DNA from: Rhodocyclaceae bacterium
GTDB lineage: Bacteria > Pseudomonadota > Gammaproteobacteria > Burkholderiales > Rhodocyclaceae
Length of the DNA: 41,599 bases
Direction: 5' to 3'
Assembly (NCBI GenBank): GCA_011391215.1
Contig: JAABQX010000014.1
Location: forward strand, 1 to 41,599
Part shown: positions 1-41,599 of the stretch, in pieces
How the letters are laid out: each line of letters begins with the position of its first letter
How positions within the stretch are numbered: the stretch's first letter is position 1
Program-made: the position numbers and the translations under genes
The notes under the pieces: generated by a model
Told to the model about the DNA's origin: nothing
The model's database searches: none
The model's input: only the letters and a program-made list of their open reading frames with translations

Positions 1-5
1 TGAAA

Positions 6-24
6 CGGTTCCTTTGCGGAACCG
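6..24 (-). terminator. Probable phaP terminator hairpin
   Basis: A perfect 7-bp stem (CGGTTCC / GGAACCG) with a 5-nt loop lies about 30 nt downstream of the phaP stop codon on the minus strand. It is followed by a short T-rich stretch (GTTTCA) that runs off the window edge, so the U-tract cannot be judged fully. Confidence 0.5.
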
Positions 25-53
25 GAGGAGGAGACGAAAACGCTTAAATCTGC

Positions 54-611
54 TTAGGCGGCTTTCCTGGCCTTCGGTGCGGCAGCGCCGACAGCCCTGA
101 CGGTCGCGGTGGTGGCGGCAGCAACGTTCGCTTCGGCCATCTCGGCAACCTGTTTGGCAGCCTTGTTCATGGTCTCGTAGGCCGAGTTGGCGGCGGCGAT
201 GGCCGACTTGACGGCGGCGACAGCGACGTCGGAACCGGCGGGCGCGCTCTTTGCAGCTTTGTCCAGCACGGAGGTGACGTTCTTGTTCATTTCGACGTAC
301 TGGGTGTCGAAAATCTTCGCGAACTCTTCCTGGGTCTGGGTGGCGATTTCATAAACGCTACGGGAGTAGGCAATGGCCTTTTCGAAAGCGGGTTGAGCCA
401 GGGCGGTTTGCATGTTCAGCAACTCTTGCACGTCCTTGACGGACAGTAGGGCCTTGGTGTTATTCACGCTGTCTTCCAGCACGATGCGGGCGGTGTTCAG
501 GTTCAGGGCGGCGAGGCGCTCTGCGCTGGCAAACGCGGTGTTGGCGACGGTCAGCAGGGTTTCGACGTTGGCTTTGTTGGCGCCGGCGAATTGTTCGGGT
601 GTGTTGTACAT
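54..611 (-). CDS. phaP: Phasin family protein (PHA granule-associated)
   Basis: A 185-residue protein with no signal peptide or membrane segment. It has the long amphipathic helices and Ala/Lys-rich C-terminus of phasins, which coat polyhydroxyalkanoate granules and limit their size. The N-terminus (MYNTPEQFAGANKANVETL) is typical of the Burkholderia/Ralstonia-type phasin family. The start at 611 is preferred over an upstream in-frame codon at 644 because AGGAG lies 6 nt before it. The gene follows lptA in the same direction but has its own sigma-70-like promoter bracketed by PhaR-like operator motifs, so it is probably a separate unit induced when PHA accumulates. Identification is by sequence pattern only. 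Confidence 0.9.
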   Translation of the reverse strand: MYNTPEQFAGANKANVETLLTVANTAFASAERLAALNLNTARIVLEDSVNNTKALLSVKDVQELLNMQTALAQPAFEKAIAYSRSVYEIATQTQEEFAKIFDTQYVEMNKNVTSVLDKAAKSAPAGSDVAVAAVKSAIAAANSAYETMNKAAKQVAEMAEANVAAATTATVRAVGAAAPKARKAA

Positions 612-673
612 GGTGAGCTCCTGAATTGAATGTCTGAAAGTCAATTAGTGTTTCTGTCCGATTGCAGCTTTAT

Positions 674-685
674 GTTGCAGTGCAT
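674..685 (-). promoter_or_regulatory. Second PhaR-like half-palindrome
   Basis: The motif GTTGCAGTGCAT repeats the core of the larger palindrome at 729-749 (TTGC-AGT-GCA). It falls just downstream of the predicted phaP -10 box, close to the expected transcription start. A repressor bound here would block the promoter. This is a pattern match to the CTGC-N3-GCAG type of PhaR site. Confidence 0.45.
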
Positions 686-695
686 CATGGATTGA

Positions 696-723
696 ATTAT
701 ATGGACCGATGAGTCGAAGTCAA
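696..723 (-). promoter_or_regulatory. phaP sigma-70-like promoter
   Basis: Read on the minus strand, TTGACT (complement of 718-723) and a perfect TATAAT (complement of 696-701) are separated by 16 nt. The predicted start near 689 gives a leader of roughly 78 nt before the phaP start at 611. Confidence 0.65.
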
Positions 724-728
724 GAACT

Positions 729-749
729 TTTTGCTGCAGTGCAGCAAAA
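729..749. promoter_or_regulatory. Palindromic PhaR-like operator upstream of phaP
   Basis: A perfect inverted repeat with 10-bp arms (TTTTGCTGCA and TGCAGCAAAA) around one central base. It contains CTGC-AGT-GCAG, the pattern described for the PHA-sensing repressor PhaR, and lies immediately upstream of the phaP -35 box. PhaR regulating phaP is established in other bacteria; its use here is inference. Confidence 0.6.
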
Positions 750-831
750 TATTTTTCATAGGGATATATAAACCCATAATCAATGGGTTGATTGCTTAAT
801 TCCGACGAATATTAGCCCGTATTACAGCGGG

Positions 832-1407
832 CTATGGTGCAGCGCGGATGGCTGCGGGAGCCCCGCTTGCGGCGTCCTTCTTGGTACTCTTGGGCTGGAT
901 GACGGCATGTACGCGACTTTGCTCGCTGCCGGGCTTAGCTCCTGGTGTGGCTGTCACCAGATACTGTTCGGTGATACCGTCGTAAGAAATGAAATCGCCG
1001 CGCACTTCGTCCATGCCGCTTTTGACGTAGGCGCGCTTGAAGAATTCAGCCTTTTCGCTGCGCGAATCGTATTCGATGCGCTCGCCTTCGCCATCCATAT
1101 ATTCATCCTTGCCGTCGCGCTTCTGGCGAAAGCGCGCCAGGCCATCCGCACCACCGGTGGCGACGCCCTTCTGAAAGCCTTCGGCATCCTGCGTGACGAC
1201 CAGCTTTGCGCTCTTGATGACCAGGGTGCCCTGGGTGAGGACGACATTCCCCTCGAAGATATGCACGCGCTTGATGTCGTCGATGGTGACCTTGGCAGCA
1301 TCCAGGTTGACCGGCTTGTCGCGGTCGGCACGTTCGGCATGAACGGCGCCTGCGGCAAAGATGCCGCTAGCGAGCAAAAGGATCAGGGTGCGCGCGGATG
1401 TGTTCAT
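832..1407 (-). CDS. lptA: LPS transport periplasmic protein LptA
   Basis: A 191-residue OstA-like protein with a Sec signal peptide of about 24 residues ending VHA. The beta-strand repeats begin around KVTIDDIKRVHIFEGNVVL, matching the LptA fold. LptA forms the periplasmic bridge that passes lipopolysaccharide from inner-membrane LptBFGC to outer-membrane LptDE. It lies 1 nt after lptC in the order kdsD-kdsC-lptC-lptA, which supports the call. The length is ordinary for betaproteobacterial LptA, with a short Ala/Lys-rich C-terminal tail. lptB, usually next, does not follow; phaP is found there. Confidence 0.92.
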   Translation of the reverse strand: MNTSARTLILLLASGIFAAGAVHAERADRDKPVNLDAAKVTIDDIKRVHIFEGNVVLTQGTLVIKSAKLVVTQDAEGFQKGVATGGADGLARFRQKRDGKDEYMDGEGERIEYDSRSEKAEFFKRAYVKSGMDEVRGDFISYDGITEQYLVTATPGAKPGSEQSRVHAVIQPKSTKKDAASGAPAAIRAAP

Positions 1408-1408
1408 G

Positions 1409-2131
1409 TCATTTTTTGGGTTTCGGTTTGACTTTGGGTTTGGTGCTTGCCCGTGGTTTTTTCTTCGGCTTTGGTTTGACGATTGTCGAGGGCTTGGGCG
1501 CGGGCGGTGAAGTATTTACTGCGGGCACAGGCGCGGCGCTTGTCCGGGCAACGACAACATTGTCGCGGTGGAATATGCCATGAACCGGCCCTTCAAGCAC
1601 GTAAATTTGCGTCTTGTTGTTGGCTTCCAATCCGCTGCCGGTGACGTTGGTGAGCCCCTGGGTGATGAGCACCGGCTCCTTAGTGGTGGCGATCTCGTCA
1701 TCCGGATAGGCATCAAGATGGCTGGTGGTGAGCACGCTATCCGGCTTGCCGGCTTCGCCACGGCGCGTCACGCGTACGTCGTCGATGAGTTCCACATGCT
1801 TGGCCTGGCTGTCGACCCTGGCCTCACGGGCGCTGACCTCAGTGGTTGGTGCCCGGTGGTAAGTCAGTTCAGGGGAAAGAACGACGGTACTGTCGTCATC
1901 CGGGTAATGGCGCATGAGGGGCGCGCGCAGGGTATGTTGCCGGGCGCCTTCCGGATCGAATCGGCGTAACTCGAAATTTTCAACGATGTAATCGGGATCG
2001 TGGCGCGTCTTGCCGTCGTTGGGGCCGGTCGGGGCGCGCGAGGCTAAGTCGAGCCAGTAACTCACGCCTGCCAGCGAGCCGATCAGGATCAGCGGGAACA
2101 GAGTGGCGGCCGGGCCGAATCGGCTATGCAT
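1409..2131 (-). CDS. lptC: LPS export protein LptC
   Basis: A 240-residue bitopic inner-membrane protein. One N-terminal membrane segment (about residues 7-25, FGPAATLFPLILIGSLAGVS) precedes a periplasmic jellyroll-like domain (IVENFELRRFDPEG, LMRHYPDDD). LptC takes LPS from LptBFG and hands it to LptA. The start at 2131 sits 12 nt after kdsC; the longer open frame to 2308 is kdsC out of frame. Unusual is an extra C-terminal tail of about 40 residues, first Pro/Ala-rich and then almost only Lys and Pro, which takes it well past the E. coli length of 191. Family call is strong from context and topology. Confidence 0.88.
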   Translation of the reverse strand: MHSRFGPAATLFPLILIGSLAGVSYWLDLASRAPTGPNDGKTRHDPDYIVENFELRRFDPEGARQHTLRAPLMRHYPDDDSTVVLSPELTYHRAPTTEVSAREARVDSQAKHVELIDDVRVTRRGEAGKPDSVLTTSHLDAYPDDEIATTKEPVLITQGLTNVTGSGLEANNKTQIYVLEGPVHGIFHRDNVVVARTSAAPVPAVNTSPPAPKPSTIVKPKPKKKPRASTKPKVKPKPKK

Positions 2132-2142
2132 GCCAGTGCGGG

Positions 2143-2664
2143 TCAGACCAGATAGGGCGCCATGACACGTTCCCAGTTGCCTTGAACGCGCAGGATCAAC
2201 TCGCAAACCTCGCGTACCGCGCCCGCGCCTGCGGGTGCCTGGGCAACGTAGCAGGCATGCTGGCGCACCAGCGCATGGGCGTCGGGCACTGTCGTGGAAA
2301 AGCCGCAAGCGCGCAGCAGAGGCAGGTCGATCATGTCATCACCCATGTAGCCGCACTGGGCAAAATCCAGGTTTTCACGTGCCAGCAGTTCCTCCATCGC
2401 GGTGCGCTTGTCCTCCACACCCTGCATGACCAGTTCGATGCCCAGATTGGCGGCGCGCTGGGTGACGATCGGGGAGTCGCGGCCGGTAATGATCGCGAGC
2501 TTGACACCGGATTTCGCCAACAGCTTGAGGCCAAGTCCGTCCCGACTGAAAAACGCCTTGCAGTAATCGCCTTCCGGGCCGAAATAAAGACGTCCGTCGG
2601 TCATCACGCCATCGATGTCGAAACCCATCAGCCGTACCTTGGCCGCCTGTTCAAGACATTTCAT
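2143..2664 (-). CDS. kdsC: 3-deoxy-D-manno-octulosonate-8-phosphate phosphatase KdsC
   Basis: A 173-residue HAD-superfamily phosphatase that dephosphorylates KDO-8-phosphate in lipopolysaccharide core biosynthesis. The HAD nucleophile motif FDIDGVMTDG has Asp16 and Asp18; the later acidic motif GDDMIDLPLL is also intact. It has the compact, cap-less form that works as a tetramer in this family. The ATG at 2664 shares its A with the TGA of kdsD (TGATG), indicating translational coupling. The next two steps of the KDO/LPS pathway are represented by its neighbours. Confidence 0.93.
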   Translation of the reverse strand: MKCLEQAAKVRLMGFDIDGVMTDGRLYFGPEGDYCKAFFSRDGLGLKLLAKSGVKLAIITGRDSPIVTQRAANLGIELVMQGVEDKRTAMEELLARENLDFAQCGYMGDDMIDLPLLRACGFSTTVPDAHALVRQHACYVAQAPAGAGAVREVCELILRVQGNWERVMAPYLV

Positions 2665-3647
2665 CACACCACCTTTGCGCGAAATAGATCATGCATGTTG
2701 AGAGCACCGACCAACTGGCTGGCGGCATCGGTGACGAGCAACTGGTTGATCTTGTAGCGTTCCATAATTTCGACCGCTTCAACGGCCAGGCGTTCGGGTC
2801 CGATGGTGCGTGGATTGCGCGTCATGATTTCGCCGACCGCAATCATGCGCAAGTCACCCAGCTTTTCGAGTGCGCGCCGCAGGTCGCCATCGGTGAAAAT
2901 GCCGGTCAGCGTGCCGTCCACATCGAGAACCGCCGCCATGCCCAGCCCACCACGCGAGATGGCGGTCAGTGCTGCCGGTACCGCCGTAGCGGCGCTGACC
3001 AGTGCGACACGGTCGACTGGCTGCATGACGTCGCTCACATGCGTCAGCAGCTTGCGACCGAGCGCCCCGCCGGGATGCGAGCGGGCAAAATCCTCGGCGC
3101 CGAAGCCGCGCGCATCGAGCAGGGCAACCGCCAGCGCATCGCCCAGCGCCAGGGCCGCCGTTGTGCTGGCGGTAGGGGCGAGGTTGAGCGGGCAGGCTTC
3201 TTCTTCGACATGGGCGTCAAGGTGGATGTTGGCTTCACGTGCCAGCGCGGATTCAGCATTGCCCGTGATGGCGATCAACTTGCCACCCTGACGTTTTACC
3301 AGCGGTACGATGGTCAGCAGTTCGTCGTTTTCGCCGGAGTTGGACAGGGCGATCAGCACGTCGTCACGCGTGATCATGCCAAGGTCGCCATGCACCGCCT
3401 CGGCAGCATGCACGAAATAGGCTGGCGTTCCGGTGCTCGCCATGGTGGCGGCGATCTTGCGGCCGATATGACCGGATTTGCCGATGCCGCTGACAATGAC
3501 GCGTCCCCGGCAAGCCAGGATCAGGGCGACGGCCTGCGCGAACGAATCGCCCAGCCGGTCGGCGGTTTTCAGTACGGCAGCGGCTTCGATGGCGAGGACG
3601 CGGCGGGCAAGATCGAGGGTGTGTGAGGCGGCGGCGCTTGAGGTCAT
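2664..3647 (-). CDS. kdsD: Arabinose-5-phosphate isomerase KdsD
   Basis: A 327-residue protein with an N-terminal SIS sugar-isomerase domain (about residues 35-170; GIGKSGHIGRKIAATMASTG, then HGDLGMI and SNSGEND) and two C-terminal CBS domains (about 205-327; DVMQP, EIMTRNP). It converts ribulose-5-phosphate to arabinose-5-phosphate, the first committed step to KDO. It is the first gene of the kdsD-kdsC-lptC-lptA operon, divergent from the antiporter gene at 3745. Length and domain order are standard. Confidence 0.94.
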   Translation of the reverse strand: MTSSAAASHTLDLARRVLAIEAAAVLKTADRLGDSFAQAVALILACRGRVIVSGIGKSGHIGRKIAATMASTGTPAYFVHAAEAVHGDLGMITRDDVLIALSNSGENDELLTIVPLVKRQGGKLIAITGNAESALAREANIHLDAHVEEEACPLNLAPTASTTAALALGDALAVALLDARGFGAEDFARSHPGGALGRKLLTHVSDVMQPVDRVALVSAATAVPAALTAISRGGLGMAAVLDVDGTLTGIFTDGDLRRALEKLGDLRMIAVGEIMTRNPRTIGPERLAVEAVEIMERYKINQLLVTDAASQLVGALNMHDLFRAKVV

Positions 3648-3706
3648 GAGCAGGAAGAAGGCCGAACCGCGATAGGAAAGCGTTTCGGCGGTTATGATTG
3701 GGGCAA

Positions 3707-3712
3707 ATTATA
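3707..3712 (-). promoter_or_regulatory. -10 box for the kdsD-lptA operon
   Basis: TATAAT on the minus strand (complement of 3707-3712) lies about 60 nt upstream of kdsD in the 97-bp divergent gap. No good -35 box was found at the expected distance, so this is a partial promoter call. Confidence 0.35.
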
Positions 3713-3744
3713 ACCACCCGCCCTCTCAGCCTGACGAGTAATCC

Positions 3745-5709
3745 GTGTCCCTTCATCTGATCCTGCTATTGCTTGCCTCCGCAGTACTTGCGGTAGTCGC
3801 GTGTCGCAGCCTCAACCTGCCGCCCATTCTCGGTTACCTGCTGGTCGGTGCGCTGGCGGGGCCGCATGCTTTCGGCCTGATGCCCGATAGCGCCAGCGCC
3901 CAGCGGCTGGCGGAATTCGGCGTGGTGTTCCTGATGTTCACCATCGGCCTCGAATTTTCGTTGCCGCGTCTCTTCGCCATGCGGCGCATCGTGTTTGGCC
4001 TCGGTCTGGCGCAGGTCGTCGTAACACTTGCGGCGGTGGCGGCCAATGCCATGTTCTGGGGCGTGTCCTGGCAGGCTAGCGTGGCGCTGGGTGGGGCGCT
4101 TGCCATGTCATCGACGGCGATCCTCTCCAAGCTCTTGAGCGAACGGCGCGAACTCGACGCTGCGCACGGCCGCGAAGTGATGGGCGTGCTGCTGTTCCAG
4201 GATTTAGCCGTGGTGCCCTTGCTGGTGCTGATCCCCGCGCTGTCGCAACCGGTCGATGCCTTGGCTGGCGAACTGGGCCTGGCGCTGGTGAAAGCCGCCG
4301 CGCTGCTTGCCTTGGTGTTGTTTATCGGCCAACGCCTGATGCATGCCTGGTTTGGTTTGGTGGCGCGGCGAAAATCGAGCGAACTGTTCATGCTCAACGT
4401 ATTGCTGGTAACACTCGGTTTTGCCACCGTGACCGAGCTGGCCGGGCTGTCGCCGGCGCTGGGTGCATTCGTCGCCGGCATGTTGATCTCCGAGACCGAG
4501 TACCGCTATCAGGTCGAAGAAGATGTCAAACCCTTCCGCGACGTGCTGCTCGGTCTGTTCTTCATCTCCACCGGCATGATGCTCGATCCGGTGGCGATCT
4601 GGCACGATGTCGCTGGTGTGCTGGCGATGTTGCTATTGTTGCTGGCGAGCAAGCTGGCCGTGGTCGGCGTGATCTCGCGCCTGTTGGGCAGTAGCCCGGG
4701 CACGGCGCTGCGCTCGGGTCTCTGGCTCTGCGCGGCGGGCGAATTCGGTTTCGTGCTGCTGGCGCGTGCCACCGACACTGGCCTGATCGATCCCGAGCGT
4801 ATCCAGCCTGTGCTGGCAGCCATGGTGCTGTCGATGATGATCGCGCCGCTGATCGTGCATTTTTCCGACCGCTTCGTCTTACGCTTTGTCGCTGCGGAGT
4901 GGCTGATGCGTTCGATGCAGCTGACCCAGATCGCGGCCCGCACTGTGGCGGCCGAAAAGCACGTCATCCTCTGCGGCTACGGGAAAACCGGCCAGCACCT
5001 GGCGCGCTTTCTCGAAAGCGAGCAGATCGGTTTCATGGCGCTCGACCTCGATCCCGAACGGGTACGCGAAGCTGCCGCGGCCGGCGAACCGGTGGCCTGG
5101 GGCGACTGCGTGCGCCGCGAAAATTTGCTGGCGGCGGGGATTTTGCGGGCCAGTGCGCTGGTGGTGACTTTCGCCGATATCGATACCACCTTGCGCCTGG
5201 CCGAGCGCGTGCGCGAGTTGCGCCCCGATCTGCCCATCGTGGCACGCTCGCGCGAGGAGGAGGATGCGGAAAAACTCTTCGAGGCCGGGGTGGCCGAGGT
5301 GGTACCCGAAGCGCTCGAGTCCTCGGTGATGCTCGCCACCCATGCCCTGGCGCTGGTGGGGGTGCCGATGCACCGCGTTATCCGGCGCTTGCGCGATCTG
5401 CGCGAGCAACACTATGCTCTGTTACGTGGCTTCTTTCATGGTACGTCGGATGCCGGGGAGCATTTATCCGACTCTGAGCAGCACCGCCTGCACGCCGTTA
5501 CCCTCGATGCGGGCGCGTGGGCAGTCGGGCGTAGCCTCGAAGCAATTGCGCTGGAAAAAGTCGGCGCTGGCGTGACGGCGATTCGCCGCCGGTCGCAGCC
5601 GCAGGTGGCTTTGTCAGGCGATACCTTGCTGCATGCCGGGGATGTGGTGGTGATTCGCGGCGGGGCTGCGGCGGTGACGGCGGGGGAAGAGCGGTTGTTA
5701 CGTGGGTAA
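3745..5709 (+). CDS. CPA2 family monovalent cation:proton antiporter (KefB/YbaL-like)
   Basis: A 654-residue membrane protein. Residues 1 to about 385 hold the many transmembrane segments of a sodium/proton-exchanger domain (LGYLLVGALAGPHAFGL near the start, FLMFTIGLEFSLP). Around residue 405 a TrkA-N nucleotide-binding domain starts with the GxGxxG motif (CGYGKTGQHLARFLE) and the acidic end of strand 2 (LDLDPERV). A TrkA-C domain occupies about 570-650. The likely role is potassium efflux or exchange gated by NAD(H) or a ligand. The start is GTG at 3745. One copy of the dispersed 26-nt repeat codes for EKVGAGVTA in the TrkA-C domain. The exact substrate and Kef subtype cannot be set from sequence alone. 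Confidence 0.88.
   Translation: MSLHLILLLLASAVLAVVACRSLNLPPILGYLLVGALAGPHAFGLMPDSASAQRLAEFGVVFLMFTIGLEFSLPRLFAMRRIVFGLGLAQVVVTLAAVAANAMFWGVSWQASVALGGALAMSSTAILSKLLSERRELDAAHGREVMGVLLFQDLAVVPLLVLIPALSQPVDALAGELGLALVKAAALLALVLFIGQRLMHAWFGLVARRKSSELFMLNVLLVTLGFATVTELAGLSPALGAFVAGMLISETEYRYQVEEDVKPFRDVLLGLFFISTGMMLDPVAIWHDVAGVLAMLLLLLASKLAVVGVISRLLGSSPGTALRSGLWLCAAGEFGFVLLARATDTGLIDPERIQPVLAAMVLSMMIAPLIVHFSDRFVLRFVAAEWLMRSMQLTQIAARTVAAEKHVILCGYGKTGQHLARFLESEQIGFMALDLDPERVREAAAAGEPVAWGDCVRRENLLAAGILRASALVVTFADIDTTLRLAERVRELRPDLPIVARSREEEDAEKLFEAGVAEVVPEALESSVMLATHALALVGVPMHRVIRRLRDLREQHYALLRGFFHGTSDAGEHLSDSEQHRLHAVTLDAGAWAVGRSLEAIALEKVGAGVTAIRRRSQPQVALSGDTLLHAGDVVVIRGGAAAVTAGEERLLRG
5554..5579 (-). 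repeat. Dispersed 26-nt repeat, copy 1 (in antiporter gene)
   Basis: Matches the consensus GCCGTCCCGCCAGYG + CCGACTTTTTC at 25 of 26 positions on the minus strand. On the gene strand it encodes EKVGAGVTA within the TrkA-C domain. Here the sequence fits the family length, so this copy may have arisen by substitution rather than insertion. Confidence 0.75.
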
Positions 5710-5714
5710 AAAAG

Positions 5715-5740
5715 ACAAAGCCCGCCGCAGCGGGCTTTGT
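5715..5740. terminator. Bidirectional intrinsic terminator
   Basis: A perfect 11-bp stem (ACAAAGCCCGC / GCGGGCTTTGT) with the 4-nt loop CGCA lies between the converging antiporter gene (stop 5709) and the pilin gene (stop 5760). On the minus strand it is followed by CTTTTTT, a strong U-tract for the pilin transcript. On the plus strand the tract is weaker. Confidence 0.85.
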
Positions 5741-5759
5741 TGGGCAGAACGATGTTGGA

Positions 5760-6437
5760 TCAGTTGGCTTGGCAGACGGTGAAAAGGACAGCGTCATCGG
5801 CCGGCACGACTGTGTGGAAGGTGCCGGATGTTGCAAACTCACCACCGGCGGCTGTACCAAGAACCCGTACGGTGCCGGTACTGGAGTCGCCGTCGTCCAG
5901 GGTGGTGTCAAGTTGGCGGACAAAGCGGCCTTGCACGCCGGACATGCAGACAAAGAAGTTTGCCGCCCAGACCGCTGCGCCAGTGAAAACTGCGTCTCCG
6001 GTCACGCCGAGACGTCCGCCGTCAGCATTGCGGGGGTAATAGACATCCCCTGGGGTGGCGGCGGCTGGCAACACCGAGGTGCCGCTCGCGAGTCCAGCGA
6101 GGCGAACATGCTGCCAGAACAGTACCGTTTCGTCGGTGATGGCAGTCGAGTTCCAGGTTCCGTTGATGCGGGCATTGCCGATTGAGGCTGCGGGTGTCGT
6201 TGCCAGAGTGCCGCCTGTAAAGTTGGTGTTGGCGCGCGGATCATCACCCGGCAATGCCCGAAAGCGATCCTGGTAGGCGTAAACCATCGTGGAAATGTTG
6301 CGAATGTCGCTGGCAAAGTTCTTCACCTTCGCACTATTGATCAACTCTTGCCCCTTCAGCACGCCGCCGAGCAGCAAACCGATGATGACGAGGACGATGG
6401 CGATTTCGACGAGGGTAAAACCGGATTGTCTTTTCAT
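5760..6437 (-). CDS. Solitary type IV pilin-like protein (prepilin)
   Basis: A 225-residue protein with a short basic leader ending in Gly (MKRQSG) followed by the prepilin motif FTLVEIAIVLVIIGLLLGG, including the Glu at +5. A prepilin peptidase should cut before the Phe. The C-terminal domain is unrecognised but contains two Cys (FFVCMSG, FTVCQAN) that could form the pilin disulphide loop. The start at 6437 is chosen because AGGTGGAG lies 6 nt upstream; a longer GTG start overlaps that site. It has its own sigma-54-type promoter and terminator. Since the MSHA-type cluster downstream lacks an obvious major pilin, this could be that pilin; this is inference. Confidence 0.85.
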   Translation of the reverse strand: MKRQSGFTLVEIAIVLVIIGLLLGGVLKGQELINSAKVKNFASDIRNISTMVYAYQDRFRALPGDDPRANTNFTGGTLATTPAASIGNARINGTWNSTAITDETVLFWQHVRLAGLASGTSVLPAAATPGDVYYPRNADGGRLGVTGDAVFTGAAVWAANFFVCMSGVQGRFVRQLDTTLDDGDSSTGTVRVLGTAAGGEFATSGTFHTVVPADDAVLFTVCQAN

Positions 6438-6474
6438 TTTGAACTCCACCTAAAGTTATAACTACAGACCATTA

Positions 6475-6490
6475 AGCACTTAGTGTGCCA
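6475..6490 (-). promoter_or_regulatory. Sigma-54 promoter of the pilin gene
   Basis: On the minus strand the sequence reads TGGCACACTAAGTGCT. It fits the sigma-54 pattern TGGCACG-N4-TTGCW, with GG at -24 and GC at -12 separated by exactly 10 nt. The predicted start near 6464 gives a 27-nt leader containing the AGGTGGAG ribosome-binding site. Confidence 0.75.
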
Positions 6491-6595
6491 TGTCTCGGCT
6501 GTGCTTGAAAATCAAGAAAAGCGCGGGTAAGCGCTGCAATTCCGGTAACGAAGTGAAAAAGTGGTGGCCTTCCTGACGATACGATGAACCTTGAG

Positions 6596-6618
6596 TGTCT
6601 GAAAATTGACAGTATGTC
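6596..6618. promoter_or_regulatory. Candidate activator-binding half-sites upstream of pilin promoter
   Basis: Three alternating half-sites, TGTC (6596-6599), GACA (6608-6611) and TGTC (6615-6618), form two overlapping dyads. They are centred about 130-155 nt upstream of the predicted sigma-54 start, the usual distance for an enhancer-binding activator. They are short and could be chance. Confidence 0.25.
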
Positions 6619-6684
6619 GGAATCGCGTCACTCACGCTGTCCATTCCGCAGGCCCGGCGGTCTAGAATCTCGCAGGGTCCTGAG

Positions 6685-8394
6685 GTGCCAACTTTGCCAA
6701 ACCAATTAGCCTTCACCACCAATCGTCGCTGGATATTCCTTGCGTTCCTGGGGGTTCTGCATCTGGTATTTCTCCAAGAGCCGACCACTACGCTGGGGCG
6801 CCTGCTGTTCCTGTCGCATATCGGTCTCGGCTTGCTGTGGCAACCTTTTGTACAGCCCAGGCGACGCGTGGGGTTTGCCGGAACAGTGTTGGTGGTACTG
6901 TCCGCCGCGTTATTGGCTTATTACCTGAACTGGGGTCTGCTCCTGTTATGGACGATGCTGCTGGCGGGCGTCGCGGGCGGCAAGGTGTTCCTGTTTCCCG
7001 ATCGCTGGGAACGCCTGTTTCATCTGCTGGCGCTTGGCTACCTGGTCACGGTTGTTCTCGCACTCATCTTGCCGCAGTTGTTGGTAGCCGCGCAGCTTGC
7101 CGAAACGGCATTGCCAAACTTGATGATTTATCTGTCCCCGTTGGCCTTTCTCGGCATGGCGGCGTTGCCCATGGGCCGGTCAACATCGGGAAGTCGTGCC
7201 GAAATCGTTGATTTCATTTATGGCGTGCTGGTATTTCTCCTGCTAGCGGTTATCGTGCTGGGCAGCCTGAGTTTTTCATTGTTCTTCAAGGCGATCTATG
7301 CTGAAGCGTTGCTGACAACCTTGGCGCTGGCCTCCGGCACCTTGATGTTGCTGGGCTTCATCTGGGATCCCCGTTCCGGATTCGGCGGGCTTGGCGCTGC
7401 CATGGCGCAGCATGTCATGTCGCTCGGCTTGCCGGTCGAGGACTGGCTGGAATCTTTGGCCGAGCTCTCGCGAAGTGAAGAGGATCCGGATCGATTTCTC
7501 GCATTGGCCTGCACCGAATTACCCCTACGTTTGCCCGGAGTTGTGGGTGGCAGCTGGGATGACCAGGACGGCCACCATACCTTCGGAGAACAGCACGGGC
7601 ACCATCTTGAATTGTCCAGTGGCCGTCTGAAAATCGGCTTGGTAACCCGCGTTCAACCCAGCCCCGGCATGCGCTGGCATTACGACCTGGCGGTGCGTAT
7701 TCTGGCCGAGTTTTATCTGGGGAAATGGCGCGCGCAGGAACTCATGCGGCTGTCCTATATCGAGGCAATCCATGAAACCGGGGCGCGGCTGACGCATGAT
7801 GTCAAAAACCTGCTGCAATCGATGGATACGCTTTGTGCGGCTGCGGAGCAGGAGGGCGGCACGCCTTCGGCGGGTTTCCATGCCCTGTTGCGACGTCAGT
7901 TGCCCGAGATTTCCACACGCTTGCGGCAGACGTTGGAAAAGCTTGCCAAGCCGGGTCAAGCCATGCCGGCACAGCCGATGCCCGCCACGAACTGGCTGGC
8001 GGCGCTGGAAAACCGCTATGCTGCCGACTGGCTGGTCTTTTCTGGGGAAGGCACTCTCCCGGCATGCATGGTGGATGATCCGGCATTATTTTCGAGCATC
8101 GCCGAAAACCTGCTGCAAAACATTGTCGAGAAGCGGCGCAGTGGCCCGGATATTACTGCGGAGGTAAGTCTGTTTTGCCGTGAGAACAAGCCATGGCTCG
8201 AGGTGAGTGATACTGGCGGTGATATTTCTGATGTGATCGCCACCAAGCTCTTCAACCAGCGCCTGCCCTCAGAAAATGGTTTGGGTGTCGGCCTGTACCA
8301 GTGTGCTCGTCTTGCCGAGCAGGGGGGATACCGGCTCGAGTTGGCGGAAAACCGCGTGGGTTGTGTGCGCTTCCGCCTGGTGGTAGCCGCTTAG
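6685..8394 (+). CDS. Membrane sensor histidine kinase (PrsK-like)
   Basis: About 569 residues. The first ~240 residues are mostly hydrophobic with several transmembrane helices, followed by a cytoplasmic linker, a dimerisation helix with the phospho-acceptor motif LTHDVKNLLQS (His371), and an HATPase domain (N-box ENLLQN, then DTGGD and GLGVGLYQCARLAEQGG). The HDVKNLL signature resembles PrsK, the kinase paired with sigma-54 regulator PrsR in exopolysaccharide/PEP-CTERM systems. No receiver domain is fused. The cognate partner may be the sigma-54 response regulator at 24195-25691, across the pilus cluster. The start is GTG at 6685; a TTG at 6694 preceded by GAGG is an alternative. Confidence 0.82.
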   Translation: MPTLPNQLAFTTNRRWIFLAFLGVLHLVFLQEPTTTLGRLLFLSHIGLGLLWQPFVQPRRRVGFAGTVLVVLSAALLAYYLNWGLLLLWTMLLAGVAGGKVFLFPDRWERLFHLLALGYLVTVVLALILPQLLVAAQLAETALPNLMIYLSPLAFLGMAALPMGRSTSGSRAEIVDFIYGVLVFLLLAVIVLGSLSFSLFFKAIYAEALLTTLALASGTLMLLGFIWDPRSGFGGLGAAMAQHVMSLGLPVEDWLESLAELSRSEEDPDRFLALACTELPLRLPGVVGGSWDDQDGHHTFGEQHGHHLELSSGRLKIGLVTRVQPSPGMRWHYDLAVRILAEFYLGKWRAQELMRLSYIEAIHETGARLTHDVKNLLQSMDTLCAAAEQEGGTPSAGFHALLRRQLPEISTRLRQTLEKLAKPGQAMPAQPMPATNWLAALENRYAADWLVFSGEGTLPACMVDDPALFSSIAENLLQNIVEKRRSGPDITAEVSLFCRENKPWLEVSDTGGDISDVIATKLFNQRLPSENGLGVGLYQCARLAEQGGYRLELAENRVGCVRFRLVVAA

Positions 8395-8400
8395 CCGGCG

Positions 8401-9693
8401 TTAGTCTGCACGCTTGCGGCCAAGCAGCCGGTAGACTGTCATATTGCCCTTGCCCTTGAGATGGATGGTCTGCGGCTCCTTGAATTCGAAGCGGTCAGCA
8501 AGACGGCGGTGGGTGGCGGCATCGCAGTGAACCATGCCCGGTACGCCCTCGCTGGTGATGCGACTCGCCAGGTTTACCGTGTCACCCCACAGGTCGTAGA
8601 TGAATTTCTTCTTGCCGACGACGCCGGCCACCACCGGTCCGGTACCGATGCCCATGCGCATTTCGAGGTGAGAGGTATTCACTGCAAAATCACCGTGAAG
8701 GAGCGTGTTCATCTCCAGTGCGAGATCGGCGATGGCCGCCGTGTAGTCAGCATTTTCCGTGTTGAGGCCGCCGGCGACCATGTAGGCGTCACCGATCGTC
8801 TTGATTTTTTCCAGGTCATACTTTTCCGCCATGTCGTCGAAGGCCGAAAAAATGCCGTTGAGCATTCTAAAAACCTCGCTCGGCGACATCTTTGACGCGA
8901 CCTGGGTGAAGTTGACGATATCGGCAAACATCACCGAGGCATCGGCAAAACCGTCGGCAATGGTCTCTTCCGAGTTTTTCAAGCGCAAGGCAATGGGGGC
9001 GGGCAGGATGTTGAGTAGGAGTCTTTCGGACCGGTCCTGCTCCGTCAGCAACTGCTCGTGGGCCTCTTTCAGGCGCGCCTCGATCTTGCGCTTGCCCTGG
9101 ATCGAATAGCGCAGCAATACGTAGATGATGGTTGCCACGGCGATGAAATTGAGCGCAAAAAACACCATGCTGATGCGCAAGGGAATAGCCAGGTTTGCCT
9201 TGGTGGTGGCGTCGGCGAGCAGGTAATCGAAAACTCCGGTCAGCGCAGTGAGGAAGACCCAGGCGATAAACCAGGCGATCGACTCGGTGACGCCGAAGAA
9301 CAGGATGGCCCCGAACGGCGCAAACAAACCCCACAAGATGATGCCACTGCCGGTAATGAAGTTGCCGATATACCACTGCATCACGAAAGGTGCGAACAAA
9401 AAAAGGGCCAGTTGGGAAAGGCGGAAAAAATCAAAATTGCGCAGACGAATGTAAAGCAGCACGTTCCCGGCCAGCAGCAACTGGAACAGGTAGGGCAGGG
9501 TGGTGGAAAACTGCGGACCGATGGACCAGTAAATCAGCATCCACAGCATGGACGTGATACTGATCAGGCCGGTGGCGAACATCAGCAATTGCTTGTTGAG
9601 CCCCAATTCTTCGCTGTCGCCAGGTTCGACGCCAGCGGTACGCAGGCGCTCGAGAAAGCAAGCTTTGTTTTCGCAGGGTGGGGCTGAGTTCAT
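8401..9693 (-). CDS. Membrane-anchored class III adenylate cyclase
   Basis: A 430-residue protein with about six transmembrane helices (roughly residues 35-205), a short coiled linker rich in charged residues, and a C-terminal class III nucleotide cyclase domain (about 235-425). Visible catalytic elements are the metal-binding Asp in VMFADIVNFT, GDAYMVAGG, and YDLWGDTVNLASRI. The Lys of EKIKTIGDAYM and the Asp of YDLWGD are the residue types that select adenine, so the product is predicted to be cAMP. It converges with the kinase gene (6-bp gap) and lies 90 bp downstream of the pseudopilin in the same direction, so it may be co-transcribed with the pilus cluster. Confidence 0.88.
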   Translation of the reverse strand: MNSAPPCENKACFLERLRTAGVEPGDSEELGLNKQLLMFATGLISITSMLWMLIYWSIGPQFSTTLPYLFQLLLAGNVLLYIRLRNFDFFRLSQLALFLFAPFVMQWYIGNFITGSGIILWGLFAPFGAILFFGVTESIAWFIAWVFLTALTGVFDYLLADATTKANLAIPLRISMVFFALNFIAVATIIYVLLRYSIQGKRKIEARLKEAHEQLLTEQDRSERLLLNILPAPIALRLKNSEETIADGFADASVMFADIVNFTQVASKMSPSEVFRMLNGIFSAFDDMAEKYDLEKIKTIGDAYMVAGGLNTENADYTAAIADLALEMNTLLHGDFAVNTSHLEMRMGIGTGPVVAGVVGKKKFIYDLWGDTVNLASRITSEGVPGMVHCDAATHRRLADRFEFKEPQTIHLKGKGNMTVYRLLGRKRAD

Positions 9694-9760
9694 GCGGTGA
9701 AGCGTCTCAACGAAAATGCATGGGGGGAGTGTCTCAGGAAGCGGGGCGCACGGTCAAGCT

Positions 9761-9786
9761 GCCCTCTCGCCAGTGCCGACTTTTCA
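9761..9786 (+). repeat. Dispersed 26-nt repeat, copy 2 (after pseudopilin stop)
   Basis: GCCCTCTCGCCAGTG followed by CCGACTTTTCA; the core is intact. It directly abuts the stop codon of the pseudopilin gene and lies in the 90-bp gap before the adenylate cyclase gene. Confidence 0.8.
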
Positions 9787-10455
9787 GGGCAGACGGCCGG
9801 CGGAGATCAGGCGGGTGATGAGGATGCTGGATGGCAGCCAGACCAGCAAGTCGTCGAAACCCGTAGTGCCTCCGGTCTGGGTGTGCTGGACGAAGTCGGC
9901 GTCAGCAGCGACATAGGTCCTGTTTTTCAGTTCGTCCGCATCGGTGGGCGTCGCTGCGCCATTTTTCCCCAGTGACAGAACAACAGCGGGGAGTGCAGCG
10001 GCCAAGGCTGTGGCGCAGGTACTGGCTTCGCATACTCGTATGTCTCCTGCCGTTGACAAGGTGAATCCAGCTGTGCTGTCGGAGAATGTGGCGGCAACAC
10101 GGTAACGGAACGGGTTGTTCCAGGCATCCTGACGCCCGAGCCCGAGCGTTGCCCAAGGCAGATTACCTTCTTGCAGAGTGCATGCGCTGCCGGTGCGATT
10201 CTCCAGCCCATCACCATCTGTGTCGGGGCACGGCAGATAAGGCTTGGTTTTGCTTGCCGCGAACCCGATCAGTGCCTCGCTGATGTTGGCAAGCTGCTTC
10301 TGGGTGTCAGTGTTGTTGCGAATATCCTGCTGCACCGACATCGGTATGACCATCCCGCCGATCAGGAGGGAGACGATGACCAGCACCACCGCCATTTCGG
10401 TGAGCGTGAAGCCGCGCGAAAAAGTCGGCACTGGCGGGACGGCAGGCAGCCGCAT
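9784..10455 (-). CDS. MSHA-type pseudopilin (MshO/MshD-like) with repeat-encoded leader
   Basis: A 223-residue prepilin. The leader MRLPAVPPVPTFSRG is followed by the prepilin motif FTLTEMAVVLVIVSLLIGGMVIPM with Glu at +5. The mature part is a pilin-like globular domain with Cys pairs (LPCPDTDGDG, SACTLQEG; RVCEASTCA) seen in minor pseudopilins that include an LPCPDTDGDG segment. The start at 10455 is chosen because GGAGG lies just upstream (3 nt, a short spacing) and gives a leader of normal length; the open frame extends to 10545, but that adds 30 residues, mostly from another repeat copy. The leader peptide AVPPVPTFS comes from a dispersed repeat and should be removed by prepilin peptidase. 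Confidence 0.82.
   Translation of the reverse strand: MRLPAVPPVPTFSRGFTLTEMAVVLVIVSLLIGGMVIPMSVQQDIRNNTDTQKQLANISEALIGFAASKTKPYLPCPDTDGDGLENRTGSACTLQEGNLPWATLGLGRQDAWNNPFRYRVAATFSDSTAGFTLSTAGDIRVCEASTCATALAAALPAVVLSLGKNGAATPTDADELKNRTYVAADADFVQHTQTGGTTGFDDLLVWLPSSILITRLISAGRLP
10418..10443 (-). repeat. Dispersed 26-nt repeat, copy 3 (prepilin leader)
   Basis: A perfect match to the consensus on the minus strand. It is in the AVPPVPTFS frame and makes up most of the pseudopilin leader peptide, ending just before the cleavage-site Gly. Confidence 0.9.
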
Positions 10456-10501
10456 GGACCTCCAGCTGAATGTTTGCATTTGGAGCAACTTTACACGAAG
10501 A

Positions 10502-10527
10502 GAGAAAGTCGGCATTGGCGGAACGGC
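10502..10527 (-). repeat. Dispersed 26-nt repeat, copy 4 (after adhesin stop)
   Basis: GCCGTTCCGCCAATG followed by CCGACTTTCTC on the minus strand, with three mismatches to the consensus. It starts 5 nt after the TGA of the adhesin gene and lies 58 nt from copy 3 in the same orientation. Confidence 0.85.
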
Positions 10528-10532
10528 GGATT

Positions 10533-13500
10533 TCATGGCAGCCATGTGGTGAAGAAATCACTGATGGTGATGACTTGGCTTTGCGTGCTTTGACTTGTGG
10601 TGAAACCCAGGCGCGTGGTGCGCAAGGCTGGGCGGTAGCAGGTGTTGTCGATGCCGCAAAATTCGCCGGTAGAGCAGCTCAGGTTGGCGCCGCAGGTGCT
10701 GCCGCGGATATCGTAAATCTTCTGGCTGTCGTAGAGCTTGGGTTTTTGCCCCGTATAGCAGTAACGATGGGTGTCGGTTTCGGTGCCGCCGCACACCTGA
10801 TCGACCGGGTTGGACGTGGGGCAGGTGCCGGTATCGCAGGTGCCGTAGCGGACAACCGGATCCATCTCGTTCATGCTGCTGGTGGTGATTTTCATGCGGG
10901 TGATCTGCTCGGTATTGCTACCTTCTTTCCAGACCTGCGTGGTGACGCGGGCGGCATAGAGATCGTTGACAACGGGCGGTGCGATGCTGATGTTGCTGGT
11001 GCCGGGCGTGGCGTCGCCGTTGAGGCGCCAGTAGGCGCCGGCGCCGGCGCCGTTGGTAACGAACCACATTGCTCCGTCTTTCATCCCGAGGACCGTGTCT
11101 TCAGGAGCGGCGCGACTCCAGCTGCCCTCAGCAGCAAGCCACACGCCATTCAGTCTGGGGTCGGACTGGCCGGCGAGCAGGATGCGGTCACCGGCCTGCG
11201 GGGTGTAGCCGCCGACGCTCGACAGGCCCGATGGGGTGACGTTACCAGTGGCAACTGACTTCACCGCCGCACGGAAACGCTGAATCTCGAGCGGGCTGAC
11301 GCGCAGGATCGGCACTTCGGTGTTCTGCAGACGCCACAGACTGCCGGCATGAGCCGTGCCTTCCTTGACGAACCAGGAGGTGCCGGGCGCCACTTCGAAG
11401 GCTTCGTCGGCCATGGATGCGCGTGCCCAGGTACCGACCGCTGCAAGATAAACACCGTTGGTGGTGGCATCGGTCTGACCGGTAACCAGCAAAATATTGC
11501 CTGATTGCAGAGCGACACCGTCGATAGTGGGTAAATCCGACAAGGTAGCCAGATTCGTCGTGGCGACCACCCTGACTAGTCGGCTGGTGTCGTCACGCCC
11601 GGCATAGGCGCGTTGTACCTCGACACGCATGTGAATGGCCTGATTGACTGGCACGGAGCTCAGGCTGGGATCGAGTTTGTCCACGGCGTAGGGTGGATAG
11701 GGTGGCGGTGAGGGTGGTGCCGTCGGCGAGGTGCCAACAGCAGTCACTGGCGGCGGAAGTACCGGATTGCGCGGTGGCGGGCGTATTGCCGGGGTTACCG
11801 CAATGGGCAACTGTCCATGCACGTTGTCGTCTTCCTCCTGCTTCAGCTTGCAGAAGCCGGCATCGCAGCTGCTGGGGGAGAGGCAATCGGTATTGACGGT
11901 ACAGGTATTAATGATGCCGTCGCTGGTGCTGATAGGAGTCTCCCCACCCCAATACACCAGACCAATGTGACCGCCGGCATAGTCCGGGTCGGCGCGACCG
12001 TTGGCGAGTGTGCGAAACGCCAGCGGCCCGCTCGTCGTTCTCCGTGCCGGATTGAATCCGTCGGGAACGAACGGCGGGTTACTCTGGAAGTTAAACCGGG
12101 TGTCGATTTCGAGCCCGATCTTTGGATAGAGGATGGGCGCGGTGTAGCTGTTGTTGCCCGAATAGCCGAGATGCTGTTCGCCCGCGCCGCAGACATAGGT
12201 GTTATTTACGTCACCATCCACGGCGGCAAAAGCGAAACCATCGCCGGCATCGGTAATGTTGAACTGGAAATAACTGCGAAAACCGCTGCCGGTGGCATGG
12301 GCTTCAGGTGCCCACACGCAGCCAAACAGCGCGGCACCGGAATAGCCCTGGTCCGACTCGACATTTACCCGCCCGAGTGTGACGGTGCGTGTGGCGGGAT
12401 CATAGCGTGACAGTTCCGAGCTGGAAGGCAAGGCGGATGGTGCGGCGAGCATGCTGGCCCCCGGGAGGATGCAGCGCACGATGTCTTGTCCCAGGGTCTG
12501 GATGGGTGGGCGCAGCAGCTTGCTGATGCCTGCATAGGTGTCCCCGGCAGCATTGAAGCTGCTCAGATTGACGCCCTCGAGGTAATTGCTGGCATCGGCC
12601 TTTTCGGTGTTGTCGCGGCGCAGTTGCATTGTTACCCCATCGGTTTTTTTGTCACGCTGGTTGCCAAGCATCAACGCGCCTGCGCACGAGGGAGCCAGCA
12701 CGGTATCCACCGTCACCGCGCAGCTCGCGCACTTGCTTACGAAAACCTGCTCACGGTAATGTGCGTAGTAGCCCGGCGGACCGAAGGCATCGAGGCCAAT
12801 CGAGCAGGCGTCGTTGACCTTGCCATTTGTGCCAAAATTGCTCGCGGCGATCTGGTCGCGTGCGCACTCGGCTATCCGCTCGGTCATCTGGTCAATTTCG
12901 TTGCGAAAGTTTCTATTTTTTCGGACGGCGTCGAAGAGGGTGGCAGAGGTGATCTCCAAGCCGGTATCGTTGGCCACCAGCCCGCAATTTGTACTGCTCG
13001 AGGGACAGGTATTTTTGAAGCTGGTGCCGTCCTTGTAAACCTTGCCTTGGGTCGAAATGGCCAGATTGGTGGCGTCGGTGTTGCTGGTGGATACAGCGCC
13101 GGAAAAATAGGCGCTTGTGGAGGTGACGGCGCCCGCACTGTCCAGCAAGGATGCAGCCAGGCTGGGCTCGAGGTAATTTGCGGGGATGTAATTGCCGCCG
13201 CATTGCGTCACGACATTGCCGTCGGTGGCCCCACGGTTTTGATTGGCGAGTGGGGGGCCCGGTGAAAAGATGATGGCGGTCGGGCGCTCGTGAGCTGTGG
13301 CGATCAGACTTTTGAGCTTTGCCGGGTCAGTTTCGTTGGTGGTGACGATATCGATTTCGCCGAGGGTATCCCAGTTCATGGGCTCGATTTTCTCTATGCG
13401 TTGATGACTTCCAGAAACAGCGTACCAGAGGCATTCACCGTATCCATCGCGCAACGGTCCGGTACCGAAGAGCGCCCAGGGGAAACGCCCGACCACGGTT

Positions 13501-13871
13501 TTGTGCAGGGCGCTGCCGGAGAGGTTCGCATCGCAGCCTTCTCCTGAAGGGTAATCCGGGCAGCCAAACGGGTTGGTGTTGTTGTTCGTGCCCAAGTCGG
13601 GAAGGGGCAGATAAGCGTGGACATAATTGGGTGGCAGGTTGCCCGCATCCATTTGAATCTTGTTCTGCTGTTCGCGAAAGGTTTCGGCATACCAGAGAAG
13701 GGTGGCTTTCGCCTGTGCCAATGCCGCATCGGTCCTTTGCGCCCGCCGTGCCTCGATCATCTCGGGCGTCAGACTGTTGACGAGATAGGTCATGGCGCCC
13801 ATCACCATCAGGATCATGAAGATTAGCAACGCCGCACCGCGTTGGAGTTGCCGCAAGTGCCGTCCCGCCAT
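10533..13871 (-). CDS. Giant pilus-associated adhesin: pilin-type N-terminus, lectin-like domain, tail-fibre-like modules (MshQ-like)
   Basis: A predicted 1112-residue protein. The N-terminus (LQRGAALLIFMILMVMGAMTY, then a long helix) resembles PilX-type minor pilins. Around residues 520-660 an L-type lectin/concanavalin-like region is suggested by FQFNITDAGDGFAFAAVDGD, KIGLEIDTRFN and HIGLVYWGG. A Cys-rich stretch (about 660-690) and a Pro-rich linker follow. At about 764-861 and 862-967 are two related modules of the form TIDGVALQSGN..TNGVYLAAVGTWARA..WFVKEGT..LWRL, like those repeated in phage tail-fibre proteins. The C-terminus is Cys-rich. The start ATG at 13871 lies inside a repeat copy, with AAAAGG 6 nt upstream; the open frame to 13934 overlaps the previous gene. 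Probable cell-surface adhesin or pilus tip; ligand unknown. Confidence 0.75.
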   Translation of the reverse strand: MAGRHLRQLQRGAALLIFMILMVMGAMTYLVNSLTPEMIEARRAQRTDAALAQAKATLLWYAETFREQQNKIQMDAGNLPPNYVHAYLPLPDLGTNNNTNPFGCPDYPSGEGCDANLSGSALHKTVVGRFPWALFGTGPLRDGYGECLWYAVSGSHQRIEKIEPMNWDTLGEIDIVTTNETDPAKLKSLIATAHERPTAIIFSPGPPLANQNRGATDGNVVTQCGGNYIPANYLEPSLAASLLDSAGAVTSTSAYFSGAVSTSNTDATNLAISTQGKVYKDGTSFKNTCPSSSTNCGLVANDTGLEITSATLFDAVRKNRNFRNEIDQMTERIAECARDQIAASNFGTNGKVNDACSIGLDAFGPPGYYAHYREQVFVSKCASCAVTVDTVLAPSCAGALMLGNQRDKKTDGVTMQLRRDNTEKADASNYLEGVNLSSFNAAGDTYAGISKLLRPPIQTLGQDIVRCILPGASMLAAPSALPSSSELSRYDPATRTVTLGRVNVESDQGYSGAALFGCVWAPEAHATGSGFRSYFQFNITDAGDGFAFAAVDGDVNNTYVCGAGEQHLGYSGNNSYTAPILYPKIGLEIDTRFNFQSNPPFVPDGFNPARRTTSGPLAFRTLANGRADPDYAGGHIGLVYWGGETPISTSDGIINTCTVNTDCLSPSSCDAGFCKLKQEEDDNVHGQLPIAVTPAIRPPPRNPVLPPPVTAVGTSPTAPPSPPPYPPYAVDKLDPSLSSVPVNQAIHMRVEVQRAYAGRDDTSRLVRVVATTNLATLSDLPTIDGVALQSGNILLVTGQTDATTNGVYLAAVGTWARASMADEAFEVAPGTSWFVKEGTAHAGSLWRLQNTEVPILRVSPLEIQRFRAAVKSVATGNVTPSGLSSVGGYTPQAGDRILLAGQSDPRLNGVWLAAEGSWSRAAPEDTVLGMKDGAMWFVTNGAGAGAYWRLNGDATPGTSNISIAPPVVNDLYAARVTTQVWKEGSNTEQITRMKITTSSMNEMDPVVRYGTCDTGTCPTSNPVDQVCGGTETDTHRYCYTGQKPKLYDSQKIYDIRGSTCGANLSCSTGEFCGIDNTCYRPALRTTRLGFTTSQSTQSQVITISDFFTTWLP

Positions 13872-13884
13872 CGCCGACCTTTTA
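13859..13884 (+). repeat. Dispersed 26-nt repeat, copy 5 (supplies adhesin start codon)
   Basis: GCCGTCCCGCCATCG followed by CCGACCTTTTA. It begins directly after the stop of the MshK-like gene (TAA overlaps the repeat). On the gene strand an inserted base creates AAAAGG and a CTG-to-ATG change creates the start codon of the adhesin gene. Confidence 0.75.
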
Positions 13885-14340
13885 CTTCTGCGGCGCGTGC
13901 CGCTGAATGCGGATTTCGCCATCGGCAAGACCACCGGTGGTTTCGCGCGTGGCCCTGTTGAGGGTGACTCCGACTTTCAGGTCGGCGGGAGGCTCGGTGC
14001 CGGCGCTGAGCGTGGCGCGCCCCGGTTCGCGCCGTGAGGTAGAGGCAATGACGCCGCTGTCTTGGGAATTTTCGGTCTGGGGACGGTTATTGACCCAGAC
14101 CGTGGATTTGCCGGTCGAGCGCACCACGACGCCGTCAAGGCGAACGGAATCACCCTCGAGGTTGCGGGTTTCCTGGATGTTGAGCTGGCGTTGGCGCTCG
14201 AGATTGGCGCGCCATTCGGGGGGCATGAACAGGCGACCTAGTGGTTGCATGGGTGGCGCGGGTTCGGTAGCGCACACGGGCAGCACGTGCAGGGCGCAAC
14301 TGCCGGTGATCAGGACGAGAATCAGGCGGGCCGTGCTCAT
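13882..14340 (-). CDS. MshK-like pilus biogenesis periplasmic protein
   Basis: A 152-residue protein with a signal peptide (about 25 residues, ending VCA). The central segment LFMPPEWRANLERQR...SVRLDGVVVRSTGKSTVWVNN has the short beta-rich pattern of MshK/PilP-type proteins, which couple inner-membrane pilus assembly proteins to the secretin. The ATG overlaps the TGA of the upstream J-like gene (ATGA). Its position after MshI- and MshJ-like genes matches the order in Vibrio MSHA loci. Primary sequence similarity is too weak for a firm symbol. Confidence 0.62.
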   Translation of the reverse strand: MSTARLILVLITGSCALHVLPVCATEPAPPMQPLGRLFMPPEWRANLERQRQLNIQETRNLEGDSVRLDGVVVRSTGKSTVWVNNRPQTENSQDSGVIASTSRREPGRATLSAGTEPPADLKVGVTLNRATRETTGGLADGEIRIQRHAPQK

Positions 14341-14945
14341 GTTTTTTCCTGCAGGGTGATCCAGTCGATTTCGCAGGATGCCTTCAAGGTGGCGGCATTC
14401 GTCTGGTTTGGTGTGGCGGGAATCCGTTCGATCTTGCAGGCTTTGACGCTGATGAGCGCCTGCACTCGTGCCGACAGGTCGGCAATCAGGCCGAGCAGAT
14501 CGTTTTCATGGAGCAGGGGCATTTCCAGTTTCATCGGGCTAACCATGAAAGTAAATCCGCCGCTGGCGGTAACTGCCTTGTCGTCGAGTGGCTTTTGCGG
14601 GGAAATCTCATAGTCGAGACCTAGCAGTCGCCGCGACTCCTTGATGCTGCGCAGGGTTTCGACCCACTCGAGACGCCGCTCAGGCTGGGTGCGCCCCAGG
14701 CGAACGGCTTCCTGATAGCGGGCGATTTTTTCGCCGATTTCTCGCTGATCGTCATTGGCGCGGGCCAGGCGGCTGCGGGTTTCGGTTTGCAGTGCCAGAG
14801 CCTGCTTGTGTGCAAGCTCGGTTTGGTGACCGAGATGAAGTATGCCGGTAATGGCTGCTGCAGTAGTCAGGCAAGCCGCCAGCAAAAGCAAGAGGCTCCA
14901 GCCAAGAAATTTGAGGTTGATGACAGAGGGAGCGCCGGGTTCCAT
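14337..14945 (-). CDS. MshJ/PilO-like inner-membrane pilus assembly protein
   Basis: A 202-residue bitopic membrane protein: one transmembrane helix near residues 12-34 (FLGWSLLLLLAACLTTAAA), a periplasmic coiled coil rich in Arg/Glu/Gln (about 40-90), and a small globular domain at the C-terminus. This is the PilO/GspM-like architecture. In such systems it pairs with the PilN-like periplasmic part of the neighbouring MshI protein. It is followed by the K-like gene with a 4-nt overlap and preceded by mshI with an 11-nt gap. Confidence 0.65.
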   Translation of the reverse strand: MEPGAPSVINLKFLGWSLLLLLAACLTTAAAITGILHLGHQTELAHKQALALQTETRSRLARANDDQREIGEKIARYQEAVRLGRTQPERRLEWVETLRSIKESRRLLGLDYEISPQKPLDDKAVTASGGFTFMVSPMKLEMPLLHENDLLGLIADLSARVQALISVKACKIERIPATPNQTNAATLKASCEIDWITLQEKT

Positions 14946-14956
14946 GGTCTCAGGTC

Positions 14957-16501
14957 TCAGAGTTTACGCGTCAGTCGGAAGGAAAACTTTGGTGCTTCCG
15001 GTGTACTTTTCTCGTCCCCACTTTTAAGGGTTTTTCCTGACTGGGTATCGACGGGTTGTTGGAGGATGGTGACCAGCGTATCGGGAGCCGTGCCTAGATG
15101 CTTGATAAAGTCGGCAACCAGAGCTAGCTGACCGCGCTGGTTGCCGGCCATGCTGATGGGCAGTTGCGCGGCGACGATCGCCTGCGCATAGGGGCCGTTG
15201 GCCATATTGGCGGGTAATGGCGGTGGTGCGACAACGCCTGCGGCTACAACAGAGGGTGCGGACTCGATCCGTTCGGTTATTTTCCATTCGAGACGCTCGA
15301 TCGTGATGTTCGGGAAGGCGTCGAGTGACTGGCTGAGTTGCATGAGCAGCGGTGCCGGCCCTTGGGCGCGCTTGGCCACCTGATCGGCGCGATCAGCCAG
15401 CGCACGCAGGTTATCAATGGAGAGCGGAATCTTTGGCAAGGACTGTAGCGTGGCGTCGTAGCGCTGCTGGTCGAGGCGTGTCTGCTGCTGGATCTGTTCG
15501 ATGGTGTTCTGCGTATGCAGCATTTCCAGCCCCAACTTGGCGGCAAACAGCATGCCACCGGCCAGAATGACGGCGCTGACGGCTTTCAGTACATAGCGGG
15601 TTTGCCACAGACGGTGGAACTGGCGCTCTGCCGGCGGCGCAAACTGTTCTGCGGGTGGCTTTCTTGCCAGCAGGTGGCAGAACAATGCTTCCGCGTGCGA
15701 ATCGGCAAGTGGCGAGTGCAGACCGACACGCTTGGCGGTCTCCAGCAGGTCGAGGACCTCAAAACGTAGTTCGGCATTGTCCCGACAACGCGCGCGCAAG
15801 GCGGCCGCTTGAGCCGGGTGCGCTAGCAACATGGTCGAAAGTGGCTTGCCACGTTCGATCAGGCGCTGGCTTGCCAGATACTGATGCATCTTCATGGCCT
15901 GCAGCGCGGATGCCATGGCTAGTTCGTCAGCCGAGCCCTCTGGCAAGGGGGTCAGGCGCGAAAAGCGCATCTGGCCTTCAACGAAGAAAGACTGGCGCAA
16001 TCCGGCGTGCGTCCGCGTCAGCAGCAGCAGTTGTGGTGGGGGCTGCCTGGGGAGCAAGCCGAGGATGGTTTGGGGCAGCGAATAAATGCTGGCAAGGATC
16101 GCCTGCGTGTCGTGCATGACGGCGAGCCATGGCTCGAACTGTTGCGGCCGGGTCAGGGCCATCAGCAGGAGCCGCTCGTCACGCCGGCCGGTCTTGAGAC
16201 GTCCCTGCGAAAGCGCGATGGAATAGGGCGTGCCGTAAAAGTGCTGGGCGAGTTTTCGCGTGATGATCGCGCGCCGGTCTTTCCCTGAACTGTTGGGGAT
16301 GTCCTCGATCTGAAAGCCTTCTTCGGCAACATCCGCCAGCAGCATGAACACGCTGCGGTGCTGCTGTGTCAGGTAGGTGCCGAAAGCCGCTAGGCCGGCC
16401 GGATCGGCCGCGAACACGCCCTCCGGCTGCACGGAGCCACCGCCGATGCGATAAGCGGTGAGGTGGGCGGCGTCAAGAAAAAGGACACGGCGCTGGGTCA
16501 T
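14957..16501 (-). CDS. mshI: MshI-like pilus assembly protein (PilM/PilN-type)
   Basis: A 514-residue protein. The N-terminal ~270 residues look like the cytoplasmic actin-like (PilM/GspL) part, followed by a helical linker, one transmembrane segment (about residues 301-325, YVLKAVSAVILAGGMLFAAK), a coiled coil (QIQQQTRLDQQRYD) and a PilN-like periplasmic domain. These proteins recruit the assembly ATPase to the inner-membrane platform. The location between mshG and the J/K-like genes supports the assignment. The fusion-like two-part structure is normal for MshI/GspL. The family call is from topology and context more than signature motifs. Confidence 0.68.
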   Translation of the reverse strand: MTQRRVLFLDAAHLTAYRIGGGSVQPEGVFAADPAGLAAFGTYLTQQHRSVFMLLADVAEEGFQIEDIPNSSGKDRRAIITRKLAQHFYGTPYSIALSQGRLKTGRRDERLLLMALTRPQQFEPWLAVMHDTQAILASIYSLPQTILGLLPRQPPPQLLLLTRTHAGLRQSFFVEGQMRFSRLTPLPEGSADELAMASALQAMKMHQYLASQRLIERGKPLSTMLLAHPAQAAALRARCRDNAELRFEVLDLLETAKRVGLHSPLADSHAEALFCHLLARKPPAEQFAPPAERQFHRLWQTRYVLKAVSAVILAGGMLFAAKLGLEMLHTQNTIEQIQQQTRLDQQRYDATLQSLPKIPLSIDNLRALADRADQVAKRAQGPAPLLMQLSQSLDAFPNITIERLEWKITERIESAPSVVAAGVVAPPPLPANMANGPYAQAIVAAQLPISMAGNQRGQLALVADFIKHLGTAPDTLVTILQQPVDTQSGKTLKSGDEKSTPEAPKFSFRLTRKL

Positions 16502-16531
16502 GGGGGTTGTATCGCTAGTACTTTAGGGACT

Positions 16532-17731
16532 TCAGATTTTAAGTTTGCTGATGGTGTCATAAATCGGGCCCAGCACGGAAAGCATGACCCAGCCAAGAAT
16601 GGCGCCGACGATCATGGTCATGGCCGGTTCGATCATGGCCTGCACGCGGGCAATCGACTCACGTACATCACGGTTATAGAAATAGCTGACATTTGACAGT
16701 GCGGTATCCAGCGAGCCGGTATTTTCGCCGACACGCAGCATGCGGATCACTAACGGTGGGAACAGGCCGACGTTCTGAAAGGCAACAGTAATGTTCTGGC
16801 CGTCGCTGATCATTTCCTCGACGCGTTGCAGGCCTTCCTGGATGAAGGTGTTGCCGACGATGCCCTGCGTGGTGCGGATCGAGTCGAGCACGGAAATGCC
16901 CGAAGCGTACATCATGGCAAAGACGCCGGCGAAGCGCGACAGAATGATTTTCTTGAAGATTTCTCCGACCCAGGGGAGGGAAAGCTTTGCAGCATCGAAG
17001 CGATAGCGCATCCGGGGGTTGGTCTTGACGGCGAATGCCACGGCGCCGGCCAGCAGGATGGGCAGGAAAATGACCACATACCAATAGCTGAGGAGGAAGT
17101 TGGAGGTGGCGATCAATACCTGGGTATGGATCGGCAACTCCTGACCCATGTTCTTGATAAAGCCGACCATCTTGGGCACGAGGTAAAGCATCATGAACAA
17201 TGTGACGAGGACGACGACAATGCCGAGGAATGCCGGGTACATCACGAGTTTCTTGGTTTGCGCCGCCAACTCGTCCTGCCATTTGATCGACTCGGTCAGG
17301 TTCCCCAGAACTTCCGGCAGGTTGCCGGTTTCTTCACCGGCCTGGATCAGGCTGATGAAAACGCTATCGAAAACCTTGGGGTGGCCGGCCAGCGCCTGCG
17401 AAAGGGTTTTACCCCCTTCCACGCTTTCGAGCAGATCGGCCAGCACTTCGCGAAAACGCGGGTTATCGAGGCTGTCGCGCAGGTCGGCCAAGCTTTCAAT
17501 GATCGGTACGCCGGCACGCGAAAGCTGCTCGAGATGAAAACAAAATGCGATGAGTTCGCGGCGGGTGATGCGCGCACCGCCAAAGCCACCTTGTTTGAGC
17601 GGGTCGCCATTGATCAAATCCAATTCCATGCGCTTCAGGCGCATTTCGAGATCGACCGGATTGAGTGCATCCATGCGACCGAGCACCATGCGGCCGTTCG
17701 GATCCATAGCTTTGTAGGCGTAGAGTGACAT
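16532..17731 (-). CDS. mshG: Type IV pilus inner-membrane platform protein MshG (PilC/GspF family)
   Basis: A 399-residue protein of the PilC/GspF family with two copies of the T2SS F cytoplasmic domain (starting near residues 60 and 265; FCFHLEQLSRAGVPI and SRFAGVFAMMYASGISVLDSI) and three hydrophobic segments, at about 170-190, 215-240 and the C-terminus. It forms the platform on which the assembly ATPase acts. It begins 18 nt after mshE on the same strand. Length and motif layout are standard. Confidence 0.9.
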   Translation of the reverse strand: MSLYAYKAMDPNGRMVLGRMDALNPVDLEMRLKRMELDLINGDPLKQGGFGGARITRRELIAFCFHLEQLSRAGVPIIESLADLRDSLDNPRFREVLADLLESVEGGKTLSQALAGHPKVFDSVFISLIQAGEETGNLPEVLGNLTESIKWQDELAAQTKKLVMYPAFLGIVVVLVTLFMMLYLVPKMVGFIKNMGQELPIHTQVLIATSNFLLSYWYVVIFLPILLAGAVAFAVKTNPRMRYRFDAAKLSLPWVGEIFKKIILSRFAGVFAMMYASGISVLDSIRTTQGIVGNTFIQEGLQRVEEMISDGQNITVAFQNVGLFPPLVIRMLRVGENTGSLDTALSNVSYFYNRDVRESIARVQAMIEPAMTMIVGAILGWVMLSVLGPIYDTISKLKI

Positions 17732-17749
17732 GGGTCAGGTCTTGTGCGC

Positions 17750-19453
17750 CTACATGCGCTCGGTGAGGTCGACCACGCGTGCTACTTCCTCGAGCGAGGT
17801 CAGGCCTTCGGTGACACGCCGCAAGCCATCCGTGGCGAGCGTGCGGAATCCTTTGGCATCGGCCGCATTGCGGATTTCGCGATGGGTGGCGTGCCGGACG
17901 ATCAGGTCGTCGATGTCGCTGTCCATGCGCAGAATCTCCATGATCGAGATTCTGCCGCGGTAGCCCTGATAATCGCAAAGCTGGCAACCGGACGGTCGGT
18001 AGAGGACAGGCGCTGTCGCGGAGCGTTCAAGGCCTAGAAGGTGCAACTCATCCGGGCCGGCGGGTGAGGGCTTGCGGCAGTGCGGACAAAGCTTGCGCAC
18101 TAGGCGCTGGGCGATGACGCCGATGATGTTGCCGGCCATGATGTCCGGCAATACCCCGATGTCGAGCAGGCGCGGAATGACGCCCAAGGCCGAGCTGGTG
18201 TGCAGGGTCGAGAATACCTGGTGGCCCGTCATGGCAGCGCGGAAGGCCATTTCGGCGGTGTCGGCATCGCGGATTTCACCGACGAGGATGACGTCCGGAT
18301 CCTGTCGCATCATCGAGCGAATACCGTTGGCGAAGTCGAGCTTGGCGGATTCGGCTACCGAGGTCTGACGGATCATGGCCATCGGATATTCGACCGGGTC
18401 TTCCAGGGTCATGATGTTGATACCCTCTTCGTTGATGTGGTTCAACATCGAGTAGAGGGTGGTGGTCTTGCCGCTGCCGGTCGGGCCGGTGACGAGGATG
18501 ATGCCCTCGGGTCGCGCCATCATGCGCCGCAGGTGCGCCAGTTGTCCGTCGTCAAGTCCGAGCTTGTCGAGCGGCACGATGCCTTTCTGGCGGTCGAGAA
18601 TCCGCAGGACGAGGTTTTCGCCATGAATGGTCGGTTGTGCCGCACAGCGGAAGTCGACAGCACGACCGCTGATGTTCATGGAAATGCGCCCGTCCTGTGG
18701 CGCGCGCGTCTCGGCGATATTCATGCCGCTCATCACCTTGAGGCGTACGGCCATGGCCGCCCAGTAGGATTTATGCAGGGCGCGGATCTGCCGCAGGATG
18801 CCGTCGATGCGGTAGCGGATACGCAGGAAGCTGGCTTCCGGCTCGAAGTGGATGTCCGAGGCATCGCGCTTGACGGCATCGGTGAGCAGCGCGTCGATCA
18901 GGCGCACGACCGGCTGGCTGTACTCATCCGACGAGGCCGACAGGCTGCGGAAGTCGATTTCGCCGGTTTCGATCTCGTGCAGGATGCCGTCGATCGAGAG
19001 TTCGTAGCCGTAGTGCTGGTCAATGCCGCGGGCGATTTCGGACTCGCCGGCCAGCACGGTATCGACCTGCAGGTCGGGTGAGATGAGGGTGCGCAACCGG
19101 TCGATGGCAACGATGTCGTTGGGGTCGGCAATGGCAATGGTCAGCCGGTTTTGCGCGGCTGTGTAGTCGAGCGGCAGCAGGCGATGGCGCTTGGCAATAT
19201 CGCGCGGAATGAGGCGCAGAGCTTCCGGATCCACCGTGGCGCGGCCGAGGTCAATCGACTTGTGACCCAGCGATTCGCCCAGTGCATCGCGCAAGGTGGC
19301 CTCTGAAACGAAACCCAAGGTCACCAGCAACTTGCCGACCGGCTGGTTGGACTTCATCTGTTCCAGCAGGGCAATGCGCAGCTGATCTTCGCTGATGACG
19401 CCCCTGGCGATCAGAACCTGGCCGATGGGTTGGCGATTGGTGTTGGCGTTCAT
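17750..19453 (-). CDS. mshE: Pilus assembly ATPase MshE (PilB/GspE family) with MshEN domain
   Basis: A 567-residue AAA+ secretion ATPase. Motifs: Walker A GPTGSGKTTTLYS, Asp box/Walker B VILVGEIRDADTAEMAF, His box TGHQVFSTLHT, and a zinc tetracysteine (CPHC...CQLC). The N-terminus (residues 9-61) has two 24-residue motifs (PIGQVLIARGVISEDQL.., PVGKLLVTLGFVSEATL..) separated by 5 residues, the exact layout of the c-di-GMP-binding MshEN domain. The leading Arg of each motif is Pro here, so binding is uncertain. It powers pilus extension and sits between mshN and mshG. Confidence 0.92.
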   Translation of the reverse strand: MNANTNRQPIGQVLIARGVISEDQLRIALLEQMKSNQPVGKLLVTLGFVSEATLRDALGESLGHKSIDLGRATVDPEALRLIPRDIAKRHRLLPLDYTAAQNRLTIAIADPNDIVAIDRLRTLISPDLQVDTVLAGESEIARGIDQHYGYELSIDGILHEIETGEIDFRSLSASSDEYSQPVVRLIDALLTDAVKRDASDIHFEPEASFLRIRYRIDGILRQIRALHKSYWAAMAVRLKVMSGMNIAETRAPQDGRISMNISGRAVDFRCAAQPTIHGENLVLRILDRQKGIVPLDKLGLDDGQLAHLRRMMARPEGIILVTGPTGSGKTTTLYSMLNHINEEGINIMTLEDPVEYPMAMIRQTSVAESAKLDFANGIRSMMRQDPDVILVGEIRDADTAEMAFRAAMTGHQVFSTLHTSSALGVIPRLLDIGVLPDIMAGNIIGVIAQRLVRKLCPHCRKPSPAGPDELHLLGLERSATAPVLYRPSGCQLCDYQGYRGRISIMEILRMDSDIDDLIVRHATHREIRNAADAKGFRTLATDGLRRVTEGLTSLEEVARVVDLTERM

Positions 19454-19492
19454 CCCCGGAATGCCTTGATCACGCTAGGTTTGCATGGTGGC

Positions 19493-20854
19493 CTATTGGC
19501 CGGCTTGCAGGATTTTGAGCCGCGTCGCAACCTGGGCTGCATCGAAGCCGACCGGCTGCTGGGCCACTGCGGCAAGTGCCTGCTTGTAGTACTGAATGGC
19601 CAGGTTGGGCTGGTGCAATTGATCGAGGCTGACGGCGAGATTGAAGAGGTAATCCGGGTTGCCGGGATCTGCGCTGTGGGACTTGAAATAGGCTTGCTGC
19701 GCTTCCGCCCAGCGCGTGCTGCGGGCGTAAAGATTGCCGAGCGCAAAGTTCAGGTAGGGTGAATCCGGCTGTTCCGCCAGCAGGGTTTTCAGGCGACTTT
19801 CGGTGGATTGCGTATCGGTCGGCGTTCTGAGGGAAACCAGGCCGGAGAGCGCCAGTGCGTCTTTCGGGTCGGCCTCCAGTGCGCGTAGGTAGTAATCTGC
19901 CGCTTCGCCCGTTTGCTGGCGCTGCTGGGCGACGGTGGCAAGGCCGTGCAGGGCATCGGCGTTGCGCGGGTCGGATGCCAGCACCTTTTGCCAGTTGGCT
20001 ACGGCCAGGTCGATTTCGCCGCGATTGAAGGCCTGATAGGCTTGATCCAGCAGGGGGTTGATTTTCTGCTGCCCCATGCTCAGGCGAACCGGGGATTGCG
20101 CTTGCGCAGCAGGCGCTGCTTGTATTGGTCTGGCTTCGGTCCGTCTGGGCGGAGGGGGGGCGGCGTTCTCGTCGGCATCATAGTTTCGGCTTGTGGCCGG
20201 TGGCGCTGCCAATGGTGCCAATGCTGCCGATGGTGTTGACGCTACGCCAGGTTCGGAGAAAGTCGGCGCTGGCGGGACGGCGGCGGGTGGTTGCGACGCG
20301 ACGATGGGAGCTGCAGACGCCGGGGTGGCAGGAGAAGGCAGGGGGGCGCCGGTTGCCACGGGTGCGACGATTCCGCCCTTGGGTTGCAGTTGCCACCAGA
20401 AGTAGCCGCCGATGCCGCTGACTGCAAGGAGCGTGATAACACCGACTGCAATGGCGAAGTTACGGTTATTGCTTGGTGCGGGCTGCTTGGCCTCGAAGAG
20501 TTTCCGCGCGGCTTCGGGCGATGTATCTGTTGCGCTTTCCCGTGGCTTGGCCACAGGTTCGGGTGGCGGGGGCGCGATGGTCGGGCTGGGCTTGAATGGT
20601 GTTTTGGCCGCATGGGCCATGAACTGCTCATCCAGGTCTTCAAGCCGGGTGGGTAATTCGGGCAGTTGATTCCCGCCGGGCTTGCCGGAAGGCTGGGGTG
20701 TTGCGCTGACTGCTGCGGGTGGAGGTGCCACGGGTGACAAAACCGGCTCCAGCTCCAAGCCAGAAGGCTCAACCATCGAGTCAGGCTGATTTTGCCCCGC
20801 AAGCCCCTGTTTCTGCTGCTCCGCCTTGCGGAGCGCATCCATCAGCAGACTCAC
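19493..20854 (-). CDS. mshN: MshN-like TPR protein of the pilus cluster
   Basis: A 453-residue bitopic protein: a cytoplasmic start (MSLLMDALRKAEQQKQ type), a Pro/Ala-rich linker, one transmembrane helix near residues 132-155 (FAIAVGVITLLAVSGIGGYF), another long Pro/Ala-rich linker, and tetratricopeptide repeats in the last ~170 residues. The GTG start at 20854 overlaps the mshL stop (GTGA), which decides it; the upstream open frame is mshL. The second linker contains a dispersed repeat copy coding AVPPAPTFS. TPR scaffolds of this type help secretin or platform assembly. Confidence 0.82.
   Translation of the reverse strand: MSLLMDALRKAEQQKQGLAGQNQPDSMVEPSGLELEPVLSPVAPPPAAVSATPQPSGKPGGNQLPELPTRLEDLDEQFMAHAAKTPFKPSPTIAPPPPEPVAKPRESATDTSPEAARKLFEAKQPAPSNNRNFAIAVGVITLLAVSGIGGYFWWQLQPKGGIVAPVATGAPLPSPATPASAAPIVASQPPAAVPPAPTFSEPGVASTPSAALAPLAAPPATSRNYDADENAAPPPPRRTEARPIQAAPAAQAQSPVRLSMGQQKINPLLDQAYQAFNRGEIDLAVANWQKVLASDPRNADALHGLATVAQQRQQTGEAADYYLRALEADPKDALALSGLVSLRTPTDTQSTESRLKTLLAEQPDSPYLNFALGNLYARSTRWAEAQQAYFKSHSADPGNPDYLFNLAVSLDQLHQPNLAIQYYKQALAAVAQQPVGFDAAQVATRLKILQAGQ
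20256..20281 (-). repeat. Dispersed 26-nt repeat, copy 6 (in mshN linker)
   Basis: One mismatch to the consensus on the minus strand. It encodes AVPPAPTFS in the Pro/Ala-rich periplasmic linker of the MshN-like protein. Confidence 0.9.
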
Positions 20855-22677
20855 TGTGCAGCACCCCACGGGTTGTTCAGGCGTTGCTGCGGAGGACCGA
20901 TGTTGCCTTTCTCGAAGAAATCCTGACCGGGCAACTGGTTGCGGTATTCGGAGTAATCGCCCTGCAGGCTGGCATCCTTGATGATCACGGGGCGCAGGAA
21001 AATGACCAGTTCTGTCTTGCTGCGTGTGTCGTTGCGCTGCTGGAATAACGGCCCGAACAGAGGCATGCTGGACAAGGTGGGCAGTCCTTGGTCATTATTG
21101 GTGAGTCTATCTTCCATCAAACCACCCATGACGGCAATATTGCCGCTGTTGATACGCAAGATCGACTCCATTTCTCGAGTCCGAATTACCGGAATCTTGC
21201 TCACAAGCACGCTGCCATCGCTCTTTGTCAGTTCGGGATTGGGATCCTGTATCTCATTTACAACGCTGGTGATGGAAGGCCGGACATTTAGCGTGATGGT
21301 GTTGTTGTCACTGATCTGCGGGGTGACCGCCATCACGAACCCGACGGCAACTGTCTGTGGTGTGGTGGTGACAGCTTTCACGGGTGCGCTACCGCTGACC
21401 CCTGCGGCGACATCGGATTTAATAGTGAAATATACGTTGTTGGTCACGACACGCAGCATGGCGGTCTGGTTGTTAAGTACCGAAAGTTTCGGGCTAGAGA
21501 GGACTTTGACATTGCCATAATCCTCAAGCAGTTTGATCGTGGATTCGAAGGTGCCACCGCTCTCGAAGGTCCTTTTGGCGGTAAGCGTAAACAAACCGTT
21601 GACCGCTTGTGAAACCTGCACCCCGGTACCTAACGCTGCCGTGGCGAGGCCCGATCCGATCCGCTCCCAGTTGATGCCTTGCTGATAGTTGTCTTTTAAT
21701 TCGACTTCAGCGATGGTCGCTTCGATCAGCACTTGGCGTTGGGCGGAAGTCATCACCTGGTCGAGAAATTCGCGTACTTTTTCATGTTGGCGTCCGGTGG
21801 CGCGGATGTTGATGATTCCGGCCTCTGCATTGGCCATCACCGTACCTTTGGGTTCGTACTTGCCGCATGTTGTCTCGTTGCTAGCAGCGCTACCGCTTTG
21901 TTTCTGACCACTCTCATTGCCCGGACCCGTAGACGACACGGGCGCGCCCACAGCAGGCACAACTGTGGTGTTGGAACGTGATCCGGAATTTGATTCGTTT
22001 GAGTTGCGCGCAGCTATGGATGTTTCATTGCATTTCCGCTCCCAAATCGTTTCGCCCTCTTCATTTAGGATGGCCGTGATGTTATTTTTCAAAGTTTCCC
22101 AGAATTTGTTTTGTGTCGTGTTCACAATCTTGGATTCTGAATTGTTGGTGTTGGAGTTTCCCCCCGCTCCGCCGATTCCCTGTGTCGCAATCTGCGAGGA
22201 AACCGTGACGGTGCTGGTGGCGTCACGCGACATGTTGACGTAGTCGACCTTGTAGGTGCGCAGGAATGGCGAGTCAGGCATGACCGCCAAGTTGGGGCCG
22301 TCCATTTCCCAGCGGATATCCACTTGCTTGGCAATACGATTCAGAAGCTGCTGCAGGGTCTGGTTGATGGCATTCAGGGTCACCATGCCTTCAATGCCGG
22401 GATGGATATCGACATTCAACTTGGCGTCGCGGGCCAGCGCAAACAATAATTCCTGCACGCGCACGTTATTGACGACAACGCTGTAGGTCTCGACTTTTGG
22501 CACCGCTCTCGGCTTTGGTACTGCCAAAGTTTGCTGAACAGGAGAGGGAATGGTCGCCGTATCGCCAGCACCGACTTTTTCGGCCCGCAGATGACTGTCG
22601 CCCGGCGGTTGGATGGGCGTATTGCTGCAAGCAGAAAGAAACAGAGCCAGCGCCGGGATAACGAAATATCTCTTCAT
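20851..22677 (-). CDS. mshL: Pilus secretin MshL
   Basis: A 608-residue outer-membrane secretin lipoprotein. A lipoprotein signal (MKRYFVIPALALFLSAC) is followed by a linker, an STN-like domain (about 60-150; VQELLFALARDAKLNVDIHP), a Ser/Asn-rich insert (about 185-290) with Cys residues, and the secretin core ending in VIRTREMESILRINSG, MGGLMEDR and TELVIFLRPVII. It forms the outer-membrane pore for the pilus. The start at 22677 is preferred for the signal peptide although no clear ribosome-binding site precedes it; an in-frame ATG at 22716 is an alternative. A dispersed repeat codes EKVGAGDTA just after the lipid-anchor linker. Confidence 0.9.
   Translation of the reverse strand: MKRYFVIPALALFLSACSNTPIQPPGDSHLRAEKVGAGDTATIPSPVQQTLAVPKPRAVPKVETYSVVVNNVRVQELLFALARDAKLNVDIHPGIEGMVTLNAINQTLQQLLNRIAKQVDIRWEMDGPNLAVMPDSPFLRTYKVDYVNMSRDATSTVTVSSQIATQGIGGAGGNSNTNNSESKIVNTTQNKFWETLKNNITAILNEEGETIWERKCNETSIAARNSNESNSGSRSNTTVVPAVGAPVSSTGPGNESGQKQSGSAASNETTCGKYEPKGTVMANAEAGIINIRATGRQHEKVREFLDQVMTSAQRQVLIEATIAEVELKDNYQQGINWERIGSGLATAALGTGVQVSQAVNGLFTLTAKRTFESGGTFESTIKLLEDYGNVKVLSSPKLSVLNNQTAMLRVVTNNVYFTIKSDVAAGVSGSAPVKAVTTTPQTVAVGFVMAVTPQISDNNTITLNVRPSITSVVNEIQDPNPELTKSDGSVLVSKIPVIRTREMESILRINSGNIAVMGGLMEDRLTNNDQGLPTLSSMPLFGPLFQQRNDTRSKTELVIFLRPVIIKDASLQGDYSEYRNQLPGQDFFEKGNIGPPQQRLNNPWGAAQ
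22556..22581 (+). repeat. Dispersed 26-nt repeat, copy 7 (in mshL N-terminus)
   Basis: GCCGTATCGCCAGCA followed by CCGACTTTTTC; three mismatches to the consensus. On the gene strand it encodes EKVGAGDTA in the linker between the lipobox and the STN domain. Confidence 0.8.
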
Positions 22678-22801
22678 AAGCGAAGAATGAGCCTTTTGTT
22701 TATCTGTCGGAATCATATTAGCACGTTGACTTAAGTCGATGGCATGGAAGATACGGCCAAAAACCCCCATGGTTTCCCGTATGGTGCAGCCAATTTACCC
22801 G

Positions 22802-24187
22802 CTATTTCAGGCTACTCGTTTTACGCAGGTACGGACCATAGGGTTTGAGCACGGGAGGCAAATCAACCAGTGCCTGTTGCGCGCTTTTCCGGGAAGCGTA
22901 GTCCCCATAAATGACGCCATACCTGCCGGTGTCACCCACTTCGGAGCGGTAAACGCGAATCTGCTCCTTATCGACGCCTTGTTGCAGGATGTTGGCAAGA
23001 AACTTTTCAAGCTGCGCACGATGGCTTTCATTGACCGTGTAAAGCTGGAGCACCCAGCGATTGTCCGCCACTGCATCGCGCCAGGCATGGCCATCCGCCA
23101 GTTTCTCTTCCAGCAGGCTGAGTTGTTTTTTCTCCGTCAGGGATGGCAATCCGGCAGGTGCTGCGGGGGCTATAGCCGAGGGAGCGGCAGCGGTCGGGGC
23201 TGCGGCCGGTTTCTCTGCCGGTACAGTCATTGGTGCAGGCACCGGCGGGACGGTTGGCTCGCTAACCGGCAGGGTGGTCAGGCGTAGTAAACCGAAGACT
23301 GCCAGAACCGCAACAGCGCCTGCTGCGGCCCAAATCAGAGGTGTGCCGGCCCTCCGGCCGCTTGCCGGGTTGCCCGCAGAGGCAAATTCGGAGTCCTTGA
23401 TGGCGGCTTTGACTTCCCGATCCCCCACCAGGTGAACCCCAGCCGCATAGGATGCCAGGAGCGCCTTGTCGGCAAGAATGTTGATGCGCCGGGTCAGTCC
23501 CTGGGAGGCTTTGGCGATCAACTTGACGGCTTCGGGCGCGAATACGCTGGGGCCGTGATAGCCGGCGGCACGCATGCGGAAGTCGAGGTACTGCGCGATG
23601 TCATCGCGTACCAGCGGTTCCAGGTTGAAGTTGTGGGTGATGCGGTCGCGCAACTGGCGCATGTCGGAACGTGCCAGGGTCTCGTTGATTTCCGGCTGGC
23701 CAAACAAGACCAATTGCAGCAGTTTGTGCCGGTTCGACTCCAGATTGGACAACAGACGGATTTCTTCCAGCGTTTCGACCGGCATGGCGTGCGCCTCGTC
23801 GATCAACACGACGACCTGCTTGCCTGCGGCGTAGAGCTCGACCAGATGTTCCTGCAAGGCCCGCATGACCGTATTGGTACGGCTGTGTTCGGGTACTTTA
23901 ATACCGAGTTCGTCGGCCAGCGCATACAGGATGTCTTCGCGCGACAGTGACGGGTTGGCGAGGTAGATGATGGCAACGTTTTCCGGCAGGCGCTCCATCA
24001 ATACACGGCACAGCATGGTCTTGCCGCTGCCGACCTCGCCGCTGATCTTGACAATGCCCTCGTCGTGGGTGATGGCGTACAGCAATGCTTCCAGGGTGGT
24101 GCCACGGTTGGCGCCGGCAAAGAAGAAGTCGGTATGAGGGGTGATGCGGAAGGGCGCCTCGGTGAGGCCGTAATGTTCCAGGTACAT
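22802..24187 (-). CDS. mshM: MshM/ExeA-type AAA ATPase with C-terminal SPOR-like domain
   Basis: A 461-residue protein. The N-terminal ~270 residues are an ExeA/MshM-type AAA domain starting MYLEHYGLTEAPFRITPHTDFFF, with Walker A GEVGSGKT and Walker B VVVLIDEAHAM. A transmembrane helix (about residues 285-306) and a Pro/Ala-rich periplasmic linker lead to a C-terminal SPOR-like domain (WVLQLYTVNESHRAQLEKFL ... GVIYGDYASRKSAQQAL). SPOR domains bind septal or denuded peptidoglycan, so the protein may help the secretin cross the wall, as ExeA/GspA does. It follows the regulator gene by 7 nt. Confidence 0.87.
   Translation of the reverse strand: MYLEHYGLTEAPFRITPHTDFFFAGANRGTTLEALLYAITHDEGIVKISGEVGSGKTMLCRVLMERLPENVAIIYLANPSLSREDILYALADELGIKVPEHSRTNTVMRALQEHLVELYAAGKQVVVLIDEAHAMPVETLEEIRLLSNLESNRHKLLQLVLFGQPEINETLARSDMRQLRDRITHNFNLEPLVRDDIAQYLDFRMRAAGYHGPSVFAPEAVKLIAKASQGLTRRINILADKALLASYAAGVHLVGDREVKAAIKDSEFASAGNPASGRRAGTPLIWAAAGAVAVLAVFGLLRLTTLPVSEPTVPPVPAPMTVPAEKPAAAPTAAAPSAIAPAAPAGLPSLTEKKQLSLLEEKLADGHAWRDAVADNRWVLQLYTVNESHRAQLEKFLANILQQGVDKEQIRVYRSEVGDTGRYGVIYGDYASRKSAQQALVDLPPVLKPYGPYLRKTSSLK
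23232..23254 (-). repeat. Possible decayed copy of the dispersed repeat (mshM linker)
   Basis: About 16 of 23 positions match the consensus, with the end CACCGGCGGGACGG well preserved. It encodes TVPPVPAP in a Pro-rich linker, the same frame as clear copies. This could equally be chance in Pro-rich sequence. Confidence 0.3.
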
Positions 24188-24194
24188 GCGGGGG

Positions 24195-25691
24195 CTACCT
24201 CAATTTCTCTGCGTCGCTGGCTGGCAAGCGCTCGCGGGCGAGCGTATCCAAGCGGTTGTAGAGGGTCGTGCGGTTGATGCCGAGCAGACGCGCCGCCTGG
24301 CTGATGTTGCCGTTGGCCTGGCGACGAGCGGCTTCGATATAGGCGTCTTCCCAGCGCATGAGCGTGGCATCCAGGCTGAAGCTGCCTTCCGGTGCGGCGA
24401 TCAACTGGCTGCGGGCACTTTCGATCAAGGCTTCGCGGTTATCCCGTACCTTGCCAGTCGGCGGCATGGTTGGGGTGGATGCCGTTGCCTGAACAGGTTC
24501 AGGCAGGTTACCCGGGTCAAACTCCTCCATCAGGTCTTCGGCTGCAATGGTTTGGCCCGCGTAGCGCGTGGCGAGGCGAATGACAATATTGCGCAATTCG
24601 CGCACATTGCCGGGGAATTCATAGGCCATCCAGAGTCTTTCGGCCCCAGGCCCCAGGGTGAAGGTCGCTTGGTTAAATTGCGCTGCAATCTGTGACCGGA
24701 AGTAGTCCAGCAGGCGCAAGCGATCTTCACCCAGTTCGCGCAACGGCGGCACCGTGACGGTGAATACCGAGAGCCGATGGTAAAGATCGGGCCGGAACCT
24801 GCCTGCACGTATCTCCTGTTTGAGATCGCGGTTGGTAGCGGCAATCACTCTGGCCTGCGATTGGCGCTGTTGAGTTTCGCCAACCCTCTGAAATCCGCCA
24901 TTTTCGAGTACGCGCAGCAATTTTGGCTGCAACTCGAGCGGAAGTTCGCCGATTTCATCGAGCAAAAGCGTGCCGTCTGCGGCTTCTTCAAAGTAGCCGG
25001 GACGTGCGCTGCTGGCGCCGGTAAATGCGCCCTTGGCATGGCCGAACAGGGCGGATTCGATCAGCGTCGGGGCAATCGCTGCGCAATTGAGTGTCAGGTA
25101 GGGGCGACCTTTGCGCACCGACAACTTGTGCAGGGAGGCCGCCGCCAATTCCTTGCCGCTGCCGGATTCACCTTCGATCAGTACCGGAAATGGCGAGTCG
25201 GCATACTGCCGCAGCTGCGCCCGGACCTTGTAGATGGGTGGGCTGTCGCCCAGCAGCGGCAGGTCGGCGTCAGCGTCTTGTTCCGGTGCGATATCGAGCA
25301 GGCGCAGCAGCAGTTCACGCAATTGGCGGGGTGCCGCAGGTTTGGCGACAAACTCGACTGCGCCGAGTGAGCGAGCGTGGCGGGCATTGGCGCTGTCATT
25401 CTGGCCTGACAGAACGACAATGCGCATTTTGGGAGCCCGCGCCAGGAGTTCGGTGATGAGCGTAAAACCCTCCTGCGGCCGGTGCGGGGTTGGGGGCAGG
25501 CCCAGATCCACCAGGGCGAGGGCGGGCGGGGCGGCCTGGCTCTGCAGCCAGGCAATCGCTTCGGGCCGGCTGCCTGCGGTGGATATCCGGAAATCCTCTC
25601 TCAGAAAGTAATCCAAGGTATCGGCGATCAGCGGGTCGTCGTCGACGATCAGCAGGGAGGGTTTGTCGGTGGTGTTTGCGGTCTCTGGCAT
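24195..25691 (-). CDS. Sigma-54-dependent response regulator (NtrC family, PrsR-like)
   Basis: A 498-residue activator. A receiver domain (residues ~10-130) has the acidic pair Asp17-Asp18 and likely phospho-acceptor Asp62 (LALVDLGLPP). The AAA+ domain (~150-380) has Walker A GESGSGKE, the sigma-54 contact loop GAFTGA, and Walker B TLLLDEIGELP. The C-terminus has a Fis-type helix-turn-helix (ISQAARLLGINRTTLYNRL). It heads the pilus cluster and lies 7 nt before mshM. The sigma-54 promoter at the solitary pilin gene and the kinase at 6685 are natural partners, by inference. No good ribosome-binding site precedes the ATG; a dyad at 25696-25715 lies there instead. Confidence 0.9.
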   Translation of the reverse strand: MPETANTTDKPSLLIVDDDPLIADTLDYFLREDFRISTAGSRPEAIAWLQSQAAPPALALVDLGLPPTPHRPQEGFTLITELLARAPKMRIVVLSGQNDSANARHARSLGAVEFVAKPAAPRQLRELLLRLLDIAPEQDADADLPLLGDSPPIYKVRAQLRQYADSPFPVLIEGESGSGKELAAASLHKLSVRKGRPYLTLNCAAIAPTLIESALFGHAKGAFTGASSARPGYFEEAADGTLLLDEIGELPLELQPKLLRVLENGGFQRVGETQQRQSQARVIAATNRDLKQEIRAGRFRPDLYHRLSVFTVTVPPLRELGEDRLRLLDYFRSQIAAQFNQATFTLGPGAERLWMAYEFPGNVRELRNIVIRLATRYAGQTIAAEDLMEEFDPGNLPEPVQATASTPTMPPTGKVRDNREALIESARSQLIAAPEGSFSLDATLMRWEDAYIEAARRQANGNISQAARLLGINRTTLYNRLDTLARERLPASDAEKLR

Positions 25692-25695
25692 ATGC

Positions 25696-25715
25696 GTTGA
25701 TCTTACCCGATCAAC
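25696..25715. promoter_or_regulatory. Inverted repeat just upstream of the regulator start
   Basis: GTTGATC and GATCAAC, perfect 7-bp arms around the 6-nt spacer TTACCC, end 4 nt before the ATG of the response regulator gene. It could be an operator or an RNA hairpin that affects translation. Confidence 0.4.
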
Positions 25716-25769
25716 AACAAAATTCCGGACGCGTCGCCCGGGTTGTCGGGACTATAGGAGCCGCGTGGT

Positions 25770-25775
25770 TATAAT
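25770..25775 (+). promoter_or_regulatory. -10 box of the mla operon
   Basis: A perfect TATAAT lies 26 nt upstream of the GTG start of mlaF. The -35 region is poor. Its position makes the in-frame codon at 25775 an unlikely start for mlaF. Confidence 0.45.
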
Positions 25776-25801
25776 TGGCCAAAATATTTCTACTTATACC
25801 T

Positions 25802-26629
25802 GTGTCTGACGATCCTCTGGTCCAGATTCGCGACCTCAATTTTGCCTACGATAACCGCTCGGTCTTGTCCGGGATCAATATCACGATCCCGCGGGGCAAG
25901 GTGGTGGCGATCATGGGGCCGAGCGGATGTGGCAAGACGACCACGCTCAGGCTGATTGGCGGGCAGTTGCGGCCGACCTCCGGTGAGGTGCGCGTCGGTA
26001 GCCAGGTGGTGCACGAGCTGAGCGACTCAGGTTTGTATCAATTGCGCCGGCGCATGGGCATGTTGTTCCAGTTCGGTGCTTTGTTTACCGATATGTCGGT
26101 GTATGACAACGTGGCTTTCCAGATGCGTGAGCATACTGATCTGCCCGAAGAGTTAATCCACGATCTGGTGCTGATGAAACTGCATGCGGTCGGCCTGCGC
26201 GGTGCCCACAGCCTGATGCCTTCCGAGCTTTCGGGCGGCATGGCAAGACGTGTGGCGCTGGCCCGGGCGATTGCACTGGATCCGATGCTGATCATGTACG
26301 ATGAACCCTTTGCCGGCCTCGATCCCATTTCATTGTCAATCGTCGGCGATTTGATCCGCACGCTTAACGATGCATTGGGGGCCAGCTCCATCGTTGTGAC
26401 GCACGACGTGCAGGAGTCGCTGAAAATTGTCGATTATGTTTATTTTGTTTCCGAAGGACAGATTGTTGCCGAAGGCACTGCAGAAGAAATCAAGCATTCG
26501 AAGGCACCTTATGTCCATCAGTTCGTCTGGGGCGAGGCTGATGGCCCCGTGCCTTTCCAGTATCCCGCGCGGCCCTATGGCGAGGAAATGATGGAACAAC
26601 CCTCAAAACCCACAGCGTGGTGGTCATGA
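25802..26629 (+). CDS. mlaF: Phospholipid transport ATPase MlaF
   Basis: A 275-residue ABC ATPase: Walker [10 protein letters not shown], signature [14 protein letters not shown], Walker [14 protein letters not shown]-loop VVTHDV. With MlaE, MlaD and MlaB it forms the inner-membrane Mla complex that moves phospholipids between the membranes and keeps outer-membrane lipid asymmetry. The GTG at 25802 ([12 protein letters not shown]) is preferred to a TTG at 25775, which overlaps the predicted -10 box. It heads the operon mlaF-E-D-A-C-B. Confidence 0.93.
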
Positions 26630-27414
26630 TGCCGGCCAGATTGTTGCGGCAGCTTGGGCACCGGGTGACCGATCGTCTGTGGCGGTTGGGCTTCGCCAGT
26701 CGTTTCCTGCTCATGACCATCCTGTATTCAGGCACGTCATTGCGGCGCTTTCAGCTGACGATCCGGGAAATCTATTTCACCGGTGTACTGTCGCTGATCA
26801 TCATTCTGGTATCGGGTTTGTTCGTCGGCATGGTGCTGGGTTTGCAGGGGTATGACACGCTGCAACGCTATGGTTCGTCGGAGGCGTTGGGCATCCTGGT
26901 GGCACTTTCACTGGTGCGCGAACTCGGGCCGGTGGTCGCGGCGCTGTTGTTTGCCAGTCGCGCGGGTTCGGCGATTACCGCCGAAATCGGTCTGATGAAG
27001 GCGACTGAGCAGCTTTCCGCGATGGAAATGATGGCAGTCAATCCCATCGCGCGCGTGGTGGCACCCCGTTTCTGGGCCGGCGTGATTTCCATGCCGCTGT
27101 TGGCGGCCTTGTTTTCGGCAATGGGCGTGCTGGGCGGATACCTGGTAGGCGTGCAGCTGATTGGTGTGGACGAAGGTTCGTTCTGGTCGCAAATGCAGGC
27201 TGCGGTAGATTTTCGGCAGGACATCATGAATGGCGTCATCAAAAGCTGCGTGTTCGGCGCCATCGTTTCCTGGATTGCTGTTTTTGAGGGTTATGACGCC
27301 GATCCCACTGCTGAAGGTGTCTCCCGTGCCACAACTCGTACCGTTGTAACCTCTTCGCTGGCCATCCTGGCCGCCGACTTTGTTTTGACCGCTTTCATGT
27401 TTAGGGGGCTCTGA
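26626..27414 (+). CDS. mlaE: Phospholipid transport permease MlaE
   Basis: A 262-residue MlaE-family permease with an N-terminal amphipathic helix and about five membrane helices ([43 protein letters not shown], the family hallmark). It is the membrane core of the Mla transporter. The ATG at 26626 overlaps the mlaF stop as ATGA; a second ATG follows at 26629. Confidence 0.94.
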
Positions 27415-27893
27415 TGAATCGTGCAGTAATCGATCTCTGGGTGGGTATTTTTGCCGCGCTGGGTTTGGTCGCGCTGTTGTTTTTGGCGCTCAAGGTTGGC
27501 AATTTGAGTTCCACCGATGTCGGCGAAACGTACTCTCTCCAGGCGCGCTTTGATAACATCGGAGGCCTGAAAGTGCGTGCCCCGGTTAAAAGTGCCGGTG
27601 TGGTGGTGGGGCGGGTTGCCGAGATTCGTTTCGACGCAAAGGACTACATGGCGCTGGTGTCGATGCAGATCGACAACCGCTACCAGTTTCCGCGTGACAC
27701 CTTCGCGACCATCAATACTTCAGGTTTGCTGGGTGAGCAATATGTCGGATTCGAGGTGGGCGGCGATACCGCGCTGCTCAAGGCGGGAGATGTAGTTAAG
27801 AAGACGCAATCGGCCATGGTGCTGGAAAAATTGATCAGCCAGTTCATGTTTAGCAAAGCCGCAGAAGACGAAGGCAAGAAGACCACGGATTAA
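27414..27893 (+). CDS. mlaD: MCE-domain phospholipid-binding protein MlaD
   Basis: A 159-residue protein: one N-terminal membrane helix (VGIFAALGLVALLFLALKVG) and an MCE domain (YSLQARFDNIGGLKVRAPVKSAGV; LLGEQYVGFEVGG). Hexameric MlaD carries lipid between MlaFE and periplasmic MlaC. The ATG overlaps the mlaE TGA (TGATG), with AGGGGG upstream. Length is close to other betaproteobacterial MlaD proteins. Confidence 0.94.
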   Translation: MNRAVIDLWVGIFAALGLVALLFLALKVGNLSSTDVGETYSLQARFDNIGGLKVRAPVKSAGVVVGRVAEIRFDAKDYMALVSMQIDNRYQFPRDTFATINTSGLLGEQYVGFEVGGDTALLKAGDVVKKTQSAMVLEKLISQFMFSKAAEDEGKKTTD

Positions 27894-27904
27894 AGGCGCA
27901 TGAA

Positions 27905-28621
27905 ATGAAACAGAAGAAAATTGCAACCCGTCTCAAGTCGACACTGTTTGTGCTGGTGATGTCCGGTGTATTGGTCGGTTGCGCCAGCCCGGGCAATCCC
28001 AAGGATCCGATCGAGGGCTTCAACCGCGCCATCTACGGCTTCAATGAAGCTGTCGATACCGTCTTGATCAAGCCTGTCGCCCAGGGCTACGATGCGGTAC
28101 TGCCTTCTCCCGTGCGTACCGGCGTGACGAACTTCTTCGGCAACATTGCCGACTTTTTCATCGGCGTGAATAATCTCCTGCAGGGCAAGCCGGATCAGGC
28201 GGTCAGCGACCTCGGCCGTCTCCTGGTGAACAGCACCGTCGGGCTGTTGGGCGTCATCGACTGGGCGTCCGACATGGGGATGGAAAAACACGAGGAAGAC
28301 TTTGGTCAGACCTTCGGCCGCTGGGGCGTGGGTGATGGCGCCTATGTGATGCTGCCGATTTTAGGCCCCCGCACAGTTCGTGATACGGCGGGTTTCGTTC
28401 TTGATTTTGTTGCGGATCCTGTCGGCAATGTCGGGCATATTCCGACTCGCAACACTCTGTATGCCATACGCTTTATCGATGTGCGCGCCGATTATCTGCC
28501 CGCCGACAAGGTGATCGAGGAGGCTGCGCTCGACAAATATTCCTACGTCCGTGACGGCTATCTGCAACGCCGCAACAACCTGATCCATGACGGCAATCCG
28601 CCACGGGAAAAGATGGATTGA
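27905..28621 (+). CDS. mlaA: Outer-membrane lipoprotein MlaA (VacJ)
   Basis: A 238-residue lipoprotein with a lipobox (VLVGC at about residue 24) and the VacJ signature (DPIEGFNRAIYGFNEAVD; NFFGNIADFFIGVNNLLQGK; FGRWGVGDGAYVMLPILGP). MlaA removes mislocalised phospholipid from the outer leaflet and passes it to MlaC. In the same operon as the inner-membrane complex, as is common in Betaproteobacteria; in E. coli it is elsewhere. Confidence 0.94.
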   Translation: MKQKKIATRLKSTLFVLVMSGVLVGCASPGNPKDPIEGFNRAIYGFNEAVDTVLIKPVAQGYDAVLPSPVRTGVTNFFGNIADFFIGVNNLLQGKPDQAVSDLGRLLVNSTVGLLGVIDWASDMGMEKHEEDFGQTFGRWGVGDGAYVMLPILGPRTVRDTAGFVLDFVADPVGNVGHIPTRNTLYAIRFIDVRADYLPADKVIEEAALDKYSYVRDGYLQRRNNLIHDGNPPREKMD

Positions 28622-28651
28622 TTGACCCTACCGATAAACGAAAGAAACTTT

Positions 28652-29266
28652 ATGAAGCGTTTGCTTGTTGTTCTAGCGTCATTTCTTGTCTGCGCCGCCG
28701 CCGCCGCCGATGTAGCGCCTGATCTGCTGGTGAAGAATGTGACCAACGAAGTGCTGGAAGTCGTCCGCAAGGATAAGGACATCCGTAACGGCAACACCCA
28801 GAAGACACTTGATCTGGTCGAGGCCAAGGTGCTGCCCCACTTCAATTTTGTGCACATGACCCAATTAGCCTTGGGGCGCGATGGACGTCAGGCAAGCCCC
28901 GAGCAGCTCAATGTACTGGTGAATGAGTTTCGCAATCTATTGGTGCGCACATACTCCAAGGCACTGACCGAGTACCGTGACCAGGAAATTTCCTTCAAGC
29001 CCTTCAGCATGGAAGCCGCTGATGCCGACGTAAAAGTCCGAAGCGAGATCAAGCAGTCAGGCGGAAAGCCGATCTCCCTTGACTACTATCTGGAAAAAGT
29101 CCCCGCAGGCTGGAAGGTCTATGACATGGAGGTTGGCGGAGTCAGCTTGGTGACCAACTACCGTACTGCGTTTTCCCAGGAAATCCGGGCGAATGGCATC
29201 GATGGCCTGATCCGCAGTTTGCAGGCGAAAAACAAGACGACAGAACCTGCCGCCAAGGCAAAATGA
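28652..29266 (+). CDS. mlaC: Periplasmic phospholipid-binding protein MlaC
   Basis: A 204-residue protein with a signal peptide (MKRLLVVLASFLVCAAAAA) and the MlaC/Ttg2D fold (LVEAKVLPHFNFVHMTQLALGRDGRQAS; VRSEIKQSGGKPISLDYYLEK). It shuttles phospholipid between MlaA and MlaD. The start at 28652 is chosen because it begins the signal peptide; an upstream in-frame codon at 28622 adds 10 non-signal residues. It overlaps mlaB by ATGA. Confidence 0.93.
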   Translation: MKRLLVVLASFLVCAAAAADVAPDLLVKNVTNEVLEVVRKDKDIRNGNTQKTLDLVEAKVLPHFNFVHMTQLALGRDGRQASPEQLNVLVNEFRNLLVRTYSKALTEYRDQEISFKPFSMEAADADVKVRSEIKQSGGKPISLDYYLEKVPAGWKVYDMEVGGVSLVTNYRTAFSQEIRANGIDGLIRSLQAKNKTTEPAAKAK

Positions 29267-29553
29267 CCGCCAGCGTTCAGCGTATCGACGATCACATCGC
29301 GGTTTCCGGTGACATGACGCTGGAAACTGCGTCGGATCTGCTGGCAAGCGGCGTATCCACCCTTGCGGATGGTGACGCGGTTTTCGACCTGGCGGCGGTC
29401 ACCGATGTCGATTCTTCGGGCCTCGCGGTTTTGTTCGGTTGGCAACGTGCCGCCCAGGCGCAGGGCAAAACGCTGCGTATCGAGAACCCGCCGTATAACC
29501 TGATCAGTCTTGCAGAGGTGTACGGCGTTACCGAAATATTGCCGATATCCTGA
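29263..29553 (+). CDS. mlaB: STAS-domain protein MlaB
   Basis: A 96-residue STAS domain protein (LETASDLLASG; FDLAAVTDVDSSGLAVLFGW). In the Mla complex, MlaB binds the MlaF ATPase and controls assembly and activity. The conserved Ser pair in DVDSSG is present. It begins with an ATGA overlap with mlaC and ends the mla gene set; a 113-bp gap then precedes the BolA-family gene. Confidence 0.9.
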   Translation: MTASVQRIDDHIAVSGDMTLETASDLLASGVSTLADGDAVFDLAAVTDVDSSGLAVLFGWQRAAQAQGKTLRIENPPYNLISLAEVYGVTEILPIS

Positions 29554-29666
29554 ACGGACGTCCCAAGCGACTGTCTTGATTTCAATTGTGGATATTCGGA
29601 TCGGGGTGCGTATCCCAATTCTTTTGCCGCTTTTTGAAATAGTGGCACCTGTCGAGGAGCCTATCA

Positions 29667-31212
<1,546 letters not shown>

Positions 31213-31217
31213 GCGCC

Positions 31218-31868
31218 ATGAACGCAATTGGAATGATCACCATCGCTCTTTCGAAAGGGCGCATCTTCGAGGAAACCCTGCCGCTTCTGGCGGCGGCCGG
31301 CATCGTGCCGGATGAAAACCCCGAGCAATCGCGCAAGCTCATCATCGGCACGAGCCGGCCGGATGTGCGCGTCGTCATCGTGCGTGCTTCCGATGTGCCG
31401 ACCTATGTGCAATACGGCGCCGCCGATCTGGGCATCGCCGGTAAGGATGTGCTGATCGAGCATGGTGGCACCGGCCTTTACCAGCCGCTCGACCTGAAAA
31501 TTGCCAAATGCCGCATGTGCGTGGCCACGCCTGCCGGTTTCGATTATGTAGCCGCAGTGCGACGTGGGGCGCGCCTGCGCGTGGCGACAAAATATATCAA
31601 CACCGCCCGCGAACACTTTGCCGCCAAAGGGGTGCATGTCGACCTGATCAAGCTCTACGGTTCGATGGAGCTCGCACCACTCGCCGGTCTGGCTGACGCT
31701 ATTGTCGACCTGGTGTCGAGCGGCGGTACGCTGAAAGCCAATAACCTCGTCGAGGTCGAAGACATCATGCCGATTTCGTCGCGCCTGATCGTGAACCAGG
31801 CCAGCCTCAAAATGAAACGCGGGCTGCTGCAACCGGTGCTGGATGCCATCGAGAGCGCCATTCAATGA
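31218..31868 (+). CDS. hisG: ATP phosphoribosyltransferase, short form HisG
   Basis: A 216-residue short-form HisG ([51 protein letters not shown]). It condenses ATP with PRPP, step 1 of histidine synthesis. The short form lacks the regulatory C-terminal domain and needs HisZ, which is not in this window. ATG at 31218; an alternative ATG at 31233 would begin directly at MITIALSKG. It overlaps hisD by ATGA. Confidence 0.94.
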
Positions 31869-33169
31869 GCCAAACCATTCGTCGCCTTTCCTCCCGCGCC
31901 CCGGAGTTTCTGGCCACCTTGGACGCGCTGCTCGCCTTCGACAATTCGACTGACGAGGCGATTGAGAGCACTGTCGCCGAGATCCTCCGCAACGTGCGTA
32001 CGCTCGGCGATGCTGCCGTGCTTGATTACACGCGGCGTTTCGACCACCTTGATGTCAAGGCGATGAGCGACCTGGAGCTGTCACCCACCGTACTTAAGAC
32101 AGCCTTTGATGGTTTGCCGGCCGGGCAGCGTCAGGCGCTCGAGCAGGCGGCGACCCGTGTGCGTGGCTACCATGAGCGGCAAAAGCTCGAATCCTGGGAA
32201 TACACCGAAAGCGATGGAACTCGTCTGGGCCAGAAGGTGACGCCGCTGGACCGTGTCGGACTCTATGTGCCGGGCGGCAAGGCAGCCTATCCGAGCTCGG
32301 TGCTGATGAATGCACTGCCCGCAAAAGTTGCTGGGGTCAAGGAACTCATCATGGTGGTGCCGACCCCGCGCGGCGAGAAGAATGCGCTGGTACTGGCTGC
32401 CGCACATCTCGCTGGCGTTGACCGCGTGTTCTGCATCGGCGGCGCCCAGGCAGTGGTTGCCTTGGCCTACGGCACACAGACCATCCCGCAGGTGGACAAG
32501 ATCGTCGGGCCGGGCAACGCCTATGTCGCGAGCGCCAAGCGGCGCGTTTTCGGCACGGTGGGCATCGACATGGTGGCCGGGCCTTCCGAGGTGCTGATTA
32601 TTTCTGACGCTTCAGGCGACCCGGACTGGATCGCCATCGATCTCTTTGCCCAAGCCGAGCATGACGAACTGGCGCAATCCATCCTGCTGTGTCCCGATGC
32701 TGTCTTCATCGAGCGCGTGGCGGCGAGTATCGACAAACTGCTGCCGACGATGCCGCGCCGCGAGACCATTGCCGCCTCGCTTGCTGGCCGTGGCGCCTTG
32801 GTTCATGTCAGCGATCTTGATGAGGCTTGCGTCATTGCCAACCGCATCGCACCCGAGCATCTGGAGCTCTCGGTGAAAGAACCGCGTGTGCTAAGCGAGA
32901 AAATCCGTCACGCCGGCGCGATTTTCATGGGTCACTACAGCTCGGAATCACTCGGCGACTACTGTGCCGGCCCGAATCATGTGCTGCCAACTTCGCGCAG
33001 TGCGCGCTTTTCCTCACCGTTGGGCGTCTATGACTTCCAGAAGCGGTCGAGCTTGATCGAGGTATCGGAGGCGGGCGCCCAGACGCTCGGCCCGATCGCT
33101 GCCACGCTCGCCCATGGCGAAGGCCTCACCGCCCACGCCCGCGCGGCAGAGTTGCGCATCAAGCGCTGA
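31865..33169 (+). CDS. hisD: Histidinol dehydrogenase HisD
   Basis: A 434-residue enzyme catalysing the last two steps of histidine synthesis (histidinol to histidine, NAD- and zinc-dependent). Conserved segments: [46 protein letters not shown] and [18 protein letters not shown]. The end overlaps the end of the oppositely oriented hisC by 11 bp. Confidence 0.95.
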
Positions 33170-34223
33170 GAATTTCCCTTAAGGCTTCAACCAATGCGGC
33201 ACATTGCTCGTCGGTGCCGACGGTGATCCGCAGGAACTGTTCGATCCGCGCTGCCTTGAAATGCCGCACGATGATGCCGCGTTGCCGTAGCGCCAGCGCC
33301 GATTTTTCGGCATCGTGCTTGGGGTGGCGCGCGAAGACGAAATTGGCCGCCGAAGGCAATACCTCGAAACCTAGCGATTCCAGATTCTGCGTCAGCGCGG
33401 TGCGGGTGCGGATGACTGCCTGACGCGTGCGCTCGAACCATTCGCGATCCTCGATGGCGGCTGTGGTGCCGGCAATGGCGAGGCGATCGAGCGGATACGA
33501 GTTGAAGCTGTTCTTGACGCGCTGCAAGGCGTCGATCAAGTCATGGTGACCGATGGCAAAGCCGACGCGCAGCCCGGCGAGCGAACGCGACTTTGAAAAG
33601 GTCTGCACCACCAGCAGATTCGGGTAGAGGCCGACCAGCGCTACCGCTGATGCGCCGCCGAAATCAATATAGGCTTCATCGACGATCACCACTGAAGCCG
33701 GGTTGGCTTTGAGCAATTCCTCGATATCGGCTAGCGGCAGGGCGCGCCCCGTTGGTGCGTTGGGGTTGGGGAAAATAATACCGCCGTTGGGTTGGCGGTA
33801 GTCGGCAATACGAAGCGCAAACGTATCATCCAGCGCTACGGTACGGTAGGCAATCTCGTAGAGCTTGCAATAGACCGGATAGAAACTGTAAGTGATGTCC
33901 GGAAAGAGGATCGGCTGCTCGTGTTTCAGCAGCGCAAGAAACGCATGAGCCAGCACTTCGTCTGAGCCGTTGCCGACAAAAACTTGCTCAGGCTCGATAT
34001 TACCGAAAAATGCCGCAATGGCTTCCCGCAGCCGGTTGCTTTCGGGGTCGGGATAGAGCCTGAGCGAGTCGGCGGTTTCCCCGCGTATGACTTCCAGCAC
34101 ACGTGGGCTGGGTCCGTAGGGATTCTCGTTGGTATTGAGTTTGACGAGGTTGGGCAGCTTCGGCTGTTCGCCCGGGATGTAAGGTTGCAATGCGCGAACG
34201 GTCGCGCTCCAGAATGGGCTCAT
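33159..34223 (-). CDS. hisC: Histidinol-phosphate aminotransferase HisC (inverted in the his operon)
   Basis: A 354-residue PLP aminotransferase ([46 protein letters not shown]; Lys211 in [14 protein letters not shown]). It is on the minus strand although hisG-hisD before it and hisB onward after it are on the plus strand, in the place where hisC normally sits. Its 3' end overlaps hisD by 11 bp; its 5' end faces hisB across a 91-bp gap. A decayed repeat copy lies near the C-terminus. Confidence 0.94.
33285..33310 (+). repeat. Probable decayed copy of the dispersed repeat (in hisC)
   Basis: GCCGTAGCGCCAGCG followed by CCGATTTTTCG; about 21 of 26 positions match. Unlike clear coding copies it is read in a different frame (KSALALR), which suits the normal HisC sequence, so it may be an old copy or chance. 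Confidence 0.4.
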
Positions 34224-34314
34224 GGCAGAGTAGCGAAGGATGTGGCTGTGGGGGTTTTCAACAGATGCGAAATGGTATCATGGGCGTGTTCACTCACTTT
34301 GAGCGCATTCTCCG

Positions 34315-34911
34315 ATGACCAAGACGCGTACTGCCGACATACATCGCACAACGCTGGAAACGCAGGTCCGCGTCAAACTCGACCTGGAAGGCACGGGCAA
34401 GTCACAGCTGGCGACGGGCGTAGGATTTTTCGACCACATGCTCGATCAGATTGCCCGGCATGGCTTGATCGACCTGCAAGTTGATGCGCGCGGTGATTTG
34501 CATATCGATGCCCACCATACCGTTGAGGACGTGGGCATCTCGCTCGGTCAGGCGTTGGCCAAAGCGATTGGCGATAAAAAAGGGCTGATGCGTTACGGCC
34601 ATGCCTACGTGCCGCTTGATGAGGCGTTATCGCGTGTCGTTATCGATCTTTCCGGTCGCCCCAGCTTGTCGTTTAACGTGGATTTCACCCGGGCCATGAT
34701 TGGCGAGTTCGATGTCGACCTGATTCGTGAGTTCTTCCAGGCCGTGGCCAATCATGCCGCGATTACCTTGCACATTGATAATCTGCGCGGCGACAATGCA
34801 CATCATCAGGCTGAAACCATCTTCAAGGCATTTGCCCGGGCTCTGCGCATGGCCATCACGGCCGACCCCCGTGCGGTTGATGTCATGCCTTCGACAAAGG
34901 GCTCCTTGTAG
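34315..34911 (+). CDS. hisB: Imidazoleglycerol-phosphate dehydratase HisB
   Basis: A 198-residue monofunctional IGPD ([54 protein letters not shown]), with the paired histidine motifs that bind manganese. It catalyses the dehydration step before HisC. It is the first plus-strand gene after inverted hisC and must use a promoter in the 91-bp gap or beyond; a TATCAT is visible there without a strong -35. Confidence 0.95.
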
Positions 34912-34949
34912 GAATCTGGCAGTCCCCAAAACATTCGCATGAAATCCAG

Positions 34950-35588
34950 ATGAAAACAGTTGCGATCGTCGATTACGGCATGGGTAACCTGCGCTCGGTG
35001 GCCAAGGCTGTCGAGCATGTGGCCCCCGATCACACAGTTCTGGTGACTGCCGATCCTGGCGTGTTGTCCAGCGTAGACCGTATTATCGTGCCCGGCCAAG
35101 GTGCCATGCCCGATTGCATGCGCGAGTTGAAACAACGTGGCCTGGCAGAGGCTGTTGCCCGTGCGGCCGCAGAGAAACCTTTTCTGGGTATCTGCATCGG
35201 TTTGCAAATGTTGTTCGAACATAGCGAAGAAGGCGATGTAGCAGGCCTCGGCATTTTCCCCGGTCAGGTGCGGCGTTTCCCCGATGCAGCCATGTACGAC
35301 ACCGCCGGTGTCCGGCTCAAGGTACCTCACATGGGCTGGAACGAGGTGCGTCAGGCCGAGGCGCACCCGCTGTGGGGGGGCATCACTGATAGCGCACGTT
35401 TCTATTTCGTGCATAGCTACTACGTTGAACCGGCTGCGCCGGACGTGATCGCCGGCTCGACTCACTATGGCATTCCCTTTACCAGTGCGGTGGCGCGCGC
35501 TAACATCTTCGCCGTGCAGTTTCATCCTGAAAAGAGTGCCGCCGCCGGCCTTAAGTTGCTTGAAAATTTCATGCACTGGCATCCCTGA
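34950..35588 (+). CDS. hisH: Imidazole glycerol phosphate synthase glutaminase subunit HisH
   Basis: A 212-residue class I glutamine amidotransferase with catalytic Cys82 ([10 protein letters not shown]), His192 and Glu194 (FHPEKS). It supplies ammonia to HisF. The nucleophile loop reads GICIGLQ where GICLGMQ is common, a conservative change. ATG at 34950. Confidence 0.94.
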
Positions 35589-35616
35589 TTTTCGTTCCCA
35601 CTCAAGACGAACTCCC

Positions 35617-36360
35617 ATGTTGCTGATCCCCGCGATTGATCTCAAAGACGGCCATTGTGTACGCCTCAAGCAAGGCATGATGGACGATGCCACCGTATTT
35701 TCGGAAGACCCGGGCGCCATGGCCCGCCACTGGATCGACCAGGGCGCGCGCCGCCTGCACCTCGTTGATCTGAACGGTGCCTTTGCCGGCAAGCCGAAGA
35801 ACGAATCCGCCATCAAGGCCATTCTGGATGAGGTGGGTGAAGAGATACCGGTACAACTCGGTGGCGGCATTCGCGACCTCGATACCATCGAACGTTGCAT
35901 CGACGATGGCATCAGCTACGTCATCATCGGTACCGCTGCGGTGAAGAACCCGGGCTTCCTGCACGACGCCTGCACGGCCTTCCCCGGCCATATCATCGTC
36001 GGGCTGGATGCCAAGGATGGCAAGGTGGCGGTGGATGGATGGTCGAAAATGACCGGCCATGACGTCATCGATCTGGCCAAAAAATTTGAAGATTACGGTG
36101 TCGAAGGCATCATCTACACTGATATCGGCCGCGATGGCATGCTGTCGGGCGTGAATGTCGAAGCGACCGTGAAACTCGCCAAGGCTCTGCGTATCCCCGT
36201 CATCGCCAGCGGTGGCATCGCCAGCCTGGAAGACGTCAAGGCGCTCTGCGCCGTCACCGACGAGGGCATCATGGGCGCCATTACCGGCCGCGCGATTTAC
36301 GAGGGCCGGCTCGATTTCCGCATGGCGCAGGCCGAAGCGGACAAGTGCGCCCGCAGCTGA
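35617..36360 (+). CDS. hisA: ProFAR isomerase HisA
   Basis: A 247-residue (beta/alpha)8-barrel enzyme with catalytic Asp8 ([11 protein letters not shown]) and Asp131 (VGLDAKDG region) and phosphate loops QLGGGIR and IASGGIAS. It isomerises ProFAR in histidine synthesis. The ATG at 35617 is chosen because it begins the conserved barrel strand 1; a much longer open frame is hisH out of frame. Confidence 0.94.
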
Positions 36361-36382
36361 ACAGTCACGAAGCCAGGCCACC

Positions 36383-37141
36383 ATGCTCGCCAAACGCATC
36401 ATCCCTTGCCTCGACGTCAACGCGGGACGTGTTGTCAAGGGTGTCAATTTTGTTGAATTGCGCGATGCCGGTGATCCAGTCGAGATTGCGCGCCGTTACG
36501 ATGATCAAGGCGCCGATGAGATCACCTTCCTCGACATCACGGCCAGTTCAGATGCCCGCGACATCATCCTGCACATCGTCGAGGCTTGTGCCGAACAGGT
36601 ATTTATTCCCCTCACGGTCGGCGGCGGGGTGCGCAAGGTCGAGGATGTGCGTCGCCTGCTGAATGCCGGCGCCGACAAGGTGAGCATGAATACCGCTGCG
36701 GTGCAGAACCCGCAACTCATTGCTGATGCTTCCGGCAAGGTCGGCAGTCAATGTATCGTCGTCGCCATCGACGCCAAGCAGACCAGTCCAGGCAAGTGGG
36801 AAGTGTTCACCCATGGCGGGCGCAACAACACGCACATTGATGCCATCAAATGGGCAAGGCAGGTGGCCGCGTTGGGGGCCGGGGAAATCCTGCTGACCAG
36901 CATGGATCGCGACGGCACCAAGAATGGTTTTGACCTGGGCTTGACGCGGGCGGTTGCCGACGCTGTGCCGATACCCGTGATCGCCAGCGGCGGCGTAGGC
37001 AATCTTCAGCACCTGGCCGACGGCGTGACCCAGGGCAGGGCCGATGCCGTATTGGCAGCCAGCATTTTTCACTATGGGGAATACACCGTGAGACAAGCCA
37101 AGGAATTCATGCATGCCCAGGGTATCGAGGTGCGACTATGA
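36383..37141 (+). CDS. hisF: Imidazole glycerol phosphate synthase cyclase subunit HisF
   Basis: A 252-residue barrel enzyme with Asp11 ([13 protein letters not shown]) and Asp130 (VVAIDAK), and phosphate loops VGGGVR and IASGGVGN. It uses ammonia from HisH to form IGP and AICAR. The ATG at 36383 starts the conserved [12 protein letters not shown]; it overlaps hisI by ATGA. Confidence 0.95.
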
Positions 37142-37524
37142 GTAAGACCTGGCTTAATCAGGTGAAGTGGGATGAGCAGGGCCTTGTGCCCACTATTGCC
37201 CAGGATTCGCAAACCGGCGAAGTGCTGATGTTCGCCTGGATGAATCGTGAGGCGCTGGAAAAAACCGAGAAAATCGGTGAGGCGGTTTATTGGTCGCGCT
37301 CGCGCCGGAAGTTGTGGCACAAAGGCGAGGAGTCGGGCCATACCCAGAAAGTCCTGGAAATCCGCACCGATTGCGATAGTGATGTGGTGTTGTTAAAAAT
37401 TGAGCAGACCGGGGGCATTGCTTGCCACACTGGTCGTCGCAGCTGCTTTTTCAACAAGCTTGACCAGAGCAGTTGGCTGGAGGCTGAGCCGGTACTGAAA
37501 GACCCTAGGGAAATATATAAATGA
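37138..37524 (+). CDS. hisI: Phosphoribosyl-AMP cyclohydrolase HisI
   Basis: A 128-residue monofunctional enzyme ([60 protein letters not shown], with the zinc and magnesium ligands). It hydrolyses PR-AMP. It is separate from HisE, unlike the fused HisIE of enteric bacteria. ATGA overlaps at both ends couple it with hisF and hisE. Confidence 0.95.
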
Positions 37525-37844
37525 TTGATTTAGAAGTTATCCATCGCGTTCAGGAAACCCTCCAGGCGCGCAAGGGCGCGGCGCCTGATTCTTCCTACGT
37601 CGCCAGCCTGTATGCGAAAGGGACCGATGCCATCTGCAAGAAAGTGATCGAAGAGGCTGCTGAAACGATCATGGCGGCGAAGGATGGTGACCGCCTGCAC
37701 TTGGTGCGTGAAACCTGCGACCTATGGTTTCACAGCCTCGTGCTACTGACGCATTTCGGTATCGGTGTTGATGACATCATGATGGAGTTCCGCCGCCGCG
37801 AGGGAATATCCGGGATAGATGAGAAGGCCAGCAGAGGAAAATGA
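37521..37844 (+). CDS. hisE: Phosphoribosyl-ATP pyrophosphatase HisE
   Basis: A 107-residue MazG-like all-helical enzyme ([46 protein letters not shown]) that removes pyrophosphate from PR-ATP, step 2 of the pathway. ATG overlaps the hisI stop (ATGA). Confidence 0.93.
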
Positions 37845-37857
37845 GGGGGCAAGTGAG

Positions 37858-38220
37858 ATGAGCGACTGCGTTTTCTGCAAGATTGTCGCGGGTGCGATTC
37901 CCTGCAAGAAAGTCTATGAGGATGAGGATATCTTCGCCTTCCACGACATCAACCCGATTGCCCCGGTACATTTCATGGTCGTTCCCAAGCAGCACATTGC
38001 TTCTTTGGCAGAGACCGATGCCAGTCATGCGGAGGTGCTGGGCAAGCTGTTTTCGAAACTGGGTGATTTGGCGCGTGGCCAAGGCCTGACAGATGGCTTT
38101 CGCACCATCGTCAACACCGGCAGGGTGGGGCAACAGGAGGTGTATCATCTCCACGTTCATGTCGTCGGCGGGCCTGACCGGCTCGGACCGATGGTCGTCA
38201 AGCAAACGCAGTTTCAGTAA
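37858..38220 (+). CDS. hinT: HIT family nucleotide hydrolase (HinT-like)
   Basis: A 120-residue histidine-triad protein with HxHxH at His97, His99 and His101 (YHLHVHVVGG) and a CVFC pair near the N-terminus. HinT-type proteins hydrolyse purine phosphoramidates. The ATG at 37858 (MSDCVFCKIV) is chosen over an upstream in-frame start at 37819, which overlaps hisE. It commonly sits between hisE and tatA in Betaproteobacteria. Confidence 0.93.
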   Translation: MSDCVFCKIVAGAIPCKKVYEDEDIFAFHDINPIAPVHFMVVPKQHIASLAETDASHAEVLGKLFSKLGDLARGQGLTDGFRTIVNTGRVGQQEVYHLHVHVVGGPDRLGPMVVKQTQFQ

Positions 38221-38226
38221 AGACTG

Positions 38227-38245
38227 ACGCCGGCTTGACCGGCGT
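38227..38245 (+). promoter_or_regulatory. Stem-loop in the tatA leader
   Basis: A perfect 7-bp stem (ACGCCGG / CCGGCGT) with a 5-nt loop lies between hinT and tatA, without a downstream U-tract. It may be a processing or attenuation structure rather than a full terminator. Confidence 0.35.
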
Positions 38246-38279
38246 TAAGCTTAGTGGCCGTAACTAAAAGGAGTAAGGC

Positions 38280-38504
38280 ATGGGAAGCCTCAGCATTTGG
38301 CATTGGCTGATCGTTCTGGTGATCGTGATGTTGGTGTTTGGTACCAAGAAGCTGCGCAATATTGGCTCCGACCTCGGCGGTGCCGTCAAGGGCTTCAAGG
38401 AAGGCATGAAGGAAGGCACTGCTGCTGCCTCTGACAAGCCGACCGGCCCGGCAGAGCAGGTCGGCCACACCATCGAGGGTGAGGCCAAGAAGGAAAAGGT
38501 TTGA
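38280..38504 (+). CDS. tatA: Twin-arginine translocase subunit TatA
   Basis: A 74-residue TatA: one membrane helix ([18 protein letters not shown]), the [10 protein letters not shown] hinge, an amphipathic helix ([15 protein letters not shown]) and a charged tail. TatA oligomerises to move folded proteins with TatBC. AAAGGAG lies 7 nt before the ATG. An intrinsic terminator follows the gene. Confidence 0.95.
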
Positions 38505-38526
38505 GGCCGGTTCAGTCACGCAAAAG

Positions 38527-38550
38527 AGCGGGTACCCCCCGCTTTTTTTT
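38527..38550 (+). terminator. Intrinsic terminator between tatA and tatB
   Basis: A 6-bp stem (AGCGGG / CCCGCT) with loop TACCC is followed by eight T residues (38543-38550, including the final stem T). It lies 14 nt upstream of tatB and could stop part of the transcription after tatA. Confidence 0.75.
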
Positions 38551-38563
38551 CTGACCAATCCCC

Positions 38564-38947
38564 ATGTTCGACGTCGGTTTTTCTGAACTTATTGTCATCG
38601 GTCTGGTGGCGCTGATCGTCATCGGACCGGAGCGCCTGCCCGGTGTGGCGCGCACCGTCGGCCATCTGCTCGGTCGCTTGCAACGTTACGTGAATGACGT
38701 TAAGTCCGATATCAATCGCGAGATGCAACTCGACGAACTCAAGAAACTGCAGGAGCAGGTAACCTCCCAGGCGCGCGACATGGAGCGCCAGGTCAATGAG
38801 CAGATGCACTCGGTCGAAACCTCCCTGAATGCCTCGATTGTCCAAGGCATTGAGGAAACGCCGCTGGAACCGCCCCCTACCGCCGTCCCGCCAGCGCCGA
38901 CTTTTTCTGCGATCCCTGTTGCAACCACCGATAAACCCGTTGCCTGA
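38564..38947 (+). CDS. tatB: Twin-arginine translocase subunit TatB
   Basis: A 127-residue TatB: membrane helix (FSELIVIGLVALIVIGPERLP), GPERLPGVARTVG hinge, a long amphipathic helix, and a disordered Pro-rich tail. With TatC it recognises twin-arginine signal peptides. The tail includes AVPPAPTFS from a perfect dispersed repeat copy. It overlaps tatC by TGATG. Confidence 0.95.
   Translation: MFDVGFSELIVIGLVALIVIGPERLPGVARTVGHLLGRLQRYVNDVKSDINREMQLDELKKLQEQVTSQARDMERQVNEQMHSVETSLNASIVQGIEETPLEPPPTAVPPAPTFSAIPVATTDKPVA
38882..38907 (+). repeat. Dispersed 26-nt repeat, copy 9 (in tatB tail)
   Basis: A perfect match to the consensus GCCGTCCCGCCAGYG + CCGACTTTTTC on the plus strand. It encodes AVPPAPTFS in the non-conserved C-terminal tail of TatB. 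Confidence 0.92.
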
Positions 38948-39768
38948 TGGAAGCCCAGGAAAGTTTCGTTTCCCATCTGATCGAGTTGCGTGACCGCCTG
39001 ATCAAATCGGTCACGGCTATCCTCGTGGTGTTCCTGTGCCTGATGCCCTGGGCCGGTGATGTCTATGATTTGCTGGCCATGCCGATGATCGCCACCCTGC
39101 CCGCCGGCACCAAGATGATTGCCACCGGCGTCATTACGCCGTTCATGGTGCCGATCAAGGTGACGCTGCTGGCGGCTTTCATTGGCGCCCTGCCGGTGGT
39201 GCTATACCAGGCTTGGGCCTTCGTCGCGCCGGGCCTGTATGCGCACGAGAAGAAATTTGCGTTGCCGCTGGTGGTGGGTACCACGCTGTTGTTTATCGCC
39301 GGCATCGCTTTCTGTTATTTCTTTGTGTTCAACACTGTATTCAAATTTATCGCCGAGTTTGCCCCGGCGAGCATCACGCCGGCGCCAGATATCGAGCAAT
39401 ACCTGTCCTTCGTCATGACCATGTTCATCGCTTTCGGCATCACCTTCGAGGTGCCGATAATCGTCATTCTGCTGGTCAGGTTCGGCGTGGTGAGTATCGA
39501 CAAACTCACCGAGGCGCGCCCCTATGTCATCGTCGGCGCTTTCGTCATTGCCGCCGTGGTCACGCCGCCGGACGTGGTTTCGCAGTTCATGCTGGCCTTG
39601 CCGATGTGTTTGCTTTTCGAACTGGGTATCGTGCTGGCACGTCTGATCGGCAAGCGGGAAAGTTCAGGTGAGGAAACTCCGGCAACCCAGACACTCGCCG
39701 AAAGCGCCATGGATGCCGAGCTCGATCGTGCCGAGGCCGAGTCGGCCCAGAACCGCAACCGGGACTGA
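38947..39768 (+). CDS. tatC: Twin-arginine translocase subunit TatC
   Basis: A 273-residue polytopic protein with six membrane helices and the conserved N-terminus FVSHLIELRDRLIKS; the SFVMTMFIAFGITFEVPI loop-helix is also typical. TatC is the receptor for twin-arginine signal peptides. It starts in the tatB stop codon (TGATG) and ends 8 bp from the converging protease gene. Confidence 0.95.
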   Translation: MEAQESFVSHLIELRDRLIKSVTAILVVFLCLMPWAGDVYDLLAMPMIATLPAGTKMIATGVITPFMVPIKVTLLAAFIGALPVVLYQAWAFVAPGLYAHEKKFALPLVVGTTLLFIAGIAFCYFFVFNTVFKFIAEFAPASITPAPDIEQYLSFVMTMFIAFGITFEVPIIVILLVRFGVVSIDKLTEARPYVIVGAFVIAAVVTPPDVVSQFMLALPMCLLFELGIVLARLIGKRESSGEETPATQTLAESAMDAELDRAEAESAQNRNRD

Positions 39769-39776
39769 CCCGAAGC

Positions 39777-40931
39777 CTATTTCGTCGGCTTCGGCCGCTT
39801 GCCGATGGTGACTGACACGTCCACCGGTTTGCCCTCCCGGCTCAGGCCGAAATGCGCGGACTCTCCCGGCGCCAGTCCGGCGATTAACTCAAGCATCACT
39901 TGTGCGTCATCCACCGGGCGCTTGCCGACCGTCAGCAAAACATCGCCGGGCTTGATGCCGGCCTTCTCGGCGGGGCTGCCACGCATTACGCCGGCGATCA
40001 AGGCGCCACGGGTCGATTTGACGCCGAAGGATTCGGCCAGTTCAGCGGTCATGTCCTGCACTTCGACGCCGATCCAGCCGCGCGTCACTGTACCGCTCTT
40101 GATGATCTGCTCCATTACGCTCCTGGCAAGAGAGACGGGAATGGCGAAGCCGATACCCATCGAACCACCACTTTGCGAGTAAATCGCTGTGTTGATACCG
40201 ACCAGGTTGCCATTGCTGTCGACCAGCGCCCCACCCGAATTGCCGGGGTTGATGGCGGCGTCGGTCTGGATGAAATTCTCGAAGGTATTGATGCCCAGAT
40301 GCGTGCGCCCAAGTGCCGAAACTATGCCCGAGGTGACTGTTTGTCCAACGCCGAACGGGTTGCCGATGGCGAGCACGATGTCGCCGATGCGCAGTGATTC
40401 CGCCGGCGCAAAGGTGATGGGGGTGAGCGGTTTGTCGCTGGTGATGCGCAGTACGGCGAGATCCGACTCGGGGTCGGCACCGACTACCTTCGCCTTGGTC
40501 TTGCGGCCATCATGAAAAGCGATCTCGATTTCATCGGCCGACTCGACGACATGGTTGTTGGTCAGAACAAGACCATCGGCGGAGACGATAACGCCACTGC
40601 CCAGCCCGGATTGGCGCTGGGCATCGGCGCCAAAGCGGTCGCCAAAGAAATGCCGAAATACCGGGTCGTCGATGAACGGGTGGCGCTTGACGTCCTGGCT
40701 GGTGAAGATATGCACCACGGCCGGCAACGCTGCTTGTGCCGCATCGGCGTATGAGGCGACCTTGCGTGTATCCCTGTTTGGCACAGCCTGCTGAATTGCC
40801 ACTACTGCTGAGCCAGTGTTCTTTTCAATCAGCCGGGTGGATAGCCATTCCGGTTTGAGTGTCTGCACGACGAACAGCGCGGCAACGCTGATCGTGACGG
40901 CTTGGGCAAAAATGAGCCACAATCGATTCAT
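39777..40931 (-). CDS. Membrane-anchored DegS/HtrA-like serine protease
   Basis: A 384-residue S1C protease with a single N-terminal membrane anchor (WLIFAQAVTISVAALFVVQ), a trypsin-like domain with His127 (TNNHVVE), Asp157 (PESDLAVL) and Ser232 (NPGNSGGAL), and one PDZ domain (about 285-375; GVMRGSPAEKAGIKPGDVLL). The single PDZ and anchor make it DegS-like; a role in envelope stress sensing or quality control is inferred. It is divergent from the NIF3 gene across 30 bp and convergent with tatC. Confidence 0.92.
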   Translation of the reverse strand: MNRLWLIFAQAVTISVAALFVVQTLKPEWLSTRLIEKNTGSAVVAIQQAVPNRDTRKVASYADAAQAALPAVVHIFTSQDVKRHPFIDDPVFRHFFGDRFGADAQRQSGLGSGVIVSADGLVLTNNHVVESADEIEIAFHDGRKTKAKVVGADPESDLAVLRITSDKPLTPITFAPAESLRIGDIVLAIGNPFGVGQTVTSGIVSALGRTHLGINTFENFIQTDAAINPGNSGGALVDSNGNLVGINTAIYSQSGGSMGIGFAIPVSLARSVMEQIIKSGTVTRGWIGVEVQDMTAELAESFGVKSTRGALIAGVMRGSPAEKAGIKPGDVLLTVGKRPVDDAQVMLELIAGLAPGESAHFGLSREGKPVDVSVTIGKRPKPTK

Positions 40932-40961
40932 GGGGTATTTATCAGGAAGGAGCGGGGGAAC

Positions 40962-41599
40962 ATGCGGCGTAACGAATTGGTTGCTTATCTGGATGAAATG
41001 CTGGCGTCAGCGCGCTTTCGTGATTATTGCCCAAACGGGCTACAAGTGGAAGGGCGTGCGGAGATACAGCATGTCGTCTGCGGTGTGACCGCCAGCCAAG
41101 CGTTGATCGATGCCGCTGCCGAGCGCGGGGCAGACGCGATTCTGGTGCATCACGGCTGGTTCTGGAAGGGGGAGGATGGACGTGTCACAGGCTTCCGCAA
41201 GCATCGGCTGCAAACCTTGTTGGCGCACGACATCAACCTGCTTGCCTATCATCTGCCGCTCGATGCCCATGCCGAATTCGGCAACAACGCACAACTGGCC
41301 CTGAAGCTGGGCTGGTCGGTGACGGGGCGCTTCGCCGAACAAGACATCGGCTTCATTGGCGTTCCTTTCAATGCGACAGCCGAGGTAAGCGCCGTCCCGC
41401 CAGTGCCGACTTTTGCAGAGGAGATCGCGGCACAAGTCGAGCAGCAACTTGGTCGCAGACCCATGCTGGTGGGGGATGGGCAGCGCAGGGTTTATAAAGT
41501 GGCCTGGTGCAGCGGCGGTGCCCAGAGCTATTTCGAGCAGGCCATTCTGGCCGGGGCAGACCTGTTTGTGAGCGGCGAAATATCCGAGCAGACAGTCCA
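40962..41599 (+). CDS. NIF3/GTP cyclohydrolase I type 2 family protein (partial, cut by window end)
   Basis: At least 212 residues are visible, with no stop before the edge. It has the NIF3/YbgI metal-binding pattern (VHHGWFWKG; AYHLPLDAH) and the start MRRNELVAYLDEMLASARFRDYCPNGLQVEG. AGGAG lies about 10 nt before the ATG. The exact reaction of this family is not well settled; metal-dependent hydrolase is the usual annotation. A dispersed repeat copy encodes AVPPVPTFA in a surface region between two conserved segments. Confidence 0.88.
   Translation, partial: MRRNELVAYLDEMLASARFRDYCPNGLQVEGRAEIQHVVCGVTASQALIDAAAERGADAILVHHGWFWKGEDGRVTGFRKHRLQTLLAHDINLLAYHLPLDAHAEFGNNAQLALKLGWSVTGRFAEQDIGFIGVPFNATAEVSAVPPVPTFAEEIAAQVEQQLGRRPMLVGDGQRRVYKVAWCSGGAQSYFEQAILAGADLFVSGEISEQTV
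41391..41416 (+). repeat. Dispersed 26-nt repeat, copy 10 (in NIF3 gene)
   Basis: Matches the consensus at 24 of 26 positions on the plus strand. It encodes AVPPVPTFA in the NIF3-family protein, before the helix EEIAAQVEQQLGRRP. Confidence 0.9.

Follow-up and report, generated by a model that had tools for sequence, protein, structure and literature searches.

A dispersed 24-nt motif of Rhodocyclaceae chromosomes as a candidate DNA uptake sequence

The window, a stretch of 41,599 nucleotides forming contig C14 of a Rhodocyclaceae assembly (2.33 Mb in 102 contigs, 76% complete), carries eleven dispersed copies of the 24-mer GCCGTCCCGCCAGCGCCGACTTTT at four or fewer mismatches, and no further match appears up to five mismatches. 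The coordinates of the copies given here are the starts and ends of the 24-nt unit. The first copy (5556..5579, minus strand, one mismatch) lies antisense within a Na+/H+ exchanger/TrkA_N gene (3745-5709, plus strand), while the second (9761..9784, plus strand, three mismatches) is flanked by a guanylate-cyclase gene on one side and the 3' end of a pilin-like ORF on the other. Two minus-strand copies follow, 84 bp apart and in the same direction: the T variant at 10420..10443 codes for part of a prepilin leader, directly before GFTLTE, and the copy at 10504..10527 (four mismatches) is positioned 5' of the likely pilin start. At 13859..13882 (plus strand), a copy with two mismatches runs antisense close to where a 1133-aa ORF lacking a Pfam match (10533-13934, minus strand) begins. 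A one-mismatch copy at 20258..20281 (minus strand) falls in the gene for a TPR protein of the pilus/secretion cluster (19493-20869, minus strand). At 22556..22579 (plus strand), the secretin gene (20851-22770, minus strand) contains, not far from its start, an antisense copy with three mismatches.

Further along, a minus-strand copy with two mismatches (30126..30149) is antisense to an EPSP-synthase-family gene, in a stretch whose length varies between species. An aminotransferase gene, probably hisC, carries an antisense copy with three mismatches at 33284..33307 (plus strand); at this site, the gap-free orthologues that lack the motif are of equal length. The only perfect 24-mer (38882..38905, plus strand) occupies the C-terminal part of a TatA/B-family gene directly before tatC, and a T variant (41391..41414, plus strand) falls within a 156-aa ORF without Pfam match, where an antisense ORF overlaps as well and leaves the coding status uncertain. 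All ten copies named by the sequence-only reading were recovered, five per strand. Of the two that it called perfect, 38882 is exact, and the one it placed at 10418 (10420 here) deviates only by a T that its own Y permitted; of its two decayed copies, that at 33285 proved to be a fair copy with three mismatches, whereas that at 23232 is a partial match absent among matches at up to seven mismatches. A 17-mer core of the motif yields 12 matches in the window at three or fewer mismatches, compared with 0.37 on average and never more than 2 in 100 dinucleotide shuffles.

The motif unit spans 24-25 nt and reads (C/T)GCCGTCCCGCCAGCGCCGACTTTT, with unconserved flanks, as defined by a logo of 86 copies (core at two or fewer mismatches, 298 kb). 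When GCGCCGACTTT is held fixed in a half-anchored reading of 60 copies from genome G000, the upstream GCCGT is still 95-100% conserved, which shows that the full motif length is real. A single unit folds at only -1 kcal/mol, and 165 of 200 shuffles fold as well or better, in agreement with the proposed lack of an internal hairpin.

Across the source assembly, the 17-mer occurs 522 times at two or fewer mismatches (279 forward, 243 reverse), against 0 and 1 for a reversed-pattern control. This corresponds to one copy per 4.5 kb, bears out the expectation of many hundreds of copies genome-wide, and excludes both a count near chance and restriction to the window. In a sample of 395 genomes of the family, drawn from a larger group, 55 contain 88-730 copies of the 24-mer at three or fewer mismatches and the other 340 contain at most 24; the reversed-pattern control gives 0-1 per genome. 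Carriers fall in seven of 68 genera, namely g1 (18 of 19 genomes), g2 (21 of 22), g70 (4 of 4), g88 (9 of 9) and g9, g62 and g69 (1 of 1 each), and 386 genomes from other families of the order reach a maximum of 5 copies. In G000, copies with 0 to 6 mismatches number 24, 34, 18, 10, 8, 3 and 8, against none in any class of one third-order Markov simulation. The hundreds to thousands of copies that characterise uptake sequences are therefore present, far above chance. The 395 genomes are taken to be Rhodocyclaceae from the named records with exact 21-mers, which, among the matches listed, comprise MAGs and isolates under the names Rhodocyclaceae bacterium, Sulfuritalea, Sulfurisoma, Rugosibacter and, as a MAG, Propionivibrio dicarboxylicus, together with a few records bearing a class or phylum name only. 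The Sulfurisoma records include the isolate Sulfurisoma sediminicola BSN1, with at least two exact 21-mers. NCBI taxonomy assigns Sulfuritalea, Sulfurisoma and Rugosibacter to Sterolibacteriaceae.

The motif also takes clade-specific forms, as uptake sequences do, in G086, in G034 and in G017/G004. For example, G086, the sole g69 genome sampled, uses the dialect GCGTCGACTTTT and contains 175 exact copies of the 14-mer CAGCGTCGACTTTT, which occurs 11 times in G003, 10 times in G034 and at most 6 times in any other of the 395 genomes. A dialect form is also given as GCGTCGAC. In G017 and G004, the variant carries a T before the motif and leaves position 20 free. Scans for k-mers found no similar motif in the non-carriers G111, G134, G205, G178, G238, G236, G147 and G102, nor in G006 and G277, a null result of little weight because the samples cover 4-123 kb. 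The same scans returned a palindromic word of its own in G236 and a top word with 7 occurrences in G277.

Along the one-contig G017 chromosome, the motif is evenly spread. Here, 20 spaced 20-kb stretches hold 75 copies with a variance/mean ratio of 0.87; one stretch is empty and no sampled region stands out. The copies lie on both strands without strong replichore bias in this chromosome, the G-rich strand carrying 67 and the C-rich strand 48 (46 stretches covering 34% of the chromosome, those with skew below 0.02 omitted). Close neighbours are rarer than random, spacings below 1 kb being observed against expected at 0.11 vs 0.28 in G000, 0.09 vs 0.19 in G002 and 0.10 vs 0.21 in G017. No opposite-strand pair within 100 bp was present among 94 copies in G000, 51 in G002 and 168 in G017, and the inverted pairs that uptake sequences form, often at terminators, are absent from these samples of three genomes, a point against an uptake role. 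Low-GC segments of G017 hold 2 copies in 38 kb (0.53 vs 2.08 per 10 kb), a depletion that is partly confounded because the motif itself is GC-rich; the lowest-GC segments of G002 hold 2 copies in 8 kb, without depletion, and G000 has no segments that low. Unaligned DNA, in lengths too small for a core-accessory comparison, yields no copy in 8.2 kb and a single one in 13.9 kb.

Motif sites lie in permissive, indel-prone stretches. With crude gene models, 28% of copies in G000, 22% in G002 and 11% in G017 are intergenic, compared with 5-6% of random positions, and 36-nt stretches over the motif are gap-free in 0.49 of pairs vs 0.91 in control windows. Among 61 coding copies in G000 (again with crude gene models), 24 are in the frame reading AVPPAPTF and 15 in the antisense frame reading KVGAGGTA; the comEC frame of G017 itself reads KVGAGGTA near its own end.

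Within these permissive surroundings, the motif is a conserved island among carriers. Measured without conditioning on the motif state of the relative, identity of the motif minus that of the adjacent flanks is 0.138 among carriers (95% bootstrap 0.069-0.207; 27 loci, 21 positive), 0.213 from G017 to G004 (0.108-0.317; 8 loci) and 0.110 from G017 to G002 (0.057-0.163; 39 loci). From carriers to the non-carrier congener G006, the value is -0.071 (-0.222 to 0.058; 8 loci, 5 positive). Relative to the far flanks, the difference over the 27 loci is not above zero (0.005), so that conservation is claimed as local only, holding against adjacent but not far flanks. The weak motif columns are 6-8, 12 and 24 across the genus, and 6, 9, 10, 20 and 24 between G017 and G004.

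At part of the sites, relatives differ by substitution in place. G002 and G017 are 90% identical over the window region, and of 51 solitary G017 copies aligned to G002, 27 are kept (four or fewer mismatches), 22 have 5-7 mismatches and 2 have eight or more; 15 of the 24 discordant copies are gap-free and thus differ by substitutions alone. In the reverse direction, 31 solitary G002 copies were aligned to G017, which keeps 25 of them; the other six divide into 2 gap-free and 4 gapped. With G004 as outgroup, four of nine G017 sites show 5-7 mismatches in G002 and 2 in G004, two of these four without gaps; since G004 has 2 mismatches at all four, G002 is the one that changed. At two of seven G002 sites, G017 has changed instead (5 mismatches, with 3 and 4 in G004). 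The motif looks to be decaying in G002, as its copy count is lower (218 vs 393 in G017) and its mismatch spectrum flatter.

Published accounts of the Neisseriaceae DUS and Pasteurellaceae USS (PMC3630211, PMC2397512 and PMC12616744) describe the same abundance, dialects, even spread, permissive and conserved positions, and substitution. This match, with substitution holding at part of the Rhodocyclaceae sites, favours an uptake signal, and the repeat is probably a DNA uptake sequence, the third after DUS and USS and a long one. Such a role was one of three proposed by the sequence-only reading and is the one preferred here. In mechanistic terms, a receptor at the cell surface, presumably one of the minor type IV pilins, would bind the 24-nt motif on free DNA, and DNA from the same or a sister species would preferentially be taken up and recombined. 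Fragments with a good motif would enter more often, so that recombination would restore the motif again and again at whatever positions the sequence tolerates change. The motif would build up in intergenic DNA and permissive codons and be held there, would shift into dialects between genera, and would decay once the preference is lost.

The machinery for DNA entry gives a mixed picture. Of 61 genomes, 55 gave a ComEC match; the 20 abundant carriers among the 61 all have one except G018, which is 83% complete. ComEC of G017 is an 802-aa open frame, and ComEC is equally present in non-carriers. The 20 abundant carriers checked for stand-alone ComEA (G000-G005, G007-G019 and G026) yielded no TIGR00426 match above cut-off: G000, G003, G014 and G015 have no match at all and 16 have only weaker ones, in ORFs of 620-1723 aa. 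Among family non-carriers, 7 of 16 possess it (G023, G027, G029, G031, G032, G035 and G036, with G034 left aside), and the non-carrier congener G006 has no TIGR00426 match above cut-off. This absence from the carriers checked is the strongest objection to the uptake reading. Another periplasmic DNA protein may act in place of ComEA; Helicobacter ComH is a case of such a different protein. As to the receptor, the search found none; GspH/FimT pilins fail to distinguish carriers and non-carriers, and a non-systematic comparison of the prepilin motif in up to 31 loci gave no pattern splitting the two groups.

The main rival is that the motif is a binding site for a chromosome protein, maintained by ordinary selection on chromosome function, be it in organising the nucleoid, in segregation, in division or in controlling recombination. 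This second proposed role is the less likely one. The even spread and the conservation at fixed permissive positions fit it also, and the failure to find stand-alone ComEA in the carriers checked speaks for it. Against it, the motif is non-palindromic, the sampled G017 chromosome has neither an outstanding region nor a strong replichore strand bias, copy number ranges about 8-fold among abundant carriers and falls to zero in one congener, and the dialects shift between genera.

The third proposed role, that of a small selfish element which multiplies by insertion and is tolerated in genes, is very improbable for the solitary copies, although high copy number and tolerated peptides such as AVPPAPTF and KVGAGGTA would suit it. 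Orthologous sites were compared by blastn, with three or fewer mismatches counted as kept and seven or more as lacking. At 91 of 219 solitary sites, 434 site-genome pairs divide into 254 that keep the motif, 76 with 4-6 mismatches and 104 that lack it. Of these 104, 51 show no net change in length and 53 differ in length; at the latter, as at the four gapped G002 copies, the motif may have been gained by indel or recombination. Of the 104, 33 are gap-free, from about three distinct sites and mostly from the aminotransferase site. In five pairs, the relative without the motif is shorter by a net 22-28 bp, as insertion would predict, but none is clean, and the precise empty sites of an inserted short repeat of the Rickettsia-palindromic-element kind were not found. 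The gap-free discordant copies described above (15/24 for G017, 2/6 for G002) and the unconserved flanks likewise speak against such a repeat. Solitary copies therefore do not look inserted, and mobile insertion is disfavoured for them because 24-bp empty sites are rare, substitutions alone account for part of the differences, and sites are common to three species (G017, G002 and G004).

Mobile insertion fits a hairpin derivative of the motif better. In this derivative, an altered and shorter inverted partner adjoins the 3' part of the motif. Partner-sequence matches number 44 in G002, 56 in G017, 12 in G004, 8 in G007 and 1 in G018, and the partner is absent from the other 14 of the 19 genomes of the genus searched. 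In G002, the derivative is a 54-bp unit repeated in tandem up to about 5 times and folding at -24.4 kcal/mol (z -6.9). At derivative sites, net indels (-26, -27, -36) distinguish G002 from G017, and the derivative thus behaves, unlike the motif, as an amplified or inserted unit. The claim that the repeat is not of REP/BIME type accordingly stands for the solitary 24-mer, which has neither a palindromic unit nor a hairpin and does not act like an insertion, but is less apt for the hairpin derivative, which folds strongly in G002 and is present in five of the 19 genomes. Finally, a signal that controls recombination, like Chi or KOPS, is the least probable reading. An abundant, non-palindromic motif with a slight strand excess (67:48) might speak for it, but that excess is weak and 24 nt far exceeds the known Chi sites.

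For the uptake sequence, the closest parallel is the Neisseriaceae DUS, whose reader is the minor pilin ComP. Both are abundant non-palindromic motifs on both strands, with dialects and with permissive yet locally conserved sites, in betaproteobacterial hosts with pilus-type genes; passages of PMC2397512 describe DUS and USS as occupying permissive parts of the core genome while being conserved themselves. The Rhodocyclaceae motif is not DUS proper: DUS is continuous, up to about 13 nt long, with a CTG core (PMC12616744), whereas this motif comprises 24-25 nt in two blocks and contains no CTG in its forward form. In addition, its copies number in the hundreds, as against some one to six thousand for DUS; it lacks the close inverted pairs present in Neisseria and belongs to carriers in which, among those checked, ComP was not identified and stand-alone ComEA not found. 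With the Pasteurellaceae USS, which PMC12616744 puts at up to 32 nt, it shares an extended motif of comparable total length and hundreds or more copies. The sequences are unrelated: the present motif is mostly GC-rich with one 3' T tract, and USS has a 9-nt core accompanied by two AT-rich tracts. The spacing of copies differs as well, for this motif seldom has a near neighbour, while in one H. influenzae strain 23% of strong USS have another no more than 100 bp away (PMC7811141). The fuller proposition, that environmental Betaproteobacteria have independently evolved a third uptake system, with a 24-nt two-block signal, a presumed receptor, no usual ComEA, genus-level dialects and decay in G002, is evenly balanced.

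If uptake experiments agree, this would be a third bacterial family with self-recognition DNA tags. Its carriers, non-carriers and apparently motif-losing lineage would then allow comparative tests of how an uptake preference originates, changes dialect and is lost, and a third, environmental family would aid receptor finding. In the open-access literature searched, no description of the 24-nt motif strings and no report of a DNA uptake sequence in Rhodocyclaceae or Rhodocyclales was found; even if the motif is not an uptake signal, it is a 24-nt word at hundreds of sites in seven genera for which that literature yielded no description. Outside chromosomes, blastn with a double motif returned 19 plasmid records with partial or short matches, none from a Rhodocyclaceae genus. 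In viral contigs, the exact 18-mer is present in 43 stretches, which may be phage or host flank.

Some near-perfect copies of the motif also occur in few-copy genomes, where they are grouped on a single contig: at 1461266–1490744 on contig C1 of G123, at 26361–30943 on C3 of G428, at 70404–74365 on C29 of G047, and on C35 of G355 and C104 of G097. Such clusters possibly reflect import of carrier DNA, or else contamination of the metagenome-assembled genomes (MAGs), and transfer might be traced by means of the motif. The assembly of G006, a congener of carriers (2.3 Mb, 87% complete), holds zero copies of the 24-mer at ≤3 mismatches, making this genome a useful natural negative control for the motif.

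A hairpin derivative forms 54-bp tandem units, each combining the 3′ part of the motif with an inverted partner, in altered form. These arrays lie in the sampled stretches L149 (6168–6424) and L153 (3434–3559 and 6974–7150), as well as in L152 and L189. The partner sequence is present in 5 of the 19 genomes of the genus, and indels at the hairpin-unit sites separate sister species.

Within the window, a pilus/secretion cluster spans ~10536–25691 and comprises T2SSE, T2SSF, secretin, AAA_22 and prepilin genes in an arrangement that we take to be MSHA-like; a 1133-aa ORF inside it has no Pfam match. The motif copy at 10420–10443 supplies part of the coding sequence for a prepilin leader peptide, directly before the GFTLTE processing site.

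In G236, from a non-carrier genus, the palindromic words TTTCGACATG, CATGTCGAAA and ATGTCGAAAT, which overlap one another, are over-represented (L281 and L282, 40 kb). In the carrier G002, TGGACAATCTG and neighbouring words, unrelated to the motif, occur 14 times in 200 kb.
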